IMG/VR virus record: IMGVR_UViG_3300030329_005082
Location: 26,652-90,651 of that record
DNA length: 64,000 bases
Source of the DNA: a virus
Direction: 5' to 3' (one strand)
Shown here: in pieces, positions 1 to 64,000 of the stretch
Position numbering within the stretch: position 1 is the first letter of the stretch
Layout of the letters: each line of letters opens with the position of its first letter
Program-made: the position numbers and the translations under genes
The notes under the pieces: generated by a model
What the model was told of the DNA's origin: nothing
What the model saw: the letters and a program-made list of their open reading frames with translations, nothing else
The model's database searches: none

Positions 1-1063
1 CATCGCCAAGAGGTGCAGTATCCGTGTGAATCTTAAGGATCTGAAGTCTTCCGTTAGAGTCGGGAAGAGGAACGGACACCTTGCGATCAAAACGACCAGG
101 GCGGGTGAGAGCCTTGTCTAGTGTGTCTATGCGGTTGGTGGCAGCTAAAACAATAATGCCCGAGTTCTCTTGGAACCCATCTAACTCTACTAGTATTTGG
201 TTTAATGTTTGTTCTCTTTCGTCATTACCGTTGCCGGCACCGCCAGCACGACGCTTGCCGATTGCATCAAGCTCATCTATGAAAACCACACAAGGAGCCA
301 TTTGTTTTGCCCTGTCAAAAAGGTCACGAACCCTGCTAGCACCCACGCCAACATACATCTCAACAAACTCAGATCCGGATGTCACAATAAAAGGGACCCC
401 TGCCTCGCCAGCCATGGCTTTTGCCAGCAGAGTCTTGCCGGTGCCTGGCGGGCCATGAAGAAGAACGCCCTTTGGCAGCTTACTGCCGAGGCGCACAAAC
501 CGCATGGGATCCCTCAAGAATTCTACAAGCTCAGAGAGTTCTGTCTTCGCTTCGTCGCAGCCAGCCACATCTTCAAACCGGGCACCACCTTCGCTCGGAA
601 GAATTACCCTGGCTTTGTTGCGGGTAAAGGTTGTCATCTGTCCGGGTCCTGCTCGGCTGAGTACGGATTTTATAACATAGAATACCACCAAAAAGATAAT
701 GATCATCGGCAGCCAAGAAACAATAATGGTTACCAACAAAGAAGGTTTCTCTTCCTTTAAAAATATAAGTTCAATGTTCTTACTTTTTGACAGATCCCTT
801 AAAACATCTTCAGCTAAAGGAGCGACTGTCTTATATCGCTGCTCATCTATGGTAATCGTCCATGTGTTTTCTTGAATTTTTATTTCAATATCTTTTTGCC
901 TTTGGTCTGCATCCTTTAAAAGCTGCAAGGTTTTACTATAAGACAATGAAGTTACAGGAGAACGAGAAGGTCCAGGGGAGCTAGTCCACATGAGCATCAA
1001 GAATATGGCAGCAAACACACCCATCCAGATGTAAAGATTCCTATGCCATCTTCCAGAACCCAT
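1..1063 (-). CDS. ftsH: FtsH-like AAA+ membrane protease, N-terminal part (runs off left edge)
   Basis: ATP-dependent membrane zinc protease; only the first ~354 codons are in the window, so the metalloprotease HEAGH site is not visible. The ATG at 1063 follows GGAGG by about 9 bases. Visible in order: membrane segment at residues ~10-26, extracytoplasmic stretch ~27-107, second membrane segment ~108-130, then the AAA+ domain with Walker A GPPGTGKT (~204-211), pore loop FVEMYVG (~233), Walker [11 protein letters not shown] (~260-269) and arginine fingers RPGRFD (~321). This is the full FtsH order, not a soluble AAA protein. Phage FtsH could tune host membrane-protein or regulator turnover; that role is inferred. 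Confidence 0.95.
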
Positions 1064-1129
1064 ACCCTTGGTCCTCCGTTACCCTTCTAAAATATTTAGT
1101 TCCGACAGATGACTTATGGGACAGCTTTT

Positions 1130-1345
1130 TTATTCTGAACTTCTGGCAACAAGGGTGAGGAGACTCTCGTCTAAGATATTTTTATTGTATATGCGCGGAG
1201 GCAAGCCACACCACTCAACATGAATCTGTGGAGACTCCCCGCGACGGCGAGCAATAGTTGTTTTCACAACGAGAGCCAAGAAGGGATAGTCCGAATATTT
1301 CAACTCAACTAAGTCACCTGGCTTAAGCTTGGGCATGATAGCCAT
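1130..1345 (-). CDS. Small SH3-like protein with LKPGDLV motif
   Basis: 71 residues. After a short lead (MAIMP) comes K-L-K-P-G-D-L-V, then alternating hydrophobic residues (ALVVK, IHVEWCG) typical of a small beta barrel such as an SH3 or KOW fold. Function unknown. The start overlaps the upstream stop as TGATG, so translation is probably coupled. It is the last gene of the array before ftsH and the type example of the KPGD family in this window. Confidence 0.75.
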   Translation of the reverse strand: MAIMPKLKPGDLVELKYSDYPFLALVVKTTIARRRGESPQIHVEWCGLPPRIYNKNILDESLLTLVARSSE

Positions 1346-1587
1346 CAGGGTTCGCTCACGATATCCCAGCAGTTATGAGCGTTGACAAGCAATTCTTCAA
1401 ATCGCTCGCCGGTTTCAAGAATCTGCATCTTGACGTAGCGGCGGGGAGGATAGCCATTGCTCGGCTTTGTCCCAGCATAGGCTCTAGCAAGAACCAAAGC
1501 TAGCTGACCGTAGCGGGCACTATGACGGGCTCGCAAAATAGTTCCGGGCTGCTGCACTTTCCACATCTTATCCTGGCTATCTAGCAT
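1345..1587 (-). CDS. Small SH3-like protein with QPGTILR motif
   Basis: 80 residues from the ATG at 1587 (MLDSQDKMWKV...). The reading frame stays open further upstream, but that part overlaps the preceding gene heavily and lacks the family motif. V-Q-Q-P-G-T-I-L-R takes the place of KPGDLV, followed by GQLALVLARA, the usual second strand. Overlaps the upstream gene by 11 bases and ends in TGATG with the next. Function unknown. Confidence 0.65.
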   Translation of the reverse strand: MLDSQDKMWKVQQPGTILRARHSARYGQLALVLARAYAGTKPSNGYPPRRYVKMQILETGERFEELLVNAHNCWDIVSEP

Positions 1588-1801
1588 GACTGACCACCTC
1601 CCAATTAGCTGCCACAAAAAGAACTCGGTGTCCGCTGGGAAATACCGCATCCCACAGAAAGCTTTGACCGCACCGAACTTGCTTGGGTGCGAGGACAGCA
1701 TACTCGCCATGTTGTTTGACGGCTTTGTTTTTCCGACAGTGCTCAACAACACGAAGCAGTGTGCCGGGCTTTAAATCTTTGTGCTCAGTATCCCTATGCA
1801 C
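1577..1801 (-). CDS. Small SH3-like protein with LKPGTLLR motif, GTG start
   Basis: 74 residues. I choose the GTG at 1801 because GGAGAAG lies 4-10 bases before it and it leaves only an 8-base overlap with the preceding gene; a longer start at 1852 would overlap by 59 bases. The motif D-L-K-P-G-T-L-L-R-V-V starts at residue 9. Two cysteines and no recognisable catalytic residues. Function unknown. Confidence 0.65.
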   Translation of the reverse strand: MHRDTEHKDLKPGTLLRVVEHCRKNKAVKQHGEYAVLAPKQVRCGQSFLWDAVFPSGHRVLFVAANWEVVSHAR

Positions 1802-2030
1802 TGATCTTCTCCAGAAAATATGCCGCTTCCCATACTGGCTCTTCATTATCAAAAGATACTAGACAGGCATCTTCATCCATTGTGAATGTCGTGTAGTCCA
1901 TATTCTTTTTTCCTGTTCCCAACACAACGCCAAGCCGATCTTTGCCGGCGATTACATATCGCCTAACGATATCACCGACCTTGAAATGGTGATCCGAAAG
2001 ATACTCAACGCGGCGATGATGGATCTTCAC
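1794..2030 (-). CDS. Small SH3-like protein with FKVGDIV motif, GTG start
   Basis: 78 residues from GTG at 2030. The motif H-H-F-K-V-G-D-I-V-R-R sits at residue ~14, after a longer N-terminal arm than its neighbours, followed by RLGVVLGTGKK and an acidic C-terminal half. The GTG overlaps the stop of a 26-codon membrane peptide as GTGA. The last codons (LEKIS) are also the ribosome-binding site region of the next gene. Confidence 0.7.
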   Translation of the reverse strand: MKIHHRRVEYLSDHHFKVGDIVRRYVIAGKDRLGVVLGTGKKNMDYTTFTMDEDACLVSFDNEEPVWEAAYFLEKISA

Positions 2031-2107
2031 CGGATGCGCCCCCAGAACCAGAGGATGTAGCCGCCGATGATGGTGCCGTAAAAGATGCCGCCAATTAGTT
2101 CACTCAT
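2027..2107 (-). CDS. 26-residue single-pass membrane peptide
   Basis: A reading frame of 26 codons between two array genes. It starts with ATG sharing an A with the upstream TAA (TAATG) and stops in GTGA with the next gene. Residues ~5-23 are almost all hydrophobic with Gly-rich spacing (IGGIFYGTIIGG, then YILWFW), ending in the basic G-R-I-R, as expected of a tiny transmembrane peptide. The double coupling and lack of leftover sequence argue that it is translated. Role unknown. Confidence 0.55.
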   Translation of the reverse strand: MSELIGGIFYGTIIGGYILWFWGRIR

Positions 2108-2304
2108 TATTTTGCCTTCTCAATGTATCTTATTGGGTATTGTTTTGAGACTTGTGTTCCGAACATAACATCAACCACTGTTTCTTCGGAGGAGAGGTAT
2201 TCGTCCTGCACCCAATAATTACCCTTTACGATGATCCCCACCTTATTGCGGGTCCGATCAGCAACTAGGTCTCCTACCCTATATTCTACCCAATCTGGAT
2301 TCAT
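2107..2304 (-). CDS. Small SH3-like protein with YRVGDLV motif
   Basis: 65 residues from the ATG at 2304, which overlaps the upstream stop as TGATG; an in-frame TTG one codon earlier is less likely. The motif V-E-Y-R-V-G-D-L-V-A-D is at residue ~7, then KVGIIVKGNYW and an acidic loop before a VDVMFG strand. Function unknown; member of the KPGD array. Confidence 0.7.
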   Translation of the reverse strand: MNPDWVEYRVGDLVADRTRNKVGIIVKGNYWVQDEYLSSEETVVDVMFGTQVSKQYPIRYIEKAK

Positions 2305-2501
2305 CAATACATCCTCGTGGTCAGGTGGCTTCTGTGAATGTGGACGGTATTGCCATCAGGCTTCAACACTTTCCAATAACTTTTGTTTAGCTCTTCAATC
2401 AAAACCAGCGGGGTCTTGTGCTCTGCGTGCCAGATAAACCAATTGGCTGACATATGGTCAATAGAGGTTTTGCGAATGCGAACCAAATCACCCGGCTTCA
2501 C
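2304..2501 (-). CDS. Small SH3-like protein with MKPGDLV start, GTG start
   Basis: 65 residues. The GTG at 2501 is preceded by GGAGGTGATAA, a near-perfect match to the 16S anti-Shine-Dalgarno sequence, which lies inside the coding sequence of the preceding gene. Starts M-K-P-G-D-L-V-R-I-R-K, then a Trp-containing stretch (WFIWHAEHK) and TPLVLIEEL, WKVLKPDG strands. Function unknown. Confidence 0.75.
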   Translation of the reverse strand: MKPGDLVRIRKTSIDHMSANWFIWHAEHKTPLVLIEELNKSYWKVLKPDGNTVHIHRSHLTTRMY

Positions 2502-2664
2502 TTATCACCTCCACCAACTTGCTATCCCGCCGTACCCGCTGGGGACCCATCCTCACACACTCCACCCACATAACCTCTGGGTCCTCTTTATCATAGCGGG
2601 AAATATAACCAGTATCCATGACCACCCCATGGGCTTTGAACTGGACTAGGGTTCCGAGTTTCAT
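2488..2664 (-). CDS. 58-residue SH3-like protein (MKLGTLV)
   Basis: Found by reading the minus strand between two array genes. Starts M-K-L-G-T-L-V-Q-F-K, then GVVMDTGYIS and VMWVECVRMG strands, and ends VEVISEAG. Its ATG forms ATGA with the upstream stop and its 3' end overlaps the next gene by 14 bases, because the codons for its tail contain that gene's GGAGGTGATAA site. Same family as its neighbours; function unknown. Confidence 0.7.
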   Translation of the reverse strand: MKLGTLVQFKAHGVVMDTGYISRYDKEDPEVMWVECVRMGPQRVRRDSKLVEVISEAG

Positions 2665-2903
2665 GATAAAATCTCCGCTTGGTCATCAAATATCATAACG
2701 CCATCGTCGTACATCTCAAGGTCTCTAAGAGCCTCAAAACGGACAATGGATGGATAGACCCTTGTCCCATCTATTACTCTATGAGCTAGGTCATACTTTT
2801 CTTTGACCACCAGTCCGATTTCTCCCACAAGGCGGCATCGGATGCCCGGTGCGAAAGTAACCAGACCAGACTCATTTACTTTGATGATTTGCCCTAGTTT
2901 CAT
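2661..2903 (-). CDS. Small SH3-like protein (MKLGQIIKV)
   Basis: 80 residues starting M-K-L-G-Q-I-I-K-V-N, with predicted strands IRCRLVGEIGLVVKEKY and YPSIVRFEAL, and an acidic C terminus (EMYDDGVMIFDD). Coupled by ATGA overlaps to genes on both sides. Function unknown. Confidence 0.7.
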   Translation of the reverse strand: MKLGQIIKVNESGLVTFAPGIRCRLVGEIGLVVKEKYDLAHRVIDGTRVYPSIVRFEALRDLEMYDDGVMIFDDQAEILS

Positions 2904-3145
2904 GAGACCTGCTCCAAGTTACAAACATAATCTACGAAAGAGGGCGTGCCGTCAAAAGGCTCACACAGATAGAAGATGTGTTCCTCGGCTCCCTCATAAT
3001 CTCGGTCAAACGAGCAAGCGGGCGACACGCTGACAACCAAAGCAAGTTTGCCAACCACATCTTCGTGACTGCTCTTGACCAGCATACCTGGCTGGATACG
3101 GCAGCGTTTCTGGATTGCCTTGTGAAGTTCTTTACCTTGCAGCAT
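2900..3145 (-). CDS. Small SH3-like protein with IQPGMLV motif
   Basis: 81 residues from ATG 3145 with GGGAG upstream. It carries an N-terminal helix-like arm of ~18 residues (KELHKAIQKRCR) before I-Q-P-G-M-L-V-K-S, then LALVVSVSP. First gene of a transcription unit: a TTGACT-16-TAATAT promoter lies just upstream. Ends in ATGA with the next gene. Confidence 0.7.
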   Translation of the reverse strand: MLQGKELHKAIQKRCRIQPGMLVKSSHEDVVGKLALVVSVSPACSFDRDYEGAEEHIFYLCEPFDGTPSFVDYVCNLEQVS

Positions 3146-3164
3146 AACTCTCCCTTACAACATT

Positions 3165-3192
3165 ATATTACCATAGCCAGATTGAGAGTCAA
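3165..3192 (-). promoter_or_regulatory. Sigma70-type promoter, internal to the small-protein array
   Basis: On the minus strand TTGACT (3192-3187), a 16-base spacer, then TAATAT (3170-3165), continuing into ATAATG. An AT-rich stretch lies directly upstream, as in an UP element. It sits in one of the few non-overlapping gaps of the array, 20 bases before the ATG at 3145. Confidence 0.6.
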
Positions 3193-3208
3193 GCTTTTTA
3201 AAATATAT

Positions 3209-3427
3209 TTATATTTTTTCTGCCTTTGAAATGAGGGTAATCTTGTCACTTCCAATCCAATATTCTGCGTGGGGTGTTCGCACCAAAAACTTATTGTCGG
3301 CGGTGAAAACAAAACGCTGCTTAATAACAATGCCGGCAAGCTTTGTCTCGGCAATATATTCTTCGGTTGCTCGTTTTGCCGTGAACTCCACAAGGTCACC
3401 AAGCTGATACCTAAACGGGCTGCTCAT
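3209..3427 (-). CDS. Small SH3-like protein with QLGDLVEF motif
   Basis: 72 residues, M-S-S-P-F-R-Y-Q-L-G-D-L-V-E-F, then LAGIVIKQRFVF and WIGSDKITLI strands. Its start overlaps the preceding gene by 17 bases. It is the last gene before the internal promoter at 3165-3192, so it closes the upstream sub-operon. Function unknown. Confidence 0.7.
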   Translation of the reverse strand: MSSPFRYQLGDLVEFTAKRATEEYIAETKLAGIVIKQRFVFTADNKFLVRTPHAEYWIGSDKITLISKAEKI

Positions 3428-3632
3428 CGGTTACCAACTTCAAATGATGGACAGAATAATATTCTTCCAGTTCGTAGCCAAGCCAACTAACTTTTACACA
3501 GGTTGTCCCGTGGTTTTTGACTTCTGGGTAAGACAGGACAAGTCCAAGTTGACGACCGTGCCTCTCTTTGATGTGAGCGGCTTCGTTGACACTCCAGTTG
3601 GGCTCAACTAAATCACCTGGCTTAAGATTCAC
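3411..3632 (-). CDS. Small SH3-like protein with LKPGDLVEPN motif, GTG start
   Basis: 73 residues. The GTG at 3632 is chosen because GGAGGT lies 5 bases upstream and it places LKPGDLV at residue 3, as in the family. The frame is open to 3779, but that part lies inside the preceding gene. Strands RQLGLVLSYP and TCVKVSWLGYEL are visible. Function unknown. Confidence 0.7.
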   Translation of the reverse strand: MNLKPGDLVEPNWSVNEAAHIKERHGRQLGLVLSYPEVKNHGTTCVKVSWLGYELEEYYSVHHLKLVTDEQPV

Positions 3633-3816
3633 TGAGTACCTCCAAGTAGTGTGAACTCCACTCTTTCCGAGTCTCAGTTTTCGGGTGAATGACAGTGACA
3701 ACCTGCTCTTCCTCGTGGGGATCGTTGGGATAACGAGTACGAACCCCAAGAACAATGGCATAGCCGTGATGATAGGCAAATCCTTTTTTCACTGCCACTA
3801 AATCACCGGGCTTCAT
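3622..3816 (-). CDS. Small SH3-like protein (MKPGDLVAVKK)
   Basis: 64 residues starting M-K-P-G-D-L-V-A-V-K-K, with GYAIVLGVR and QVVTVIHPK strands and the tail LEVLSES, whose codons carry the GGAGGT site of the next gene. ATG at 3816 with GGAG upstream, inside the end of the preceding gene. Function unknown. Confidence 0.75.
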   Translation of the reverse strand: MKPGDLVAVKKGFAYHHGYAIVLGVRTRYPNDPHEEEQVVTVIHPKTETRKEWSSHYLEVLSES

Positions 3817-3976
3817 TGATTATCTCCAGCGAAGTAATAGGATGAGAAAAGGTGCCGTAGTCGGCAGACCACTGGACCTTAATAACGGCTCCGTCTACAT
3901 TGACCACAAGTCCGAGTTGCTGACGTTTCCAGCCCATCCACCCTTGTTGTCGTTTTACTAAATTACCGACTTTCAC
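3803..3976 (-). CDS. 57-residue SH3-like protein (MKVGNLV), GTG start
   Basis: Read directly from the minus strand. GTG at 3976 with GGAGGTGTTGA immediately upstream. Starts M-K-V-G-N-L-V-K-R, then QQLGLVVNVDGAVIKVQWS, the clearest strand-turn-strand pattern in the array, and ends EIINEAR. Overlaps both neighbours by 14 bases. Function unknown. Confidence 0.7.
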   Translation of the reverse strand: MKVGNLVKRQQGWMGWKRQQLGLVVNVDGAVIKVQWSADYGTFSHPITSLEIINEAR

Positions 3977-4163
3977 TCAACACCTCCTTGACTCGCCAAG
4001 AACTACAACTGCCATTGCTGTCGTCATCAGTGTATCGCAACTTAACATGGGGATACATTGAATCGTCGTGTCGGAACTCGACCTCCGTAAGAATAGCCAT
4101 ATGGTCCGACTTCATCATAACAAGATCGCCAACCTTTAGGCTCTTGCGCCAGTCATTATTCAC
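3963..4163 (-). CDS. Small SH3-like protein with LKVGDLV motif, GTG start
   Basis: 66 residues from GTG 4163, which has GGAGA 6 bases upstream; the longer frame to 4199 lies inside the preceding gene. The motif S-L-K-V-G-D-L-V-M-M-K is at residue ~9. Strands MAILTEVEF and HVKLRYT follow; tail EVLSESR. Function unknown. Confidence 0.7.
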   Translation of the reverse strand: MNNDWRKSLKVGDLVMMKSDHMAILTEVEFRHDDSMYPHVKLRYTDDDSNGSCSSWRVKEVLSESR

Positions 4164-4464
4164 CGATAATCTCCATCGGGCGGAGGATAGCAACATCACG
4201 TCGCTTTTTCCCTAGCTTGGGGAAGTGAGTAAACCCTTGGGGGATCTCTAAGTTTTTCCCCCATTTGGGATCTTTGCGGGCTTGAGACTTTGATTTGAAG
4301 ATGCCCACCTGAACCAGTACATCCAACATGGTGGCTGTCTCGGGCAATACGGTTACATCTTCTGCTGGGCACTGAAAGAACAATTCATGCTCATCCCCAA
4401 CCCGAAAGTCGTTATCTACAATAAAGCAGAACTCGTTATCTTCTAGCTGCTTGATGTTAGACAT
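4156..4464 (-). CDS. Conserved-looking hypothetical protein, first gene of the array operon
   Basis: 102 residues from ATG 4464 (GGAGAG upstream). It lacks the KPGD motif and is distinct from the array proteins. The middle (LVQVGIFKSKSQARKD) followed by a Gly-Lys-Lys-Arg-Arg segment near the end loosely recalls S4 RNA-binding domains, but I would not assign it. A clear promoter precedes it, and its last codons provide the ribosome-binding site of the next gene. Confidence 0.7.
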   Translation of the reverse strand: MSNIKQLEDNEFCFIVDNDFRVGDEHELFFQCPAEDVTVLPETATMLDVLVQVGIFKSKSQARKDPKWGKNLEIPQGFTHFPKLGKKRRDVAILRPMEIIGE

Positions 4465-4479
4465 GGCTCTCTCCACACT

Positions 4480-4510
4480 ATTATAATAGCATAGATGATT
4501 TCATTGTCAA
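4480..4510 (-). promoter_or_regulatory. Sigma70-type promoter for the small-protein array
   Basis: Minus strand TTGACA (4510-4505), 16 bases, TATTAT (4488-4483) running into TATAATAG. The -35 is a perfect consensus. It lies just before the ATG at 4464 and probably drives the genes down to 3209. Its layout matches the promoter at 3165-3192 (same spacer length, same TATG before the -10). Confidence 0.7.
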
Positions 4511-4528
4511 GAAAACGATGTTATTTAT

Positions 4529-5011
4529 TTACCAGGGCTGACTGCGGCTCATGGCGTACTTGTTTTTTTCCCACTCAGCTCGTTGGCGCGCCTTTTCTTC
4601 CTCGTGAGAAGACCTAACTCTGTCCTCGGTGTATTTATTTTGGCGGTCTCTCACTTGTGCCACCACGGCTTGCCCCTCTTCACTCCGCACCCACTTCTCC
4701 AATGCGGGGTTATCATCTCTCATCTTTTCTGTTTCTTTGTTTAGCTGGGTGTACTTGTATTTTAGGTTGTTATCGTCCGTGCCGAAGCGCCTCATGAAGG
4801 CGTATTCGGCAGCGAGCAGGGCCGCTTCGGTCGCTTTCTCAACAAACTCCTCTTTTAGTTCTTCGAACTGTTGTCGCTTGGCGCTCCTTTGGCGGTGCTT
4901 TTGTTGGCGGCGCTTGTTCTTGTTCTTTTTTTCACCAAGAAATTCAGACCCAGAACCAGCGAGGATCTCTTCTTTGATAAGTTGCCTAAGAATATCTTTT
5001 GTGAGTCTCAT
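4529..5011 (-). CDS. Leader-bearing protein, probable internal virion protein (coiled coil)
   Basis: 160 residues from ATG 5011, with GGGGAG upstream; the open frame further upstream lies over the neighbouring gene. Starts M-R-L-T-K-D-I-L-R-Q-L-I-K-E-E, a member of the shared leader family, with a candidate cleavage site after IKE (residues 12-14). The rest is very rich in Lys, Arg, Glu and Gln and predicted helical, so it looks like a basic DNA-associated internal head protein. Function inferred from the leader only. Confidence 0.75.
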   Translation of the reverse strand: MRLTKDILRQLIKEEILAGSGSEFLGEKKNKNKRRQQKHRQRSAKRQQFEELKEEFVEKATEAALLAAEYAFMRRFGTDDNNLKYKYTQLNKETEKMRDDNPALEKWVRSEEGQAVVAQVRDRQNKYTEDRVRSSHEEEKARQRAEWEKNKYAMSRSQPW

Positions 5012-5048
5012 TTGTTGCTCCCCTTCGCTATAACTATATAGTTCTGCT

Positions 5049-5306
5049 TTATGCTTTGGGAAAGAGAGCATTCCAAAATCTGGAAAAAATGGAAGAGGAT
5101 TTTTTCGGAGCAAGTTGGTTTTTGGTAACTTCTTCCTGACAGGAAAAGTAGTGCTGCTCTCGGTACTGCCGAAGCAGCCTCTCATCACTTAGAACCCACT
5201 TGCGTAGGCAGTCCCACTCCAACAACTCCTGCGGGGTGCGGAAAGGTTGCGACTCTAAGATGGCAAGTCGTCGTAAAGCAGTGGCTACTTTTATCTCCTC
5301 TAACAA
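5049..5306 (-). CDS. Hypothetical helical protein, TTG start
   Basis: 85 residues. No ATG is available; the TTG at 5306 has AAGGAG 10 bases upstream. Mostly helical, with Trp-containing segments (LLEWDCLRKWVL) and a basic C-terminal end (KKSSSIFSRFWNALFPK). I do not recognise it. It lies between the leader-bearing protein and the aminotransferase, with a short intergenic stretch (5307-5382) on its upstream side. Confidence 0.55.
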   Translation of the reverse strand: MLEEIKVATALRRLAILESQPFRTPQELLEWDCLRKWVLSDERLLRQYREQHYFSCQEEVTKNQLAPKKSSSIFSRFWNALFPKA

Positions 5307-5382
5307 AAGTATATTACTCCTTTGACAGAAGTCAGTTAGATAATAGTAACCATTCCTTTCTTATAATAAATATTACTTGCCA

Positions 5383-6642
5383 TCAGCTATTTGCCCTATC
5401 TATTACTTTTTGAAGCCTTCGGGTACCCTCTTTTATTGTCTCAATGTCCGGTCCATATGAGAACCTCAGATGCTGGTCAAAGCGTGAAGAAGTCTTCCCT
5501 CTTCGTTTTCCAGGGTTCACGTCAAAGAACTCCCCCGGAACAACAATGACCTTTTCCTGAAGGGCTGCTCGGAAGAATTTCATGCCCGTATTTAACCCTT
5601 CTGGTAATGCGGATACATTTCCCCAAGCATAGAAAGCTCCGTCCGGCTCACGCTCAAAAGTTATACCAAGCTTCTGGAGTCCGTCCAGCATTATTCTTCT
5701 TTTTTCGCGAAAAGTAGACTTGAGTGCTTGGGTCTCTTGCTTCATCTTGGCTGGATCTAGCAGAGGAATCACGGCACGCTGGGCTGGACGGCAAGCACCG
5801 CCGTCAAGGAAACTCCCCGCACTGGTCACGCTCTCAATGACATGTTCGGGTCCGACGATCCAAGCAATGCGCCAGCCGGGGTACCGCCAGTTCTTAGTTG
5901 TTCCGTCAAGTATTACTACTGGATCTTTATTTACGTCTTCAATATATTTTGCTGCGCTCAAAGTCTCATCTAGTCGGACACCAGAATACACATAAGAACT
6001 GTAGAACTCATCCATGAGCATATAACAGTCAAAGTCGCGACCAGTCTGTACCCACTCCTTTAGTGCGGCACCCTTAATGGTTTTTCCAGTGGGATTGCAT
6101 GGGTTAGAAACCAGCACGGCTCCCAGCCCCCGACCTTGCACCTCTCGCCTGAGATCTTCTGTCGTAAAAGCATAACCCTTTTCGGGGTCAAGTAGAATCG
6201 GGATGGGGTTGAAACGGTTGAAGGTTGATAACAACTCTTCATAAGCAGTGTAGTCTGGTACAAAATGCCCAAGATTAATATTTCCCAGAGATGCTGCCAG
6301 CCTGGCGAGGGCTAGCCTGCCGCCAGCAACAACCGAAACATTGGTCACACCGTACTTTGATTTCTTGTCTTTCCGGAAAGTCTCATTATAATAATTCGCG
6401 ATCGCCTCTCGCAGTTGCGGCATTCCGGATACAGGAGCATACTCATTATCAGCATCCATCACGGGAATATTTTCAAGCCTTTCTATGCCGCCTTCTAGAA
6501 AACCTGTCTCTGGTTGTCCTTGTCCAAAGTTAACCCACTCAGGGTTTCCCCTGAAGAATCCCAGGGCTGCTGCCTCTTGGACTACATAAACAACTCCCGT
6601 GCGGGGTACCTGCCTGAATGTTTCGTTGGTTATTACTGTCAT
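5383..6642 (-). CDS. PLP-dependent class I/II aminotransferase
   Basis: 419 residues, the normal length of fold-type I aspartate or tyrosine aminotransferases. Visible motifs: substrate-loop region FGQGQPE (~40), SNPCNPTGK (~180), MDEFYSSY with the PLP-contacting Asp and Tyr (~212-218), the Schiff-base lysine in GTTKNWRYPGWR (~248), and the carboxylate-binding Arg in HLRFSYGP near the C terminus. All key residues are present, so it should be active; substrate unknown. ATGA overlap with dUTPase. An aminotransferase is unusual in a phage and could serve amino-acid supply or base modification. Confidence 0.9.
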   Translation of the reverse strand: MTVITNETFRQVPRTGVVYVVQEAAALGFFRGNPEWVNFGQGQPETGFLEGGIERLENIPVMDADNEYAPVSGMPQLREAIANYYNETFRKDKKSKYGVTNVSVVAGGRLALARLAASLGNINLGHFVPDYTAYEELLSTFNRFNPIPILLDPEKGYAFTTEDLRREVQGRGLGAVLVSNPCNPTGKTIKGAALKEWVQTGRDFDCYMLMDEFYSSYVYSGVRLDETLSAAKYIEDVNKDPVVILDGTTKNWRYPGWRIAWIVGPEHVIESVTSAGSFLDGGACRPAQRAVIPLLDPAKMKQETQALKSTFREKRRIMLDGLQKLGITFEREPDGAFYAWGNVSALPEGLNTGMKFFRAALQEKVIVVPGEFFDVNPGKRRGKTSSRFDQHLRFSYGPDIETIKEGTRRLQKVIDRANS

Positions 6643-7196
6643 CTGTCTCCGGTTGAGCCAAGTGTTCCGGTGCCTCGGCTAGTCTCCTTATCATAAATAT
6701 GATCGGATTCCACTAGATCTACATTTGTTGTAATCTTGACGAACACGGCTTGGGCGATCTTATCACCAGCGTGGAGGGTCTGTGTTCGGTCGCTTGGGTT
6801 GTGAAGGTTCACAAAGATTTCTCCTGTGTATCCTCGGTCAACAACGCAGGCTCCCACGACCAGACCTCGCTTGGAAGCGATGCCAGACTTGTTCTTGATT
6901 TCCAGCATGTATCCCTCTGGGACTTCAATCTTTAAGCCAGTTGGGAAGAGTGATGAGCCGTGAGGCAAGACGCTCTCAATCTGCTTTGGGATGTCGTCCC
7001 GTGGCGGGGGGCAGAAAAACAAATCCATGCCGGCATCTGTTGGGTGTGCTCGCACAGGTAGTTTAGCATTCTCGTGAAGTCGTTGGACTCTTACTTTCAT
7101 TTTGTTTCCTTCTCGGTCGGCGCAGGCTGGTTTCAAATCACACCCGCAGTCATAACATTCATCTGCAACATTGAATAAATTTCTTTGATCAATCAT
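6639..7196 (-). CDS. dut: dUTPase with Cys-rich N-terminal extension
   Basis: Hydrolyses dUTP to dUMP. Trimeric dUTPase motifs are present: DAGMDL, the KNKSGIASK motif, VVDRGYTGEI, GDKIAQAVF and the C-terminal RGTGTLGSTG arm. From 7196 there are 185 residues, including about 32 extra N-terminal residues with a C-x2-C-x-C...C cluster. The ATGA overlap with the upstream gene supports 7196. A second ATG at 7100 (MKVRVQRL), after AAGGA, would give an ordinary dUTPase, so both starts may be used. Confidence 0.93.
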   Translation of the reverse strand: MIDQRNLFNVADECYDCGCDLKPACADREGNKMKVRVQRLHENAKLPVRAHPTDAGMDLFFCPPPRDDIPKQIESVLPHGSSLFPTGLKIEVPEGYMLEIKNKSGIASKRGLVVGACVVDRGYTGEIFVNLHNPSDRTQTLHAGDKIAQAVFVKITTNVDLVESDHIYDKETSRGTGTLGSTGDR

Positions 7197-7507
7197 CTTG
7201 GTTCCAATCCTCTTTGGTGAATTCTTTTTGTTCCGGATTTAAATCTAACAATACAAAACTCACCATCAATATTGACAACAATTCCCTCGTGATCAATAAT
7301 AGACAGGAGTTCCCACACATTGCAATGGACAGGTTGCCCAATAACAAACCTATTTGGCGACACTAAGTGCTCCTTATGAACATAGTGCAAGTTTTTGCCA
7401 ATTAGAAAAAGTCGGACATCTGGTGCGCCGGGACAAGACCCAACATCAAATCCCTCCATTCCCCCAATAATGCCATAACCTTCTCTTACTCTCTTTTTGT
7501 CTCTCAT
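7193..7507 (-). CDS. Hypothetical small protein, possibly SH3-like
   Basis: 104 residues. The C-terminal half (FVIGQPVHCNV, then GIVVNIDGEFCIVRFKSG) has the strand pattern of the KPGD proteins, so it may be a longer relative. ATGA-coupled to dUTPase. Function unknown. Confidence 0.6.
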   Translation of the reverse strand: MRDKKRVREGYGIIGGMEGFDVGSCPGAPDVRLFLIGKNLHYVHKEHLVSPNRFVIGQPVHCNVWELLSIIDHEGIVVNIDGEFCIVRFKSGTKRIHQRGLEPR

Positions 7508-7514
7508 TCTCTCG

Positions 7515-7712
7515 CTAGAAATGCCGCTTTAGTGTTTCAATGTTTTCCTCAGCCTCTGCAAGAACCGTTGTCCACTTCAAAATCTCTTCAAGGAGATTAG
7601 AGTGTTCTCCGATACCAGCCGAGTTATTAAGGTAGACGTCCAACACAGCCAAAGCTTCATCTTTTTTTGCCTCATAGTGAGAAAAGGCAGCTTGTAGTAA
7701 TTTTTCACTCAT
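7515..7712 (-). CDS. Hypothetical small acidic helical protein
   Basis: 65 residues from ATG 7712 (MSEKLLQAAF), which forms ATGA with the stop of dnaE; 16 further in-frame codons upstream lie inside dnaE and are not needed. Predicted as two long helices (residues ~3-27 and ~35-63), rich in Glu, Leu and Ala. Coupling to the polymerase suggests a possible accessory role; unproven. Confidence 0.6.
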   Translation of the reverse strand: MSEKLLQAAFSHYEAKKDEALAVLDVYLNNSAGIGEHSNLLEEILKWTTVLAEAEENIETLKRHF

Positions 7713-10700
7713 GTCAATCTCCTGAATGTTCTGCGAAGAGAGCGGGTGCTGAATCCCCACTTCTCGTTATATTCTAAGTTAGCAATGTACACTTTGTTAA
7801 GGGAAATCTTATCATCTTCTCTTACACCCCAGCAGCGGATGCGAGCATCAAAGGCGTTGCTGTCGGTGGTGTGAATGACCCAGTATTCCTTGCCGTTCTT
7901 TGTCTTCTTTACTTTTACTTCCCTTGGAATGAACCAGACCAGTTGGAGGTCAGGATCGTACTCGCTGATGGGCGGGCAGCCACGGGTCATCAGGTTGTCT
8001 TGGATTTCCTGTGGCATAATCTCATGGATGGGAAAGATGCCCGTGAGAGATGCGAAGTGTTCCAACTTCTCTTCCTCGGAGAAATCACCCTCTGGTGCGT
8101 AGACATCAATATTTTCCAGCAGGTTCTTTTCCTTGCGTGGCCTGTCTACGGCAACGGCAGACCAGAAGTGTTTCAGTCCGGTGAACCTGTCGTCCATCAA
8201 CTCGTCAAGGGCTTTGCTCCTGACCAGAACATCCAGCGCCTTCTTGTTCAGTTTGGAGTATGTGATGTTCTCGTTGAACAGGAACTCCTCAATACTGTTG
8301 AACGGTCGGTTGGCTACAATCTGGTCAATGGCACTATCGCCCAGACCCTTGATGCCTGCGAGCGGCTGAATCAAAGTCTTGCCGTCCTCGGCAATCTCCC
8401 AGACTCGTCCTGACTTGTTGACGCTTGGCGGGACAATCTCAAACCCAAAGGACTTGGCTGTGTTGATTGCTCCTGCCTTCTTATCTTCTGGCTCCTTGTC
8501 CAAGAACGCCGCCATCCATTCAACGGGATAGTAGTAACTCAACCAAGCACATTGGAAGGACACCGCACCGTAGGATACAGCGTGCGATAAGTTGAAGCCG
8601 TAGCCTGAAAAGAACTCCATCTTGGACCAGAGGTTCTTGGCTACATCTTCGGACAGTCCGTGCTTGCCGCAGCCCTTGACAAACTTTTTATATAATTTGT
8701 CCTTGACTTTATCTTTTCCTGTTCCCTTTTTCGTTAGGACTTTGCGGAGCAGGTTGCCCTCGTCCAGGGAGATGTTGTCGCCCAACTTGTGAGCGAGCAT
8801 AGCCAACTGCTCTTGGAAGACCAACAAGCCGTATGTATCTCCGAGAACTTCTTTGATGATTGGGTGCTCGTAGTGTACTTGGCTAGGGTTAGACTTGTTC
8901 GCAACATACAGACTGTGAGCCTTGGCGCTAAGTGGCCCAGGGCGGAAGATAGCCGTGACCGCAGCGAAGTCTAACAGGGATGTGGGCTGGGCTTCTTGGC
9001 AGAACCGCTGGGCTCCGCCGTTGGTCATCTGGAAGATGCCTGCCCACTTGCCTTTGTGGAATACCTCTCGCCAGACTTCCTGATTGTCAAAGTCAATAAC
9101 ATCTGGGTGGAGGTGTGTATTATAATAATCTCTTACCTGTTCAAATGTCGGCTCCTCAATTCCTTGATGGCGTTTGAGGATGTGGCGGATTGCTCCCGAA
9201 ATCATACGGAGAGTGGATAGACCGAGCAGGTCAAACTTGATAAAGCCGAGCGGCTCCAAGTGCCTGACGTTCTGTCCCTCACTCCACGGTGTCTGGATGA
9301 CACCTCCCGAGTTGATGAGCGGCATGTGTTTGTCTAGGTCTTCTGCTACAACAACCCCGCCAGCGTGCCGAGAAATACTACGCATGTTGCCGAAAAGATT
9401 ATCAACGTGCGTAGCGACATCGGGGTACTTGTGGAAGAAGTCTTGAAGCGTTTCACTATATTCTTTTACCTCGTCAAACGTGGGAGTGTAGACACCAGCG
9501 GTCTGACCCCTAGCCTTCTTAGCAAGAGGGATAGCCTCATTCATCATAACACTAGTGACTTTGTTGACCTCAGTGAATGGGATATTATAGAACTTGCCAA
9601 TGTCTTTGATAAGCGAGCGGAGTTGGAGCGTGTTGAAGTTGCTGATGGGAACCACAGTGGTCTTGCCCCACTCCTCTGCTAGCTGCTCCTTTAGGAGCAT
9701 AGGCTCCTCAACATCAAAGTCAATGTCCGGATAGCCGGTGCCGCCCTTTGTCAAGAACCTCTCAAACTGAAGAGCGTATTTGATTGGGTCCACCTGCGTG
9801 ATGTCTAGGACATACGACAGAAGTGAGCCAGCGGCTGAACCTCGTCCAAGTCCGACCAGCATTTCCTCTTGGGCTTTGTCCGAGATGGCTTTCATCGTCA
9901 AGAAGTATTGAGCGAACCCACGCTCCTTGATGATGTTGAGTTCGCCTTTGAGTCGCTGGACGTATTCTTCATCTTTGTCTAGGTTTTTGTCTTTCATTCC
10001 CTGCAAAGCATCAGCCGTCAGAGCTTGGATAGCTGTCTTGCCCTCTGGCACCACAAACTCTGGCAGCCGTACCTCACTGTTGGGCAGGAAATCCTCGCAG
10101 CGATCAAAGGCGATGTGATGAGTGCGCTCAATTGTGTCACGAACAAATGTCTCATCGTAGTCAATATTATGCTTGGCCGAGTACTTCTTGTAGGACTCCC
10201 ACATCTGATCGCCATTCTTTGGATACAACTCATAACCAACCTCGTCTACCGAAGCTGGGAGTAAGCTATCGGGATCAGCCCATTCGGGAACTTTGCCTGC
10301 CCAGCCGATACGCTTGTACATCTCTCGGTCTTTCCACAAGTCAGGTCGTGGGTAGTGACTGTCCGCTGTGCTAATGACCTCAACACCCATCTCCATACAG
10401 GCTTGGATGATAAGGTTATTGCCCTCGTGCTGTTCTCTAATATCGTTCCACTGGACTTCGCCATAGAACCTGTCGCCAAAGATCTCCTTGAACTGAGCGA
10501 TGGTATCACGCATGGCTGCGAGCACGTGGTCAGCACTCTTGTCCCTGTTCTTCCAAAAGTCTTCAAACAGTGGGCCAGACATACAGGCGCTGCTGATGAT
10601 CAGCCCCTCGTTGTACTTGTCCAGCATCTCAAAGTCCATGCGGGGATAACGATAGAAGTTTTCAGGCTGGTAACTATCCGACACCAGTTTGAATAAGTTG

Positions 10701-11122
10701 TTTAAACCTGTCTGGTTCTGAGCAATCATCACGAGGTGACGACGCTCATTAAGCGGGTTGCGCTTCTTTTGGCGGTCCTCATCCTCAATGACCATTCCGT
10801 ATTCTTCTTTTTTCTGCCGCTTGGAATTGGCTTTATGCTCCTCGTACATCTGTCGCCACTTCTTGTGGGAGCGGATGAAGTAGGATTCGCAGCCATACAG
10901 GGCTCGGAAGTCTTTGCCGTCGGCTCGCATCTTTTTGAGATGTTCCACCTGAAACGACAATCCGTTCATGTGCCCATGATCTGTGAGAGCGTGGGCGTTC
11001 ATCCCGTTCTCGTAGGCGAAGTCCATATGCTCGCCAGGCATACCCAAGCCATCAAAGGGCGAGAGTCCGGAGTGGGCGTGCAGTCCCACAAATGGGATCT
11101 TACTTTCAATACGGTCAGTCAT
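7709..11122 (-). CDS. dnaE: DNA polymerase III alpha subunit (DnaE-type replicase)
   Basis: Family C replicative polymerase, 1137 residues, close to bacterial DnaE length. The N-terminal PHP domain shows HAHS (15-18), LTDHGH, GCESYF and ADSHY, so the metal-site residues are largely kept. The palm has GRGSAAGS and then PDIDFDVEE with the catalytic aspartates (around residues 420-480). Further on are the fingers (GLLVFQEQLAMLAHKLG), FSGYGFNLSHA and a helix-hairpin-helix GIKGLGDSA. Most T4-like phages use a family B polymerase instead. Preceded by an extended -10 promoter and separated from the upstream gene by a terminator. Confidence 0.96.
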   Translation of the reverse strand: MTDRIESKIPFVGLHAHSGLSPFDGLGMPGEHMDFAYENGMNAHALTDHGHMNGLSFQVEHLKKMRADGKDFRALYGCESYFIRSHKKWRQMYEEHKANSKRQKKEEYGMVIEDEDRQKKRNPLNERRHLVMIAQNQTGLNNLFKLVSDSYQPENFYRYPRMDFEMLDKYNEGLIISSACMSGPLFEDFWKNRDKSADHVLAAMRDTIAQFKEIFGDRFYGEVQWNDIREQHEGNNLIIQACMEMGVEVISTADSHYPRPDLWKDREMYKRIGWAGKVPEWADPDSLLPASVDEVGYELYPKNGDQMWESYKKYSAKHNIDYDETFVRDTIERTHHIAFDRCEDFLPNSEVRLPEFVVPEGKTAIQALTADALQGMKDKNLDKDEEYVQRLKGELNIIKERGFAQYFLTMKAISDKAQEEMLVGLGRGSAAGSLLSYVLDITQVDPIKYALQFERFLTKGGTGYPDIDFDVEEPMLLKEQLAEEWGKTTVVPISNFNTLQLRSLIKDIGKFYNIPFTEVNKVTSVMMNEAIPLAKKARGQTAGVYTPTFDEVKEYSETLQDFFHKYPDVATHVDNLFGNMRSISRHAGGVVVAEDLDKHMPLINSGGVIQTPWSEGQNVRHLEPLGFIKFDLLGLSTLRMISGAIRHILKRHQGIEEPTFEQVRDYYNTHLHPDVIDFDNQEVWREVFHKGKWAGIFQMTNGGAQRFCQEAQPTSLLDFAAVTAIFRPGPLSAKAHSLYVANKSNPSQVHYEHPIIKEVLGDTYGLLVFQEQLAMLAHKLGDNISLDEGNLLRKVLTKKGTGKDKVKDKLYKKFVKGCGKHGLSEDVAKNLWSKMEFFSGYGFNLSHAVSYGAVSFQCAWLSYYYPVEWMAAFLDKEPEDKKAGAINTAKSFGFEIVPPSVNKSGRVWEIAEDGKTLIQPLAGIKGLGDSAIDQIVANRPFNSIEEFLFNENITYSKLNKKALDVLVRSKALDELMDDRFTGLKHFWSAVAVDRPRKEKNLLENIDVYAPEGDFSEEEKLEHFASLTGIFPIHEIMPQEIQDNLMTRGCPPISEYDPDLQLVWFIPREVKVKKTKNGKEYWVIHTTDSNAFDARIRCWGVREDDKISLNKVYIANLEYNEKWGFSTRSLRRTFRRLT

Positions 11123-11150
11123 TGACTACCTTTCTATTTGGTGTGTATCT

Positions 11151-11159
11151 AGTGTACCA
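11151..11159 (-). promoter_or_regulatory. Extended -10 promoter candidate for dnaE
   Basis: Minus strand TGGTACACT, a TGn plus TACACT extended -10, about 29 bases before the dnaE ATG and just downstream of a terminator. No strong -35 is visible. Confidence 0.4.
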
Positions 11160-11181
11160 GAAAATATGAATTATTCAAGTT

Positions 11182-11213
11182 AAAAAAATGAGCGGGGCAC
11201 CAACTCCCCGCTC
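11182..11213 (-). terminator. Rho-independent terminator after the glycosyltransferase gene
   Basis: On the minus strand the 8-bp perfect stem GAGCGGGG / CCCCGCTC (11213-11206 and 11197-11190) encloses an 8-base loop and is followed by A and a run of seven T. It separates the glycosyltransferase gene from dnaE. Confidence 0.88.
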
Positions 11214-11252
11214 GCCACCTGCCGTAACAGGGTGTCCAATTAATATAAGTAG

Positions 11253-12509
11253 CTAGAATTTGGACATTGGAGTTATAATGCCCTCAGAATAATCTAACTG
11301 CGCGTCAAGGTTTTGCATATAAACAGGAAGTTCTGGCTCAATATTTTCATCCAACAAGTTGGCAATCAAGGTTTGATACCCGCGAAGATTGGCAGCGTTA
11401 TGAATTGAAAACCTATCAACCACTTCCGCACAGGATTTATTATATTGATCTAAGTCGTCACGCTCCTCGTGGCGAAGAGCAGACTCAAACTGACAGACGG
11501 CTTCTGTCAGGTTTGCGCCCCTGTAATAATATCCAAAGTCCGACATAAACTCAGAGTTATGTACTACTGGCAGTTGTAAGAATGCTGCCTCAAGCAGTGT
11601 GTAGTTTAGCCCATTCATGAAGTGGTGATGGAACATTAGCCTTGCGTGCTTTATAAGTGTCGGAAAAGAAAAGCGAGGCTCAAAAGAAACTTTTATATCT
11701 TTTGCCAGAGGAAAGAATCTAATGTACTCAGCAGCGTGCTTATTAAGTTGAAAGTTTTTCAAAGCGTTGAACAAATATATTTTATTGAACTCCTCGTTGC
11801 CTCGCTCATGCACAAGGTTGGCAGCCATGAACGGAAACAAAGATGTCTTAAGAACATTCAGGTTGGGCTCTGTGCAAAAAATGCTCTTATTTCTAGGGTC
11901 CTGCTTTACGAAGAACGGGGAGTCAGTTTTATAATCCTTGTCCTCTTCAATGAGTACTTTGAGTAAAGCCGGGTCCCAAATGTAGGGACACTGATATGCC
12001 CTGTTTGCCCTATAGCGATGAATCATATAATCTTTTTGCCATGCAAAGTGAGGACTCATCCAGACTGCATCAGCAATAGAATCTTCTCTGAGAAGTCCAC
12101 CAGCACAATGGTTCTCTCTTCCCTCTTCAGGGTGCTCCAAGTGTCCGAAAACAAATGTTTCCTGATCCATGACGTAGCGGTTACCGTAAATAACATCCGC
12201 TATCTTGACACCATTGTCTCTAAATTTTTGCAGATAACTCTTGCCCATCATAGCACTGACCAGCAGGAGAACATCCAGATGATATTTCTCCCTGAACAAC
12301 TCCATGCTGTAAGCTGTCGTTCCGAATATATCTGCTTCGTCGCCTGTAATGTTTTTAGACAACCCAGGAGGGTACACTAAGACAGGTGAAAGTGCTGGTA
12401 TTTTCTTTAGAAGAAGATACAAATAATATGCATTTTGGTGCAAACCATTGTTAAAGTAACCGGAAGCATCTGGGCTTACTACGATACCTACAACAATCTG
12501 CCTAGACAT
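11253..12509 (-). CDS. Glycosyltransferase-like protein (DUF2827 family)
   Basis: 418 residues. The start IVVGIVVSPDASGYFNNGLHQN and the C-terminal donor-site region (HHHFMNGLNYTLLEAAFLQLPVVH, then DFGYYY) match my knowledge of DUF2827, a GT-B fold glycosyltransferase family. Likely transfers a sugar to an unknown acceptor; in a phage the target could be modified DNA, a host surface sugar or a virion protein. No base-hydroxymethylating enzyme is visible in this window, so DNA glucosylation is only a possibility. Bounded by hairpins on both sides, so probably a separate transcript. Confidence 0.7.
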   Translation of the reverse strand: MSRQIVVGIVVSPDASGYFNNGLHQNAYYLYLLLKKIPALSPVLVYPPGLSKNITGDEADIFGTTAYSMELFREKYHLDVLLLVSAMMGKSYLQKFRDNGVKIADVIYGNRYVMDQETFVFGHLEHPEEGRENHCAGGLLREDSIADAVWMSPHFAWQKDYMIHRYRANRAYQCPYIWDPALLKVLIEEDKDYKTDSPFFVKQDPRNKSIFCTEPNLNVLKTSLFPFMAANLVHERGNEEFNKIYLFNALKNFQLNKHAAEYIRFFPLAKDIKVSFEPRFSFPTLIKHARLMFHHHFMNGLNYTLLEAAFLQLPVVHNSEFMSDFGYYYRGANLTEAVCQFESALRHEERDDLDQYNKSCAEVVDRFSIHNAANLRGYQTLIANLLDENIEPELPVYMQNLDAQLDYSEGIITPMSKF

Positions 12510-12523
12510 ATCAACCCTCCCGT

Positions 12524-12556
12524 AAAAATGTGTGCTAACTTATATAGGATGCACAC
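12524..12556 (-). terminator. Possible weak terminator hairpin
   Basis: Minus strand GTGTGC (12556-12551) pairs with GCACAC (12535-12530) across a 15-base AT-rich loop and is followed by ATTTTTA. The stem is short and the loop long. It lies between two genes and could instead be part of the promoter region for the downstream gene. Confidence 0.35.
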
Positions 12557-12572
12557 CACTTTGGAGGCAATC

Positions 12573-12929
12573 TTAGTCTTCTTTTACTTCTTCTTCGGCA
12601 GGCCGTTCGCCGTAGACATCTTTGTGTCCGTCTTGATAAGTAATAATGGTTTGATTGGCTGGGTGTGGTTCAATGTGAACCTTCACAAAATCACTCATGC
12701 TATCAAAGATGGCAATACCTCCACGGGGCGGGGGATAGAGCCAGTGAACAACGCATTGACCTGTCGCCATAACGACGCCTTCAATAACAACACCCTCGCC
12801 CGAAACCCCTGTTTCATCCTGCTGACGGTAAACTGTGAAACTGGTAATCCCTCTTGGTGCCAACTTGGGTGGTGGCTTGGGGATTAAATCATCAGCAACC
12901 TCTTCAGACATTTTCTGCTCATCGCTCAT
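12573..12929 (-). CDS. Conserved-type hypothetical protein
   Basis: 118 residues with a Pro-rich N terminus (LIPKPPPKLAP), a compact beta-rich centre (GVVIEGVVMATGQCVVHWLYPP) and a very acidic tail (ERPAEEEVKED). The central pattern recalls small proteins common in large environmental phages; no function known. ATGA-coupled to the upstream gene. Confidence 0.65.
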   Translation of the reverse strand: MSDEQKMSEEVADDLIPKPPPKLAPRGITSFTVYRQQDETGVSGEGVVIEGVVMATGQCVVHWLYPPPRGGIAIFDSMSDFVKVHIEPHPANQTIITYQDGHKDVYGERPAEEEVKED

Positions 12930-13174
12930 TCTACACCCCCAAGCATGGCAGCAACGCGAGATAACCTTGCAGCATCAACAGGAGTAAGCTCATCAGCACG
13001 ATATAGATATTTATCTTTCTTCAGAGATGGTTTTACATTTGTTTCGTATTGGTCATCTTCTACCCACCTTACGGTAAAGTAAGTCCACTTATCAGGATCT
13101 TTTAGTTTGCCAGTAATGGTGCCAAACCTCAAAATGCTATGATAAGTTACATAAACGTTTGATCCTATATCCAT
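12926..13174 (-). CDS. Small SH3-like hypothetical protein
   Basis: 82 residues. M-D-I-G-S-N-V-Y-V-T-Y replaces the K-x-G-D-L-V start, followed by FGTITGKLKD and YFTVRWVEDD strands, so it is probably a divergent member of the KPGD family outside the main array. Function unknown. Confidence 0.6.
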   Translation of the reverse strand: MDIGSNVYVTYHSILRFGTITGKLKDPDKWTYFTVRWVEDDQYETNVKPSLKKDKYLYRADELTPVDAARLSRVAAMLGGVE

Positions 13175-13189
13175 TCTATTCTTCCTTCT

Positions 13190-13441
13190 CTAAGCAACAC
13201 AGATTAAGTGGTTCTCGCCGATAAATGTATATGTTTCGCCATCAAAGTTAACTTTCTCCACCCCAAAGGCATGAACAACAACCCTCTTACCTGTTAGGTC
13301 TTCTGAGCAATCAGAAGCGCAAGAAATTACTTTGGCTGCTACAAAATCTTGAGGCTTCTCCTCCTTGGGAACAAAGAAGGATCCTTCGCGAGGAGCATCC
13401 TTAATCACTTCAATAAGTAGTCTGCGATTTAAAGGTTTCAT
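13190..13441 (-). CDS. groES: GroES-like co-chaperonin (T4 gp31 analogue)
   Basis: 83 residues. Starts M-K-P-L-N-R-R-L-L-I-E-V, like the GroES first strand (RPLHDRVIV). The mobile-loop region (GSFFVPKEEKPQ) is shorter than in GroES. Then come FVAAKVIS, GKRVVVHAFGVEKV and the final FIGENHLICVA, matching GroES strand order to its last strand (ESDILAIVEA). Probably caps host GroEL for folding of the phage capsid protein, as T4 gp31 does. Start at 13441 (TGATG overlap); an ATG one codon upstream is also possible. Confidence 0.8.
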   Translation of the reverse strand: MKPLNRRLLIEVIKDAPREGSFFVPKEEKPQDFVAAKVISCASDCSEDLTGKRVVVHAFGVEKVNFDGETYTFIGENHLICVA

Positions 13442-13671
13442 CATAGTTCCGTCCAATACTCTGAAATCATTACATATTCAATCTGCGATACAGTTCCCCA
13501 CTCTCGGTCGCCACAGTGCTTGCAGTAGCACTCTATGCCGACATGACCTCCTGGCAACGCTGTCGTTTGCCCAGATGGCAGCCAAGAATGTTTGACCTTG
13601 TTTTGTTTTTCCTCACGCTTGCAAAATCCTTCTTTAAGTTGCGGAGGCATAATAAAGTTTAGGGTAGCCAT
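13441..13671 (-). CDS. Small zinc-ribbon-like hypothetical protein
   Basis: 76 residues from ATG 13671 after GAAAGGAG. A single cluster C-Y-C-K-H-C-G-D (~49-55), plus an upstream Cys in a Lys-rich part, suggests a metal-binding knuckle. Coupled to the GroES-like gene. Function unknown. Confidence 0.65.
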   Translation of the reverse strand: MATLNFIMPPQLKEGFCKREEKQNKVKHSWLPSGQTTALPGGHVGIECYCKHCGDREWGTVSQIEYVMISEYWTEL

Positions 13672-13719
13672 GATGGACTCCTTTCTTCATTTATATATTA
13701 CTCTACTTTTTGTTTCCCT

Positions 13720-15591
13720 TTAAGTGATTTCGCAAGCGCCGCCGGCACAGGCTGCCTCACCCTTGAGGTCGGTGTTGTCATCCTCTTCCACAATTTTAGT
13801 GAGATCAACACTTTCCAGGGTAGCAAGCATGGCTTCAAACTTCTCCTTGGAGCAGTCTTCAAAGGGTGCTTGCTGGTAAGTGCCGCCATTGAATGGAAGG
13901 ACTGACAGCCCGTTGTAGTGCTTGCGGTTCATCCACATCCACTCGCCAGCATCGGTCCACTCGTTTTCGTGGAGACTGATGGTGGCTGAAACGTTGTGTC
14001 CGTTCTGACCTGAGCGTTTGCCAGGGTTGACCCACTCTCTTGTGATTTTCTTTACTCGCCGCAAAAGTTGGAAAGCACTTTCATCACGTAGGATAGAGCC
14101 TTCGGGTGCCCGCTGGGGCACCGAGATGACGGCTGTATCGTGTGGGCGGAAGTACTCGTCCTCCACCAGTTCTGGGTGGTGAATTGCTAGGTGCCAATAA
14201 ATTGGCTCATTTTTGCCAACTCTGATTCGGCGGATATAATAATCGTTGTGCCAGGCGTGGATGCCGCTGGATGTTCCCAGGGTCAAACTCGTGGTTCCCG
14301 CAGGCTTTACGCAGGTTGTGCGGGCTGCATGATTGATTCCGATCATGTCAGCAACACGGGCGTTCTCTTCCTTCACAACATTGGCAGCGTCCGTCAAGCT
14401 AATGTCATCTTGGAGCACACGACCCGAAGCAATGCCTGTCATAGACACGCCGATCAGAGCATCCTTTTCTGTGGTTCGCTGCCAGATTGGGCGAAGATAA
14501 TGAAAGTCTGTGTAGCCAGCTTGGAGTGTGCCGATGAAGGCTGCTGCTCGCACCCGCTGTTCCAAGTCGTTCTGTCCCGTGATGTTGCTGACATTGACTT
14601 CGGTCAGGTTACAGAACTGGAAGGGTCGTAGTCCGATCTCACAACATGGGTTGGTTCCCCAATCCTTATCGTTGGACAAGTAGATGCCGGGCTCGCCAGC
14701 GTTGGATGCCTCAACACGCTTCCATAGATCCATGAAGAATTCTTTTGTGATTCTGTGCCGCAAAAGTACAGCAGAGTTGTTGGCTCGTCCACGCTGTGGG
14801 TTGGTTTCCCACCAGTTGCCAGCCTTGCAGGCAATCATCTCGTTGTCATCTGCGGAGAACAAAGAGATAAGAGCAGCACGACGGATGCCACCAGCCAACA
14901 CGGCGTCGGCAATATGGCAAACGATGTCGTGGACTTCAATAGCCGACAGTCTGTCGCCATCATTCTTTTCTGCGAGCACACCCTCAACCTTCACCAAGCA
15001 TTCCTTGAGAGGCTGGGGTCCTGGGGCTTTGCCACCAGAGGTTACAAGGCGAGAACCTTTAGGGCGAATATCGCTATAATCAAATCGTAGCCGTGAGCCA
15101 CCGAAGAAGTAACTGCGAATAAGATATTTGACGGCATCAGCCCATCCTTCAATACTATCATTTATTAAATACCTCCGGGTTCTTTCTGCGTTTGGTTTCC
15201 GAATTTCTGGGAGTTCATCTACATGATGCTGCTGGACCGAGTATCCAACACCAGTTCCGCCGAGCAACAAGAACATAATCTCACCGAACACACGCCAGTC
15301 ATCTACGGGAGCATAAGCGCAGTTGAACACACGGTTGGGAGAGATTTCAATGGGCTTGCCTGCGAACTGCATGGAGCGCATAGATGGCAAGACTTTCTTA
15401 TCATAAACAAACTGGTATGCATCTTTAATTTCCTGCTTGAGGTCAGGATACTTTTTCATGTGCATTTCCATGTTGCGGGCAACAAGCTCGTCCCAAGTTT
15501 CACGCCTGCTCTTCTCTGGGAGATATCGGGCGTACTTCATGTACACTGTAATGTCAGATAAAATTTGAGTTGAAATATCTTGTTCGCTCAT
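13720..15591 (-). CDS. nrdJ: Adenosylcobalamin-dependent (class II) ribonucleotide reductase
   Basis: Reduces ribonucleotides to deoxyribonucleotides using coenzyme B12, independent of oxygen. 623 residues, somewhat shorter than the ~740 of the monomeric Lactobacillus RTPR type it resembles. Visible: the first active-site Cys in NRVFNCAYAP, the NPCCEIGL...FCNLTEVN segment with the catalytic C-x-E and second Cys, PAGTTSLTLGTSSGIH, and the C-terminal redox pair in CAGGACEIT. All key cysteines are present. ATGA overlap with the helicase gene upstream. Confidence 0.95.
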   Translation of the reverse strand: MSEQDISTQILSDITVYMKYARYLPEKSRRETWDELVARNMEMHMKKYPDLKQEIKDAYQFVYDKKVLPSMRSMQFAGKPIEISPNRVFNCAYAPVDDWRVFGEIMFLLLGGTGVGYSVQQHHVDELPEIRKPNAERTRRYLINDSIEGWADAVKYLIRSYFFGGSRLRFDYSDIRPKGSRLVTSGGKAPGPQPLKECLVKVEGVLAEKNDGDRLSAIEVHDIVCHIADAVLAGGIRRAALISLFSADDNEMIACKAGNWWETNPQRGRANNSAVLLRHRITKEFFMDLWKRVEASNAGEPGIYLSNDKDWGTNPCCEIGLRPFQFCNLTEVNVSNITGQNDLEQRVRAAAFIGTLQAGYTDFHYLRPIWQRTTEKDALIGVSMTGIASGRVLQDDISLTDAANVVKEENARVADMIGINHAARTTCVKPAGTTSLTLGTSSGIHAWHNDYYIRRIRVGKNEPIYWHLAIHHPELVEDEYFRPHDTAVISVPQRAPEGSILRDESAFQLLRRVKKITREWVNPGKRSGQNGHNVSATISLHENEWTDAGEWMWMNRKHYNGLSVLPFNGGTYQQAPFEDCSKEKFEAMLATLESVDLTKIVEEDDNTDLKGEAACAGGACEIT

Positions 15592-17090
15592 GATGCTTGT
15601 TGCTCCTCGGTTTTTAATTTCTTAGCTAAATCTCGTAACTCATCTTTAAGGCTCTTCTCTTGGTTCACTTGTTTTTTTTTATTTTCGTCCGCTTGGTTTG
15701 TTTGTTGCTGGCGGCGCTCTTCTTTGAACTTCTTATACTTCTGGCGTAAATGCTCGTCTTGTTCTTGCTTGGTCTTCATCACCACGGCATCAATCGTTGA
15801 GTGCTCATCAGGTGGAAGCACTCGCATGTGGACCTTGGCTGTATCAATCTCCATCGGGTAGACGATGCCGTCAATGCCGTTGCGGTTTTTGGCAACAAAC
15901 ATGCGACCTTTGTTCTCAGTCTTGTCCTCAATCGTGCGGGAGATAGAACAGATAAAGTCAGCTACAAAGCACTTGCTAAATGCTTCGCTGATGGCTTCCA
16001 TCGTAATGACCTCGGCATTCAATCCGCTGCGGTTTGTCTGGGATGCTGTCCACACCGGGATGTCCCACACCTGACCAATGCCTCGTAGTTCTTCATAGAT
16101 GTTTCCAAGACTGTGGCGCAACTCCTGGGATTTGAACCCTGTGGCAGTTGGCTTCAAAAGGTCAGCATAGTCCACAATAATCATATCGGGGTTGATGCCT
16201 TTCTGCTTCAACTTCTCAAGGTGCGTAGTAATGGTCCTTGTGGAGGCTGATTTCGTTGGATACTCTTTAATGATGAGTTTCCCTGGGATATGTTCCACCG
16301 CCATGACGATAGCATCCTTCATGGACATCAGATTCTTTAAGTCAATGCCCGTGATGCAGGAGTCGTAGCGTTGGCCCACTACCGTGTCCGCAAGTTCTAA
16401 TGTGTAATGGACCACCGTCTTGCCTTTGACCACCGCCATTGCACCGAGATGGGCAAGAGCCATAGACTTGCCGGCACCAGTTGGAGCGACTACCACACCA
16501 AGCTCACGCTTGCCAAGCCCACCCTTGGTGATGTCATCAATCTCGTCCCAATGTGTAGAGATGGGATTACGCATCTTCATCTCAAAGCGGTCAAGCACGT
16601 CTTGGTGGTAATCGTGACCATGGTCGTTGTCGGCCCCAAGGTTCATCGCTTCATTAATGACCTTTTGAATCTGGTCAAAGCTCTGGGACTGAAGAAGGTC
16701 CACCGATTTCAAAATGGCTTCTTTTAGTTTCTGTTTCTTGCAGAAGTCTAGCGACTTCTCCTTGACATACTCTTCGTCATCTGATCCGATGGCATTGCTC
16801 TTAATGCGCGCCATGAAGTCAATGACCTGCTTAATAATACTGTCAGAGTAGTCCTCTGTTTGTGTCCGCACTACCGAGACCATTGCCTCATAGGTTGGGT
16901 GCGGGTACTGTTGCTTGTGTTGGAAAAGTAAATCAACAAACACTTGAAGATACTTAAGTTCAAGATAACTCGTATCAAGAACTTCTTCCATTTGGTTCGC
17001 AAAGTTGCGATCAAATAAAATAATCTTTACTAGTTTTTCCTGAAAGGATTTTCCGAACTTGCTGAATGTGTCATATTGTTGTTCGGGCAT
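15588..17090 (-). CDS. DnaB-like replicative helicase (T4 gp41 type)
   Basis: 500 residues. N-terminal helical domain, then a RecA-type core with Walker A APTGAGKSMA (~206), the HYTLEL motif, Walker B MIIVDYADLL (~310) and WTASQTNRSG. The last ~60 residues are a Lys/Gln/Glu-rich tail that is unusually long. Unwinds the fork ahead of the DnaE polymerase. A promoter lies directly upstream and RNR is coupled downstream. No primase domain is visible in it or elsewhere in the window. Confidence 0.93.
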   Translation of the reverse strand: MPEQQYDTFSKFGKSFQEKLVKIILFDRNFANQMEEVLDTSYLELKYLQVFVDLLFQHKQQYPHPTYEAMVSVVRTQTEDYSDSIIKQVIDFMARIKSNAIGSDDEEYVKEKSLDFCKKQKLKEAILKSVDLLQSQSFDQIQKVINEAMNLGADNDHGHDYHQDVLDRFEMKMRNPISTHWDEIDDITKGGLGKRELGVVVAPTGAGKSMALAHLGAMAVVKGKTVVHYTLELADTVVGQRYDSCITGIDLKNLMSMKDAIVMAVEHIPGKLIIKEYPTKSASTRTITTHLEKLKQKGINPDMIIVDYADLLKPTATGFKSQELRHSLGNIYEELRGIGQVWDIPVWTASQTNRSGLNAEVITMEAISEAFSKCFVADFICSISRTIEDKTENKGRMFVAKNRNGIDGIVYPMEIDTAKVHMRVLPPDEHSTIDAVVMKTKQEQDEHLRQKYKKFKEERRQQQTNQADENKKKQVNQEKSLKDELRDLAKKLKTEEQQAS

Positions 17091-17107
17091 TTGCTTTCCT
17101 TATTTCT

Positions 17108-17135
17108 ACTATACCGCATTTATTGAAAATGTGAA
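17108..17135 (-). promoter_or_regulatory. Sigma70-type promoter for helicase and RNR
   Basis: Minus strand TTCACA (17135-17130), 16 bases, TATAGT (17113-17108), about 18 bases before the helicase ATG at 17090, in the gap after the exonuclease gene. Confidence 0.5.
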
Positions 17136-17147
17136 GTCTTCTCTCAT

Positions 17148-18101
17148 TTATTTTTTATGAGAGTTTAGCATCAGCATTAGTTCATCAATATTAAGAGTAC
17201 CGATACCATCCTTGAGGAGCATTGTTCTAATCTTGGTGCGGTTTAGAATAACCCCGTCATTCTGAATCGCGTACTTGAGCTTTCTGACTCCTTGCGATGA
17301 TATGGTAGAGGTATATAGCTGCATAATCTCATAATTTGAGGCGATAATTTCCTCATTTTCAGCAACATTTTGATAAGCCTTTATTTTATTTTTATTATTT
17401 TTTGCGTGCGACATAATGTCGTCAAGCCCATAGTCTTTGTTTTCCGAAAGGAAGGAAAATCTTTTAGCTACTGTGGCTAGCCCTAACCCTTTGACGCCCT
17501 GTAAGTTATCAGACTTGTCACCTACAATAGCTCGTGCCCAGGCAAAATTCCGAGGATGAATATTATATTGCTCCAGCACCGTATTGCGGTTCAAAATTTC
17601 CTCATTTTTTCCTGGGCGGATTAGAACTGTTTTATCATCACACAGTTGAATGAAGTCCCGATCTGAAGAGATGATTAGCTTTTGCCAGTCTTCAAATTCG
17701 TTACATTGACAAAGCCACGCAATTACATCATCAGCTTCTACGTTCTCTACCGCCAACTGAAGAACCGGAAGGTGCTCAAGATACTCTGTTAGGCGAATCA
17801 TTTGTTGGTACTTGTTTTCTCGCTCAGCCTCTGGTGTCTCAAACTCATACTCTCTGTTGAGTTTTGGCGCTTTGCGTCCAACTTTGTAATTCTTATTCTT
17901 TTCTCTCCGCTTCTGGGAGCCGCCTGGTCCCTCCCAACAGATCGCAACACGATCAGGCTTGGCACGGCGGACTTCTTTTTGAAGTGATCGCATAAAGCCA
18001 GTTAGCCCACCGATAGGATTACCATTAATGTCTAACTGTGGCGACATAACATAGTTTCTCACAAAGAGATTAGCGCCGTCAATAATTAAAAGTCTTTTCA
18101 T
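17148..18101 (-). CDS. 5'-3' exonuclease / flap endonuclease
   Basis: 317 residues of the Pol I 5'-nuclease / T4 RNase H superfamily. Acidic metal-site residues are visible in IIDGANLFVRN (~5-15), VEADDVIAWL (~128) and SSDRDFIQL (~148), and the helix-3-turn-helix in GDKSDNLQGVKGLG (~195-208). Removes RNA primers and flaps during lagging-strand synthesis. Four-base overlap with the deaminase gene upstream. Confidence 0.9.
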   Translation of the reverse strand: MKRLLIIDGANLFVRNYVMSPQLDINGNPIGGLTGFMRSLQKEVRRAKPDRVAICWEGPGGSQKRREKNKNYKVGRKAPKLNREYEFETPEAERENKYQQMIRLTEYLEHLPVLQLAVENVEADDVIAWLCQCNEFEDWQKLIISSDRDFIQLCDDKTVLIRPGKNEEILNRNTVLEQYNIHPRNFAWARAIVGDKSDNLQGVKGLGLATVAKRFSFLSENKDYGLDDIMSHAKNNKNKIKAYQNVAENEEIIASNYEIMQLYTSTISSQGVRKLKYAIQNDGVILNRTKIRTMLLKDGIGTLNIDELMLMLNSHKK

Positions 18102-18526
18102 ATTTGTTCTCCTGTGAACTCTAAGGAGCCGATACCATCATCCGTAGTGAAGACTGCTCGCTTAAGTCCATACTTGCTGATCAATTCCTGACACATCTCG
18201 CAAGGACATGACATGCCCGGATGCCCGCTTCTTCCAACCCTGGCAACATAAATCGTTGCGCCCTTAAGTTGTTCCTTATTTTTAACTCTGGAGATGGCGT
18301 CCAACTCAGCATGAATAGTTTTCGGGATCTTCTCGCCGTCCTCATAAAAAACAGAGACAGGATGAGTCTTGTTTCTGTTCCTGCCTACGGCGAGAACGCG
18401 AGCACCCTTCACAATAACAGCAGCGTGCCGGTGCTGAATGTGGTCGCTATATTCCTGTCCGAGGATGCGGCGCAGAGCCAAGTTAAGAAACTTGTCGCTG
18501 ATCTTCTTTTTCGGGTCGTACTCCAT
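18098..18526 (-). CDS. Zinc deoxycytidylate/cytidine deaminase-like protein
   Basis: 142 residues. The zinc site is complete: TIHAELDAI (His and catalytic Glu, ~72) and PCEMCQ (two Cys, ~107). The fold order matches the dCMP/cytidine deaminase superfamily. Most likely makes dUMP from dCMP for dTMP synthesis alongside dUTPase. A nucleoside or tRNA deaminase is less likely given its place among replication genes. Confidence 0.85.
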   Translation of the reverse strand: MEYDPKKKISDKFLNLALRRILGQEYSDHIQHRHAAVIVKGARVLAVGRNRNKTHPVSVFYEDGEKIPKTIHAELDAISRVKNKEQLKGATIYVARVGRSGHPGMSCPCEMCQELISKYGLKRAVFTTDDGIGSLEFTGEQI

Positions 18527-18540
18527 GTGACGTACACCTC

Positions 18541-19611
18541 TTACTTCTTACCTATCCTACACTCATCTTCAAGAATGTCAAGCACTCTTTCTTTGAATTT
18601 TGGATCTTCTAGAAGTTTTACGAAATCTTTGCTCTGGAACTTTTTATCTTCGCCGTCAACGTTGATTGTATACCAAGCACCGCTGCGAACACAACCAGGC
18701 GTGCCAGCGATGGCAGAAAGCCAGGAGCCCTCATCATCAATTCCAACTCGGTCATTAGCAAGGTCAAATAATACATCAAACTCACAACTCCTTGGTGATG
18801 GACCGAAGCGAGACTTCATGGTCTTGGCACTCGTGTGGAAGCCGATAACCTGCTTCTTCTCGTTGCGGATCTCCCCGTTGGCTTTTCCCTTGTGTTGAGT
18901 CAGCCAAATACGAGTGGAGGCATGGTAGGGCAAAGCCTTACCACCTGGCTCAACTCGGTTGTCTCCGAACATCACGCCGATGTTGGTTTTCAACTGGTTG
19001 GTGAAGACCATGGCAATCTGTTCTTTGCCGAGCGTCTCTGTGACTTTTCGCATACCCTTGGCTAGTGCCTTGGCTGTCAGACCGATACGGCTGTTGGGGT
19101 CGTAGTCGCCCTCAACTTCCGCCTTGACTGGTGTGCCGGCAACGCTGTCCCACACAATACAAACAAGTTTGTCTGGGGCTTTCTCTCGTAGCCGACCAAT
19201 CAGTCGCTCAATCGTCTCAAAGACTTCTTCAATCGTACCGGGCTGAACATATAAGAAATTGTTCTTGGTGTCAAGTCCTAGTTGACCCATAAAGTCTGGA
19301 GAGGCTGCGTTCTCTGTGTCAATATAAACAGCAACGCCTCCCATCTTTTGTGTGTTCGCTAGAATTTGGGTGACGACAAGACTCTTACCGCTGGCAGATT
19401 CACCAGCAATCGTGGTGAGCTTGCCGACAGGGATTCCCCCGTCTCTGCGGTTAGAGATGATGTAATCAAGTAGAGTTGAACCCGTTGAGATCCAAGTCTT
19501 CACGTCCGTTGGGTTATCCCCGTGCAGATCGTATGCAATGTTTTCTTTAGCTGCCTTGTTTAATTCGCTTCGCAAATCACTTACAAGGCTATTTCCAGCT
19601 TTGTTTGCCAT
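18541..19611 (-). CDS. recA: RecA/UvsX-like recombinase
   Basis: 356 residues from ATG 19611, which has GGAG 5 bases upstream; the frame is open 20 codons further but lacks a better start. Walker A GESASGKS (~52), VYIDTENAA, Walker B IVWDSVAG, loop L2 region TNQLKTNIGVMFG and PGGKALPYHAS are all bacterial RecA-like rather than strictly UvsX-like. Strand exchange and recombination-dependent replication. Sits directly after the SSB gene, as expected for a partner. Confidence 0.93.
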   Translation of the reverse strand: MANKAGNSLVSDLRSELNKAAKENIAYDLHGDNPTDVKTWISTGSTLLDYIISNRRDGGIPVGKLTTIAGESASGKSLVVTQILANTQKMGGVAVYIDTENAASPDFMGQLGLDTKNNFLYVQPGTIEEVFETIERLIGRLREKAPDKLVCIVWDSVAGTPVKAEVEGDYDPNSRIGLTAKALAKGMRKVTETLGKEQIAMVFTNQLKTNIGVMFGDNRVEPGGKALPYHASTRIWLTQHKGKANGEIRNEKKQVIGFHTSAKTMKSRFGPSPRSCEFDVLFDLANDRVGIDDEGSWLSAIAGTPGCVRSGAWYTINVDGEDKKFQSKDFVKLLEDPKFKERVLDILEDECRIGKK

Positions 19612-19671
19612 TTTATCTCCATAAATGGAGAGACACCTGTACCCCGTGCCTCCCTGCGGGTTGGCGGTCAA

Positions 19672-20457
19672 CTACGCCAATAGATCGTCAAACGCTGACT
19701 CAATGTCCGTCACGCCTTCAAGGTCTGAAATGTTCTTCGTAGCCTTGGTTTCCGTGGTCGCATTATTGTAGCGAGTCGTTCCGGCACTGGAATCTACTTC
19801 TGTAACTTCTCCAAGTGTCTCGTTGAGAACCTTTTCGCAGTCTTCATAAGAAGCGACTTCAAAAATCTCATCAGCAGGCTTGATGCTCTCCAGAAGAGTG
19901 TTGACTTCCTCTTCCGTCTTTGCCAGCTTGCTGGTACGGCGCATTGGGCGCACATCAGTGGTTGGGAACGCTTGACCAGACTTCTTGCCGTAGTCAATAC
20001 GAATGTCGGTACCCTTCTCGGTGTCGGTGATGTCACCGTACTCGGGGTCAAGAACTACATCAAGTAGTGCTTGGTAGGTGGTGCGGGAAAAGCCCCACCA
20101 GCGAACACCCTTGTCCTCTTCGCCACGAACGACGACAGGAGCGAAGATTCGCATCTTAGGCCAGAAGCGTTTGGCTGCTTCCTTGGAGCCGTCGGTTCCT
20201 TCGTTCCAAAGGCGAGTTCCCCACTCTGCGATGGGATCGGGATCACCGTTAGTCCGTGGACTGAGAACGGTGGTCTTTCCTTCAGCGCCCATGCCATAGT
20301 GGTAATAGGCTTCAAAGAATGGATCGCCGCCATTCGGACAAACCAAACGAACTTGGTGCGTGCCTTCATCAGGCTTCCAGAAGTTGTCAGCGGAGTCACC
20401 GCCTCGGTTAGTAAGAGCAGCGTGCTTTTGCCGCATCTTTGCAAGATCAATACCCAT
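19672..20457 (-). CDS. Single-stranded DNA-binding protein (T4 gp32-like)
   Basis: 261 residues. The core FWKPDEGTHQVRLVCP..., aromatic residues (WGFSRTTYQALLD) and especially the acidic tail ending DIESAFDDLLA resemble gp32 (which ends DDLLNDL); the tail would recruit replication partners. The gp32 zinc finger Cys/His cluster is missing. Covers ssDNA for the RecA, helicase and polymerase encoded beside it. Confidence 0.8.
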   Translation of the reverse strand: MGIDLAKMRQKHAALTNRGGDSADNFWKPDEGTHQVRLVCPNGGDPFFEAYYHYGMGAEGKTTVLSPRTNGDPDPIAEWGTRLWNEGTDGSKEAAKRFWPKMRIFAPVVVRGEEDKGVRWWGFSRTTYQALLDVVLDPEYGDITDTEKGTDIRIDYGKKSGQAFPTTDVRPMRRTSKLAKTEEEVNTLLESIKPADEIFEVASYEDCEKVLNETLGEVTEVDSSAGTTRYNNATTETKATKNISDLEGVTDIESAFDDLLA

Positions 20458-20493
20458 TGTATTCTCCTTTACTGGTTAGTTGACCGTACATCT

Positions 20494-20502
20494 ACTATAG
20501 CA
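20494..20502 (-). promoter_or_regulatory. Extended -10 promoter candidate for SSB/recA
   Basis: Minus strand TGCTATAGT (TGn plus TATAGT), about 36 bases before the SSB ATG. No convincing -35. Confidence 0.45.
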
Positions 20503-20576
20503 CACCTTCATAGGATGTATAGCAAATCTTGTTGTTTTTTTGTTTCCCTAGAAAAAGGAAGGGGTTAGCTGGTGCG

Positions 20577-21035
20577 CTATTCTGAACCCTCAGAGGAATC
20601 ACTTTCTGGGGCGGGACCATCTTCAATTTTGAAGATTTTAGAGACGCTGATGTTATGAACCTTGAGGTCCTTGCCGGCTGTCAAAAGGATTGTATCCTTG
20701 TAATTTTCCCAACTCAGCTTCAGATGGCGACCTGTCTTTCCATCATGTTCTAGGGCGACTGCCTTATTAAGGGCATTGATGGTATAAAGAGTATTAGTCT
20801 GCTTCTTTCTGTGAACTCGGATTGTATAAAGCCGGGGATTAAATGTCCTATCCTTGCTTACCACTGCATTATAAGTCAAGAACTTATTATCAGGATTGTC
20901 GGTGTCTTCCAATAAAAATATAAATTTATTAGTAAGATTTAGATTGTTGACAATAAACTCAACTTCTTTGTATATTTGGTCTTCTGTAGCAGACTTTAAA
21001 AAAGATGCTAGCAGAACTCCCCTATTTTGACTCAT
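20577..21035 (-). CDS. Hypothetical protein with acidic tail
   Basis: 152 residues from ATG 21035 (a TTG one codon upstream is possible). Mixed alpha/beta with a basic middle (RLYTIRVHRKKQ) and an acidic Ser/Glu-rich C terminus (PAPESDSSEGSE). Preceded by a candidate late promoter (21060-21068). It lies between SSB and the tubulin-like gene; I do not recognise it. Confidence 0.65.
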   Translation of the reverse strand: MSQNRGVLLASFLKSATEDQIYKEVEFIVNNLNLTNKFIFLLEDTDNPDNKFLTYNAVVSKDRTFNPRLYTIRVHRKKQTNTLYTINALNKAVALEHDGKTGRHLKLSWENYKDTILLTAGKDLKVHNISVSKIFKIEDGPAPESDSSEGSE

Positions 21036-21059
21036 CAAAAAGTTACCTCACGAATGTGG

Positions 21060-21068
21060 TATAAATAG
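21060..21068 (-). promoter_or_regulatory. Candidate late promoter motif CTATTTATA
   Basis: Minus strand AACTATTTATACC, ending 24 bases before the ATG at 21035. One of about ten such sites in the window at this spacing. Confidence 0.5.
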
Positions 21069-21087
21069 TTTTGATTTTGTCTTTAAA

Positions 21088-21954
21088 CTACTTCTTTGAA
21101 GTTTCAACATGGGGTTGGATCTGTGATGAATAAGCTACACACAAAACCATCAGGTCATCAAAACTAGTTGAGTACACAGAAAAACTACTTGATACATCTT
21201 CGTTTTTGTAACTTTTTACATGGTTTTTTATCTTCTTCGTCAAAGAAGAATCTTCCGTTAGCATTGCCTCCGGAACGCCATAGAAGAAATGAATATCCCT
21301 GGGCGACTCTAAAGGAAAGAGAAGCTTTATATCCTGCTTATCTTCTTCTAGAGACGATACCCCAAAAGTAGCAAGTCGGGAAATAACATGTGGATCAAGC
21401 TTGTTAGCCAAAACAGGGTCTGTGTGGTCAAAGTAATTAATCATGGCAACCACATAAGCAATAAAATATGAAATGCTTTTTTCATACTCCTGAATAGAGA
21501 CGTCGCCAATTAGAGATTCCACGGTCAGCTTATCTACAAGAAATATCCTTTCAAAGACTCCACTGCGAGCATATTCCTGCAATACATTAAAGGCCACGCG
21601 ATCATCTCGTTTTTGAACCTCAGAACTCATTAGCCTATCTGGGCAAATATATAACACCGTCAAAGAGGAGTCTTTAATGGTTTCCAGTACTCTCAATGCC
21701 GCACCCGAAACAGGATCTCCACCTTCCACTATGAGAAGAACTTGGTCCTTCTTTTTGATTGATCGGAGGTAGACTTCTACTTCTTGTTGGTCTATGTTTG
21801 TCTCGTAAGCTGCGTGGTCAGGCTGGAAATCTAGGGATAAGCTTCCCCGCTCCTCAATTCCTGCATCTATTTTATAGATTCTGTATTCTGGATAGGCTGT
21901 TAGTTGTTCTGCAACAGCACAGCCGGTCTTCCCTAGTCCAATAACTTTATCCAA
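21088..21954 (-). CDS. Divergent tubulin/FtsZ-superfamily-like protein
   Basis: 288 residues. GLGKTG (6-11) sits where FtsZ has its first glycine loop, and EGGDPVSGAA (77-86) where FtsZ has GGGTGTGAA. The next ~75 residues follow FtsZ order well: SLTVLYICPDRL for LTVAVVTKPF, then a helix, RIFLVDKLTVESLIG for the DSLITIPNDKLLKVLG segment, and the core helix. The GGDPVSG signature is degenerate and no clear catalytic T7 loop is seen, so GTP hydrolysis may be lost. Overlaps the polymerase gene by 8 bases. A second, canonical FtsZ-like protein is at 51859-52995. Confidence 0.6.
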   Translation of the reverse strand: MDKVIGLGKTGCAVAEQLTAYPEYRIYKIDAGIEERGSLSLDFQPDHAAYETNIDQQEVEVYLRSIKKKDQVLLIVEGGDPVSGAALRVLETIKDSSLTVLYICPDRLMSSEVQKRDDRVAFNVLQEYARSGVFERIFLVDKLTVESLIGDVSIQEYEKSISYFIAYVVAMINYFDHTDPVLANKLDPHVISRLATFGVSSLEEDKQDIKLLFPLESPRDIHFFYGVPEAMLTEDSSLTKKIKNHVKSYKNEDVSSSFSVYSTSFDDLMVLCVAYSSQIQPHVETSKK

Positions 21955-23167
21955 ACTGTACTGCCCTCATAGAACCAAGAGTTTTACCTCTTTTTACGTT
22001 TACCTTGAATTTCCCAAAATTTGTGGAAGACATCAAAGTCACTAACGTATTAATTAGGTGTTCATCCTCATTTTTCATGTCTAGAACAATAGCGTCATGA
22101 ATCAGAAACGCCAGGGTTGAACCCTTAGAGTAATTCCGAAGGACATGCTCAACCTTTAGAGCCTGCTTTAGAGTCAATTCTGCTGCGGTAGACTGCACAA
22201 GGTAATTCAGAGCATGATGACGAGAAGTATCGGGTATTTCCTTCCTAAATGGCGTTCTAACTGTGTTTCCGTCCCAATATTTGTCCAATAGTGAGTCTTT
22301 CTCATAAAATGAGGCTAATTTGGCAGCCTGAGCACGCATTTCTGAGGAATTTGCTCCATAAAGCCACGAAAAGAAGGCGATCTTTGCATCTTCTCGGGAA
22401 GTTAGGTCGGTGAACACTTCCCGCATATGGAACTCATGCACATCATCGGCTGGTTGTGGCTTTTCAAGCAGTCCCAGCAGTGTTCGGACCTCAGCACCGT
22501 TGAAATCTAGTTCCACATAATAATCATTGGTCGGAAGGATGGCAGACCTGAAGGCTTTGTTAAGAGTCAGGATCGGGAAAGACCCTTTGTTGGTAGTTAA
22601 CCTGCCGGTCTTAGTGCCAAACTGATTATAATTGACATAAGGCGGGGAAGTCAACAGAGCCTTTGCTTGGTTTGCCAGCTTCTGTACCTGAGCGAGTGAC
22701 TTAACATCTTTTCTGCTAATGTTTATTGGTCTGGTTGCTATGTCACCGAGCATCATAGAAACGTGTTTGTAGAATTCGTAGCGATCAGGTTTTTCTACTG
22801 TTTTGACGATGTGTTGACAGATTTTGTTTTTTACCTCGCAAAATTCCATCAAGAATCGCTGCGGCACCAAATCAAAGAAGCAGTTCTCAAATGTGTCAAC
22901 CTTTGAAATGCTGAGAGAACGCTTGAAGGCTTGAATCTTCTTGGACACGTCTTCCCAATCGTCCTGTAGATATTCAGGGATATTGTCAGCGATCTTGCCG
23001 CCTTCCAAATAGAGGGAAACATAATCAACATCTAGATCTCGCAAGTATGGAGCATATTTCCAAGTCTTACTTAATGAGTCTGGAAACTGATCCGGATCAA
23101 AGATCAAGTTGTTATGAATATAGATTCCTACGCAATCCGATTTGTCGTCTAGGGTTTGAAAAATCAT
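21947..23167 (-). CDS. Short family A DNA polymerase without exonuclease domains
   Basis: 406 residues, only the Pol I palm-fingers-thumb part. TKTGRLTT (185-192); motif A ELDFNGAEVR with D221; motif B R258...K262...YG 270-271; motif C LIHDAIVLD (HDA 357-359 in place of the usual HDE). The two catalytic aspartates (221 and 358) are kept. There is no 3'-5' or 5'-3' exonuclease domain in the ~210 N-terminal residues. With DnaE as replicase, a repair, gap-filling or translesion role is likely. Overlaps the structural gene upstream by 56 bases. Confidence 0.88.
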   Translation of the reverse strand: MIFQTLDDKSDCVGIYIHNNLIFDPDQFPDSLSKTWKYAPYLRDLDVDYVSLYLEGGKIADNIPEYLQDDWEDVSKKIQAFKRSLSISKVDTFENCFFDLVPQRFLMEFCEVKNKICQHIVKTVEKPDRYEFYKHVSMMLGDIATRPINISRKDVKSLAQVQKLANQAKALLTSPPYVNYNQFGTKTGRLTTNKGSFPILTLNKAFRSAILPTNDYYVELDFNGAEVRTLLGLLEKPQPADDVHEFHMREVFTDLTSREDAKIAFFSWLYGANSSEMRAQAAKLASFYEKDSLLDKYWDGNTVRTPFRKEIPDTSRHHALNYLVQSTAAELTLKQALKVEHVLRNYSKGSTLAFLIHDAIVLDMKNEDEHLINTLVTLMSSTNFGKFKVNVKRGKTLGSMRAVQFG

Positions 23168-24647
23168 TCACACTCTCTGCTCTTCTAAACCGTGGGTCAG
23201 CCTCAATTATATCCCCTACCGTACTTATTGTTAATGGGTCTGTGTCATAAGGTCCGATATACTCTTCTTGAATGAACCGCAAAGCGCGATCATATGGGTT
23301 GCGAGTACTCAAGTTGTAGATGTTCATTATCTTTTGCAGTTCTCGCCTTCTAAGGCTTGTTGACCTTTCGGGGTCTCGCTCAACCAAGCGGGAAACATAG
23401 AATGTCTTCAGTTTCCACCTTTCCCCAAAAGAGGCTTCAAACTCTGATTCGTCAATCTGGCGGCGTTCAATAACTTCAGTTTCCGGAACACAATCAACAT
23501 GGACGAAATCCTCGCGAACACTAACAACTGGCAACGTTGCAACATAAGTGTTGTAGAAATTGATCAAATAGGTCTGGAGATTGTCCGCATCTGAATTCCA
23601 TGTTTCATCATATGCTGTGGAAAACAGAATGTCAAACACTTGCTGTTGTGACGATGCATCCTTTACGCTCTGGAACTCTTGATAGCCGGGTTGGGGCTCT
23701 CCGTTTTCATCAAAATGGACTGCTATACGGCGCACAACATCTTCCATGCCGGGAACTTGGGAATAGCCAAACGCCATAGGCGCTAACTCTGGGTCTTGCA
23801 AGGTGGGATCACATTCGGTCACCACATTCGCGCTGTCAAATTCTTCAATAGGTACGCCATACATGTATTCCTGCATCGCCTCGCTGCGAAGGTCAGCAAC
23901 TAGACGCCATGGAACATTTCGGTCTATCATAAATCCGTACTGAGCAGCTATGTAAGCAATGAGTTCAAAATTTTCGTCCAAGTATTCATATGACTTTGGG
24001 AAGTCTTCGCTTGGGTTTTGGCTGCCAATCTCTAACATAAGCCCAGAAGTCAGAGGCGACATAATACCACCTTCCAAAAATCCACTGAAAGTGATTGGAC
24101 CAACTAGCGAAACTACCATATCTATATATTCATCAAACACACTGAGAAAACTATCAATGTCTGTAATTCTTCTATCTTTGCCCCCTAAAGGCAAGAAAGT
24201 GGTGTTGAAAACGCTATATACATCTTCTCGCATATAGTTATCATATTTCGCAGAAGCGGGTGTCCACGCCTTGATAACCTTTGGGTCAAACCATGGACTG
24301 TCTTTATAAATTAAGTTTTGGTTGCCAAGTGATCTAACACGCTCTGCAAAGTCCCTCCAAGCATCGGCTACAAAATTTAGAACAAATTGCGTGTCTCCAG
24401 AATAACGCATTGGTTTGAGGTATTTTTGATCTACAGTGACAGTATTGCCCTTTGTACTAACAATGCCGTAAAACCTGTCAGTGTTCCATGTACTGATAGA
24501 GTTCTTAATTCGGTCTGGTGGGAAGATAGTATTATTATACCTCTGCCTTTCCTTAAAAATGTTCTTGGCACCTAAATCATTAGAACCATAGGAGTAACGC
24601 AGGATATCTTCTTGTGGGGTAATTCTTCTATCTTTTTGAGTTGCCAT
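23112..24647 (-). CDS. Probable baseplate-region structural protein
   Basis: 511 residues, no signal peptide, rich in aromatic and acidic residues. I do not recognise a domain. Its place directly after the large baseplate-like gene and the LysM-like gene suggests a baseplate or tail-tip component. Shares the ATGA-type junction with 24647-27565. Confidence 0.55.
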   Translation of the reverse strand: MATQKDRRITPQEDILRYSYGSNDLGAKNIFKERQRYNNTIFPPDRIKNSISTWNTDRFYGIVSTKGNTVTVDQKYLKPMRYSGDTQFVLNFVADAWRDFAERVRSLGNQNLIYKDSPWFDPKVIKAWTPASAKYDNYMREDVYSVFNTTFLPLGGKDRRITDIDSFLSVFDEYIDMVVSLVGPITFSGFLEGGIMSPLTSGLMLEIGSQNPSEDFPKSYEYLDENFELIAYIAAQYGFMIDRNVPWRLVADLRSEAMQEYMYGVPIEEFDSANVVTECDPTLQDPELAPMAFGYSQVPGMEDVVRRIAVHFDENGEPQPGYQEFQSVKDASSQQQVFDILFSTAYDETWNSDADNLQTYLINFYNTYVATLPVVSVREDFVHVDCVPETEVIERRQIDESEFEASFGERWKLKTFYVSRLVERDPERSTSLRRRELQKIMNIYNLSTRNPYDRALRFIQEEYIGPYDTDPLTISTVGDIIEADPRFRRAESVNDFSNPRRQIGLRRNLYS

Positions 24648-27565
24648 CAGCTACCACTCTTCTTGTTTTTCATGCGATGTTGAAACACAGCATCTACTGT
24701 AGTTGAGTAACCCTGGTTGGTTATTTTATTAGAAGACCGGACAACCCTGTAGTATCCCCCAAGTGCCAGTACTTCGTTTGCCATAGCCCCAAGAGCAGCG
24801 CGACTATCAACGCAGATTAAGTCGCCATTTTTGTGCAGTGTGTTCCCAACCATATCTAGCGAAACATTCTGTGGCAAAATTAAAGCATTTGGATACCGAT
24901 TAGGGCGATTGATTTCTTCAATTTGTAAAGCCTGAAATTGGGGCGTATCTTGTTTGGAAAAATTAAAGTTCTTGGCAATGCCCCTGTCTGCCCCGAGAGC
25001 GTAATGAAAGATTCCAGCCTTTTCATCTTTAACTCGGTCACCTGTGAAATCAGTCACGACCTGCCGGGCAAACAAAACATAATAACTCAATACAGGTTTG
25101 TCTGAAGAGATTATTTGATTGAAAAGATTTTTCTGTATATCTGGGAAGTCTTTCTTTGTCAACAACAGTAAATCTGGATCTTTTTCTGGCTTTATTTCTT
25201 CCTGCGTCATATACAAGGTGTAATCAAATGAGATCCTCATCTTGTATTCACTCTGATTATTTAGAAGCATAGTTATAGCTCTCAAAAACTGGTCAAAAAA
25301 CAAGCGAAATGGGTACTCGTCGCGATCTTTATCTACCATATTGTCAAACAAAAACTGAACCAGATAATCCAGAGCAATAGGAATATCGTAGATTGGCTCA
25401 TGATGGTTAATCCAAGGGTCCGCGTTGCCTTCTGTTATACCCACAAGTCTGGGAGTAAAAGTCCCAAAGATTAACTTAATGTCTTCTCTCATTTCTGCAT
25501 TTTGCATAGCAGCAGCAATAATATCACCAAAAAGAACAAAAGGTATTGCCATATACTCTGGCTTCACTTGGGCCATCTCATCTTCTGTTTTCTCGCCGCG
25601 AGTGAATGTTCTACCAAGGGGGCTCCCATCCTCACTTTTCATGAATTTAGCGCGGTCTTCAGGTGTCATTTCTGCCAGTTTTTTTAGCCGGTCCTTCGCA
25701 TCTTTTTTAGCTCTCGCACCTGATCCGCCAACCTTTACGGTAACTTGATCATCTGCGCCCTTCGTGGCATGAGCCACATAAACGCGCGAGCCACGACCAG
25801 TGCCGCCGATGAGATTATTGATAAGGGATGCGTACCTTTTGACTCGCAGTTCTTTTTTAGCCCTGCTATATGCTTTTTCCACAGATTCTGCATAAGAATC
25901 CAACTTTTCTAAACCTTCTTGTTGTCCCTTTTCGCTAACATTGCTTCCATAAGATTCTTGCAGAACTGCAAACTCCCTCTTTCTTGCGATATAATCCGAC
26001 TCTCGCTTGAGCCTATCTAAGCGCACAGGTATTTTACCTGACTCCGAGAGCAGAACTTTGCCATATTCATCATTAGTCATTTGATGATAAAGGTAACCGT
26101 TGGGGTCTATTTTCCTTTGTCCCAGATCCTTATCTAAGCCGTCGGCAAAAATCAGAACCTGTTGACTGTTTAAGTTGCCTTGGGAAAAATTATTTTCACC
26201 TAGAATATCAGCCTCTACAGAGCTAAGATAATTATCAGAAGAACCCACGTAGTCTAAAGAAAGCGTCACCGGTCCTTCCTGGGAAAAGTTTACATCATAA
26301 TTTGTCAAGTTAAGAAGTATGACTTTCTGTGTGGCTTGGACGCCCTCCTTGAAGCTTTTAAATTTTTTGGGACCACCGAACAGTCTCTCTAGATCTTTCT
26401 GGTTGCCTTTTGGGATTGACCACCCGACTACAACCTTGAGTTGCTTAAAATCATCTGTTACTTTATCATTTTTTGCTTTTTGTGGACTTTTGCCAGGAAG
26501 AAGAACTCCGGAATCTTCTGTTTCTTTAATCTTTTTTTCAAGATACTTCATGCGTGCGGATATTCCTCCGCGGTCAGTACCCGTCGTACTTGGGTCGGCA
26601 GAGTTGTGTTTTCCGTTGGTAAAAATAAAATTTAAATATTCCTTATTTATAAGCTCAGTTAATGTGCCAAAGTATAATTCTAGTTTTGCCTTGATAATTT
26701 TATCGCCTTCATGCTTGTTGTGATAATCCCATGTAAAGCTTTTTATCCCAACTTCAGAACCCTTGCTGAAAAGCTTATTTGTCTTGTCGTCGTCTGGGTC
26801 ATATATAGTATGCCCGCGGCGGGCAGCGGCTAAGTCTTTGATTTTCTTCTCGCTAGCAAAATCACTAAAATACACCTCTTTTTGAAGTGGTCTGCCGGTT
26901 TTCTTGTCCTTGTTTTTTGAGACAATAAAAAATCTCAACAAAGGCATTAGGGAAGATAATTGTGCCGGCGTTGCGTGTAGAAATGCTGACATATTTGTTG
27001 GCTGTAGAAGCTCTAGCACACCTTGCGGGGGCATTTGCGCCGCTGGAATAATATACTTATTCCTTTCTTCTAGGAGTTTTTTGTAGAGATCTCCGGACAC
27101 ATTGCCAAACCCACGGGTGATGGCTGCTGAGGTTATAGAGGTCGCGAGCCTGATTTTACGCATATTCGCGATGAGGACTTCTTGTCCCGTTTGGCGAACA
27201 TCTGCTTTGCCGGCGGCAATTCGCGCGGCTTCGGCGGCTTCTTCGCGGGCCTTTTGTGCCCTGGCTGAGCCCTTCCTCAAATCGTCTTGTTCTATAAAGT
27301 CTTGCGCTGCTTTATAATTTGGAGTTGGCTGTGACTCGCCTTCGCGAGAGAGTCCAGCCTGCCAGGCGTTCTCACGAATGTATTTTTCCGCCTGCTCTCT
27401 AGTTTCAAACTCAACTGTTTGATGCGTGAAGGGCGATTCGTGTACCTCGGCTGGCAAACCCCTAGCTCTGCGGTTTGCAGCATCAGCTTCGCTCCTCGCC
27501 GCTTTCGCTCGCTCGACAAGGTCCTGATATGGATCCGGCTCGTTACCAATAGGCGTATCACTCAT
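24647..27565 (-). CDS. Large baseplate or hub-like structural protein
   Basis: 972 residues. The N-terminal ~140 residues are charged and Ala-rich (likely coiled coil), then a long mixed region with several Lys-rich loops, ending in a compact C-terminal domain (FHYALGADRGIAKNFNFSK, ... GYYRVVRSSNKI). Its size and position between the gp53-like and tube-initiator-like genes favour a baseplate hub or wedge protein. No lysozyme active-site motif is seen. Confidence 0.55.
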   Translation of the reverse strand: MSDTPIGNEPDPYQDLVERAKAARSEADAANRRARGLPAEVHESPFTHQTVEFETREQAEKYIRENAWQAGLSREGESQPTPNYKAAQDFIEQDDLRKGSARAQKAREEAAEAARIAAGKADVRQTGQEVLIANMRKIRLATSITSAAITRGFGNVSGDLYKKLLEERNKYIIPAAQMPPQGVLELLQPTNMSAFLHATPAQLSSLMPLLRFFIVSKNKDKKTGRPLQKEVYFSDFASEKKIKDLAAARRGHTIYDPDDDKTNKLFSKGSEVGIKSFTWDYHNKHEGDKIIKAKLELYFGTLTELINKEYLNFIFTNGKHNSADPSTTGTDRGGISARMKYLEKKIKETEDSGVLLPGKSPQKAKNDKVTDDFKQLKVVVGWSIPKGNQKDLERLFGGPKKFKSFKEGVQATQKVILLNLTNYDVNFSQEGPVTLSLDYVGSSDNYLSSVEADILGENNFSQGNLNSQQVLIFADGLDKDLGQRKIDPNGYLYHQMTNDEYGKVLLSESGKIPVRLDRLKRESDYIARKREFAVLQESYGSNVSEKGQQEGLEKLDSYAESVEKAYSRAKKELRVKRYASLINNLIGGTGRGSRVYVAHATKGADDQVTVKVGGSGARAKKDAKDRLKKLAEMTPEDRAKFMKSEDGSPLGRTFTRGEKTEDEMAQVKPEYMAIPFVLFGDIIAAAMQNAEMREDIKLIFGTFTPRLVGITEGNADPWINHHEPIYDIPIALDYLVQFLFDNMVDKDRDEYPFRLFFDQFLRAITMLLNNQSEYKMRISFDYTLYMTQEEIKPEKDPDLLLLTKKDFPDIQKNLFNQIISSDKPVLSYYVLFARQVVTDFTGDRVKDEKAGIFHYALGADRGIAKNFNFSKQDTPQFQALQIEEINRPNRYPNALILPQNVSLDMVGNTLHKNGDLICVDSRAALGAMANEVLALGGYYRVVRSSNKITNQGYSTTVDAVFQHRMKNKKSGS

Positions 27566-27903
27566 CAGAAGAACACCAATACATCTTGAAGGGGAAGTGG
27601 CACATAATAGATGTCACCTACTTTAAACTCTGCTTCCGAACCCTTTTTGTTATACCATGCAATGACCCACCAATAATCGGGTGAACCATAATATTCATTA
27701 GAGACATTATAAAGTTTGTCTGTTGCCTTCCAAACCTCTGTGACATTGGTAAGGTCAGCCATGTAATCATTTGAGGGATACCTAAACTGGGGAGATTCAT
27801 ATTGGTAAGTTTCCCTAATGCCCCTTCTGCGGAAGAATACATTTCTGTAGTTAGGGTCTTCATTTTTGAATATTCTTCTGCCGGCGTATCGTGAATATGT
27901 CAT
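27565..27903 (-). CDS. Baseplate wedge-like protein with LysM-like C terminus (gp53-like)
   Basis: 112 residues. After an N-terminal arm, TDKLYNVSNEYYGSPDYWWVIAWYNK followed by FKVGDIYYVPLPLQDVLVFF fits a LysM-like fold, as in T4 gp53, where it serves protein contacts in the wedge rather than peptidoglycan binding. Placed between the tube-initiator-like and hub-like genes. Confidence 0.65.
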   Translation of the reverse strand: MTYSRYAGRRIFKNEDPNYRNVFFRRRGIRETYQYESPQFRYPSNDYMADLTNVTEVWKATDKLYNVSNEYYGSPDYWWVIAWYNKKGSEAEFKVGDIYYVPLPLQDVLVFF

Positions 27904-27908
27904 GTTGT

Positions 27909-28778
27909 TTAATCCTTTTTATTGCCCAGAATTCGGGATGCATCGGCTTCGGCGGGGCTATTTGGGTCTGTTTTCTTGAACCCCGTTAGCTCGCCAGTCT
28001 CCTTGTCGCGATAGAGGCCATCGGGATCACGGTTCTTGATGCGTGTCTTGGTGGAGGCAAGTTTTCCCTCGTCGGACCTTTCCGTGCTATAGGGAAAGGT
28101 CAGCTCATTTATCCTCCCAGAGTTATAAGCAAATTTGTTACCCTCTTTGCCAACTTGGCGATATCCTAATTCGTGCTCATGTAGGACAGTAAATTCAAAG
28201 TTAAGCCTATACGTTTTTGGGTAATACTCATTCCATTGAGGATTTCTTGTCCTGCCTTTACTGTCGGGCTCAAGTTCGCTGCTAAATGCCCCACGGCGGT
28301 TAAACATTCCGTATTCAACCGCAGGATCAAAAGTAAAGCCGTTCACATATCCCAGCAGTCCGCGACCAGTTTTAGCATTCCTGATCAGGTTCCCAAAACT
28401 TACTCGCATTAGCGGACCTTGGTTGATGACCGTTGCTCCGCCACTGCCCTTGCCGGGATTATCATAAAGAGGATACAAGAAACTCATAAGCTTGTTGGCT
28501 TTGGCTAGGTTTTCTTCAGCATGTTCAAAAGAATCTGCGGGAACCCACCATGCTACAGATAATGACCTCTTTGTGTTCATGAATGTTGAAATAGGATCCA
28601 TGCGCCCGTAAACATCTTCAGCGTTCCACTGTGAGGAAAAGTTATCACTGAACAAGTCTATGAATGCCGGGAATACCACCATCTCTCCTGTGGGCACATG
28701 CTTAATCGTTAGATCCTCGCCGCGCTCTTTAAACTGGTGCCTAGAACCTTCTGAGTATATGTTTGGATTAAACGGCAT
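27909..28778 (-). CDS. Probable baseplate tube-initiation protein (gp48/gp54-like)
   Basis: 289 residues. The N-terminal FNPNIYSEGSRHQFKERGED and the beta-rich body resemble baseplate caps that nucleate tube assembly in T4-like phages; the location directly beside the tape measure is as expected. Assignment rests on position and general pattern, not a diagnostic motif. Confidence 0.5.
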   Translation of the reverse strand: MPFNPNIYSEGSRHQFKERGEDLTIKHVPTGEMVVFPAFIDLFSDNFSSQWNAEDVYGRMDPISTFMNTKRSLSVAWWVPADSFEHAEENLAKANKLMSFLYPLYDNPGKGSGGATVINQGPLMRVSFGNLIRNAKTGRGLLGYVNGFTFDPAVEYGMFNRRGAFSSELEPDSKGRTRNPQWNEYYPKTYRLNFEFTVLHEHELGYRQVGKEGNKFAYNSGRINELTFPYSTERSDEGKLASTKTRIKNRDPDGLYRDKETGELTGFKKTDPNSPAEADASRILGNKKD

Positions 28779-28802
28779 TATTCATCTCCTGCTCTTTTTC
28801 GC

Positions 28803-30803
28803 CTACGCTGGGGAGGCTCCTTGAAGAACCACTTTCCCGAGCTTCTCCCCGTCCACCTCCATGGTAGCTTGAACTGGACGGTTAGCTAGTGCCAAGACAG
28901 CGTTGCTAAGTTTGTCAAACTTTCGCTCTAGACTCCCCGCAGAGCTACCTTTGCTAGCGGTAACTGTATCCATGTGACTTGTTATAATTGGGCGCTGACC
29001 GGCACGAGCAATCAAGGTCGGCTGTCCAGATGGGAGTGTTTTATCTTGCACCAATTCTGGGATTTCGCGACCGACGCCATAACCAGCCATAAAACCACCA
29101 GCACCTGTCAAAAATGCCAGTGGTCCGCCTGCCAAACCAGCAGCGCCGGCAACAGCAGCGGTGGAGGCCCCAGCAGCAGTACCGGCCATAAGGCGCTTTT
29201 GGGCTGCCCATTGCTCTTTGTCATCAGCCATAAACCCCATTGCCTGAAGGACATCTTTTATAATCAGAAAGGGTATAAGGATCTTTTTCGCAAACCAGGC
29301 CAACTTTGACATAAAACTACCAGCAACTCCTAACATTTTTGCGAACCTCATGGCTGCTCCTGCCATCACAATCACATAGCTAGCCATTTTCCCAAGTGGG
29401 CTAGCTATAAGCCAGTTAATAGCTTCAGCTATAGCGCCAAATGTTTCTATCATTCCGTTGAGCCAAGGCGATATATTGATAAACAATTGTTCCCAAGCCT
29501 CACTGAATTTATCTACGGCTGTTGTATATTTTTGAATTCTATCTTGGTTGTTCGCTTGTTCTCTTTGGAATTTACGCATTTCCATCGGATCGCCCAAAAG
29601 TCGCTCAGCAGTCAAAACATCTGTCTTGAGAATTTCTGCAACCATTTGCTTCTGGCGGCGTCCCATATCTTTCATGTGGATTCCGCGCATATCAAATTCT
29701 GCCCGGAGAATCTTCAATCGCTCCTCTGAGGAAGCTGCCATTAGTTCTACAGAGTTAACCTGAAGTCCTAATTGTGCATTTAGCTTGCCGGCAACATCGG
29801 CGGATCCTTCAAAGGTATCAAACAATTCAGAGATATCAAATGCCTGTCTGGTGGTTAGCCCCAAAGTTCGTGCTTGTTGGTTCAATTTTGTAAAGACCCG
29901 GACACCATCAGTGCCAAATCTCGCCATTTGCGGACCCAGGTCCTTAAAGTCATTCACAACTGCCGACAAGGGCTGCCCCGTTCTAATGGCTAGATTTTCA
30001 AATTCTGCCATGGCTGCGAGTGCGCCTGAACGAGTCAGTCCGAAACCCTCATTAAGTTGGTCTAGGGCTTCGGAAAACGCTCCAGCGTCCACGCCCAGCT
30101 TGCTAAAACGACCAGCAAGGGCATTGGTTTCTGCCCGCGCAGTTTTACTCAAAGCTGCATACATTTTAAATCCAACACTGAGGGATCCTACAACTTTCTC
30201 GCTTTCGGAAAGTGACAGAAACAGTCCATTTTGACTGTCAGCCAAATCATACACATCTTGACGTAAAGCAGTTGTAAAGCCAGTCTGCTTAGCTAGGCTG
30301 ATATTTAGGGCATCTAGTCCTTTGGCTGCTGAACGGGTGCCTTTAGTTATTGACTTGCCCAGTTCGGCGAAAGCATCAGAGTAATCTGTAACACCTTCTT
30401 CGTTTATTTTTATCTGCTTGATAAAATCTACATTTGCGCCAGTAAACTCCCTAATACCGTCAGAGACAGCCTTGGTTCGTTGATTAAGTTTGTCTTGGGC
30501 CTCTGCGAGTTCTATAAGCTTTTTGGTCGCTTCATCAATCTCATTATGAAACGACTCTAGTGCTTGTTGATCAGCTTCGGATAAATCAATGCCGGCTTTT
30601 TGAAGAGCCTGTTGCTCTCTTTTGAGGTCAAGGTATGCCTTGAGATCTCCATTTAGCTTTGCCTGGAGATTGAGGCGGTCCCTGTGTGCATTGTTGGATC
30701 TATTCTGCAAATCGGCTTGCTCTTTCAGGAGCCGATTAAGTTGTGCTATCTGATCTGCATTTGCATTATTGTTATTGTTATTGTTATTGTTTTCGTTAGT
30801 CAT
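28803..30803 (-). CDS. Tail tape measure protein
   Basis: 666 residues. Long helical, Ala/Leu/Gln-rich coiled coil through residues ~15-450, hydrophobic segments around 455-510 and an Ala/Gly-rich hydrophobic stretch ~545-575, as usual in tape measures. It begins with an N-terminal run of asparagines encoded by a repeated AAC/AAT tract. It follows the tail assembly chaperone genes, the standard order. By the usual 1.5 angstrom per residue rule this would imply a tail near 100 nm. Confidence 0.85.
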   Translation of the reverse strand: MTNENNNNNNNNNANADQIAQLNRLLKEQADLQNRSNNAHRDRLNLQAKLNGDLKAYLDLKREQQALQKAGIDLSEADQQALESFHNEIDEATKKLIELAEAQDKLNQRTKAVSDGIREFTGANVDFIKQIKINEEGVTDYSDAFAELGKSITKGTRSAAKGLDALNISLAKQTGFTTALRQDVYDLADSQNGLFLSLSESEKVVGSLSVGFKMYAALSKTARAETNALAGRFSKLGVDAGAFSEALDQLNEGFGLTRSGALAAMAEFENLAIRTGQPLSAVVNDFKDLGPQMARFGTDGVRVFTKLNQQARTLGLTTRQAFDISELFDTFEGSADVAGKLNAQLGLQVNSVELMAASSEERLKILRAEFDMRGIHMKDMGRRQKQMVAEILKTDVLTAERLLGDPMEMRKFQREQANNQDRIQKYTTAVDKFSEAWEQLFINISPWLNGMIETFGAIAEAINWLIASPLGKMASYVIVMAGAAMRFAKMLGVAGSFMSKLAWFAKKILIPFLIIKDVLQAMGFMADDKEQWAAQKRLMAGTAAGASTAAVAGAAGLAGGPLAFLTGAGGFMAGYGVGREIPELVQDKTLPSGQPTLIARAGQRPIITSHMDTVTASKGSSAGSLERKFDKLSNAVLALANRPVQATMEVDGEKLGKVVLQGASPA

Positions 30804-30808
30804 CTAAC

Positions 30809-31138
30809 CTACCCCTTGATAGGCCAGTTGATGCCGGCTTCTCTCTCAAATCTCTTGATAGCAATCTCAAGCTTTGCTTTTTGATTATAAGTCATTGGAT
30901 CATCTAGTCCGTACTTCTTAATGAAGTCTAGGTACTTTTTTTCATTCACCAAAGCATCAGTAAATCTTTCTACTTCTATTCTGTTGCCTTTGACCCTGAC
31001 AGGGACTCTTCGTCCTTTAAACATTTTGCTCAAAAGGTACTCAATCCACGCAGCAAAAACGTGGAGAATATTTTCGTTTAGCTCATCACCCCGAAATTGG
31101 GTAAGGTCTAAGACGTCGTTTTCAAAATCTATTTGCAC
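30809..31138 (-). CDS. Hypothetical tail-module protein, GTG start
   Basis: 109 residues from GTG 31138, which has AGGAG 9 bases upstream. Helical, with a basic central segment (KMFKGRRVPVRVKGNRIEVERF). Lies between the tail chaperone and the tape measure, so probably a tail assembly factor. No family recognised. Confidence 0.6.
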   Translation of the reverse strand: MQIDFENDVLDLTQFRGDELNENILHVFAAWIEYLLSKMFKGRRVPVRVKGNRIEVERFTDALVNEKKYLDFIKKYGLDDPMTYNQKAKLEIAIKRFEREAGINWPIKG

Positions 31139-31189
31139 TTGCCAATACTCCTAGTCCTATGTTTACTAAGTAGTTTCGTAAACCAATTC

Positions 31190-31465
31190 TTACGGAGTAT
31201 AGGTTCGCCCTCGTCCCTTGGAAGCAGTAGCGTTTGATTTAATTGAATCGGATTCTTTATTTTTTTGCTCTACAAGACGGTTCAAAAACCAAATACGAAC
31301 ACTTACTGGCAAGTTGTATGATTCAAAGAAACTCCAGCCGCCATGATACTTTAGTTGAAAGATCTGCTCGTAAACACTTTCTATATATTCATCATTTAGG
31401 CCAAAAAAAGTCCGCAGAGAGCGGAACCTCCATGTCCGCCGTGTGTCCGCAATTGGTGCAGACAT
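31190..31465 (-). CDS. Tail/baseplate assembly chaperone, second frame (possibly made by frameshifting)
   Basis: Up to 91 residues if started at ATG 31465, but that start has only a weak ribosome site and lies 74 bases inside the preceding gene. The conserved-looking part begins at FFGLNDEYIESVYEQIFQL and continues GGWSFFESYNLP...IWFLNRLVE, typical of small phage tail chaperone C-terminal parts. It may be expressed by a frameshift at a seven-T run at the end of the gp26-like gene instead of from its own start. Confidence 0.6.
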   Translation of the reverse strand: MSAPIADTRRTWRFRSLRTFFGLNDEYIESVYEQIFQLKYHGGWSFFESYNLPVSVRIWFLNRLVEQKNKESDSIKSNATASKGRGRTYTP

Positions 31466-32276
31466 ACTCTTGTGTCATATCAATGTTAGGAACACACTCT
31501 GAATAAGCTGCCCTCAAAACTCGCGCATCTTTAGCCGGAACTGCCTGAATGAACGCCTCTATCACCAAGGGCGAATCATTGCCGTTCACGCTGACAATGT
31601 AGCTTCGGAACATATCCGTCATTGTCCCTGTTGCTAGCTTCTTTTTCTGCTTTCTGGTGGCTTCTTTGTAAAGGCGAACCTCATCTTCTCCCGATAGCAT
31701 ACGACACTCTACTTGGGCGTTTGTCATTGGCAACGTAATAACCAAGGTGCCGCCACTTGTCAATGTAACATTGTGAGAGTCCATATTCTCTGTAAAAGGA
31801 GTAATATTAGGGTCGCTGATATCAAATGAAAACTCATCCGTCTGCCCGCAGCCGGGACATGTCACATTGGTCTCGTAATCTGCCCCATATCCTGTTCTTC
31901 GTGCTGCCACCAGTAGGGCATTTTTATCACCGATCAACAAGGACCCGATGCGAACATCCTTATCAACAACTAAATTCTGAAGCATCCTGTCCAAAGCGAC
32001 TCCTTCTTTTAGAAGGGCTCGGGAAGTGAGGATATCCTCCTCCTTGGCTGTCATGAACTTGATCTCTACCGACTCCTTGTTGTGGAGAGGGTGTCCGGGT
32101 TCGTAAAATCTTCCTCCACTGGGCAGTGTTACGAACTCTGTTGGCACAGACCATGAAAATGCTGGTTGTGTATCAGGCGCACCAGCGCCTACTGTTGTTG
32201 CAACAGCAGGAGTTGGTGTATCATCTTGGGGGGTGAAATCTTCAGGAAATCCTGTTCTATTTTCATTACGACTCAT
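31392..32276 (-). CDS. gp26-like baseplate hub/tail assembly protein with zinc ribbon
   Basis: 294 residues. FVTLPSGGRFYEPGHPL, the VEIKFMTAKEEDILTS segment and the central zinc-ribbon pairs CPGC (~150) and CTNC (~276) match the T4 gp26-like baseplate family. Probably a non-virion chaperone for hub assembly. Its 3' end overlaps the next gene and contains TTTTTTT three codons before the stop. Confidence 0.75.
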   Translation of the reverse strand: MSRNENRTGFPEDFTPQDDTPTPAVATTVGAGAPDTQPAFSWSVPTEFVTLPSGGRFYEPGHPLHNKESVEIKFMTAKEEDILTSRALLKEGVALDRMLQNLVVDKDVRIGSLLIGDKNALLVAARRTGYGADYETNVTCPGCGQTDEFSFDISDPNITPFTENMDSHNVTLTSGGTLVITLPMTNAQVECRMLSGEDEVRLYKEATRKQKKKLATGTMTDMFRSYIVSVNGNDSPLVIEAFIQAVPAKDARVLRAAYSECVPNIDMTQEYVCTNCGHTADMEVPLSADFFWPK

Positions 32277-32328
32277 TTGAAACCTTTCTTTTGTCTATTG
32301 TAACGTATGTTTTTGTTTCCGTTTAGAA

Positions 32329-32895
32329 TCAGTCAGCAGCGGCTGTTTGGTCGCGACCGTTTGCCTGCGTCTGAGTAAGTCTTGCCCAGTCATAAGTTAC
32401 TTCTACAGTTACTTCGTTCATGTCGTCGGAAGAGTAGTCCAAACTGCCACCAAAGTCAACAGAAGTAATGAATGGGTTAATAAGTTCCCAACGCTCAATA
32501 ATGTCGCCGTTCTCATCAATCTGATCAATGAACACGGAGCCGATTTGCTCAGCGAATTGCTTCTTACTTAAGCTCAACTTGGAACGGGAAGCAGTGGTTG
32601 GGAACTTGTAGCCAGCAGCACCTAGCACATCAAGGAAAGCATAGGAAAGATCTGGGTCTACAGGGTCTACCAAAGTAATTGAAATTGGATCCCAGGTAAC
32701 TCTACCGGGATATTTGAAAGTGTGATCAACGTACTGGTGCTCAATAGTGCTAACATTTGCCTTTGGCTTGCTAGCGGTTTTGATTGTCCAGACGGGGATA
32801 GCACCCTGTCCAAGTGTGCGACTGCTAAACTTAAGTTCAAACCGAAACCTACGCTTAGGCTCAGTTCTTACGTCGTTCCAAAATAAGCTTGACAT
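32329..32895 (-). CDS. gp19: Tail tube protein (gp19-like)
   Basis: 188 residues, T4 gp19 size class. RFRFELKFSSRTL, the EHQYVDHTFKYPGRVTWDPISITLVDP core and DFGGSLDYSSDDMNEVTVEVTYDWA near the C terminus are typical of myovirus tube proteins (also seen in gp19-like contractile injection tubes). Sits directly after the sheath gene. Confidence 0.92.
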   Translation of the reverse strand: MSSLFWNDVRTEPKRRFRFELKFSSRTLGQGAIPVWTIKTASKPKANVSTIEHQYVDHTFKYPGRVTWDPISITLVDPVDPDLSYAFLDVLGAAGYKFPTTASRSKLSLSKKQFAEQIGSVFIDQIDENGDIIERWELINPFITSVDFGGSLDYSSDDMNEVTVEVTYDWARLTQTQANGRDQTAAAD

Positions 32896-32937
32896 TATTT
32901 ATCATACTCCTCAATAATATAATTAGTCGCCTTCAAA

Positions 32938-35900
32938 TTAATCCTCAAAGGCTGCCCCACTGTTTGTAACTACAAAATCAATTGCGAAGTACTCTACAGA
33001 GCGGGTGGGCTTGACGAGTAGCTTAGCGTAAATAATGTTGCGATCAACCAAGTCAGGCGTTGTGGTTGTTTCGTCAAGAACGAGACGGAAATCATCAATA
33101 CCAAACTCAGCACGAACACTCTCTAGTAATGGACCAGCCTGACCCAAGAAGCGATCCCAAGTATCTTTTGTATTAGGACCGAACAAGAGTCGGGAAGCAA
33201 TGAAGGAAATCTCACGCTTCAAGTAGATCATCAAGCGACGAACGTTGATACGGTCTAGAGCAGAAGCTGTCTGCTGTAGTGTCTTTTGTCCGAAGATGAC
33301 AATACCCTCTGCTGGGAATTTAGCGATGGGGTTGATGTTGTTCTCATAGAGTTTATCACGCTCGTCAGAGGTGAGCCTTCTTGAGACATCAAGCACGGGA
33401 AGCCCGGCTGCGCCTTCGCTAAGACCGCCACGGGTAAATCCGGCAGGAGCAAACCATGGGGCATTGATTCTGTCGGTAGAAGACAAGACACCGAGAGCAG
33501 CTACTGAGGGTGGTACCCACAAGTTCTGATTTGTGTTGGTGTCTAGGATTCTAACCCAGGGGTAATATGCTGCACCGTAGCTGTTATTGATGCTACGAGC
33601 GGCTAGGGTATCAGCAGCCTGTGTTGCTGTGTTGGCAGCGTTGCGAGTTGCTACTGAACCAGTGTCTTCGGTGCTTGGCGTAAAGCCGTACTGAAGATCA
33701 ATGATGGCTAGTGCATCGCCACGCTCTTCTGCTGCGTCAAGCAAGAAGTTTGTTACTGCTGGACGCCAGATGCCGGGAATAGTGACAGCGTTCATTTGAA
33801 CGAAGTCCTTGTCGGCTGCAATGTTGACTGCCTTTCTCAAAGAGAACAACTCGTAGGAGTCTTTCTCGTCTGTTGCAGTCATCTTAGTATTTCTAAATGG
33901 TTCGCGCTCTTTGATATTGTAGCCGTCAGAACCACCGTGTAAAGTGGTAGTAAAGCGGTCAATACCGGCAGCCAAGGCTGTCTTATATGAAGCATCGCCT
34001 GGTGCTGTCAAGCTTGTGCCAGCAGCACGGTATCCAGAACCATAGGTATAGCCTGCGGCTGAAGAACCAGAAACATTGTCAAGGGAGAACACCCAAGAAA
34101 TGGTTGTTGGATCAGAAGCCTCAAGGGCTGTTTGTTCACCCTCAACGTCATGAGAGGTTGAAGCAGGATCAGAGTTGCTAGACACATCAAAAGAACGGAT
34201 TCTCAAGCAATCTGGAATCTGAGAGTTAAAGAATGTGTCTGTGCCAGTTCTACCTGTCCATGCTCCCCAATAAGTGCTCTTTAAGCTCTTTGGTTCGCCC
34301 CAAGTTGATAGGGTGCGAAGAGGAACCGATGGGAAGGAGATAGAACCTTTGAAGCCCCCACCACCAGTGAAGTCTGGGGCATCAATATCCGTTACGCCTG
34401 ACATATCAACCACTCTATTGCCGGCTGAGCCGCCTTGCTGTTGTGTAAGAGAAATAGTGGCAGACTTTCCTGCTCCACCAGGGTCTGTTACAACCGCTGT
34501 AATATTCAACGTAATTGATGCATCGTTGATAGCAGCAGCAATCTGAGTAGCAAGAACATCAGTGTTAAGATCTGCCATTCCTAGAATGCCTATGGTTCCA
34601 TCAGTAACAGTGTTTACAGTTTGTTCAAAATCAAATGTCACGTCATCGCCGTTGGTATCTGTTAGGACGAAAGTGTCACCATCCAAGCCAGCCTTTGTGA
34701 CGGTTGAGTTAAGGGTCATTACTGTAGTTGCCTCAAACAAGGGAACATGAAGTAGGTCACGCTGTGTTCCTTGTGAGTGTCCGATGTTGCCGTAATGATC
34801 ATCAGAGCCGCCGAACAACAATGTTTGGGTGGCACCCAAAGAAGCGGACACTGGACCGCCTAGATCGGAGGACCAGCCACCAGAACCAGAAGCATAACCA
34901 ACATCACGATACTTGAGGGGTCCCCAAACGCCGAATGGCAACCAGCGGCTCTCACCTGTGCCGGCAGCCACATCGTCATTCATGACAACACGGATAAAAT
35001 TGGAACGGTTGTCATATTCACCATACTGTACAAGACGCTTCTCGCCTTGGTCGTATACTTCATATTTGTCACCGATAGCCTTGGCAATGTAATTTGCTGC
35101 GGCTGGATTCAAACTAAGCTCATCAAAGCGTTCCAGAATCACTGGGCGGCTATCAGTATCTTGTAGGTCTCGGACCAAAACTGAGAATGTGCCGAATGAT
35201 TGGTAATCACCTTGTGGCGCTTTGATGTTAGAGATTGATATTTTTACATCCCTTTGAGTCCACTCGCCGGCACTTAGTGCTTCCAAGCGGAAAAGCTTTT
35301 GCATGTTTCTTGCGAAATATGCTGCGTTGTTATTAGAAAGATCCTGGGAGATGAACCAGCCTGTGGAGGCTCTGGTTGCAGCGCCTTCAAAATCGTTTTG
35401 CTGAACTGTTCCCAAAGATGCGCTCACTGAGGCGATCATTGGAAGCATTGCAACGTAGTACCCAGCGGTGGATCCGCCGGCAAGTTCACCAATAGATGTA
35501 GAACCAGTTGCCACCAAAGAGCGTTCAAACGACTCGCCCAAGAAGTAGATGCCACCCTGATAAAAGGTCTGTGTTGCAGCATCTGTAATTGCGCTATTAG
35601 TAATAGTTGGGTTTGTGTTGAGTGCCTTGCGGATGAAGTTCTCACTGTCAGGATTCAAACTGACTGTTACCTTGCTATTAACTGCGCTGCCGGTGAAAAC
35701 TAGCGTAATATCGTCAAGGCTACTAACCTCATATACTGTTGAACCGGCTTGGGAAGTTGTCTCAGTTCCAGCAACAGTGCCGGAAACTAGAACACGCCCT
35801 GAGTCCATGTAAATTTGTGCGGCAACAGCGCCGGACAGGTGTGGACTAGCAGTAGCGGATGAAGATGGCCAGACACACAAAGCGTAAACACCACCATTGG

Positions 35901-36309
35901 CATTCATTTCTTTAGCTGTGCCGGTTATTTTAACTGGGTTGACCTTCCAACCAGCCTTACCAGAAGCACTGGCATCAGAAGATTCGTCACCCAACACACG
36001 CATGAACGTAAGTGGTGAACTGTTTCTTAGCCAAGCCTGGGCAGCATATGCTGCGTAAGTAGGAGCAGTGTGATTGCCTTCGCGCCACACATCGCTGTTC
36101 TCGTTGCCGGGAACAGGCTCTCCGAATGTCTGAACAAAGTCAGAAAATGAAGAAACTGTGACAGGCTTATTAGCTGGTCCCTTGCGAGATCTGCCAATAA
36201 CCAAAGGCCCAACAGCACCGGGTTGTTCGGGTAGTTGGGAATTATCTATTTCATCTATGAATACCCCTGGGGAAATAAACTTAAACTTTCTTGAAGAGTT
36301 GTCAGCCAT
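32938..36309 (-). CDS. gp18: Tail sheath protein (gp18-like) with inserted domain
   Basis: 1123 residues, against 659 in T4 gp18. The N terminus (FISPGVFIDEIDNSQLPEQP) and C terminus (RRLMIYLKREISFIASRLLFGPN...) are classic sheath ends that form the inter-subunit handshake. The middle is greatly enlarged: residues ~531-650 form a Thr/Gly-rich beta domain (DTFVLTDTNGDDVTFDF ... GGSAGNRVVDMSG), probably displayed on the sheath surface. Preceded by a TATAAT promoter and a CTATTTAT site. Confidence 0.93.
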   Translation of the reverse strand: MADNSSRKFKFISPGVFIDEIDNSQLPEQPGAVGPLVIGRSRKGPANKPVTVSSFSDFVQTFGEPVPGNENSDVWREGNHTAPTYAAYAAQAWLRNSSPLTFMRVLGDESSDASASGKAGWKVNPVKITGTAKEMNANGGVYALCVWPSSSATASPHLSGAVAAQIYMDSGRVLVSGTVAGTETTSQAGSTVYEVSSLDDITLVFTGSAVNSKVTVSLNPDSENFIRKALNTNPTITNSAITDAATQTFYQGGIYFLGESFERSLVATGSTSIGELAGGSTAGYYVAMLPMIASVSASLGTVQQNDFEGAATRASTGWFISQDLSNNNAAYFARNMQKLFRLEALSAGEWTQRDVKISISNIKAPQGDYQSFGTFSVLVRDLQDTDSRPVILERFDELSLNPAAANYIAKAIGDKYEVYDQGEKRLVQYGEYDNRSNFIRVVMNDDVAAGTGESRWLPFGVWGPLKYRDVGYASGSGGWSSDLGGPVSASLGATQTLLFGGSDDHYGNIGHSQGTQRDLLHVPLFEATTVMTLNSTVTKAGLDGDTFVLTDTNGDDVTFDFEQTVNTVTDGTIGILGMADLNTDVLATQIAAAINDASITLNITAVVTDPGGAGKSATISLTQQQGGSAGNRVVDMSGVTDIDAPDFTGGGGFKGSISFPSVPLRTLSTWGEPKSLKSTYWGAWTGRTGTDTFFNSQIPDCLRIRSFDVSSNSDPASTSHDVEGEQTALEASDPTTISWVFSLDNVSGSSAAGYTYGSGYRAAGTSLTAPGDASYKTALAAGIDRFTTTLHGGSDGYNIKEREPFRNTKMTATDEKDSYELFSLRKAVNIAADKDFVQMNAVTIPGIWRPAVTNFLLDAAEERGDALAIIDLQYGFTPSTEDTGSVATRNAANTATQAADTLAARSINNSYGAAYYPWVRILDTNTNQNLWVPPSVAALGVLSSTDRINAPWFAPAGFTRGGLSEGAAGLPVLDVSRRLTSDERDKLYENNINPIAKFPAEGIVIFGQKTLQQTASALDRINVRRLMIYLKREISFIASRLLFGPNTKDTWDRFLGQAGPLLESVRAEFGIDDFRLVLDETTTTPDLVDRNIIYAKLLVKPTRSVEYFAIDFVVTNSGAAFED

Positions 36310-36340
36310 TGAAAATCCTTCTCCTCGTTGTAAAAACGCT

Positions 36341-36346
36341 ATTATA
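36341..36346 (-). promoter_or_regulatory. -10 element (TATAAT) upstream of the sheath gene
   Basis: Minus strand CTATGCTAGTATAATAG about 30 bases before the sheath ATG; it resembles the -10 region at 4480-4488 (CTATGCTATTATAATAG). No clear -35. Confidence 0.45.
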
Positions 36347-36366
36347 CTAGCATAGACATACTAAAT

Positions 36367-36385
36367 GCTACTAATAAATAGTAGC
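36367..36385 (-). promoter_or_regulatory. Candidate late motif inside a perfect inverted repeat
   Basis: Minus strand GCTACTATTTATTAGTAGC: 7-bp arms GCTACTA/TAGTAGC around TTTAT, containing the CTATTTAT motif. It lies 58-76 bases before the sheath ATG, upstream of the TATAAT element. Confidence 0.45.
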
Positions 36386-36421
36386 TGATAAATCCAAACA
36401 CCCACCAATATCCTTTTATGA

Positions 36422-37303
36422 TTAGCGTCTATATTTATCTTTTCTTCTCGCATGAAACTCTGGCTCATCCTGAACCACTGTTCTCTCTCGTCCAATCACC
36501 ACTTCTGCGGCGGATTCAACCACTGCAACAGATGGTGTTTCTTGGTTCTTATCAGCGCCAATTATGTGCCCCAAAACCTTTACAGTGACAGTTGACTTAA
36601 ACACTCTCTCATCTGTGTTTAGTGCGGCATTATTACTCTCATTCCCAAAGTCTGGATCCACAAAAGCTTCATAAGTGTTGCCCTGGTGAGTAATATTGAA
36701 AACCGCAGGCGTGGAGAATGTTGATAAGAAGGGTGCCAACATCTGATTCATCTGTTGCTGGTAGTTAGAAATCAACTTAATTTGGTAGACCATCTCCACA
36801 AATGTTGGATTAGGAACAAACAGAGTCTCATACACAATTTTTTCGTTTTCAAATGGGAAAGTATTATAATTTGTATTTGTTCCATTTCCGAACACCCTAA
36901 GAGAAGTTGCGTTTGCTCGGTCTCTGGTTTTTTCCTGCTGTACCTGGCGTGCAATAGGGATGCTTCCGCCTTTTTTATAAAAATCAAAGTATGGCGGGAT
37001 GTAAACACCATAGCGACCTTTGTTCTGAGGGTTTTTTGTCAAAGATGTTCTAACCAAAGAGATGATTGGGTACTCTAGAGAGCGACCATTCTCTCTTAAC
37101 TCTTGTTGGTTCTTTATTTGAAACGCTCTTTCTGCGCCGGCAAATATTACAGGGACTTTCTTGAAGCCATCATTTGTATCACAGAAGACATTTAGAGAAT
37201 CATTTACATAGTTGAAAAGCGCAGTATCTATATCCTCTAAGGTTGAGGGGTTCAGACTGTAATCTGCTTTCAAATCTTGATCTAACTTTGTATTCTTAGG
37301 CAT
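36422..37303 (-). CDS. gp15: Tail terminator / sheath terminator protein (gp15-like)
   Basis: 293 residues versus 272 in T4 gp15. Corresponding segments: VPVIFAGAERAFQIK with gp15 VPITYASKEHFMMKL, YPIISLVRTSLT with the gp15 LPRINLHLVDFS, and PTFVEMVYQIKLISNYQQQMNQMLAPF with gp15 KMIYELSIFTRYEDDMFQI. Completes the tail and joins it to the neck. Lies between gp14-like and sheath genes. Confidence 0.8.
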   Translation of the reverse strand: MPKNTKLDQDLKADYSLNPSTLEDIDTALFNYVNDSLNVFCDTNDGFKKVPVIFAGAERAFQIKNQQELRENGRSLEYPIISLVRTSLTKNPQNKGRYGVYIPPYFDFYKKGGSIPIARQVQQEKTRDRANATSLRVFGNGTNTNYNTFPFENEKIVYETLFVPNPTFVEMVYQIKLISNYQQQMNQMLAPFLSTFSTPAVFNITHQGNTYEAFVDPDFGNESNNAALNTDERVFKSTVTVKVLGHIIGADKNQETPSVAVVESAAEVVIGRERTVVQDEPEFHARRKDKYRR

Positions 37304-37314
37304 ACTAAAAATTC

Positions 37315-37845
37315 CTATGCTTTCTTGTGTTGTCCGCCGAGATTCCCAGCAGGATTAAATACTCCGCTACGAGTTTGGCGGCAAGTGGCAGTCACTGCTA
37401 GCGATGTTCCATCAGCGAAGTCACTATCTTGTCCAAAAATATAACGAGGCTCCCAAGCATCAACAATCTCAAAGAACATCTGGTCATACTGAACAAAGTC
37501 ACCTAAGCGCACAAAGAGATCTTGATCTTCTGTGAGTCGGCGCTTATGAAAGTGGACATTGATGGAATATAAATTATCAAAGCCATATTCTTCTTGGACT
37601 CTGTTTGGTCCCGTAAACTCTACCAAAGAATAAACTCTAATGGGAGGTAAGAATGTTTTTTCTATTGCCTCGCCATAAATGTTATAGTTTGTCCTGTTGT
37701 TGTCAATTGGAAAATATAATACCTGTTGTCCAACAATCTTCTCAATGATTTCATCATTGATCTGTTTGACAAAATCTCGTTCTGCCTTACCAACGAATAG
37801 CGGCGGTGGGGGCTGTACGGGCTGGGTCCATTTATTCTGAGGCAT
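37315..37845 (-). CDS. gp14: Neck protein (gp14-like)
   Basis: 176 residues. LYSINVHFHKRRL...RLGDFVQYDQMFFEIVDAWEPRYIFGQ parallels T4 gp14 VTLSINPGLF...[31 protein letters not shown]. Shorter than T4 gp14 (256). Forms the head-tail connector ring with the gp13-like protein. Confidence 0.78.
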   Translation of the reverse strand: MPQNKWTQPVQPPPPLFVGKAERDFVKQINDEIIEKIVGQQVLYFPIDNNRTNYNIYGEAIEKTFLPPIRVYSLVEFTGPNRVQEEYGFDNLYSINVHFHKRRLTEDQDLFVRLGDFVQYDQMFFEIVDAWEPRYIFGQDSDFADGTSLAVTATCRQTRSGVFNPAGNLGGQHKKA

Positions 37846-37850
37846 TTACA

Positions 37851-39101
37851 TTACCCCACATAAATGCCTGTTGGCATCTTCTGGACTATATCAGCAACAC
37901 TGTTCTGGAATCGCTGGTCTTGATCTGCGAGAGCAGCATAAACCATCTGGTCCAGCGTTTCCTTCAGTTCGTTCCGAAGATTTAGTTGTTCCTCTTTTGC
38001 CTCACTAACCAAGGCTGATCCGTTTAGCGTAATGTCATTATTTGGAATAGGTATGGTAGCCAGTTTAGATCTAACCTGACCCAAGGTTTCCTTAGCCAAA
38101 GACAGAGCAAACCTTCTGCACCATTGCTTACCAATACTGTTAATGTTCTTATATGGAACATTCGGGAATGGCAACGTGTTCATATTGTTTACGCCATCAG
38201 CGCCATACTTACGATCGCTCTCTTCCGTGAAAGCCTCTTCGGCTACTCGGAACTCCACCCAGAACTTTTCAGGCTCTTGTCCGTTTGGTTTTGGGAAGAT
38301 TCTCAGTTTATTATTGTTGATCTTAAATGACCAGTGTGATGCTCGAACATGAAGATCCTCTTCAAAAGCATATGCTTGCAAAACATTCTGCCAAGCTGGG
38401 ACCAACTGAAAAGAGCTATCATCAGCGTACATACCATAAGTGGATAGGTTACCCACTGAGCCGACTGCATAGCCACCATAGAAGTTCCACATTGCAGCAG
38501 GGGTCTTATAATACACTCTCTGAATTGTGATTGCTTTTTTTCCTACCAAATCCTTGAACGGAGAATCGGCTTCCAAAGAAGCAGTATAAATAATTGCCTG
38601 AAGGTCGTAGTCTTGCACTTCATCTATCGGAGTAAAAGACGCAGAATATAGCGTTTGGCTACTACCCATGCCAACATGGGTGCCAATACTATCACCAACA
38701 TTATTAATATACCCTAGTTGGAATCTTGGGTATTTAAGGTTTGGCTTCTCTCCGGTGCCTGGATCATAAGCAGTAAGTTCGCCGTCTTGGTCAAACGATC
38801 CTGTAGAATTGCCCAACAAACTAGAAAGAACATTCTTAGACTGGTGAGTGTTGACCAGATAAGAATACTCTAAACAAGCCTCTTCATAAGCATTATAAAC
38901 ATTAGAAGGGGTTATCTCTAAGTCTAATACATTGCCCCCCAACTTATTGTAGGTGTAAGCAACTTGATCAGCGGCACCACTATAGAATGCATCGGTTGTG
39001 TAAATATTATAAGCCAATGTTGCCTGGACATCTCCTGGGGATCCTGTTGCAGGCAACACTGTTGCACTCAGAGTGCTAGCTGGTTGTAAATTAGTTGGCA
39101 T
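37851..39101 (-). CDS. Neck/head-completion protein (gp13-like by position)
   Basis: 416 residues, larger than T4 gp13 (309). Aromatic-rich alpha/beta protein with LDLEITPSNVYNAYEEACLEYSYLV near the N terminus, a helical patch of the type used by head-tail adaptors. Assigned from gene order (capsid, this, gp14, gp15, sheath). A candidate late promoter lies 20-28 bases before the ATG. Confidence 0.65.
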   Translation of the reverse strand: MPTNLQPASTLSATVLPATGSPGDVQATLAYNIYTTDAFYSGAADQVAYTYNKLGGNVLDLEITPSNVYNAYEEACLEYSYLVNTHQSKNVLSSLLGNSTGSFDQDGELTAYDPGTGEKPNLKYPRFQLGYINNVGDSIGTHVGMGSSQTLYSASFTPIDEVQDYDLQAIIYTASLEADSPFKDLVGKKAITIQRVYYKTPAAMWNFYGGYAVGSVGNLSTYGMYADDSSFQLVPAWQNVLQAYAFEEDLHVRASHWSFKINNNKLRIFPKPNGQEPEKFWVEFRVAEEAFTEESDRKYGADGVNNMNTLPFPNVPYKNINSIGKQWCRRFALSLAKETLGQVRSKLATIPIPNNDITLNGSALVSEAKEEQLNLRNELKETLDQMVYAALADQDQRFQNSVADIVQKMPTGIYVG

Positions 39102-39120
39102 TTTGAACCCTCGTCTATTG

Positions 39121-39129
39121 TATAAGTAG
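39121..39129 (-). promoter_or_regulatory. Candidate late promoter motif CTACTTATA
   Basis: Minus strand AACTACTTATACA, ending 19 bases before the gp13-like ATG and just below the capsid terminator. Variant with C at the fourth motif position. Confidence 0.5.
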
Positions 39130-39154
39130 TTTTTGACTTTTATAAAGGTTTACC

Positions 39155-39187
39155 TTAAAAAGAAAACCCCGTCACAAGGACGGGGTT
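39155..39187 (-). terminator. Rho-independent terminator after the capsid gene
   Basis: Minus strand stem AACCCCGTC (39187-39179) / GACGGGGTT (39173-39165), loop CTTGT, followed by TTCTTTTT. Strong GC stem; it ends the capsid transcript ahead of the neck operon. Confidence 0.9.
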
Positions 39188-39227
39188 CACTCAAATAATA
39201 TTCAGAATATTATTTATGTCGCGCTGA

Positions 39228-40940
39228 TTATGCGTCAGTATTGACAACCAAATCGCGAACAACGACAACACCATACATGTCAGGACGAACCATCTTCTTG
39301 GCATAGCGAGTCATCACGCCCTTGCGAGGCACGAAGTCTTCTACACCAAAGATGGTGGGTGTGACTTGTAGTGGTACGTAAGGAGCGTAGACATATCCAC
39401 TTTCTAGGAAGCTACTACCGCGGCGACCAACGAGAAGAAGGTTGCGTGGGAAGTATGGATCCACGTGGATGTCCATCTTACGGTTTAGAGAACCAACAGC
39501 CTGAGCACCCCAGGAGCCGGTCTTGTCGTCGTCTACGGAAGTAGAAGCGCGGAAACCGCTGGTGAACTCAAGAATGGAAGCTACTTCTGGGGAGGTGACC
39601 AAGAAGTTGGCACCACCGCGAAGTGTCTTACGGTGAATACGAGCACTTACGTCGTTCACAGTCTCAAGAAGAGTTTCGTACCACTCGGATACGGTACCTG
39701 TGAAGTCAGGATAGGTGCTTGTGTTTGTCTTTGCACCGCTTTCACGGTCAACGAACTTGCCTGGGCTACGAGACCAGTACAATGTACCAGCGGTTGCGCC
39801 TTCGGTGAGGTCCTTGAGAATCTCTTGATCAATTTCAAGAGCGATCTGCTCAGAAAGAATGCTTGTAAGCTCAACTTCAGCGTCAAGGTTGTGATAAGCG
39901 TTCAAATCTTGAGCAAGCTCGGGGCTCCACTTAGCCTTGAGCTTACGGGTCATTGCTGTGACAGCTACGGAATCAACTTTGATGTCAATTTCCTTGAGTG
40001 TTGACTCAGCTTCCAATGGCCAGTAGTTTCCACCGATTACAGAACCGGCAGCGGTACTACCCTCAATGCTGTCTGCATAGTTGTATGTGCCGGCAGTGTT
40101 GCCATTCGAGGAAGCAGCACCATTGTCGTGGAACAGAATGAAGCTAAGGTCACCGTTGGACTCAAAACGGGTCAAACGACGAACCTGAACACCATTAGCT
40201 GGGGTGTTATTAATATCAATAGCACCGAGGTTGTCCTTGTTGAGGCGTGGGAACACGGTATCAACGTTGGCAGCCAAAACCTTAACCTCAATAACTTCAG
40301 CAGCAGCATTGTTTTTTAGGTACGAAACAATATCTGGATCATCCTGAAGACGAGCAAGCTCGGCTGCTGTGATTGGGTCGGCCCACGCTCTGGAGGTACC
40401 GATGTTATCACCGGCAGCTAATGCAGCAGGAAGACCGATAGCACTACCTGTTGCCATGCCGAAACCATTGTTAAGGGCATAGAAGCTCTGCTCTGGATCC
40501 TTGGCTGGGTCGGAACCCAAGTCAACACCACCAGTCAACTGGCTGGCGACTACGTTACCACCGTAGATTGATTCGTTGATTTCTGCACCATCAGCAGCCA
40601 TTGCGCTGTTGTAAGTGAAATCAAGGAAGAAAATGAGACCTGATGGAAGGCTCATTGGTTGAACGGATACAAGATCCTGTGCCAATAGATTGCCGAATAC
40701 ACGACGAACGATTGGAAATGCAACTGCGGAGAAACCCTCTACATCGCCCAGTTCCATTGTGCTGGACTCTTTGAGAAGTTGGGCAGCTTGGTTTTCTAGT
40801 AGACGAGCCATGTTATTACGAGTAACATCGCCAAGACCCTCTAGAAGACCAGTCTTTTCCCACTTCTGTAGAAGTGCTTCACCCTCGGAGGACAAGGAAC
40901 GTGCCTTGATACCTTCTGTGAGTGTTTCTAATACTGACAT
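39228..40940 (-). CDS. gp23: Major capsid protein (gp23-like)
   Basis: 570 residues. The C-terminal YVPLQVTP...GVEDFVPRKGVMTRYAKKMVRPDMYG is diagnostic of the T4 gp23 family, and FPIVRRVFGNLLAQDLVSVQPMSLPSG corresponds to the gp23 segment after the mature N terminus. The ~58-residue N-terminal part is a likely propeptide: LLKE at 55-58 fits the gp21-type cleavage rule (L/I-x-E) and the same (I/L)-K-E found in the packaged-protein leaders of this window. Followed by a strong terminator. Confidence 0.96.
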   Translation of the reverse strand: MSVLETLTEGIKARSLSSEGEALLQKWEKTGLLEGLGDVTRNNMARLLENQAAQLLKESSTMELGDVEGFSAVAFPIVRRVFGNLLAQDLVSVQPMSLPSGLIFFLDFTYNSAMAADGAEINESIYGGNVVASQLTGGVDLGSDPAKDPEQSFYALNNGFGMATGSAIGLPAALAAGDNIGTSRAWADPITAAELARLQDDPDIVSYLKNNAAAEVIEVKVLAANVDTVFPRLNKDNLGAIDINNTPANGVQVRRLTRFESNGDLSFILFHDNGAASSNGNTAGTYNYADSIEGSTAAGSVIGGNYWPLEAESTLKEIDIKVDSVAVTAMTRKLKAKWSPELAQDLNAYHNLDAEVELTSILSEQIALEIDQEILKDLTEGATAGTLYWSRSPGKFVDRESGAKTNTSTYPDFTGTVSEWYETLLETVNDVSARIHRKTLRGGANFLVTSPEVASILEFTSGFRASTSVDDDKTGSWGAQAVGSLNRKMDIHVDPYFPRNLLLVGRRGSSFLESGYVYAPYVPLQVTPTIFGVEDFVPRKGVMTRYAKKMVRPDMYGVVVVRDLVVNTDA

Positions 40941-40964
40941 TTTTATAATCTCCTTATGATTTGA

Positions 40965-42044
40965 TCAGTGTTTAAGACCTGCGAGTGTTGCCCAACGATT
41001 TTTTGTTGGGTTCTCATCGGCAGTGCGTTCATCTCTACGATTCCCGCCAAGAATAACTGAGGATGATTTAGATACTGCTTCAGACAATGATTGAGGAGCT
41101 TTCTTTTCTGTGCTCGCCATTGTCTTTTGAAGGGTTTCAAATATCAACCTTGCTTCTTCTACCGACCGTGCCTTATCGACCATCTCAGCAATTTTGTTTT
41201 TTTGCTGCTCATTCAAGGAGGAGTCTCCTAGAACACGATTCGCATACAATAACCTTGCATTTTGCAAGTTTATTTCTTCAAGTGTGGTTTTTGCTGTGCC
41301 AAGGATTCCCTTAAGCTTAGCAATTTCTTTTTTAAGATTCTTATTTTCTTCGGTGAGTTGTTCAGACTTTTGTGCTCTTTCTCGCCAAGCAATATCTTCT
41401 GCTTCCATTCCGTCAGTGTAATCACTGCGAACTAGTTCGGCGTGCTCAGAGTAAGGATCTGCCTCGTGGGGGTGATCTTCTCTGTTCTGTTTTTCAATCT
41501 CGTCGCCCCTGGCTTCATCAATCTCAACTTGATCCTTAGTCTTAACCTCTTCAACAACTTCTGTATTATCTGAAGAAAGCATCTCCCTGAATAGGTCTGC
41601 TAATTCTTCTTCGTTGATTTCAATCTCTTCATCATCTGAGCGGTTGCCTGGCTCTTCATCGGAGACCTCGGCAGCTACCTCTAGATTATCAATCATTTCT
41701 TCGCGGGGCACACCATCATCAGTGCTAGCTTCGCCTGAAGCCAATTCTTTTCCAAGGGTCTTGCCAATATCATTTAAATCAATAACAATGGTTTCATCTT
41801 CGGAAAGATGGGCAGGAGGGGCCTGATCAAGAGTTTCCTCTGCTTCTTCCGGAATCTCTGTTGTGGCTGGTTCTCCTGTTGTGTCCTCAAGTCCAAGATC
41901 AAAATCTTCCTGCTCCAAAAGCTTGCTTACTGCATCACGAACTTCGTCGGAGTATTTCTCAACGACTGCCGTTTCGGCGTTCTTCATTGCAGCTTCACGT
42001 AAGGTTTTTGCGTCAACAATTGCTTGCTCTAGCATATTAGACAT
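40965..42044 (-). CDS. gp22: Prohead core scaffolding protein (gp22-like)
   Basis: 359 residues, very acidic N-terminal two thirds (many Glu/Asp runs), then a coiled coil (~215-330), typical of T4-type core scaffold. Lies directly before the capsid gene. Probably forms the inner core and is degraded by the prohead protease. A candidate late promoter precedes it. Confidence 0.85.
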   Translation of the reverse strand: MSNMLEQAIVDAKTLREAAMKNAETAVVEKYSDEVRDAVSKLLEQEDFDLGLEDTTGEPATTEIPEEAEETLDQAPPAHLSEDETIVIDLNDIGKTLGKELASGEASTDDGVPREEMIDNLEVAAEVSDEEPGNRSDDEEIEINEEELADLFREMLSSDNTEVVEEVKTKDQVEIDEARGDEIEKQNREDHPHEADPYSEHAELVRSDYTDGMEAEDIAWRERAQKSEQLTEENKNLKKEIAKLKGILGTAKTTLEEINLQNARLLYANRVLGDSSLNEQQKNKIAEMVDKARSVEEARLIFETLQKTMASTEKKAPQSLSEAVSKSSSVILGGNRRDERTADENPTKNRWATLAGLKH

Positions 42045-42080
42045 AGATAAATCCTCTCATCTGATGATAATACATCAAAA

Positions 42081-42088
42081 ATAAATAG
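42081..42088 (-). promoter_or_regulatory. Candidate late promoter motif CTATTTAT (scaffold-capsid operon)
   Basis: Minus strand AACTATTTATTTTTG, ending 36 bases before the scaffold ATG. No other promoter is evident for the scaffold and capsid genes. Confidence 0.5.
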
Positions 42089-42126
42089 TTATTTACTTTA
42101 GTAAACGACGAGAAATCTGCTTTCTA

Positions 42127-43140
42127 CTAAGCGCCAATAAAATAATGAATGTAGATATCTACTGCGCCAGCCGTAGCATCCTCAGTCCCATAAGTGACAG
42201 ACAGATTGGATGAAGCGGTTGTTTTGCCCGTCACACTCAACCCATTAAGCGTGGAAAAATAAGCTTGAGGGAAGCTTCCCATGCCTGCTAGTGCAGCAAA
42301 GCTGGCGATACCTGTCATAGAAAAGTCCAAAGTTACGTTACCGCCTGCGCTTGCTACTGGGGTGGTTGGATCAAAGGTGACCGCTGTTATGATTGCATTA
42401 TCCGGAATCACGGCCCCCGGAATTGTGTGCGGAGATCCTGCTACAGAACCCGTAGCTGCCAAGGTTACTTTCATAATTCTAGTAGTAGCGACCCAAGCGC
42501 CGGCAGAAGGAGTTGTTGCTGACGCGTCTAAAAGGTTGAGTTCAGCAGGAGTTGAAGTAATTGATACATCACCAACAGATAAAGCAGTTGCATTCACCGT
42601 ACCGCCGACATCCAAAGGATAGGTGGTTTGAGCAGCTTTGTTTATTGTAGTGTAAGCAGATCCACCACTATCCGTTATAACGAACCCATCAGTAGCCTGG
42701 GCAAAAGCATCCACCTTGAACAAGGTTTCTGCATCCGCAGAAGCGGAAACGTGGAGTCTTGCGGCCAAGGTTGTAGCAACAAAATCACCGACGCCAACCT
42801 TACCGCTAGTATCAATAATCAAATAATCATTCATAGATTCATGTCCGGCGTTGGCGGGGGCGGTGCCGGCAGATGTGTGCCCGACAGAAAACCTAGTAGC
42901 AGCATTATCTTGGATGCCAACGCCCCAAAAGTGACTAGCGGCGTTTCTCCCGTTGAAGATAGCACGGGGCACGATGGCACCATCAACAGTAATACCAGCA
43001 TAAGTATCAGTAGACGATACCTCAAGTGTTGCTGTGGGTGTAGCTGTTCCAACACCAAGCTTGCCACTTACAGTAGCGTCGCCCTGTATGTTGTTTGGTG
43101 AAGGTGAAAAATTTCCTCCGCCGCCGCCGAACGCGCCCAT
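42127..43140 (-). CDS. Beta-rich virion protein, fibre- or decoration-like
   Basis: 337 residues, Gly-rich start (GAFGGGGGNFSP), then a segment typical of phage fibre stems (VSGKLGVGTATPTATLEVSS), repeated Ser/Thr/Ala-rich beta regions and a C-terminal beta domain ending VDIYIHYFIGA. No chaperone domain seen. Located in the head gene block next to bS21, so a head fibre or decoration protein is plausible. Confidence 0.6.
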   Translation of the reverse strand: MGAFGGGGGNFSPSPNNIQGDATVSGKLGVGTATPTATLEVSSTDTYAGITVDGAIVPRAIFNGRNAASHFWGVGIQDNAATRFSVGHTSAGTAPANAGHESMNDYLIIDTSGKVGVGDFVATTLAARLHVSASADAETLFKVDAFAQATDGFVITDSGGSAYTTINKAAQTTYPLDVGGTVNATALSVGDVSITSTPAELNLLDASATTPSAGAWVATTRIMKVTLAATGSVAGSPHTIPGAVIPDNAIITAVTFDPTTPVASAGGNVTLDFSMTGIASFAALAGMGSFPQAYFSTLNGLSVTGKTTASSNLSVTYGTEDATAGAVDIYIHYFIGA

Positions 43141-43155
43141 TATCTAATCCTCCGA

Positions 43156-43587
43156 CTATGCGTCAATGCCTGCGCCGGTCAAAGTCCACATAGCGCCTTC
43201 ATTGATCCCTGTTAGTTCTGCAAACAATTCAAAGTTACTATCATTGCCAGAGTCGTTTGAAATCCAGATAGATTTTGCTTTTACATTCATTGTCACAGAT
43301 GAGTTCTTCGCATCAAGCGTGATAAAGTGCAACTTAGCAGGAGTGCAGGCAGAAGCCTGATTCGCGAAGTGTACCCTGATGGCGTCGTTGCCGGACGCGT
43401 CCTTGTTGATGACTGTAATTGATCTTGTGACAGTTGGGAAATCTACTTGGACCTCTGCTCCATCAGCAACAGCACTGCCTGTGATAAAAGGAGTTCCCGC
43501 AATTTGATAAGAACCAACACTAGAGATCCCTGGACCCCTGTCATAAAAACCCTTAAAATGTGCGCTTTGATCTGGTGAGTATCCCAT
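43156..43587 (-). CDS. Small beta-rich virion protein
   Basis: 143 residues, mainly alternating hydrophobic strands (TRSITVINKDASGNDAIRVHF). TAATG overlap with bS21 upstream. Probably a head accessory protein partnered with the fibre-like protein downstream; no family recognised. Confidence 0.55.
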   Translation of the reverse strand: MGYSPDQSAHFKGFYDRGPGISSVGSYQIAGTPFITGSAVADGAEVQVDFPTVTRSITVINKDASGNDAIRVHFANQASACTPAKLHFITLDAKNSSVTMNVKAKSIWISNDSGNDSNFELFAELTGINEGAMWTLTGAGIDA

Positions 43588-43877
43588 TAACGTCTTCTCC
43601 TCTTAAAGTTATCTCTAGCTGTAAATAGTTCGTTTCTTTTTCTATTCACCTGGGCTATGAGTCTTTTCTTTGCTCTTCTTCTTTCCGCGCCCTTCACACT
43701 TGGTTTCGTATAATGGGTGCGGCTCCTAAATTCATCAATGATTCCATCACGCTTCACTTTCTTGCAAAACTTGCGAACCATTTTCTCTGCGTCACCTCGG
43801 CACTCTTCGGCTCGGACGGTCACACAGGTATCAATTCTATTGCTTTTGTTTCTTTTGTGGTTGTGATTTCTTCTCAT
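43587..43877 (-). CDS. rpsU: Ribosomal protein bS21 homologue
   Basis: 96 residues. After a His/Arg/Asn-rich N-terminal arm, VTVRAEECRGDAEKMVRKFCK, KRDGIIDEFRSRTHYTKPS and a Lys/Arg-rich helix follow the bS21 pattern (valine-rich strand, R-F-K-R, then E-R-R-x-Y-x-K-P). bS21 binds near the 16S 3' end and affects initiation. Phage copies are known and may bias host ribosomes toward phage mRNA. ATGA overlap with 43874-44302. The extra N-terminal arm is unusual. Confidence 0.88.
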   Translation of the reverse strand: MRRNHNHKRNKSNRIDTCVTVRAEECRGDAEKMVRKFCKKVKRDGIIDEFRSRTHYTKPSVKGAERRRAKKRLIAQVNRKRNELFTARDNFKRRRR

Positions 43878-44302
43878 CGCTTTTTACTTTCTGATGTTTG
43901 AGCTACGGACCCCCAATGTCCAAATCCGGGGATGCTGCTAATGTCTAGTCCGGCGTCGCCAGATGGCACGTTTGATAAAGCCGACTGCCCTTTGTTCTCC
44001 TGAAGCGGCTGGGTGCCAGCGAAAAACTCAGGGTTGGCAAACTTCTTCTTCAAATCTTCATAATTGTTGGAGGCTACGGCATCCATAACCTCTTTGCGCT
44101 TATCTTCCATCAGCTTGGATGCCTGAGCACTCTGTTGAGCAATTCGCTCCATCGCTGGCGAGGTCTGCTGAGACTCTCTATTCATGTTTATGTTATTCAT
44201 ACCGCTGGCAACTTCTGTAATAATGCCAGACAGAACACCCTCCTCAAAGATGACCTCTTTAATACATTCTTTGATGAGTGACTTGAGTTCCGATTTTTTC
44301 AT
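43874..44302 (-). CDS. Leader-bearing protein, probable internal virion protein
   Basis: 142 residues. Starts M-K-K-S-E-L-K-S-L-I-K-E-C, a short form of the shared leader with IKE at 10-12. The rest is Gln/Ser/Asn-rich and low in hydrophobic residues, with a helical centre (DKRKEVMDAVASNNYEDLKKKF). It sits immediately after the prohead protease gene, a favourable place for a packaged head protein. Confidence 0.7.
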   Translation of the reverse strand: MKKSELKSLIKECIKEVIFEEGVLSGIITEVASGMNNINMNRESQQTSPAMERIAQQSAQASKLMEDKRKEVMDAVASNNYEDLKKKFANPEFFAGTQPLQENKGQSALSNVPSGDAGLDISSIPGFGHWGSVAQTSESKKR

Positions 44303-44317
44303 TATAACCTCTTTTTT

Positions 44318-44920
44318 TTATGTGCGTAAAATATCGTTTAGGGCACGGTTGATACGATCTGCCTTGGTGAGACTTGTTAGACGTTCTCTCATTTTGCTTT
44401 CTGCGACCAAGAATGCGCCGGCTGTGCTTGGCTCAGAAACCAAGTCAAAACAAACAAGCTGGAAGTCGTCTTCAACTATGGTCATGCCGTTTTCTTGACG
44501 AGTAGACCCAAGACCACGACTAGAGATTCCAAGCTGAACGCCGCCCTCAACCAGTTGCTTTGCAATCTTGCCAGCAGGCGTGTCCAGAATCTTGATCTTG
44601 CCCATGACGTCATTACCATTCCACCACACCTCAGTAACAAGGTGGCTGACATGTGTTAATCTGACTTCTTGCTTGTCTGGGTGATCTAATTCACCTGTTG
44701 CTCGGCGCTCTTTGACTAGCTTGTCATAGTTCTTCATCTCTCTTTCTAGCAATCCTTTTGGGTAAATTCTCTGGTTTCCGTTTGGTGTGTCGGCTCTCTG
44801 GATTGGTCCCGCCACTATGAGATGAATTCCGTCAATATTACCTTGGCGCTCCGCTTCAGTGAGAAGACTATTGCTGTAATCTAGATTCATAAACTCTTGT
44901 AGAATGTACTTGCTTGTCAT
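44318..44920 (-). CDS. gp21: Prohead core protease (gp21-like)
   Basis: 200 residues. DGIHLIVAGPIQRADTPN, NQRIYP, GELDHP (catalytic His), VTEVWWNG, LGISSRGLGS (catalytic Ser) and VSEPSTAGAF match the T4 gp21 prohead protease family. LLTE at residues 19-22 may be a self-processing site. In T4 this enzyme cuts capsid and internal proteins after L/I-x-E; the leaders in this window fit that rule. Confidence 0.92.
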   Translation of the reverse strand: MTSKYILQEFMNLDYSNSLLTEAERQGNIDGIHLIVAGPIQRADTPNGNQRIYPKGLLEREMKNYDKLVKERRATGELDHPDKQEVRLTHVSHLVTEVWWNGNDVMGKIKILDTPAGKIAKQLVEGGVQLGISSRGLGSTRQENGMTIVEDDFQLVCFDLVSEPSTAGAFLVAESKMRERLTSLTKADRINRALNDILRT

Positions 44921-44966
44921 TTTATCTTTCCTTTATTAAAAAGAGCCAGCTATAGCTTTAAAAGAT

Positions 44967-45314
44967 TCAGCGTTGGAACCGCCTGAAAGATACATCCTTC
45001 ATGTACCTATTCAAGTAGTTGGCAAACTCTGTGAAGCCGGCCTCTGCGTACTGTTCCGCCATCCTAGAGGCGAGGACACGGAGACGGTCAGCATCGCCCT
45101 CATTGTGGTGGATGAATACCTCTACTGCATTATTTAGATCGGAGTCCCTCATTTCTGGATCTGTTCTCTCGGAGGCTCTTCCGACCCAATCTTGCCAAGA
45201 GTTCTTTTCATGCGGCCGATCAGTTGGAGGAAGTGAACGCCATGTCTCTTCCGAAAGAACCTTTGAAACTTCTTCTTTGATAATCTTTCTTAGGTGTGAT
45301 TTTGTGATCTTCAT
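44967..45314 (-). CDS. Leader-bearing protein, probable internal virion protein
   Basis: 115 residues starting M-K-I-T-K-S-H-L-R-K-I-I-K-E-E-V, with IKE at 12-14. The mature part is charged and helical, with a His-Asn-Glu-Gly-Asp segment mid-way (FIHHNEGDADRLRVL) and no known catalytic pattern. Adjacent to the prohead protease. Confidence 0.75.
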   Translation of the reverse strand: MKITKSHLRKIIKEEVSKVLSEETWRSLPPTDRPHEKNSWQDWVGRASERTDPEMRDSDLNNAVEVFIHHNEGDADRLRVLASRMAEQYAEAGFTEFANYLNRYMKDVSFRRFQR

Positions 45315-45355
45315 AATATTCTCCTTAGAGTGCGGGCGCTACCCGCACGATACTG

Positions 45356-45700
45356 CTACCCCTGCAACACCTGGCGACTGGTCTCAGTCTCCATTTTTGC
45401 GTCCACATCCCTTCTAGTTCGGTATTCATGTTGAAATCCTCCGTCCGATATGAGCACACATAACGCATAAGATGTTCCAGATGATAAACAACCCAAGAGA
45501 AGGGCGTTTATCAAAGAAACATCAAAGGTAAATAGTTCTGTAAATGGGTTTAGGAACAGAAGAAGGGATCCAGCCCAAAAACCTATACACATTGGACAAT
45601 GAAAGAAATGATGATTTGGGCGAATTGCTTCTAAAATTTTTGAGTAAACTAAAATTTGAGTTAGCCCGTAACAGGACAGTATAAAATATGCTAATTCCAC
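45356..45700 (-). CDS. Small membrane protein with CxxC (DUF1360-like)
   Basis: 114 residues from GTG 45700. Three hydrophobic segments (~3-20, ~35-52, ~60-82) and HCPMCIGFWAG, which resembles DUF1360 membrane proteins (CxxC followed by G-F-W). Function unknown. The C-terminal ~30 residues are soluble and charged. Confidence 0.6.
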   Translation of the reverse strand: MELAYFILSCYGLTQILVYSKILEAIRPNHHFFHCPMCIGFWAGSLLLFLNPFTELFTFDVSLINALLLGCLSSGTSYALCVLISDGGFQHEYRTRRDVDAKMETETSRQVLQG

Positions 45701-45712
45701 AAATACTTCTTT

Positions 45713-46252
45713 CTAGTAGTAGTAGCCATAGCCGGCAAAAGAATAAGTAGGGTCGCCAGTTTGATAAGCCTCTGGGTTATCTTCGTATGGCTGAACTTGC
45801 CCTAGAGCCGTAGTCTCTGAATCTGGTGGATCAACAAACCTGTCTTCAATGTTCTTGTCGTATTCTTTCGCAAGGTCTTCATCATGAGCGGTCGTTGCGA
45901 TATACTCACTTATCAAATATAGAACGGACTGTAATGAGTTGATGTGTATTGAACTCTTTGTTGGATAAGACGCCTCTACCATTCCAAACGCTGCGCCACC
46001 TGTTGGTACAGCAGCATCAGTAACGCCGCCCTTGAAGAGATAATACATCAAATCTCTTTGGTACTCGTATACATCTTTTTCTGCATATGGTTTTGGGAGA
46101 GTTATTATCCTTCCTTCCATTGGGTTAACCACAATGTCCATGCACTCATGATCATCAATGATCAAATTTCCATCTAAGGTCTTAGAGATCTTAAGTGGAA
46201 TTTGCGCCTGAACTGCTGGTTCTCTTTTTTGGAAAGAAATATTAATCGGCAT
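45713..46252 (-). CDS. Hypothetical protein of the portal-protease block
   Basis: 179 residues from ATG 46252; an in-frame GTG at 46267 is possible. Mixed alpha/beta, ending in a Tyr/Gly-rich tail (PTYSFAGYGYYY). Overlaps the upstream gene. Its position between portal and protease suggests a head assembly role; not recognised. Confidence 0.6.
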   Translation of the reverse strand: MPINISFQKREPAVQAQIPLKISKTLDGNLIIDDHECMDIVVNPMEGRIITLPKPYAEKDVYEYQRDLMYYLFKGGVTDAAVPTGGAAFGMVEASYPTKSSIHINSLQSVLYLISEYIATTAHDEDLAKEYDKNIEDRFVDPPDSETTALGQVQPYEDNPEAYQTGDPTYSFAGYGYYY

Positions 46253-47066
46253 CTGACTGATACTCACTTACTAGTTTTTGAAGCTTGAGAATCTTTAGGA
46301 TGTCTTTTTCAGATATGTCTGAAATGTGCATTTCATTTATCTGATCCAATACGGCGTTGGTACTTGCCGACATCTCTTTGTCTTGTTTCACTTCTTCCAT
46401 CTCTAGAGATCTTTCAATAGCCTCTCTTAGGCGGCGTAGCTCTGTGCCCACATGAATACGAAAATCAACTTCGTTTTGCCCAAAAGATATAATATATTTT
46501 CCTAGCAATTTCTGCTGTTCTTCAAGCATATCTGAATATTGCTCATTGAACCTCTTAGCAAAACTAGACACCACCAGACTATCAACTGGCTTCATCTCTT
46601 CTTTACCGTCTGGGTTTGATGTCAACTCTTGAACAAGATTCTGCTCCATCAGAACTCTACTCTTGATGGGTGCCTTGTCTCCAAATATCTGAGCAATGGT
46701 TGCAAAAGATTTATAGTTTGGCACAAAGTTGTCATAAACAGATTTGCCCAATGTTGTGTTTATCTTTTTGATGACTTGGGATTGTTCTTTAAATATCTCT
46801 TGAGCGTCTAACTTGTCATAGGTCTCCTTGGCAAGTTCCAAGACTCTTTTTGCTATATCAGACTCTAGCCCTTGACGTCCGGCAATAGAGTTATAACAAT
46901 CAACCTCTTCATATAGTGGATTGCCTTTGCGAAAATGTTCAGAAAGAATCTTTTTAGTAGCGGCTGTGCGTCGCTTGTTGTTATTTACAACTGACTTTGT
47001 TAGTTCGCGAACCAATGCTTCAAACAAGAAAGCAGTATTTCTCTTTTTGTTATGCTTGACCTTCAT
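46242..47066 (-). CDS. Hypothetical helical protein following the portal gene
   Basis: 274 residues, strongly helical and charged (KKRNTAFLFEALVRELTKSVV at the N terminus). Recalls a conserved protein placed after the portal in environmental T4-like phages (position of T4 gp67/68), but I cannot assign a function. Overlaps the portal gene by 17 bases. Confidence 0.65.
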   Translation of the reverse strand: MKVKHNKKRNTAFLFEALVRELTKSVVNNNKRRTAATKKILSEHFRKGNPLYEEVDCYNSIAGRQGLESDIAKRVLELAKETYDKLDAQEIFKEQSQVIKKINTTLGKSVYDNFVPNYKSFATIAQIFGDKAPIKSRVLMEQNLVQELTSNPDGKEEMKPVDSLVVSSFAKRFNEQYSDMLEEQQKLLGKYIISFGQNEVDFRIHVGTELRRLREAIERSLEMEEVKQDKEMSASTNAVLDQINEMHISDISEKDILKILKLQKLVSEYQSDAD

Positions 47067-48942
47067 CTTTACTTTCCAATTGTTCTATAAGCTTGCCAAT
47101 TTCAAATTGATTATTAAACAAGATCTCTTCCTCTTTATCTACCGACTCTCTAGTTCTGACTATTCCGTTACCTAAAGAATCCATTGGGCGGACAAGCTGT
47201 TTAGATATGGAATCTCCTCCATTAAATAGTCTCCTTTTATTCCTATTGCCAGGCTTTGCAGACTCTCCTCCCGCTTTGGCAAGATCAGACCTTAACCTGG
47301 CTCCTCGTTTTTGGCGACCTCTGGGTTTTCCGTCGTCGCGTTGTCCGGGTTCGGGCTCTGCTAAAAGTGCCCCCGGCTCTTCCTCTGGCAATTCTTCCGT
47401 TGCCAGGTCGTCGCCACCTAACATATCACCAAAGTCATCATCGCCGCCCGCGCCGCCATCGGTGTCTGGTATTGTTCCAGCCTCCTCAATTGCTGATCCG
47501 AACTTGGCGTCGCCATACATCTCAATCTGTATTCTTTCAACTTCTTCGTTGTCCAACTTAAAGATGTTCTTGTAAACCCAACGCTTGGAGAAGTACCCAT
47601 CAGTTGCCGCGCCGGCAATATCAAACTTGGTACGAAGATGTTCCAGCTCTTGAAGTTCAGCAATCTTAGATGGGTTATTCAGAGTTAGATTAAATGAAGT
47701 CAGATCCGAATCGCGGAAACCAAGAGTGTAAAGATGGACAATGCACATCTTTTCTAGCTCGGCAACAACAACCCTCTGAAGTCGTTGAATTGTTCGAGCA
47801 AAACGGATATCCTTCTGGGATAAGGTTGTCTTATCCTCAATTGCATCGGTCTGAGCTAAGTAAGCCTTTGGTACTTTGAGGGCTGAAAATAGCTTATCGC
47901 GAAGATAGTTCACATCATCAATGTCGCCTGTGAACTGTCCGCCGGCCAAAGTTTCAATTCTTGTATTACTAGCCGCTCCACGAATGGGAATATAATAATC
48001 CTCATCAACGCTCATTGCATTATAACGCAAATCAACGCGACCATTGTCTTCATCTACGATTTGGTTGCGCTTCATTTGCGTCTTAACTTGTTCAATATAC
48101 TGTTCTACATCTTCGGGAGAAATGTTTCCAACATCAATATAAAACACACGGCGTTCTGGTGAACGAACAATACGATAAGCCATCATGGCATCTTCAAGCA
48201 AAGTAAGTTGCCGCCAAATACGGCGAGATGGTTCAAGTACCGACGTTCCGTTTGGAACATACTTATCATTTCCCAAAACTCTGAAATGGCAGACTTGCCA
48301 ATTTTCAAAAGTTACACCCTTGTTTCCTTCTGCGCCCTGCCAGAAGTATTGAATATAGTTTGGATTTGTTTTATCTGTGCCCTCAATCCTCTCAATCTCA
48401 CGGACTGGCAGCGGAATAACATTTGTGATTCCAAGTTTGTCATCAATATCCATGTAAAGATAATAATCACCATACTTGCACATGCTGCGTGCCCAGCCAA
48501 ATAAGTTTGACTCAATATTCAACACAGTGTACATCAGTGTTGTCAGAATATCTTTGATCTCACGGTTAGAACAATCAACAGCTACAATAGGATTAAAGAC
48601 TGTTGATGTAGTAATCTCGTCGGCATAAATATCCAAAGTAGAAGCAATTTCGGGCATATACTCCATCTGGTCAAAGTCAGTGTATCTGATCTGCTTGTTT
48701 CTAGCTGTCAGGACTTTGTTGCTGAGTGATCCGAACGGATTGTAATATTCTTTCTTTTTAAACTCGCGACCTGTGCCAGTGGTAAAAGTATACTTTTTAA
48801 CGTCACGGCGGTTCGTGCGGATAACAGCAGGTCTGTCATAATCTACGATAGGCCCACTAAAAAGCCTAGTCAGACTCTTGAATAGTCCTGATTGTTTGTT
48901 GCGAGGATTGTTTCCATCGTTTGAATTATAGTCGTCAGCCAT
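47050..48942 (-). CDS. gp20: Portal protein (gp20-like)
   Basis: 630 residues. DQMEYMPEIASTLDIYADEI, PERRVFYIDVGNI, VDEDYYIPIRG, ETLAGGQFTGDIDDVNYLRDKLF and KDIRFARTIQRLQ are T4 gp20-type portal segments. Forms the dodecamer at the head vertex. The C-terminal ~130 residues are acidic/Gly-rich and then basic, longer than in T4. Confidence 0.93.
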   Translation of the reverse strand: MADDYNSNDGNNPRNKQSGLFKSLTRLFSGPIVDYDRPAVIRTNRRDVKKYTFTTGTGREFKKKEYYNPFGSLSNKVLTARNKQIRYTDFDQMEYMPEIASTLDIYADEITTSTVFNPIVAVDCSNREIKDILTTLMYTVLNIESNLFGWARSMCKYGDYYLYMDIDDKLGITNVIPLPVREIERIEGTDKTNPNYIQYFWQGAEGNKGVTFENWQVCHFRVLGNDKYVPNGTSVLEPSRRIWRQLTLLEDAMMAYRIVRSPERRVFYIDVGNISPEDVEQYIEQVKTQMKRNQIVDEDNGRVDLRYNAMSVDEDYYIPIRGAASNTRIETLAGGQFTGDIDDVNYLRDKLFSALKVPKAYLAQTDAIEDKTTLSQKDIRFARTIQRLQRVVVAELEKMCIVHLYTLGFRDSDLTSFNLTLNNPSKIAELQELEHLRTKFDIAGAATDGYFSKRWVYKNIFKLDNEEVERIQIEMYGDAKFGSAIEEAGTIPDTDGGAGGDDDFGDMLGGDDLATEELPEEEPGALLAEPEPGQRDDGKPRGRQKRGARLRSDLAKAGGESAKPGNRNKRRLFNGGDSISKQLVRPMDSLGNGIVRTRESVDKEEEILFNNQFEIGKLIEQLESKDEGQA

Positions 48943-48944
48943 TG

Positions 48945-50516
48945 TTATCCTTTCAAAATCCAGCCTAAATCATGCGATCTTCCATCGGTGCCTCGGAACT
49001 TTTGATGCCCTTGGCGATATCCCGCTTGTCCTTCAATATTTGTATTTATTGTTTTTCCAGACACGGAGATGCTATTCAATAAAGCTCTTCTGTATGTTTC
49101 CTCCCGCTTGTTCGCTGTAAGCGCCGTTCCTCTTACCCAGCAACCAATTGAAGCAGCTATAACTAGATCGTCGTTATAGCTCCTCATTGCTTGAGGTCTT
49201 CCATTATGCCAAACAAAAGTCTTAATTTCGTTTGCCAACCTCATTGAGTTAATAGTAATTAGTTTATTTCTCACGAATTCCTCAAACTTAGCAATTACTA
49301 GTGGGCGGGTTTTCATAGACATGGTGAAACCGGGAACTCCACCAATAGCTTCTGCCGTCACTTCATCAACATACTCATGTGTTGATTTTATACTATAATA
49401 CAGATTCTTATAGTCTAAATCTTGAAGCCTGCTTAGCACCCCTACTCCCAAAGAGTTGTTTTCAATTATCAATAAAGCATTGTTATACTCATCCGCCATT
49501 GAAAACAACAATGGAGCAAACATATCTGGCGTTACCTTTCCTTGGTACTCTGCCACTTGCTCCATTGTTTGGGTGTCAAATACGTGTCCGACGCTATAAT
49601 CTGATCCGTCGCCCCTGGCTACGTCAGCTACTAAAATATATTGCCTGTCTGGCTGGGGCTCTTTCCATATCCAATAATTTCTATCAAATCCTGTCTGGTG
49701 TGTTGGTTCTTTGATATTCTCTAATATTATTTTTAGATCGTCCCCGTGAATAACTGTCTCGCCCGAAGCATTGAAGTTGCACTCAAGCTCTTGTGCGATT
49801 TCTCGGCGAGACATGTTTCTGGTCTCTTTCTCAAACCACTCTTGATCTCGCTCAGGGTGTACATCCCACGGCAGACGTATTGTATGAAAGTCGTTCTTTT
49901 CTTCTTCTGCCTCTGTGTATGTTTTGTGGAACCAGTTACCAACACCGTTAGGGGTTGATAGTGCAATACAGCGTCCACCAGTTGACAGCGTGGGGTAAAG
50001 ACCAGCCCACAATTCTTCCATACCTTCCACAAAGGCCGCTTCGTCAACTACCAACAAAGATAATGCCTCAGAACGACCTGCGTCGCCAGAAGTAGAAGAA
50101 GCCTTTACCTGAGAGCCGTTTGACAACTCAAACGAAGTCCGGTTATCAATGCTTATATCTGAGATTTTTAGCCAGCTTGGTAAATTCTTATGAATAGCCT
50201 TGATCTTCTTAACAAGGTTTGTGGCTGTCTGGAGTTTTGTGGCGACGATCAAAACGTTCTTGTCGCGATGAAACAACATCATCCAGCAGACATAAGCTGC
50301 CACACTAGTGGAAATCCCCAACTGGCGAGCTTTCAAGATAACACTAAAACGGTTGTCTTTAAAATCTCTCAGGGTCTCTTCTTGGAAATCATACATATCA
50401 AAAGGAATCAAACCCTTCATAGGGTGTGAAATCTTTGCGTGATTATTACAGAAGTAAACGGGATCTTTTCCACAGCGGACAATCTCCGCCATCATCTCCT
50501 TTTTACTGGATGGCAT
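48945..50516 (-). CDS. gp17: Terminase large subunit (gp17-like)
   Basis: 523 residues. ATPase: Walker A-like LKARQLGIST (~62), Walker B LLVVDEAAF (~154), coupling ALSTPNG (~179). RNase H-like nuclease: LVADVARGDGSDYSVG (~297), IENNSLGVG (~350) and NDDLVIAASIG near the C terminus carry the three acidic residues. Packages DNA through the portal encoded next to it. Confidence 0.95.
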   Translation of the reverse strand: MPSSKKEMMAEIVRCGKDPVYFCNNHAKISHPMKGLIPFDMYDFQEETLRDFKDNRFSVILKARQLGISTSVAAYVCWMMLFHRDKNVLIVATKLQTATNLVKKIKAIHKNLPSWLKISDISIDNRTSFELSNGSQVKASSTSGDAGRSEALSLLVVDEAAFVEGMEELWAGLYPTLSTGGRCIALSTPNGVGNWFHKTYTEAEEEKNDFHTIRLPWDVHPERDQEWFEKETRNMSRREIAQELECNFNASGETVIHGDDLKIILENIKEPTHQTGFDRNYWIWKEPQPDRQYILVADVARGDGSDYSVGHVFDTQTMEQVAEYQGKVTPDMFAPLLFSMADEYNNALLIIENNSLGVGVLSRLQDLDYKNLYYSIKSTHEYVDEVTAEAIGGVPGFTMSMKTRPLVIAKFEEFVRNKLITINSMRLANEIKTFVWHNGRPQAMRSYNDDLVIAASIGCWVRGTALTANKREETYRRALLNSISVSGKTINTNIEGQAGYRQGHQKFRGTDGRSHDLGWILKG

Positions 50517-51067
50517 TATGCCTCCGGCGTATCAGGATTCTTGGAAGAGGTGTCGTTAGATGGACGCTTGTCAGAAGCCAATTCCATGAAAGCCCTAAAG
50601 CGTTGCTCATATGGTCTGTCTGCATCTTGTTCTGAGTCTCTGCGATTTGCGATTGCTTCGCTCATCCCGCCGATGGTGTACTGCTTCTTAGCTTGAACCC
50701 AAGTGCGTACTCTTGAAGTTGTTTGTACTAAAATATCAACAGGTGCTGTCTCTGACAAAGTAACAGAGTTCTTAGTGATGTTCTTGTATTCCTTCTTCAG
50801 AAATTTCACGATATCTACAAAGCGGCGCTCAATCTCGTTTTCAAATTGGTTGCGAGGATGAGTCTCCTTGAGCATACATTCTGCTTGATAAGTTACGATC
50901 ATTTTGTCTGCGGAGAAGCGAACACGAAAGCCGTCCATAACACGGCTATCAAGAATGGGATCCCCTTCCTCACGGAGAAGTCCAATATTTTCTTCTATTT
51001 CTGAACCATCATAGCCGTTGGCGGCTGCTTGGTTTAAACCCTTGATTATGTCTAACACTGTTGCCAT
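50516..51067 (-). CDS. Conserved-type protein upstream of terminase (possible small terminase or head protein)
   Basis: 183 residues from ATG 51067, in TAATG with the upstream stop and after AAGGAG. N-terminal helix (LDIIKGLNQAAANGYDG), beta core and TSRVRTWVQAKKQY. Occupies the T4 gp16 position, but the sequence does not show a small-terminase helix-turn-helix. A similar protein lies next to terminase in other marine phages as I recall them. Confidence 0.55.
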   Translation of the reverse strand: MATVLDIIKGLNQAAANGYDGSEIEENIGLLREEGDPILDSRVMDGFRVRFSADKMIVTYQAECMLKETHPRNQFENEIERRFVDIVKFLKKEYKNITKNSVTLSETAPVDILVQTTSRVRTWVQAKKQYTIGGMSEAIANRRDSEQDADRPYEQRFRAFMELASDKRPSNDTSSKNPDTPEA

Positions 51068-51480
51068 TATTTTCTTCTCCTTAAGGCATGTTCCATGCGT
51101 TCTTGGTCTGGTCTCCAACCTTCTTTCCAGCGGGACTCGCGACTTTCAATAAAGTCCAAGTAACACTCAAAACAGGCTTGGAACCTATTCATATATAGGT
51201 CGTCCTTCGTGGAAAATGAATATGTTTTACACACTGGGCAGGTTCTGTCTGCCGAACTCTCTTTAGTCGGCTTCTTTACTATGACATTTCCTCGGAGTTC
51301 TTCCGAGGTGTTGTGCTGGTGTGAGGACCTTTTTCTGTTTCTTTCTTTCAGTTGCCGCAGGTACTCATGCTCCTTGCTGTCTTCCCATTCATTTCGGAAA
51401 TCCTGCACGGTGTTTTTACCATATTTATCGGCAATAGCTTTCTCCACGGCAGCGATGTAGTTGTAATCTTTGTTACTCAT
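51067..51480 (-). CDS. Zinc-ribbon protein
   Basis: 137 residues with CPVC (~81) and CFEC (~104), a four-Cys zinc ribbon, after a charged helical N-terminal half (YNYIAAVEKAIADKYGK). ATGA overlap upstream and TAATG downstream. Could be a late transcription or assembly factor; not assignable. Confidence 0.65.
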   Translation of the reverse strand: MSNKDYNYIAAVEKAIADKYGKNTVQDFRNEWEDSKEHEYLRQLKERNRKRSSHQHNTSEELRGNVIVKKPTKESSADRTCPVCKTYSFSTKDDLYMNRFQACFECYLDFIESRESRWKEGWRPDQERMEHALRRRK

Positions 51481-51857
51481 TGTGGATATACCGCATGAAC
51501 AATTGCAATAGACATCCCGGCACCGACGACCAAACCCGTGACAAGACCGAGAGTTCCACGATTTCTGTTAAACCAAGAATTGTTTTTCAACAGAGACTCT
51601 TCAAGTTTTTTAGTCTGGTTTAGGTATATCTCTTTTTGTTTCGCACAAACCTGCTTATCTATTGAGCACTCACCAAGCTTGGCGTTGGTGTCAATTTTCT
51701 TTTCCAGTATTTTGCGAAAGTCTTCTTCGCTCAACAGGATTCCAACATAGGTGTTGCCCTCTTGTTCAACAGCCGCTGGGCGAGGTTCAAACTTGGTAAC
51801 CTCTGCCGCAACGGCGTTGAACGAAAAGAGCAGTATAAGTGAAACTACTATTCTCAT
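51477..51857 (-). CDS. Exported membrane-anchored protein (possible lysis accessory)
   Basis: 126 residues from ATG 51857. Signal peptide IVVSLILLFSFNAVAA with cleavage near residue 19, a coiled-coil region with two Cys (~63-71), and a C-terminal membrane helix (LGLVTGLVVGAGMSIAIVHAV). Topology suggests an envelope protein close to the likely holin and spanin genes. No enzyme motif. Confidence 0.6.
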   Translation of the reverse strand: MRIVVSLILLFSFNAVAAEVTKFEPRPAAVEQEGNTYVGILLSEEDFRKILEKKIDTNAKLGECSIDKQVCAKQKEIYLNQTKKLEESLLKNNSWFNRNRGTLGLVTGLVVGAGMSIAIVHAVYPQ

Positions 51858-51858
51858 A

Positions 51859-52995
51859 TTACTTCTTGAGGAACTTCTTAAGTCCTTCAATTCTCTTAGC
51901 AGGACGTTTCAGACCGCTGACCAATGTGTAAGTGACAAGTTTATCTCTCTTGTCATCTTCATAAATTCCGCGGTGAATGATTGCACCGCCGGTCAAAGCT
52001 GCCAAAGTGTCAAACCCAAACTCAATGCTGTCCATCAAGCCAACCGTCTCTTCAAAGATTTCTTCGCCACCAACAACAATACAAGCAGCACCTGTAGCAG
52101 TTGTCAAGTCAAAACCTTCAGCGAGAAGTGTTTTTTCTAGATTTTTCTTGAGAGCCGTAGAAATAGCTGTCTCACTCTCAACATCCTTGACACTCGTTAC
52201 GCCCATAATCATGCAGCCAGGCTGGCGCATAATGCTATCATAATCTGTAGCATCAAAGGTTGTGTACTCTGAATCTTGGTTTGCCAGTACGTTGAAGACG
52301 TGGAACAAGCCAGCGACTGTATTGTTGATAGTTGTCCAGAATTTCTTGACTGTGAGTTTTGGATATAGTTTTTTAATCTTCTCGTTGTCCACCATGATGA
52401 GGGGAGCAATCTTTCCTTTTTCTGCGAGCCCGCAAAGTTGGGTGATGCGAGCATGGGCGTTCTTAGCTACCGTTGGGGAAGCTGATTCACCAGCAGTTGG
52501 AAGAGAAGCAACGACACCGACTCGCTGATCAACATCTTCTACGCCAATATAAGTAAAGTACTTCTTGGCTACTCTGATAAGAGTGTTGACTGTGCCGCCG
52601 CCAGATCCGCCAGACACACCAAGACAAATCAAAATGCGGTCAACATTGGTTCCGAAAACTTCGCGGAACTTGTTGAATACTTCTTGCTCCTTGCGCTCAA
52701 TGGCTGCTTCGGCTTTGGCTTGGTCCTTGCCGGCACCCTGTTCGCCGTGCTCGTCAACAAGAAACTTTTGATCATCCGGAATATCTAATCCGTTCAAGTC
52801 AGACCTCGCTGTATTGACAGCAACTGTTTTAGTATAACCCATATCAAAAAACGCTTTTGCCATACGACCACCGCCTTGACCAGCACCGACAATAGCGTAA
52901 GTCAATGCGCCTCCGGACTGATCTTCAACAGTTTCCTGTTCTTCGTTTAGTTCTGGATCGTAATCTTCAATCTCTAATGTGGGGATATCTACCAT
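51859..52995 (-). CDS. FtsZ/tubulin-superfamily GTPase
   Basis: 378 residues with a 30-residue acidic N-terminal arm. Glycine loop GAGQGGGRMA (37-46); nucleotide signature GGSGGGT (129-135), equivalent to the FtsZ GGGTGTG; T7-loop-like FDATDYDSIM (247-256), corresponding to FtsZ NVDFADVRTVM with catalytic-type acidic residues D248 and D251. The basic tail KRPAKRIEGLKKFLKK could bind DNA or a partner. A filament-forming protein is expected, for example to position replicating DNA or virions as PhuZ does in some giant phages. Intact sites predict GTPase activity. Confidence 0.85.
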   Translation of the reverse strand: MVDIPTLEIEDYDPELNEEQETVEDQSGGALTYAIVGAGQGGGRMAKAFFDMGYTKTVAVNTARSDLNGLDIPDDQKFLVDEHGEQGAGKDQAKAEAAIERKEQEVFNKFREVFGTNVDRILICLGVSGGSGGGTVNTLIRVAKKYFTYIGVEDVDQRVGVVASLPTAGESASPTVAKNAHARITQLCGLAEKGKIAPLIMVDNEKIKKLYPKLTVKKFWTTINNTVAGLFHVFNVLANQDSEYTTFDATDYDSIMRQPGCMIMGVTSVKDVESETAISTALKKNLEKTLLAEGFDLTTATGAACIVVGGEEIFEETVGLMDSIEFGFDTLAALTGGAIIHRGIYEDDKRDKLVTYTLVSGLKRPAKRIEGLKKFLKK

Positions 52996-53006
52996 TGTGA
53001 TTCTCC

Positions 53007-53321
53007 TTATAAGTCCAATTCATCATGTAATCTAATCAAAGCCTTCAAGCGTTCATCTCGGTCGTGTATTCTCTCAGTATCCCTTAGACGATTTTGAAAG
53101 ACGCTCTTGACTGCTCCGATCTTATCTTTTTCTAGTCTACCACGCAACTGGTTTTCCTTTAAGGCTAGTGTGGTTTCTGTCCTTATTGCTTCCAGATATT
53201 CCACTTTGTTATCTGCTGGCTTCAACAAACGGTAAAAGTAGATCAACAAACTTGCCACTACAACAACACCCAATACCAGTTTCCACCAGCCGGATTTCAT
53301 TTTGTACCACAACCATTTCAT
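53007..53321 (-). CDS. i-spanin-like inner-membrane protein
   Basis: 104 residues. Single N-terminal membrane helix (~13-31, LVLGVVVVASLLIYFY), then a charged coiled coil to the end, the topology of Rz-type i-spanins. Overlaps the holin-like gene by 4 bases. No separate o-spanin lipoprotein is evident directly beside it. Confidence 0.5.
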   Translation of the reverse strand: MKWLWYKMKSGWWKLVLGVVVVASLLIYFYRLLKPADNKVEYLEAIRTETTLALKENQLRGRLEKDKIGAVKSVFQNRLRDTERIHDRDERLKALIRLHDELDL

Positions 53322-53503
53322 TTACCGTGCTTCCATTTAGCAGCGATGTCGGCTGCGCCTTGTAACCCGATGTATGCGAGAGATACAGCTACCCAGTCAC
53401 TACTTGTAAGCTGTCCGCTTGCCAAAAAGGCAGTAGAGGTTCCCCATACTATTAGTTTTCGTGAGGCCCACTTACCGAGCCATTGGTCTAGTTTTTCGTG
53501 CAT
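53318..53503 (-). CDS. Holin-like small membrane protein
   Basis: 61 residues, basic N-terminal part (KLDQWLGKWASRK), a hydrophobic segment (~17-30) and a second amphipathic segment (VAVSLAYIGLQGAADIA). Size, charge and the spanin-like neighbour suggest a holin. Strong GGAGGTG ribosome site; a CTATTTATA motif lies 24 bases upstream. Confidence 0.5.
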   Translation of the reverse strand: MHEKLDQWLGKWASRKLIVWGTSTAFLASGQLTSSDWVAVSLAYIGLQGAADIAAKWKHGK

Positions 53504-53526
53504 TGCTATGACACCTCCTCTATAGA

Positions 53527-53535
53527 TATAAATAG
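53527..53535 (-). promoter_or_regulatory. Candidate late promoter motif CTATTTATA (lysis-tubulin operon)
   Basis: Minus strand CCCTATTTATATC, ending 23 bases before the holin-like ATG. Confidence 0.5.
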
Positions 53536-53574
53536 GGGAGATGAGATCTTTTAGCGATCAGAATGCTGATCTTA

Positions 53575-53877
53575 TCAATACGGTGATTTCAAGTGTCCAG
53601 ACTTAAGTCCTAATTTTCTCGCTGCGCCGACGGTCAGTATAGCGTTCTCGCGGTCAAGTTGGTCCTGTGCTTCTTTCCGGGCTTCCGGCGAGAGCTTTTC
53701 ATTGTTGGCAATATCTTGATAAAGGCTTCTGGCTTCGTCTTGTTTCTTCTGAGATAAGCTACCGGGACCTGTTTTGGCAGCAGACATGCCGGGAGGCAGA
53801 ACTTCATCCAGAGCCGATAGAGCCTTGGAAACCTCTTCCTTGATGATTTTTCGGAGTTGGGATTTTGTGAGTTTCAT
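53575..53877 (-). CDS. Leader-bearing protein, probable internal virion protein
   Basis: 100 residues starting M-K-L-T-K-S-Q-L-R-K-I-I-K-E-E-V, IKE at 12-14. The mature part is a short helical, Lys/Glu/Gln-rich protein ending in a basic segment (RKLGLKSGHLKSPY). No known domain. Confidence 0.75.
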   Translation of the reverse strand: MKLTKSQLRKIIKEEVSKALSALDEVLPPGMSAAKTGPGSLSQKKQDEARSLYQDIANNEKLSPEARKEAQDQLDRENAILTVGAARKLGLKSGHLKSPY

Positions 53878-54353
53878 TATAGATCCCCCGCCTCGTCCTT
53901 CTTCTTCTTCTGGGGAGAATCCAAACCTTTTTCGCCAAGCGCGGCGATTTTAGACTCTATGTCGCCAGCAAAATCAGCGTCCACGTCTTCAAGTGTTCCG
54001 GCTTTTTTTCTTTCATTGTATACCTGAGCCATAATTTTAAGGGTGTTATATAATCTGTTGCCGTGGGCGTCGCCCATCAACTCTTTACAAATTATCAGAA
54101 GGTCACTTGCTTGTGCGCCTTCTTCTAGGAATTCAAAAACAAACTCCAAGAACATGACGGCACCTTGTCTCCACTCCATTTTTCCCTCAAGACGAGAGTT
54201 GATCATTCTTCTGATAGCATTAATGTCTGCTAATGGGTTTTTGATTTGATTACCCTGTTGTCCCTCATCATCAGGAACTTCAGCTTCTTGTAGTTTTTTC
54301 TTGTTGAAAACTTCTTCAATGATTTCTCTAGCGCGGGCTCGGGTGATAGACAT
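53877..54353 (-). CDS. Leader-bearing protein, variant leader
   Basis: 158 residues. Starts M-S-I-T-R-A-R-A-R-E-I-I-E-E-V, a variant of the shared leader with IEE at 12-14. The body is helical (FLEFVFEFLEEGAQASDLLIICKEL) with an acidic/Lys-rich tail. ATG 4-base-type junction with the next leader gene. Candidate late promoter 30 bases upstream. Confidence 0.7.
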   Translation of the reverse strand: MSITRARAREIIEEVFNKKKLQEAEVPDDEGQQGNQIKNPLADINAIRRMINSRLEGKMEWRQGAVMFLEFVFEFLEEGAQASDLLIICKELMGDAHGNRLYNTLKIMAQVYNERKKAGTLEDVDADFAGDIESKIAALGEKGLDSPQKKKKDEAGDL

Positions 54354-54382
54354 AGGTTTGACTCTCCTTGTTGGGTCTAGTA

Positions 54383-54390
54383 ATAAATAG
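54383..54390 (-). promoter_or_regulatory. Candidate late promoter motif CTATTTAT
   Basis: Minus strand TACTATTTATTAC, ending 29 bases before the ATG at 54353. Confidence 0.5.
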
Positions 54391-54395
54391 TATGT

Positions 54396-54575
54396 TTATT
54401 TTCTTTTAGCCCGTTTATGTATCTGAACGAGTCCTGCCATTACTCTTATATCTTTTCCGTGATAAATAATGGTTGCTACTTTTTCCCAAGTGTGGTATTC
54501 TTTTAGTAGCCCAATTTTCCACCCTTCGGCATCTCCACCCGAGTATTTAAACCTAACAAGATCACCGGCTTTCAT
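54396..54575 (-). CDS. 59-residue SH3-like protein (MKAGDLV)
   Basis: Read from the minus strand in a stretch that otherwise looks empty. M-K-A-G-D-L-V-R-F-K-Y-S-G-G, then WKIGLLKEY and VATIIYHGKDIRV strands and a basic tail (HKRAKRK). ATGA overlap with the preceding SH3-like gene. Same family as the 1130-4163 array; function unknown. Confidence 0.7.
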   Translation of the reverse strand: MKAGDLVRFKYSGGDAEGWKIGLLKEYHTWEKVATIIYHGKDIRVMAGLVQIHKRAKRK

Positions 54576-54799
54576 TTTTTATTTTGTGTGCCCGCAGAAA
54601 CGACAACAATGTCTTCCTCGTGAATATCAATAATGGCACCATGCGGATAGTCTTCTATCATTCTGCTGATAGGCGTAGTCTCGCCGACCCACCAAACATT
54701 CCAGTATCCCGCTATATCACAGGGACCTATCACAAGCCCATATCCCCCCGAGCCACTGGGGTGGAATATGTTGCTTTGTACAAGGTCGCCGGCTTTCAT
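54572..54799 (-). CDS. SH3-like protein, close paralogue of 55497-55706
   Basis: 75 residues from ATG 54799 (ATGA overlap). M-K-A-G-D-L-V-Q-S-N-I-F-H-P, GSGGYGLVIGPCD, GYWNVWWVGETTP, and EDYPHGAIIDIHEEDIVVVS. About 85% identical to the protein at 55497-55706, differing mainly at the C-terminal extension. Recent duplicate; function unknown. Confidence 0.75.
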   Translation of the reverse strand: MKAGDLVQSNIFHPSGSGGYGLVIGPCDIAGYWNVWWVGETTPISRMIEDYPHGAIIDIHEEDIVVVSAGTQNKK

Positions 54800-55020
54800 A
54801 TCTCGCATTTACATTCTTTTATTTTGTTCCGACGATTTCTGACCCTGCACAAAGGGCAGCGAATATAATGTGAATCATTTTCATAAAACATATCCCAAAG
54901 CCTGGGAACCCTCAACACTATTCTCCACGGACCAATAAACCACAAGATACAACACCGAGGTATATTAGAATGTCGTCCACACTCCCAGTGGTATTTTATT
55001 TTATTGAGATACGAAAGCAT
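54796..55020 (-). CDS. Cys-rich hypothetical protein with start inside a repeat
   Basis: Up to 74 residues from ATG 55020 (MLSYLNK), which lies in the degenerate repeat copy; no good ribosome site, so the true start is uncertain. Contains RCC, CPLC and CKC clusters suggesting zinc binding and a hydrophobic Trp-rich middle (ILWFIGPWRIVL). ATGA-coupled to the SH3-like gene. Confidence 0.45.
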   Translation of the reverse strand: MLSYLNKIKYHWECGRHSNIPRCCILWFIGPWRIVLRVPRLWDMFYENDSHYIRCPLCRVRNRRNKIKECKCEI

Positions 55021-55048
55021 ACCCATCTTGACGCTCAATGTCAATAGT
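55001..55048 (-). repeat. Diverged copy of the SbcCD gene 3' end (copy A)
   Basis: Read on the minus strand it still encodes IDIERQDGYAFVSQ plus stop, versus IDIERQDGYAYVNQ plus stop at the end of the SbcCD gene. Changes include two synonymous codons and Y to F, N to S. Ends in the same stop codon. Lies far downstream of the true gene, ahead of an unrelated gene. Confidence 0.85.
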
Positions 55049-55050
55049 TC

Positions 55051-55062
55051 TATTGTATCAGG
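55051..55062 (-). promoter_or_regulatory. Extended -10 promoter candidate CCTGATACAATA
   Basis: Minus strand CCTGATACAATA, immediately upstream of repeat copy A. The same 12 bases occur at 59943-59954 upstream of the SbcCD gene, so copy A has not only the gene's end but also its promoter-like sequence beside it. Confidence 0.45.
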
Positions 55063-55099
55063 TTTTAGACGGTTTGTATTTTTTTATTAGCCGCCAAAT

Positions 55100-55432
55100 T
55101 TACCGACGAAGCCGCCCACCGGGTAACGGTTTGCGGGGCACAGCTGTGGCTATCTTCTGTGCAAGTTCATCCCAATCTTCACCAGTAACCTCTAGCAAAT
55201 CACCCAGATCAAGAAGAGTATTTTGTGCATATTCTGGGGTCAGGTGTGCTGGCAGATACCGCATTACGTCAGTATCATTTTTAGCAGCATAGAGAAGGTC
55301 CCAGACGACGCTAGCGCCCATATCTTCAATTCTTTCTATGTATTCTTTGGGTTCAAGTCTTTCTTCTTCGACTAATACTTTCGAAATCTCTTCTTTAATA
55401 ATCTTTCTTAGTTGAGATTTTGTAATTTTCAT
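55100..55432 (-). CDS. Leader-bearing protein, probable internal virion protein
   Basis: 110 residues starting M-K-I-T-K-S-Q-L-R-K-I-I-K-E-E-I, IKE at 12-14. The rest is acidic and helical (EYIERIEDMGASVVWDLLYAA), ending in a short Arg/Gly tail. ATG after GGAGGC, with a candidate late promoter 20 bases upstream. Confidence 0.75.
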   Translation of the reverse strand: MKITKSQLRKIIKEEISKVLVEEERLEPKEYIERIEDMGASVVWDLLYAAKNDTDVMRYLPAHLTPEYAQNTLLDLGDLLEVTGEDWDELAQKIATAVPRKPLPGGRLRR

Positions 55433-55452
55433 CTATAAGCCTCCGCAGGTAT

Positions 55453-55461
55453 TATAAATAG
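55453..55461 (-). promoter_or_regulatory. Candidate late promoter motif CTATTTATA
   Basis: Minus strand ACCTATTTATAATACC, ending 20 bases before the ATG at 55432. Confidence 0.5.
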
Positions 55462-55496
55462 GTTGAAAAATCCCATTTTGCGGGAACATAACAATA

Positions 55497-55706
55497 TTAC
55501 TGCGAGACAACGACTATGTCATCTTCGTGAATATCAATAATTGCTCCGTGAGGATAGTCTTCTATCATTCTACTGGCGGGTGTTGTTTCGCCAACCCACC
55601 AAATATTCCAATATCCGGAAGCATCGCAAGGTCCCATCACAAGTCCGTAACCGCCAGATCCATCAGGGTCAAACAAGTTACTTTGTACTAAGTCTCCGGG
55701 TTTCAC
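55497..55706 (-). CDS. SH3-like protein, close paralogue of 54572-54799, GTG start
   Basis: 69 residues from GTG 55706, sharing the G of the upstream TAG stop (TAGTG). M-K-P-G-D-L-V-Q-S-N-L-F-D-P, GYGLVMGPCD, GYWNIWWVGETTP, IIDIHEDDIVVVSQ. Function unknown. Confidence 0.75.
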   Translation of the reverse strand: MKPGDLVQSNLFDPDGSGGYGLVMGPCDASGYWNIWWVGETTPASRMIEDYPHGAIIDIHEDDIVVVSQ

Positions 55707-56131
55707 TATTCTTTTTTAAAACCTTCAAAGTAGTAAACTGATTCGCACATATAAAGATGGGCGTAGTTTATGGCTTGAAGGCGCAGGGTTCCAAACACCA
55801 TACTTTCATCGTTTGCGTGGCTTGTAACAATCCAATCCATTTGCATTTCCCAAAAAGCAGCATCATTACAATCAAAGGTCGTGCGGGTAGAGCAAGTGTT
55901 AGGTTCCCAGTTTCTTGTATTGAGAGAACATCCAGCATCATCATCAGGGGGCATTGGTGCCCCATCAATCAATTCAGTCTCTATGACTTCCCATACTCTG
56001 CCGCAGTCACCGCTGGTTTCTTCCAGTCGCAGTTCATACATTCCGTTTTGGGTGGATTGCGGGATGTTACACGGCTCCTCCGTACAACCTGCTAATAATA
56101 TAATACAAGCAGCAAATTTATTGATTGACAT
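55706..56131 (-). CDS. Putative lipoprotein, start inside a repeat
   Basis: 141 residues from ATG 56131. N terminus MSINKFAACIILLAGC is a lipoprotein signal with lipobox LAGC, so it should be lipidated and anchored in the cell envelope. The mature part has several Cys, is acidic and unrecognised. The first codons come from repeat copy B, so the repeat supplies both the start codon and the first signal-peptide residues. A superinfection-exclusion or host-surface role is possible; not shown. Confidence 0.65.
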   Translation of the reverse strand: MSINKFAACIILLAGCTEEPCNIPQSTQNGMYELRLEETSGDCGRVWEVIETELIDGAPMPPDDDAGCSLNTRNWEPNTCSTRTTFDCNDAAFWEMQMDWIVTSHANDESMVFGTLRLQAINYAHLYMCESVYYFEGFKKE

Positions 56132-56166
56132 AAGCATAACCATCTTGACGCTCAATGTCAATAGTC
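56118..56166 (-). repeat. Exact 49-bp copy of the SbcCD gene 3' end (copy B)
   Basis: Identical to 56763-56811 over 49 bases and ending precisely with the SbcCD stop codon. Here it is not attached to the SbcCD gene but lies between the methyltransferase region and the lipoprotein gene. Confidence 0.95.
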
Positions 56167-56172
56167 TTTTTA

Positions 56173-56208
56173 TTATTTGTTGCCTTCAAAATAATCACCG
56201 ACTTTCAC
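56173..56208 (-). pseudogene. Truncated start of a KVGD-family gene
   Basis: GTG at 56208 after a purine-rich site opens MKVGDYFEGNK and then stops, 11 codons in all. It overlaps the end of the methyltransferase gene exactly as array genes overlap each other and runs into repeat copy B. Looks like a family member cut off by recombination. Confidence 0.5.
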
Positions 56209-56776
56209 TTATCTCTGGGTCGTAAAAAGTTTGGCTCATTGGACCTTTGTAATCCTTCTTCCAGTAAATCGCACCTATACCATTTCCCATAGGAAATCCT
56301 AATTTACTACCAGTTCCATACCACCTTATTTCTTTTATCCCACCATATTTTTGGGCGGATGTTATAAGTCCATAAGCCATAAATGCTTTCCAAACAGGGA
56401 TAAGATACACTACATTATCAGCCACCTCAAACGAGTGAAGGAAGAATTTTCGTGCGAGAGAGTATGGTGGATTAGAAATAATCCAGTCCACTGGTTTGTC
56501 CCAATCAAAGAAGTCTCGTCCCTCCGTAATTTCACACCATTCTGCTGTTGGCATTAGATTAGTAAAAACTCCATCGCCTCGGCAAGGCTCTAATATATTA
56601 CCTGTCGGGGCAAAGTGGCGTACCATATCTTCCGCAACCCAATCAGGCGTCATAATGATATCGTTGCCCTTTGGCTTGTTCTTATCCTTTTGCCTCTTTT
56701 TTGAAAGTTGTTGTCGGTACTCACGCTCTCGCTCGTCCTCATTTTGCGGGGACGAAATATTATTATTGATTGACAT
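56195..56776 (-). CDS. DNA adenine/cytosine amino-methyltransferase
   Basis: 193 residues from ATG 56776. Motif I-like LEPCRGDGVF (~60) binds AdoMet and SNPPYSLARKFF (~99-110) is the catalytic NPPY of amino-methyltransferases. The N-terminal ~40 residues are Lys/Glu/Arg-rich linker. Probably modifies phage DNA against host restriction. The start lies inside repeat copy C and lacks a normal ribosome site; a later ATG (MTPDWVAEDM) is possible. Confidence 0.8.
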   Translation of the reverse strand: MSINNNISSPQNEDEREREYRQQLSKKRQKDKNKPKGNDIIMTPDWVAEDMVRHFAPTGNILEPCRGDGVFTNLMPTAEWCEITEGRDFFDWDKPVDWIISNPPYSLARKFFLHSFEVADNVVYLIPVWKAFMAYGLITSAQKYGGIKEIRWYGTGSKLGFPMGNGIGAIYWKKDYKGPMSQTFYDPEISESR

Positions 56777-56811
56777 AAGCATAACCATCTTGACGCTCAA
56801 TGTCAATAGTC
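56763..56811 (-). repeat. Native 3' end of the SbcCD gene, source of the 49-bp repeat (copy C)
   Basis: Encodes the last 15 SbcCD residues plus stop. Repeated exactly at 56118-56166 and in diverged form at 55001-55048. Confidence 0.95.
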
Positions 56812-59800
56812 ATATCGGCAATATCTTTGAGACTATCCAAGTGAGTAATCAAAAGCACAGTCTTGTAGTAGCCCTTAATCATTTCCATCACTCGCATAAA
56901 GCCTTCAAGGTTTTCGGCATCCAACGCTGTGCCTGGCTCATCCATAATCATAATGTCTGATTTTGGTAGGGTTGACACATTGGTTAGGGCAATGCGGATG
57001 GCGATGGCTGCAAGCGTTTTCTCTGCGCCGGAAGCCATCTCTAAAGGTCGTGCTTCGTATTTTGGATGCTTGATGAAGATGTCTAACTTATTCTTTTCTG
57101 CCTCGAAAAAGATGTCGAAGTCGGTGACGTTAGCAAGAACCGTGCTGATCTCCTCGTTGATAAGAGGGAGCATCCGCTTCACAACATCATAGCTGATTCC
57201 ATTGGGATGAGTACAGCGCATAAACAAATCATAGGCAGCGTAGTCAGTCCGCAGGTCTTCCAGTTCTTGTTGTTTGCCTTTGATGTTTTCAATCTGGGTT
57301 TCAATGCCACCGTGTTGCTTTACAAGGTCAAGGACTTTGCTTTCGCAAATAGCGATGTCGCTTTCAACTTTGATGGATTGTTCTTTGAGGTCATCTTGTT
57401 CTCTGATGAGTTCCTCTCGGTTTTCAATCGCTTCTTTGTTAAGTTCGTAAATTTCAATCTTTTCTTTTATGCCCGCCATTTCGTTGGTAAGCAAATGGAT
57501 TTTGTTTTTGGTTTTCGCCAAAAGCAGATCAAGGTTGGTCGCCTCGGTACAGAGGTCAGCGTATTCCTTATCCCTTTCCTTGTAGAGTTTCCGCTCTGTT
57601 TCCAGCGTCTCTACATCCATTGCTTCCAATTTGCCGGTAAGCTGAGAGTGGCGGCGATTCAAAACCATCAAAGTCTTGCGGCACTCCTCTAAGAGGGTTT
57701 GCGACTCATAAGCATCTTTGATAAATTTACAATGAGAGAACTCAGGGCCACAAGGCACTTCGCCAAGAATCCGAACCTTCTTATCGTAATTCTCTCTGTT
57801 GGAGTTTTGAAGATTTATCTCAGCTTCTAAGCTTGTAGTCTCTTTTTGTAAATTGTCACACTCGGCGATCTTCTCTTTAAGTGCTGAGACGTTTGTGTTG
57901 TCTAAAAGCCCCTTTAGGACTTGGGCTTGCGCCAAAACATCTTTCTTTTGATTTTTGGTCTGGGCAATTTTGAGATTGAGGTCTGATCGCTCTTGTCCTG
58001 CTGCCGCAAGTCTTGCCGTCTCTTTTCTAATATTAATAAGCTCAACAGGGGCAGATGCGAAAAGTCCATCAATCTCTCTTGTTCTTTCAGAAATAGTTTC
58101 TAGCTGAGTGGCTAGCCTACTGCATTTCTTTTCTTGTCTTGTCCGGGCCTTTTCATTATCGGTCAATTGTTTTGTGAGTTGCGTAATTTCTTCATCAAAA
58201 TTATTATCTTCCAATTTTCTAAGCAACGCACGGGTTTCTATGCTGTCATTTTTAGCTAGCTTGAACTTCTTTTCAAACTGGTCTAAGTCCAAGAACTTAG
58301 CAAGAATTTCCTTACGCTTGGTTGAACCCTCGTTGATGAAGGTCATCGCACCCATCTGGCTGGACATACTTGTTAGCAAAAAGTCGTCAATGGTTCCAAA
58401 GATTCGCCGGATTGCTTTATCAGTCCCATTACGATCAAGAGAGTTTAAGCTTGTTTCCTCGTCGGTAGCTGGGTCGTAAACTGTGAACTCTACATCTGTC
58501 TTGGCTTCTTCGGTTTCTTCCCCATGAAGTTTGCGAGTGTATTTCTCGGACTTCCGCTCAATGATGTAGGTTTTGCCGGCAATTTCAATCTCTGCACGCC
58601 CGCAGCCAGAAGGCTTGTTCTGGTTGATGATATTTAGGTTCTTGCGGTTGTTCTTGCTAATGGAGTTATATACTGTGTAAAGCATACTGTCAACAACAGA
58701 ACTCTTGCCTGAATAGTTTTTTCCAAATACTCCGACAACTCCGTTCAGTTTGTCAAAGTTAATTTCATTGCCTTCGCCGTAGTTGAAGAGATTATCCCAC
58801 TCCATCTTTTTCAGCGACCACTCTACATTTCGTAACCCAGCTTCATCACCGTTGACATGGGCATCGTAGCGAGAATTGAGTTGGAATACTTTTTCTAGTG
58901 TCTTTGTCTCTGGTTCATATTCTTTTAAGTATTCCCGAATTAATCGCTCTTGAACTGCTTGATCCCGCAGGTTCTCTGTGTTGCCAAGGTCGTCAACATT
59001 CACGCTGTCCCGTTTGAGTCCAGCCTTATTGACAAATGATAGACTCTCAGGCTTGAAGCGAGACTTGACAATATCCATCACACGGCGGATCTTATCCAAA
59101 GAAACTTTATGGCGAGTAACTACACGCAGCCGGGCACCCTCTGGGATATCCAGTTTACGTGGGATGTTGCCCTTCTCTGTCATCTCAATCGTCATAAACG
59201 GTTTGACATTTTTGACGAGGTGGTGCCTAACTTCATAATGAGTCTTGCTTTTGATATCCCAAATCAAAAAGCCCTTGTCGTTTGTCTCGCCGTGGTTTTG
59301 CTGGATAGTGGAGCCACAGTAGCGGATAGTTCCACTCTCATTGAGAACCTGATTGGTTTTGTGGATGTCGCCCAACATAGCGTAGTCAAATTTATCAAAC
59401 ACAGAAATGTCGTGGTCACCGTGATCCATGACCCAACCAAGGTCTGTTTGGCTATTATTAATTGCTCCGTGATAAAGAGCGATATTAATTGCAGTAGGAT
59501 CGGTCGGGTCTTCCCAATTGGTCTCGTCAAAGATTGACAAAACGTTAAGCGTTAGATTATCTTCCAACTGAACCTCGCCTGAATACTTGTGTAGGATTAG
59601 GCTTGGGTGGTTGAGTGCTTCCACAATCGGAGTGATGGCATCTTGGCGGCTGCTGTTCCGCAGGTTGCCATCGTGATTGCCGAGGATGATGTGAGTCTCG
59701 GCGATGTCAGCCAAGTTCTTCAGGAAGTCTGTGGCTAGTTCAAAGTACTCTGGTGAGAGTTGTGTTTTTGTATGAGCCAAATCACCCGTGTGGACGATAT

Positions 59801-59915
59801 AGTCTACGTTCTGCTCTCGCAGGGTCTTGTAAATTTCCTCAAATGCTTTACGATACTCGTAATGGTATTTCAGATTTTTGATGTGGGTATCCCCGAAATG
59901 TGCAATCCGCACCAT
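56763..59915 (-). CDS. Fused SbcD-SbcC (T4 gp47-gp46) recombination nuclease
   Basis: 1050 residues in one chain. Nuclease half: GDTH (8-11), TGDL (43-46), GNHDG (79-83), LYHG (147-150), LGDIHKTN (181-188), the Mre11 phosphoesterase set. ATPase half: Walker A FGKNYSGKS (397-405), long coiled coils, an apex CGPEFSHC instead of the usual CxxC zinc hook, signature MASGAEKTLAA and Walker B IMIMDEPGTALD. T4 encodes these as two genes. Processes DNA ends for recombination-dependent replication. ATG follows GAAGGAG; an extended -10 lies upstream. Confidence 0.95.
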   Translation of the reverse strand: MVRIAHFGDTHIKNLKYHYEYRKAFEEIYKTLREQNVDYIVHTGDLAHTKTQLSPEYFELATDFLKNLADIAETHIILGNHDGNLRNSSRQDAITPIVEALNHPSLILHKYSGEVQLEDNLTLNVLSIFDETNWEDPTDPTAINIALYHGAINNSQTDLGWVMDHGDHDISVFDKFDYAMLGDIHKTNQVLNESGTIRYCGSTIQQNHGETNDKGFLIWDIKSKTHYEVRHHLVKNVKPFMTIEMTEKGNIPRKLDIPEGARLRVVTRHKVSLDKIRRVMDIVKSRFKPESLSFVNKAGLKRDSVNVDDLGNTENLRDQAVQERLIREYLKEYEPETKTLEKVFQLNSRYDAHVNGDEAGLRNVEWSLKKMEWDNLFNYGEGNEINFDKLNGVVGVFGKNYSGKSSVVDSMLYTVYNSISKNNRKNLNIINQNKPSGCGRAEIEIAGKTYIIERKSEKYTRKLHGEETEEAKTDVEFTVYDPATDEETSLNSLDRNGTDKAIRRIFGTIDDFLLTSMSSQMGAMTFINEGSTKRKEILAKFLDLDQFEKKFKLAKNDSIETRALLRKLEDNNFDEEITQLTKQLTDNEKARTRQEKKCSRLATQLETISERTREIDGLFASAPVELINIRKETARLAAAGQERSDLNLKIAQTKNQKKDVLAQAQVLKGLLDNTNVSALKEKIAECDNLQKETTSLEAEINLQNSNRENYDKKVRILGEVPCGPEFSHCKFIKDAYESQTLLEECRKTLMVLNRRHSQLTGKLEAMDVETLETERKLYKERDKEYADLCTEATNLDLLLAKTKNKIHLLTNEMAGIKEKIEIYELNKEAIENREELIREQDDLKEQSIKVESDIAICESKVLDLVKQHGGIETQIENIKGKQQELEDLRTDYAAYDLFMRCTHPNGISYDVVKRMLPLINEEISTVLANVTDFDIFFEAEKNKLDIFIKHPKYEARPLEMASGAEKTLAAIAIRIALTNVSTLPKSDIMIMDEPGTALDAENLEGFMRVMEMIKGYYKTVLLITHLDSLKDIADMTIDIERQDGYAYVNQ

Positions 59916-59942
59916 AAGCGCACTCCTTCTAAAAGCGTGTAT

Positions 59943-59954
59943 TATTGTATCAGG
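59943..59954 (-). promoter_or_regulatory. Extended -10 promoter candidate CCTGATACAATA for SbcCD
   Basis: Minus strand CCTGATACAATA 27 bases before the SbcCD ATG; same sequence as 55051-55062. No good -35. Confidence 0.45.
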
Positions 59955-59993
59955 TAATTTGTGGGGTGTTTAGTTTATCTGGGCTTGAGAGTT

Positions 59994-60254
59994 TTACAGA
60001 GGGTCTACTCTATTAACATAAGCTTGAAGGTCGCCAAGTAACTTATGAAGTTTTGATTTCATTTCTTCTACCGTTTCCAAAGCCTCTCCTTCAATTCCCG
60101 GCATCTCTTTGAGAATAGAAACATCACCAAGAAGTTTTGCAACACTTGATAAAACATTGTGTGCTGAATCCGCAGGGACCTGGCTCTCATGTGCTATTGT
60201 TTCGGAAATCTCTTCTTTGATGATTTGCCGTAGTTGTGATTTGGTGATTTTCAC
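59994..60254 (-). CDS. Leader-bearing protein, probable internal virion protein, GTG start
   Basis: 86 residues from GTG 60254, one base after the previous stop. Starts M-K-I-T-K-S-Q-L-R-Q-I-I-K-E-E-I, IKE at 12-14. The mature part is helical and amphipathic with no known domain. The longer frame upstream lies inside the previous gene. Confidence 0.7.
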   Translation of the reverse strand: MKITKSQLRQIIKEEISETIAHESQVPADSAHNVLSSVAKLLGDVSILKEMPGIEGEALETVEEMKSKLHKLLGDLQAYVNRVDPL

Positions 60255-60255
60255 C

Positions 60256-60723
60256 TTATGATCCCGGCTCAGATTTGGCAACAATCTTTTCTGCGGCTGC
60301 GTGACGAATTCGCCAAGGTTGATCACCCCATCGTGTTCTAAGGTGACCCAGGATAAAATCTATCTTATCTTCGTAATTGTCACTCTTGGCGAAACTAACA
60401 GCCTTTGCTGCATCGCCACGGTAGTTCTCAAGGTAATCACTGACTATTTTCTGAATATTTTCTTCGTCGTGACTCAGGCTGCCAGGCTGGTCTTTCTGTT
60501 CTGCTTTGACAGCTTCCCAGTCGCTGTCGCCGGCATACTTCGATGATGTTCTGGCAATTCTTTTTGCTTCCTTTTCGTTGGGAGCACCTGTCCATACATG
60601 TACTTTTTCTGTTTTTCCAGTTTCAGAATTTCTCATTGTGACTATCCAGGCTATCTCGTTTTCCCAGCCTTCTTGGATTGTCTCTTTGATGAGTTTCCGT
60701 AGATATGATTTAGTAATCTTCAT
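60256..60723 (-). CDS. Leader-bearing protein, probable internal virion protein
   Basis: 155 residues starting M-K-I-T-K-S-Y-L-R-K-L-I-K-E-T, IKE at 12-14. The mature region has a beta part (EIAWIVTMRNSETGKTEKVHVWTG) and a helical C-terminal half with a Trp-Arg-rich segment (RTRWGDQPWRIRHAA). No family recognised. Middle gene of three adjacent leader genes. Confidence 0.75.
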   Translation of the reverse strand: MKITKSYLRKLIKETIQEGWENEIAWIVTMRNSETGKTEKVHVWTGAPNEKEAKRIARTSSKYAGDSDWEAVKAEQKDQPGSLSHDEENIQKIVSDYLENYRGDAAKAVSFAKSDNYEDKIDFILGHLRTRWGDQPWRIRHAAAEKIVAKSEPGS

Positions 60724-60976
60724 TCTGATATCCTCTTGTTAACAAGTCCATGATACGCTCTAATTTGCGCTCCATCGCATTATAGTCATCAGAATTAGCT
60801 TGGAGATGTAACTCAACAACACCCTGCGTTAGATCCTCCACTATTTCAATTATCTCTTCATAACCTGCTTGGGTCATTACATCTTGGAACTTTTCGTCGG
60901 TCACTTCACCTGAATTCCACTCTGTTTGAAGTTCTTCCTTGATTATCTTCTGTAGTTGTGATTTTGTGATTTTCAT
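60710..60976 (-). CDS. Leader-bearing protein, probable internal virion protein
   Basis: 88 residues from ATG 60976, which overlaps the stop of the Cys-rich peptide (TGATG). Starts M-K-I-T-K-S-Q-L-Q-K-I-I-K-E-E-L, IKE at 12-14. The remainder is acidic and fully helical. Confidence 0.75.
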   Translation of the reverse strand: MKITKSQLQKIIKEELQTEWNSGEVTDEKFQDVMTQAGYEEIIEIVEDLTQGVVELHLQANSDDYNAMERKLERIMDLLTRGYQNEDY

Positions 60977-61077
60977 CAACAATCCCCCTTACAATCCGAA
61001 CAGGAACAACAACCGCAGCAGCAGCAACAGTGCTTATCATTAAAAAGGTTAACCAATTTGTGAAGTATCTTTTTCAT
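60976..61077 (-). CDS. 33-residue cysteine-rich peptide
   Basis: Starts MKKILHKLVNLFNDKH, then C-C-C-C-C-G-C-C-S-C-S-D-C-K-G-D-C and stop: ten cysteines among the last 17 residues. ATG preceded by GGGGAAAT; a CTATTTATA motif lies 22 bases upstream, and the stop overlaps the next gene's ATG, so it appears to be a genuine translated unit. An amphipathic basic N terminus plus a Cys cluster suggests a metal-binding or thiol-reactive peptide. Confidence 0.6.
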   Translation of the reverse strand: MKKILHKLVNLFNDKHCCCCCGCCSCSDCKGDC

Positions 61078-61098
61078 TTTATTTCCCCAAAAGTTCTT

Positions 61099-61107
61099 TA
61101 TAAATAG
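61099..61107 (-). promoter_or_regulatory. Candidate late promoter motif CTATTTATA
   Basis: Minus strand AACTATTTATAAAG, ending 22 bases before the Cys-rich peptide ATG, directly after the site-2 protease stop. Confidence 0.5.
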
Positions 61108-61110
61108 TTC

Positions 61111-61914
61111 CTAGATGCCAGCAAGGCGAAACACGTCGGAAGTTATTGCCAGTGCAAAGATAGCGAAGACCAAAACCGCACCAATAATATTTAGTGCGTT
61201 TCGTGTCTTTACGGCTAGTTTTTTGCGTCTTATTCCTTCTACCACAGAAATACCTATATGTCCACCATCTAATACTGGAATTGGTAAAAGGTTTATAACA
61301 CCGAGATTGATGGAGAAAAAGGCAATCCAATCTATTAAGAATCCCCAGTCTCCTGTTTCTGCACTGCGCTTTCTTGCTTGTTCCGTAAATTCATAAACAG
61401 CAACGGGTCCGCCAACTTCTTTAATACTCATTGGTTCTTGGCGTGGTATCGTTACAGCCTCCCAAATACTTTTATACATATTGGTTGCTATATTATGAGA
61501 ATATCCAGCCGCCTCTATTACGCCAATGCGATGAGGTTGGGCTCCTTCCGGAACATAAACGTCGGGATATGGTTGTCCGACCAACATCATGAAATATAAT
61601 GGCCAAGGTAACAATAGATTGAATACCGGACCCATCACAGCTATAAAAGCTCGTTTCCATGCCGACACCCCCCAAAAAGACGTGGGATCATTTCTCTTGT
61701 TGTGATAATCATCTTCTCCACGAGGTTTGATATATCCACCTAGCGGCAGCAATGACAGTCGCCATTCAGTTCCCCACAGTTTCTTTTTGAGGAGGACTTT
61801 GCCGAACCCTATTGAAAAGCTGTCAACACCAACACCCACAACACGGGCTGCGACGAAATGTCCAAGCTCGTGGACAAAGATTACTAAAACGATTATTCCA
61901 AGAAAGGTAAGCAT
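61111..61914 (-). CDS. Site-2 (RseP/S2P-type) intramembrane metalloprotease
   Basis: 267 residues from ATG 61914 (GAGG 7 bases upstream). HELGH at 15-19 in the first membrane helix and the second zinc ligand in PVLDGGH near the C terminus are the M50 active site. Membrane segments near 1-20, 80-105, ~195-215 and ~240-260. Much shorter than E. coli RseP (450) and without an obvious PDZ domain, so a minimal S2P. Cuts substrates within the membrane; the target is unknown. Confidence 0.9.
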   Translation of the reverse strand: MLTFLGIIVLVIFVHELGHFVAARVVGVGVDSFSIGFGKVLLKKKLWGTEWRLSLLPLGGYIKPRGEDDYHNKRNDPTSFWGVSAWKRAFIAVMGPVFNLLLPWPLYFMMLVGQPYPDVYVPEGAQPHRIGVIEAAGYSHNIATNMYKSIWEAVTIPRQEPMSIKEVGGPVAVYEFTEQARKRSAETGDWGFLIDWIAFFSINLGVINLLPIPVLDGGHIGISVVEGIRRKKLAVKTRNALNIIGAVLVFAIFALAITSDVFRLAGI

Positions 61915-62363
61915 AATATGTCCTCTTCGCATACGTTCTGGGAACGGAGTTCGTACTTGGGAACACCATATCCCTTAATATCCCAAACTTCTTTTACTCC
62001 GGGTGGAAGCCTGTGCTCTATCGGAGTCCAAAATTTAATGTGATTATATATCTTTTTATTTTCTGCCTTCAATTGCTGTATCTCTATGTTCTGTTGTTTG
62101 ATGACGCTTTCCAAATTGTAAAGAGCGTGGCTCGCAGCCTGTTCAAGTCGCTCTTCAATTCGGCTCTCATTCACAATATATAAAAGGAGACCCATAAAAA
62201 TCGTACAGACCACAGTTGCGACAACCGAAGTCCAAACGACTGCCGAAAGGTAGTTGGTTTTTACTTTCTTGGCGGGCGGCGAGACATCAATAATCTCAGG
62301 CTCGTACATAGAATTACGAGCGTCTTCTTGCATTTTTCTGTAAAAATCCCTTTCCCTACTCAT
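61893..62363 (-). CDS. Single-pass membrane protein with coiled coil
   Basis: 156 residues. Basic and Pro-rich N-terminal 40 residues, membrane helix ~39-63 (AVVWTSVVATVVCTIFMGLLLYI), then a coiled coil (~67-105) and a C-terminal domain with two late Cys. Overlaps the site-2 protease gene by 22 bases, so it could be its partner or substrate. A CTATTTAC motif touches the start codon; a downstream ATG at 62333 may be the real start. Confidence 0.6.
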   Translation of the reverse strand: MSRERDFYRKMQEDARNSMYEPEIIDVSPPAKKVKTNYLSAVVWTSVVATVVCTIFMGLLLYIVNESRIEERLEQAASHALYNLESVIKQQNIEIQQLKAENKKIYNHIKFWTPIEHRLPPGVKEVWDIKGYGVPKYELRSQNVCEEDILCLPFLE

Positions 62364-62365
62364 AA

Positions 62366-62374
62366 AGTAAATAG
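62366..62374 (-). promoter_or_regulatory. Candidate late promoter motif (variant CTATTTACT)
   Basis: Minus strand AACTATTTACTTT abutting the ATG at 62363. The spacing is too short for a leader, so either the start is the ATG at 62333 or this site is not functional. Confidence 0.3.
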
Positions 62375-62393
62375 TTTGCGAAAGGGGTATTTG

Positions 62394-63077
62394 TTATACA
62401 ATGATCAAACGGTTAGAGTTCATCAGTGCGTCTATTACTTCTGTACTATTCTTTTTATATACCTTTGAAAGCGAGCTATCTGCCCAATCTTTACCAAAAC
62501 TTCTGATTGTTTTGCTCTGATCGCAGTCATCTATTTCATAGTCAGGAGTTAGTTGAGGCACTGACTTGTTGAGGTCTCTTGGGTGGTTAGGGTTTGTATC
62601 TAATTGTTTTTTCTGAATATCACCCCTGTCTAGGTATTTGTCCCAAACAGCCATGGCATAATCTGAGACCATCACTCTGTCTGGCATCAGTCCACCACCA
62701 TTCTTTGTGGACCACTCAAGAGCAACCTCATACAGTAGAGGACCCCAACCACGCTCAACATATGCTCCAAGAATAACATACCCTCCGTGACAGGGCCCTT
62801 CATAATCATCATCGGTTTTCTCAATCGTAACATGACCATGAGGATAGCCGGTCTTTATCACCTTTCTATCTTTACGAATTGTAGAATCATCGCTGGACAA
62901 TTCAGAATACTGTTGAGTCTCGGGATCTTCTATTCGGACATATTTAAAAATTATGCGACCGGACGTAACTAGGATAGTAACCCCAACATCTTCTGGTAGT
63001 GCATCAAGTTTTTTTTGTATACGGGGATCAACACCTTCCTTCAAAAACTTGCGCCACTCTGTTAGTAATTTTTTCAT
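62394..63077 (-). CDS. Leader-bearing protein with acetyltransferase-like region, probable injected protein
   Basis: 227 residues from ATG 63077 (ATGA overlap). Leader M-K-K-L-L-T-E-W-R-K-F-L-K-E-G, LKE at 12-14. The central GGYVILGAYVERGWGPLLYEVALEW and LMPDRVMVSDYAMAVWDKYLDR resemble a GNAT-like region found in environmental phage proteins; the match is by pattern only. C-terminal ~60 residues unrecognised. Confidence 0.65.
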   Translation of the reverse strand: MKKLLTEWRKFLKEGVDPRIQKKLDALPEDVGVTILVTSGRIIFKYVRIEDPETQQYSELSSDDSTIRKDRKVIKTGYPHGHVTIEKTDDDYEGPCHGGYVILGAYVERGWGPLLYEVALEWSTKNGGGLMPDRVMVSDYAMAVWDKYLDRGDIQKKQLDTNPNHPRDLNKSVPQLTPDYEIDDCDQSKTIRSFGKDWADSSLSKVYKKNSTEVIDALMNSNRLIIV

Positions 63078-63550
63078 TCTATGTTGTCCCAAAATTTTGT
63101 GGCTCGGTCGTCATAAAACTCGCAGGTGTTAGTCCAGTTGGTATTATTGTCTATGACCTCTTTGATGTAGGCCAAACTATCAGGGTCATCAATCACATAA
63201 CTAAACACTAGGTAGTCTCTGCCTTCTTTGGGTTTTTCCGATGTGTCGGTAGTCAATCCCAGCGGAGCCACGGAACCAACTTCTTCTCGGGAGATTTCGC
63301 CACGGGTGTCGTAGTATTTTCCGTTGCGATATATAGCCACATGGTAAAGATCAAACTCTTCCGAGGGGTCGCCTGAATCTAGCTCTGGGTCTGAGTCCAC
63401 CACGAGAACAACTTCTGTGCCTTTTATCCCACGGTTGATTGCCTCTTGTAGAAGAGCAACGGCTAGTGTTCCACAGTTTCCGTATAGTTCAGGATCAAGG
63501 CTTTCCTCTTCCTTCAAAAACTTCCGCCACTCTGTTAGTAGTTTTTTCAT
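63074..63550 (-). CDS. Leader-bearing protein with possible cysteine peptidase/amidase site, probable injected protein
   Basis: 158 residues. Leader M-K-K-L-L-T-E-W-R-K-F-L-K-E-E. Then YGNCGTLAVALLQEA (C26), LYHVAIYRNGKYYDTRGE (H70, D81): a Cys-His-Asp arrangement as in papain-like or transglutaminase-like folds. If active it would cut or modify a host target after injection. Family not identified. ATGA junctions on both sides. Confidence 0.6.
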   Translation of the reverse strand: MKKLLTEWRKFLKEEESLDPELYGNCGTLAVALLQEAINRGIKGTEVVLVVDSDPELDSGDPSEEFDLYHVAIYRNGKYYDTRGEISREEVGSVAPLGLTTDTSEKPKEGRDYLVFSYVIDDPDSLAYIKEVIDNNTNWTNTCEFYDDRATKFWDNIE

Positions 63551-63563
63551 TTTTTCTTTTTTT
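63513..63563 (-). repeat. 51-bp repeat spanning a gene junction and leader, copy 1
   Basis: Identical to 63905-63955. Covers the tail of the upstream gene, the ATGA overlap and the leader codons up to FLKE. Confidence 0.9.
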
Positions 63564-63942
63564 CCACGATTTCTATAGACTGAGGAACCAGCCTGTCGTC
63601 TGGACTATCTTCATCTCCATCCCAGAAGAAGATGTTTTTGTAATCCTCGGGGTTAGGCCACTCTGGGCTTATCTCATAATCATAGACAGGTCTGATGGCT
63701 GGATCTTGAACTTGTAAAATCACAGGATCTTTCAAAGATTTGTCCCAGCCGCCTTTTTGGGCATAAGATTCAGCCGCACCAAGTGTTCCAAAGAAGTAAG
63801 CCCCCAGTCCAATATCTCCCCACTCAGGCCAAAAGCCCTCATCCATAATTGTAGCAGCAGTTTCACGGTCAGTAACGTGGTAGTAAGTTCCACCCGAACC
63901 TTCTTTCAAAAACTTCCGCCACTCTGTTAGTAGTTTTTTCAT
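63547..63942 (-). CDS. Leader-bearing ADP-ribosyltransferase-like protein (Alt-like, probable injected effector)
   Basis: 131 residues. Leader M-K-K-L-L-T-E-W-R-K-F-L-K-E-G (LKE 12-14), then a small ART-like domain: GGTYYHVTDRETAATIMDEGF (nucleotide-site His/Thr and first helix), GLGAYFFGTLGAAESYA (the G-x-Y-F-F-alpha pattern of ART/KptA-like folds) and a final VPQSIEIV strand. T4 Alt is a packaged, protease-trimmed, injected ADP-ribosyltransferase, so leader plus ART is a strong parallel. Catalytic residues are not certain. Confidence 0.6.
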   Translation of the reverse strand: MKKLLTEWRKFLKEGSGGTYYHVTDRETAATIMDEGFWPEWGDIGLGAYFFGTLGAAESYAQKGGWDKSLKDPVILQVQDPAIRPVYDYEISPEWPNPEDYKNIFFWDGDEDSPDDRLVPQSIEIVEKKKK

Positions 63943-63955
63943 TTTTTCTTTTTTT
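63905..63955 (-). repeat. 51-bp repeat spanning a gene junction and leader, copy 2
   Basis: Identical to 63513-63563. Because it includes the end of the upstream gene, both upstream genes end in EKKKK. A third, diverged copy of the leader part is at about 63040-63077. Confidence 0.9.
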
Positions 63956-64000
63956 CTAACTCGGGATGAAAACCTAAATAGACCTTTCTTATGTCGTCGC
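63940..64000 (-). CDS. C-terminal end of a further gene (partial)
   Basis: 19 codons enter from the right edge (...DIRKVYLGFHPELEKKKK, stop), the stop overlapping the next ATG as ATGA. The end resembles that of the ADP-ribosyltransferase-like protein downstream, so it may be another effector of this run; only the tail is visible. Confidence 0.5.

What the first reader, a model, noticed from the sequence alone, without database searches (positions are those of the whole stretch)
4529..63942. Twelve proteins share an N-terminal leader that looks like a capsid-targeting and cleavage signal
Proteins at 4529, 43874, 44967, 53575, 53877, 55100, 59994, 60256, 60710, 62394, 63074 and 63547 begin with variants of MKITKSQLRKIIKEE or MKKLLTEWRKFLKEG. 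The two variants align position for position (R9, K10, I/L12, K13, E14) and end in (I/L)-(K/E)-E; the 43874 leader is two residues shorter. T4 packages internal proteins by a ~10-residue leader (ending FIAE) that gp21 protease removes after L/I-x-E. A gp21-like protease is encoded at 44318-44920. The mature parts are otherwise unrelated. Seen: shared leaders and protease. Known: the T4 rule. Inferred: these are packaged, processed and injected proteins, a much larger set than in T4.
Basis: partly seen in the sequence, partly recalled or inferred. Interest (0 to 1): 0.92.

Follow-up and report, generated by a model that had tools for sequence, protein, structure and literature searches.

The report
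Phage tags proteins for head packaging
A large marine phage and many of its relatives put one of a few interchangeable 14-residue tags, each ending in a cut site for the phage's own head protease, on dozens of unrelated proteins, most likely to load them into the virus head and deliver them into the host cell.

Summary
All 12 listed proteins begin with the leader. The full 178.6-kb phage record holds 28 (about 18 'MKITKSQLRKIIKEE' class T, about 10 'MKKLLTEWRKFLKE' class W). The neighbouring protease is a Peptidase_S77 (gp21-type), and the major head protein and portal are T4-related. In IMG/VR both leaders, and a third class (MNLLREYIRELLxE), precede hundreds of unrelated proteins. With residues 11 onward left free in the search, conservation still ends at an [LI]-x-E at residues 12-14 (75-89% versus about 1% background). 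When it is missing there, the motif often reappears shifted by one or a few residues. Nineteen cargo families carry different leader classes, with several swaps exactly at that E. All 27 leader-bearing records of 150 kb or more encode S77; 0 of 34 random viral contigs do. Of 85,000 bacterial/archaeal genomes, only three marine MAG contigs carry class T. Cargo includes kinase, NUDIX, GNAT, ADP-ribosyltransferase and zeta-toxin-like domains. Best explanation: a T4-like capsid-targeting propeptide removed by the head protease, used on far more proteins than in T4. Packaging, cleavage and injection are inferred, not shown. Protein 43874 is probably a core component, not cargo.

The parts
44318..44920 (-). 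Prohead protease, Peptidase_S77 (T4 gp21 type); own N-terminus has [LI]xE at E9 and E22
   Evidence: PF03420 1.3e-28; phrog_207 4.7e-53; site count
43874..44302 (-). Leader-like MKKSELKSLIKE; conserved neighbour of the protease, probably a gp67/gp68-like prohead core protein
   Evidence: 51 related loci hold a homologue beyond the leader; [LI]xE 4.2 per 100 aa vs 1.35 genome-wide
4529..5011 (-). Class T leader protein MRLTKDILRQLIKE|E, 160 aa (ORF call from GTG 5188 is too long)
44967..45314 (-). Class T leader protein MKITKSHLRKIIKE|E, 115 aa, next to the protease
53575..53877 (-). Class T leader protein MKLTKSQLRKIIKE|E, 100 aa
53877..54353 (-). Weak class T leader MSITRARAREIIEE|V, 158 aa; second site LQE|A
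55100..55432 (-). Class T leader protein MKITKSQLRKIIKE|E, 110 aa; second site LVE|E
59994..60254 (-). Class T leader protein, GTG start, VKITKSQLRQIIKE|E, 86 aa
60256..60723 (-). Class T leader protein MKITKSYLRKLIKE|T, 155 aa
60710..60976 (-). Class T leader protein MKITKSQLQKIIKE|E, 88 aa
62394..63077 (-). Class W leader protein MKKLLTEWRKFLKE|G, 227 aa; cargo family also found behind class R leaders
   Evidence: alignment A3; AlphaFold: residues 1-20 pLDDT <50, cargo mostly 79-96 from about residue 21; leader swap
63074..63550 (-). Class W leader protein MKKLLTEWRKFLKE|E, 158 aa; invariant NCG, YH and YYDxRG motifs (papain-like enzyme guessed by eye only)
   Evidence: alignment A4
63547..63942 (-). 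Class W leader protein MKKLLTEWRKFLKE|G, 131 aa; resembles ADP-ribosyltransferase-like leader proteins of relatives
   Evidence: homology to L112 and L287 leader proteins, which match ART-PolyVal (L287 1.3e-07 over cut-off; L112 2.8e-04 below it)
40965..42044 (-). Scaffold-like protein just upstream of the major head protein gene, [LI]xE-rich (no database hit)
   Evidence: position and site density 3.3 per 100 aa; no phrog hit
39228..40940 (-). Major head protein, T4 gp23-related family
   Evidence: phrog_138 1.7e-68
47050..48942 (-). Portal protein
   Evidence: phrog_213 1.9e-75
48945..50516 (-). Terminase large subunit
   Evidence: phrog_2 7.9e-55

Best explanation
The leaders are capsid-targeting propeptides that work like those of the T4 internal proteins. 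The 14-residue N-terminal peptide (hydrophobic/aromatic residues at 8, 11 and 12) binds the prohead core while the head assembles, so that whatever protein follows is enclosed. The phage's S77 protease then cuts after the [LI]-x-E at residues 12-14 (and, in class T, often at a second site near residue 18-22), releasing the mature cargo inside the head; the cargo is injected with the DNA. Because only the leader is needed for entry, the phage has attached it to 27 or so unrelated proteins, including predicted enzymes. Shown here: the leader module, its exact boundary, the conserved cleavage motif that shifts position while being kept, swaps between leader classes, and co-occurrence with the S77 protease. 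Inferred: binding to the core, actual cleavage, packaging and injection.
For: Cleavage rule without ascertainment: patterns fixing only residues 1-10 gave 134 (class W) and 109 (class T) non-redundant proteins; L/I/V/M12 97% in W and I12 91% in T, position 13 free in W, E14 85% and 91%, then information falls to background by about residue 16 (W) or 17 (T). [LI]xE at 12-14: 75% and 89% versus 1.0-1.2% elsewhere. Motif moves but is kept: W proteins lacking E14 often read YMLKE, FIIKE, YILKE, YLLTE, YLIKE, FRNNILNE; within one cargo family the site shifts by a residue (FLKE|G, YLLSE|G, FVLTE|G, MLTE|S). Leader swaps: 19 cargo families carry more than one leader class; several alignments start 1-2 residues after the E (HAD-like cargo of L552 vs L229; EVKFxGILKLMP cargo; T/W pair L569/L112). 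Protease tracking: S77 in 27/27 leader records of 150 kb or more and 11/11 class R records of 100 kb or more, 0/34 random contigs. Three W records with a head protein but no S77 have that gene at a contig end. In this genome 27 of 28 leaders have [LI]xE ending at residues 9-20 versus 28 of 171 other genes. Spacing equals T4: a review (PMC9026906) maps T4 IPIII targeting to residues 4 and 7 and processing to 8 and 10; here the residues are 8, 11, 12, 14. Cargo is host-takeover-like: Pkinase, NUDIX, Zeta_toxin, ART-PolyVal, C39 peptidase, GNAT. Cultured Flavobacterium phage immuto, with S77, has the same architecture on six genes.
Against: No virion proteomics or cleavage data exist for this phage. 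Leader and S77 both follow the T4-related head lineage, so co-occurrence is partly phylogeny. A number of records of 40-147 kb carry a leader but neither S77 nor the head protein family; I read these as partial records but did not prove it. The 1,868-aa protein has D instead of E at residue 14. Class T cargo is mostly small and without known domains.
Confidence: 0.86

Rival explanations
1. The leader is an amphipathic helix that docks these proteins to the host membrane or another phage-built structure in the infected cell; no cleavage, no packaging.
For: Leaders are predicted helical, at low confidence, with regularly spaced hydrophobic residues.
Against: A docking helix does not need an E at a fixed distance after L/I with a free residue between, nor the preserved motif when the position shifts, nor a sharp end of conservation after the site, nor association with S77.
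Confidence: 0.05
3. The shared 5' ends are kept for DNA- or RNA-level reasons (recombination hot spots, translation initiation) and the peptide has no function.
For: Within the genome, leader copies share codons more than expected (43% and 34% differ versus about 61-63% expected), so they spread by copying.
Against: Amino acids are conserved across hundreds of proteins while codons drift; three different leader sequences end in the same peptide motif.
Confidence: 0.03

Closest known systems
T4 capsid-targeting sequence (CTS) of internal proteins IPI-III and Alt, with gp21 protease
   Same: Short N-terminal peptide; [LI]-x-E cut site at its end; key residues at the same spacing (4/7/8/10 in T4 IPIII, 8/11/12/14 here); S77 protease, T4-type head genes; variable cargo; T4 Alt is an ADP-ribosyltransferase (PMC9026906, PMC5512222).
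   Different: 14 instead of 10 residues, different sequences, at least three leader classes swapped between the same cargos, and 28 tagged genes instead of the handful described in T4; no experimental proof.
Head-protein maturation of phiKZ, 201phi2-1 and SPN3US (gp175/gp245 proteases)
   Same: Cleavage after E at a short motif with a free middle residue, several sites per propeptide, many internal ejected proteins (PMC9026906, PMC10052503).
   Different: Their propeptides are mostly long and not reported as a shared short tag in the passages read.
P1 DarB capsid-targeting N-terminus
   Same: N-terminal residues (more than 9, at most 30) target a foreign protein to the capsid (PMC9024508).
Phage polyvalent proteins (Iyer et al. 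2017, PMC5512222)
   Same: Overlapping domain repertoire (ART, GNAT, peptidases, ParB-like), predicted to be packaged and injected.
   Different: Multi-domain single proteins; I found no short shared targeting leader in the passages searched. Here the domains are mostly separate small proteins sharing a tag.

Membership tests
T4-type capsid-targeting sequence | Short N-terminal peptide shared by otherwise unrelated proteins | tested here: met
T4-type capsid-targeting sequence | Ends in the gp21 motif [LI]-x-E | tested here: met
   75-89% at residues 12-14 vs about 1% background, free in the search; class R 26/29 with [LIVM]xE
T4-type capsid-targeting sequence | Gp21-type (S77) prohead protease in the same genome | tested here: met
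   PF03420 1.3e-28; 27/27 leader records of 150 kb or more
T4-type capsid-targeting sequence | Targeting residues at the T4 spacing (4, 7, 8, 10) | tested here: inconclusive
   Same spacing (8, 11, 12, 14) and hydrophobic character in classes W, T, R, but four positions are too few to prove descent
T4-type capsid-targeting sequence | Leader is sufficient to package a foreign protein into the head | not testable with these tools
   Needs fusion experiment; natural leader swaps are indirect support
T4-type capsid-targeting sequence | Leader is removed in mature virions | not testable with these tools
   Needs mass spectrometry of virions
T4-type capsid-targeting sequence | Cargo is injected into the host | not testable with these tools
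   Cargo domains are of host-modifying kinds, which is only suggestive
Peptidase_S77 (protein 44318-44920) | Match to PF03420 above curated cut-off | tested here: met
   100.3 bits vs 27
Polyvalent proteins | Several conflict-related domains in one polypeptide | tested here: not met
   Window leader proteins are 86-227 aa with no second domain detected; only the 1,868-aa protein at genome 92950-98556 could qualify

The most novel reading that the evidence does not exclude
Large marine T4-related phages run a general address-tag system for head-delivered effectors: several interchangeable leader classes, possibly read by different core proteins (class T mimicking the N-terminus of the core protein 43874, MKKSELKxxIKE), onto which new enzymes are continually recruited, giving each phage an injected set of two dozen or more proteins.
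Probability: 0.5. Interest if true: 0.9.

Novelty: new variant of a known kind. Interest (0 to 1): 0.82.

Why it matters
If right, it gives a sequence rule that finds head-packaged, injected phage proteins directly from genomes, most of which have no recognised function. Hundreds of unannotated marine phage proteins would become candidates for early host takeover or counter-defence, and the leaders would be ready-made tags for loading proteins into phage heads. It also makes the number of proteins a phage delivers with its DNA testable from sequence plus one mass-spectrometry run.

Tried and rejected
Literal search of the literature for the leader strings: no paper. tblastn of 20-25-residue leaders in 50,697 phage records is insensitive: class T hit only the uncultured 484-kb phage LR756508 (also the top head-protein match) and class W nothing; the immuto leader hit only immuto. 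My first class W pattern had the wrong spacing (W at residue 7) and gave 4 stretches; corrected. Foldseek of models of 63074 (pLDDT 62) and 62394 (pLDDT 76) found nothing in PDB, so my by-eye guesses of papain-like and GNAT folds are not supported. The T4 late promoter TATAAATA is not upstream of the leader genes on the coding strand; a different motif CTATTTAT is upstream of the scaffold-like gene and four leader genes, only suggestive. Considered and set aside: 43874 as injected cargo; leader as RNA-level signal. Pfam on class T proteins found almost nothing.

Full report
What was checked. The window is 26652-90651 of a 178,630-base virus record, read here in full. The record holds 28 leader genes: about 18 of class T (MKITKSQLRKIIKEE and variants) and 10 of class W (MKKLLTEWRKFLKE and variants, including MKTSSWRKFLLE, MKNHFDSWRKFVIKE and MSDVSIHKLSRNWRKYLSE). 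Class W genes lie mostly in a run from window 62394 on to genome 98556. Twenty-seven of the 28 have [LI]xE ending at residues 9-20, against 28 of 171 other minus-strand genes (Fisher p = 5e-17; the leaders were chosen by sequence, so this is descriptive). The profile-free comparison of N-termini gives 109 similar pairs at the start codon and 4 and 2 at offsets 20 and 40.

The head genes. 44318-44920 is a Peptidase_S77 (PF03420, 1.3e-28). The major head protein 39228-40940 (phrog_138), portal 47050-48942 (phrog_213) and terminase 48945-50516 (phrog_2) belong to T4-related families. The nearest cultured phages by head protein and protease are Microcystis phage Mel-JY01, Flavobacterium phage immuto and Rhodothermus phage RM378. 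43874-44302 starts with a shortened leader, but homologues beyond the leader occur in at least 51 related loci, close to the protease in those inspected. It carries 4.2 [LI]xE per 100 residues against 1.35 for the genome, like the degraded T4 core proteins gp67 and gp68, whose genes lie beside gene 21. I therefore read it as a core protein rather than cargo; it may be the docking model that class T leaders imitate (inference).

Leaders elsewhere. The class T pattern matched only 5 stretches on three contigs of marine metagenome-assembled genomes in 85,000 bacterial and archaeal genomes; one contig has the same length (101,404 bases) as a virus record that matched, so it looks like a mis-binned phage contig. 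A third class, R (MNLLREYIRELLxE), gave 33 stretches.

The cut site. To test the cleavage rule fairly, only residues 1-10 were fixed in the search. Of 134 non-redundant class W proteins, residue 11 is Y/F in 91%, residue 12 is L/I/V/M in 97%, residue 13 is free, residue 14 is E in 85%, and conservation is near background by about residue 16. Class T: I12 91%, E14 91%. [LI]xE at 12-14 occurs in 75% and 89% against about 1% elsewhere, and class W proteins without it often carry the same motif one to a few residues later. Class T has a second [LI]xE at 15-24 in 50% against 8% at 40-49, in keeping with the several cuts per propeptide described for phiKZ (PMC9026906). Class R has [LIVM]xE at 12-14 in 26 of 29. 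A review of T4 work places IPIII targeting at residues 4 and 7 and processing at 8 and 10 (PMC9026906); the conserved residues here, 8, 11, 12 and 14, have the same spacing. The same review says D at the last position blocks processing but not targeting; the 1,868-residue protein has D14, so it may be targeted without being cut there.

Modularity. Cutting the proteins at the site and comparing cargos gave 120 families, 19 of them with more than one leader class. In several pairs the similarity begins one or two residues after the E, for example the HAD-like cargo of L552 (class R) and L229 (class W), the EVKFxGILKLMP cargo of L567 and L276, and the T/W pair L569/L112. Some other cross-class matches, especially T/W, are internal and do not show a clean swap. 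In the cargo family of 62394 the site is kept while a residue is inserted before it, and the AlphaFold model is confident only after about residue 20.

Protease tracking. S77 was found in 19 of 33 records from the first searches, mostly class T, in 13 of 44 class W records plus both MAGs tested, and in 19 of 31 further records, against 0 of 34 random viral contigs. Fragments explain most negatives: all 27 records of 150 kb or more have it. All 14 records without S77 lack the head-protein family too; the three class W records with a head protein but no S77 have that gene at a contig end. In the 40-140 kb range the contrast is 11/42 against 0/20 (p = 0.012). This is association; leader and protease share a lineage.

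Cargo. Pfam matches among 124 class W proteins include Pkinase, NUDIX, AAA_33, Zeta_toxin, ART-PolyVal, Peptidase_C39, GNAT, HD, exonuclease and a tRNA-ligase-type phosphodiesterase domain. In this genome there are a GNAT (genome 92522-92953) and a NUDIX domain in the 1,868-residue protein, a weak ART-PolyVal match (91875-92525, 4e-4, below cut-off) and a weak nucleotidyltransferase match (173465-174256). Class T cargos are mostly small and unmatched. In the gene list no recognisable replication or tail gene carries the leader.

A cultured relative. Flavobacterium phage immuto has two MKKSQLR..I proteins and four M(E/A)N.F.L(K/R)(K/S)FL(V/T)E proteins, making the idea testable in a laboratory phage.

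What is shown and what is not. Shown: the module, its boundary, the conserved motif, swaps, and association with the protease. Inferred: binding to the core, cleavage, packaging, injection, and the role of any cargo. The concept of a capsid-targeting peptide is known from T4 and P1; what is new, as far as the papers available here show, is its scale, its several interchangeable leader classes, and its use on many enzymes in marine phages.

Noticed in passing
61111-61932 (-): A membrane protein with HELGH and NLLPIPVLDGGH motifs, by eye a site-2 (RseP/M50-type) metalloprotease, encoded among the leader genes; unusual for a phage.
   Followed up: no
54796-55044, 55706-56161, 56195-56806 (-): Three neighbouring unrelated ORFs share the reading LTLSVKMxMLxSINK at their 5' end, a repeated upstream sequence that may be a regulatory element read as protein.
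   Followed up: no
CTATTTAT sites, e.g. window 42088, 54390, 55461 (-): CTATTTAT occurs 17 times on the coding strand of the genome and once on the other; 11 lie within 60 bases of a start, including the scaffold-like gene and four leader genes: a candidate late promoter.
   Followed up: partly
L125:4233-4916 (-): A class T protein with two leaders in tandem (MKLTKSQLRKLIKEEI...KIKLTKSQLANIVKEEI).
   Followed up: no
genome 92950-98556 (L010:2350-7956, -): 1,868-residue class W protein with a NUDIX domain and phrog_11974 region; leader ends in D, not E, at residue 14.
   Followed up: partly
PBIO01000025.1 and NHDW01000006.1 (L453-L457): Contigs in MAGs labelled Halobacteriovorax and Methylococcaceae that carry phage leaders and appear to be mis-binned phage genomes.
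   Followed up: partly
54572-54808 and 55497-55706 (-): Two near-identical small proteins (KxGDLVQSNxFxPxGSGGYGLV), part of a wider family of small xxGDLV proteins along the genome.
   Followed up: no

Follow-up and report, generated by a model that had tools for sequence, protein, structure and literature searches.

The 3' end of a phage SbcCD gene is a landing site for serially inserted cargo genes

Introduction

Why should a phage carry the end of one of its own genes three times over? In a 64,000-nucleotide stretch of viral DNA (the window), part of a 178,630 bp virus record with a T4-type terminase gene, a 49-nt block occurs on the minus strand in three copies, each corresponding to the last 15 codons plus the stop codon of the SbcCD gene (100%, 100%, and 86% identity). 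Genomic islands of the integrase type enter the 3' ends of genes and restore them, and a preliminary description of the window had read the copies as the scars of such events. Here we compare the locus with its relatives, asking how the copies arose, why they are retained, and which kind of enzyme may have been at work.

Results

The SbcCD gene end is present three times

The target gene (56763..59915, minus strand) encodes a fused gp47/gp46-like SbcCD nuclease of 1050 aa that matches PHROG 77 (E 2e-41) and PHROG 100 (E 2e-36) as well as the Pfam families Metallophos, SMC_N, and AAA_23. Copy A of the block (56763-56811) is the 3' end of this gene and also the start region of a methyltransferase gene. 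Copy B (56118-56166), identical to A at 49/49 positions, is a displaced SbcCD end in the start region of a lipoprotein gene, and copy C (55001-55049), identical at 42/49 positions with homology starting at 55048, lies in the start region of a gene for a Cys-rich protein. The copies, each correctly placed by the preliminary description ahead of a different cargo gene, are real; zero matches are expected by chance in shuffled sequence. We found no further copy in the 178.6-kb record and no exact match to the block in bacterial or archaeal genomes.

In the SbcCD frame, copies A and B translate as TIDIERQDGYAYVNQ and copy C as TIDIERQDGYAFVSQ, each followed by the stop, confirming that coding sense is kept in the diverged copy. 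Copy C had been taken for a diverged form of A, but rather than a drifted A it is the SbcCD end found in other phages (L017 and L027, TTCGTATCTCAATAAAATAAAATACC).

The block also supplies the start of the next gene

The gene that follows each block is open from ATG codons inside it, in a frame other than that of SbcCD (MVMLMSIN.. and MGMLSYLNK..; the other-frame reading of ..ATGGTTATGCTTATGTCAATCAAT.. is MVMLMSIN). Because the start of the lipoprotein signal peptide is encoded in copy B, including the n-region MSINK with its positively charged start MSINKFAACIILLAGC, the block is needed there as a gene start. Among the related genomes, slot-1 genes, those directly after SbcCD, open from block start codons in 20/26 cases (p=6.7e-6). 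The block is thus gene end and gene start at once.

Displaced copies survive because the block supplies the start codon of the next gene in another frame. Indeed, they are free to lose SbcCD coding: in L041 the TAG stop has become CAG, in L031-2 the stop is lost, and L018-2 has a 12-nt deletion, and the other frame stays open in all of these despite the damage to the SbcCD frame. The earlier statement that all copies end at the stop codon is thus true of the window but not of L041 and L031-2.

There is also a promoter-like, sigma70-like TTGACA-17-TATGCT inside the block. Its hexamers are unchanged in 13/15 displaced copies and the spacer is changed in 5; this hexamer conservation is weak evidence that the block may be a promoter too. 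The view of the block as a mere scar had overlooked both the start codon and the promoter-like hexamers; it is as the start of a gene that a displaced copy is retained. A purely duplicated promoter is likewise rejected as a full account, since the N terminus of the following protein is encoded in the copies as well, as with the lipoprotein signal peptide.

The promoter-like hexamers, their conservation, and the start codons used by slot-1 genes all speak for module shuffling without a dedicated nuclease, in the manner of PeSL elements: whatever gene lies downstream would need the regulatory/start region in the SbcCD end, and ordinary recombination through SbcCD and illegitimate joins, giving rise to many arrangements, would be followed by selection that keeps both SbcCD and the old gene intact and so duplicates the overlap. 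We return to this account below.

Organization of the island

All features of the island lie on the minus strand. Just past the SbcCD stop is a hairpin (CGTCC..GGACG, 56733..56755, fold z -2.5) that forms the left end common to several cassettes. Its counterpart in L041 and L045 is GTTCC..GGAAC (fold z -2.4 and -4.5, respectively), and the sequence after the stop is common to L012, L037, L041, and L045. A conserved hairpin after the block in several genomes is a further point in favor of module shuffling.

The slot-1 cargo is a gene for a small DNA methyltransferase (56195..56788; PHROG 799, E 4e-29) with its N terminus encoded by copy A and a likely start at 56788, 56782, or 56776. Upstream of copy B is the remnant GAAGGCAACAAATAATAAAAA (56167..56187), which matches the 3' tail of a ParB-like cargo gene ('ILKAT') and which we call the 'class 1' junction. 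The second cargo, recognized from its sequence, is the lipoprotein gene (55706..56149, likely start 56131). Beyond it lie a small MKPGDLV-type island gene (55497..55706), which is a paralogue of 54572-54808 (202-nt repeat, 77%); a terminator-like hairpin, TCCCGCAAAATGGGA, with a T run (55471..55485, fold z only -0.9); and an island gene with the N terminus MKITKSQLRKIIKEE (55100..55432). Directly upstream of copy C is the extended -10-like AAACCTGATACAATA (55051..55065), the 'class 2' junction, also present in L037 and L069; it resembles sequence upstream of SbcCD at 59943-59957. The third cargo is the Cys-rich protein gene (54796..55026, start 55026 or 55020).

Cargo differs among related phages

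We gathered about 40 contigs of the same clade via SbcCD relatives and exact block searches; all are metagenomic contigs, some ending near the locus, and a non-redundant set was picked by eye, one per near-identical group (L020, for example, is a duplicate of L018). The gene touching the SbcCD stop varies among about 25 related contigs. It is the lipoprotein gene in L015, L019, L023, L038, and L064; the Cys-rich gene in L008, L017, L025, L027, L030, and L031; a ParB-like gene in L040; the methyltransferase gene in three genomes (the window, L006, and L013); an HNH/EndoVII nuclease gene in L007, L012, L018, L026, and L039; and other genes in L010, L014, L021, L024, L035, L036, and L041.

Displaced copies of the SbcCD end number 17 on 14 contigs, the window (B and C) included. 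They occur on seven further contigs that hold the SbcCD end (L012, L013, L018, L031 with two, L037, L041, and L045) and on six that begin after SbcCD (L058, L062, L069 with two, L072, L080, and L084). The comparison proposed in the preliminary description turns up relatives of each kind, without a displaced copy, with one, and with two, and their cargo differs.

Given that the contigs are all metagenomic and the repeat is short, the copies might be thought an artefact of assembly. The 49-nt repeat is, however, shorter than the usual read length, the same junction types recur in independent contigs, and the displaced genes stay open; of all the explanations weighed here we give this one the least credence.

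Occupied and empty loci record the order of insertion

The history of the locus can be read from pairs of phages with and without an insertion. L012 has the order SbcCD-HNH-copy-ParB-like and L040 the order SbcCD-ParB-like; the two are 94.8% identical from the first base of the copy, with no match upstream of it, and their SbcCD ends are 96.5% identical, so that the difference between them is the HNH/EndoVII-type gene in L012. Similarly, the match of window copy C to L017 (92%) begins at nt 2 of the block, with no similarity ahead of it, the L045 copy matches L031 at 95.6% from ~2 nt upstream of the copy, and L041 matches L021 at 74% over 1.5 kb beyond the block. In L018 (HNH gene) and L013 (methyltransferase) it is the lipoprotein gene that is displaced, with empty counterparts in L019 and in L015/L019, respectively. 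The same site thus exists with nuclease-carrying and empty alleles (L012 vs L040; L018 vs L019).

Because displaced genes have empty counterparts, the point of entry for new cargo is between the older gene and SbcCD, and it is on the SbcCD side that stacks grow. These comparisons show that the repeats are an insertion record and that the SbcCD 3' end is a landing site for cargo. SbcCD remains intact after each insertion, and the older gene is left with a copy of the SbcCD end that it retains because this copy holds its start codon and perhaps its promoter. The window has gone through at least two rounds: SbcCD-Cys-rich came first, then the lipoprotein unit, then the methyltransferase, with the newest nearest SbcCD. 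Repeated insertion at the SbcCD 3' end with the gene rebuilt each time, as originally suggested, is borne out by these pairs and by the varied cargo.

A local tandem duplication in one genome, followed by divergence, would account for the 202-nt paralogous gene pair found in two units, and tandem amplification driven by SegB is known in T-even phages (PMC13096335). Yet the units carry unrelated cargo genes, copy C is closer to other phages than to copy A, and every displaced gene has an empty counterpart. We reject this explanation as extremely improbable.

Junctions share a left edge and cassettes share both ends

In 15 displaced copies, the alignment to SbcCD reaches only 0-5 nt beyond GACT (GACTATTGAC) in the upstream direction, placing their left edges within ~6 nt of a single point. 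There are at least six junction types with this common left edge. One, the 3' tail of the ParB-like gene, is found at window copy B and eight others, the 'class 1' tail preceding displaced copies in L012, L013, L041, L058, L062, L072, L080, and L084; another, CCTGATACAATA, is found at window copy C, L037, and L069-2; the others are the end of the Cys-rich gene (L031-2) and the junctions of L031-3, L018-2, and L045. A scan with GAAGGCAACAAATAA returned 69 matches, most of them by chance, and only those with the block adjoining were used. In L012 (whose nuclease ends ..ILKATNNKKTIDIERQDGYAYVNQ and stop), L013 (methyltransferase), L058, and L084, the inserted gene reads in frame into the copied SbcCD tail and takes its stop.

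Three cassettes, those of the window methyltransferase, the L012 nuclease, and L041, have both ends in common (the hairpin and the ParB-like tail) and different cargo between them, an arrangement which suggests that cassettes are swapped between common ends and which again fits module shuffling. The common left edge of at least six junction types, on the other hand, is left unexplained by module shuffling alone; a promoter/start region kept to a minimum by selection in a compact genome could be an alternative source of so sharp an edge.

Divergence is lost on the SbcCD side only

Between divergent members of the clade, the fraction of synonymously different codons is 0.45-0.53 in the body of SbcCD and then falls toward its end, through 0.345, 0.215, and 0.104 to 0.069, in comparisons of pairs that are not independent. 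It is back up to 0.37 in the final five codons, which move together with the cargo, and the core genes past the island have values of 0.42-0.59. Less divergent pairs show the same dip, from 0.27-0.33 to 0.08. Exchange is intense and one-sided, through the SbcCD side only, and this one-sided synonymous dip matches the flanking co-conversion expected of a homing element. Selection on an overlapping function may explain the last ~50 nt, but hardly a gradient of ~450 nt.

Seventy SbcCD loci of sister lineages (~50% identical SbcCD) have no such dip, with values of 0.37-0.50 up to codon -5, and no gene-end copies. Because the sister lineages show neither, dip and copies belong together. As a rule, the following gene in these 70 loci is located past the stop and has its own leader, which also counts in favor of module shuffling.

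Slot 1 is enriched in endonucleases, and recombinases were not found

HNH/EndoVII endonucleases account for 5/23 slot-1 genes vs 0/98 other island proteins (Fisher p=1.7e-4; the counts are small), an enrichment that module shuffling alone leaves unexplained, although HNH genes may occupy slot 1 for some other reason. The nucleases in slot 1 fall into several families (PHROG 1035, 2633, 8048, 6050, and 1271). Those of L007 (PF01844) and L026 (PF02945) are above Pfam cut-offs and those of L018 and L039 slightly below, and those of L012 and L016 are identified by PHROG EndoVII matches (E 5e-12 and 5e-17). L016 is an outgroup without the block sequence, and it too has an HNH/EndoVII nuclease near the SbcCD end. 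Most slot-1 cargo is non-nuclease. The window's own record has no PF01844 HNH or GIY-YIG match, and no Endonuclease_7 match in a search run without a positive control; in the genomes with a slot-1 nuclease, we saw no consistent change of the SbcCD end that would account for immunity to their own enzyme. Across this group of uncultured T4-like phages, the inserted genes often encode DNA-cutting or DNA-methylating enzymes.

The earlier remark that no recombinase is visible in the window extends to the whole 178.6-kb record, where we found no tyrosine or serine recombinase (PF00589, PF00239) with positive controls; nor was PF00589 found in 8 relatives (two of 172-190 kb; the related records are partly fragments). 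These searches bear on the reading first offered, that of site-specific integration by an integrase supplied in trans, with the SbcCD end providing an att-like core. Its appeal lies in the target, a gene 3' end, in the copies that flank cargo like att sites, and in a short inverted repeat, TTGAC-N7-GTCAA, within the block. However, this repeat is not only short but also part of a coding sequence, the cargo units have no recombinase, the cores are not identical (the last five codons vary with the cargo, 0.37), and the displaced copy of L018 is without most of the core. An integrase is therefore very improbable, and the cargo points instead to homing-type HNH/EndoVII enzymes. An integron (IntI + attC) was also rejected: PF00589 was not found, and the common 'class 1' end is the tail of another cargo gene.

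Discussion

The best reading of the locus is serial, one-sided recombination at the SbcCD 3' end, probably initiated by homing endonucleases, to which we give a slightly better than even chance. While the insertion history is observed, the nuclease step is one that we infer. A double-strand break would occur in the recipient near GATAT|GACTATTGAC, made by a free-standing homing endonuclease of the HNH/EndoVII type that a donor phage carries in its slot 1. On the SbcCD side, the broken end would be repaired by homology from the donor, so that a complete SbcCD end and the donor slot-1 gene are copied in, and the other end, without homology to the donor cargo, would be joined illegitimately, which is why the displaced copy would start at or near the break. 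This one step would yield an intact SbcCD end, new cargo, and an old gene still with its start. Later, the cargo between the common ends, with the hairpin at the left and the 'class 1' tail at the right, might be exchanged by ordinary recombination, with passenger genes such as methyltransferases and the lipoprotein gene replacing the nuclease. That homing drives the whole stack, the endonucleases repeatedly breaking the phage's own SbcCD 3' end and one-sided repair stacking genes whose old end becomes a start signal, would make the locus a ratchet that adds genes without loss, methyltransferases and other accessory genes among its load; this fuller version is more tentative, and we put it somewhat short of an even chance.

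Precedents for such steps come from T4, where one-sided homology supports illegitimate double-strand-break repair during intron homing and where free-standing endonucleases sit in intergenic sites with promoters in the 3' end of the upstream gene (PMC2988022); EndoVII-type homing endonucleases have also been described (PMC6083498). Like the free-standing homing endonucleases of T4-like phages (seg/mob, F-CphI), the genes seen here are of the HNH/EndoVII type and lie between phage genes beside a conserved replication/repair gene (PMC2988022, PMC6083498). As with T4 homing endonucleases, divergence is lost locally in a manner resembling gene conversion, and illegitimate joining on the non-homologous side is documented in T4. 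Unlike in those systems, the end of the target gene is duplicated at each insertion and the units stack; most of the cargo here is non-nuclease, the displaced ends become gene starts, and cleavage is presumed. SegB drives segmental amplification in T6/T4 (PMC13096335), and there too a homing endonuclease shapes tandem structures, but SegB amplifies the same segment whereas here different cargo genes are added successively.

The locus resembles integrase-type islands at gene 3' ends in that the gene end is rebuilt, the old end is displaced, the newest insert stands first in the stack, and the insert lies between direct repeats of the gene 3' end. It differs from them in that an integrase was not found, the core is not identical, and the displaced copy serves as a gene start.

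Module shuffling is the main rival of nuclease-initiated insertion; as the sole explanation it is possible but rather doubtful, and both processes may act. PeSL elements, reportedly set out by Arbiol in 2010 and Comeau in 2014, are said to be mobile regulatory cassettes of T4-type phages. As far as they are presented in papers citing that work (PMC4503421, PMC4177764), they are short repeated elements, promoter-like and with hairpins, at cargo boundaries, where they permit module exchange as the block may do. By the same accounts they differ from the block, which consists of 3'-terminal coding sequence from a single core gene and also provides a start codon. PeSLs as so presented are scattered over the genome, whereas the block is confined to one locus (three copies in the record; in six relatives searched, at this locus or absent).

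Our results bear on an old question, how phages gain non-homologous accessory genes while their essential genes remain unbroken. At this locus, alleles are found both with and without inserts, the junctions can be placed exactly, divergence dips on one side only, and candidate nucleases are at hand; together these can be read as a time series of such gains. The locus suggests that if a cargo gene has its start within the end of a core gene, further insertions can persist only when they duplicate the overlap, and that the gene end thereby becomes a reusable start module.

Passenger genes of the island

In related metagenomic phage contigs, the island of cargo genes beyond the 3' end of SbcCD (the fused gp47/gp46-like nuclease gene) includes genes for c-type cytochromes encoded by the phages themselves, whose N termini resemble those of lipoproteins. 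Matches to Cytochrome_CBB3/Cytochrom_C were obtained for five of the island's proteins, and the loci, assigned by sequence reading, are L012:4844-5203, L030:9342-9713, L031:2739-3086, L037:1324-1680, and L040:629-967. Another frequent passenger belongs to the 2-thiouracil desulfurase family (PF04463), represented by L006:5186-5653 and 12 other island proteins. One contig, L045, carries between SbcCD and the Cys-rich gene a unit of about 87 nt (L045:99-186) flanked by copies of the 49-nt SbcCD 3'-end block. No gene is apparent in this unit, which contains a strong hairpin and is perhaps a collapsed cassette.

Other genes of the window

The window also encodes a Tubulin/FtsZ-like (TubZ-like) phage protein (51859-52995) and a protein with a strong match to M50 site-2 proteases (61111-61932; E 1.5e-56), the latter unusual in a phage. 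A small gene of the MKPGDLV/MKAGDLV type is present in two copies that are 77% identical (54597-54798 and 55504-55705), and runs of such genes occur in many relatives, including L055 and L069.

Repeated gene starts and a promoter-like sequence

At least five window genes open with the near-identical peptide MKITKSQLRKIIKEE (45254-45316, 53817-53879, 55372-55434, 60194-60256, and 60916-60978). These starts are also alike in DNA, at 68-76% to the reference copy, and further examples lie elsewhere in the record and in relatives; MKITKSQLRKIIKEE appears to be an N-terminal tag common to several genes. Similarly, a 57-nt block with the gene start MKKLLTEWRKFLKE occurs three times (63035-63091, 63508-63564, and 63900-63956), with two copies 98% identical, and would be another gene-start module, repeated recently. 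Finally, CCTGATACAATA is found at 59943-59957, upstream of SbcCD, and at 55051-55065, upstream of the displaced block copy that starts the Cys-rich gene; it may represent the true promoter type of this phage.
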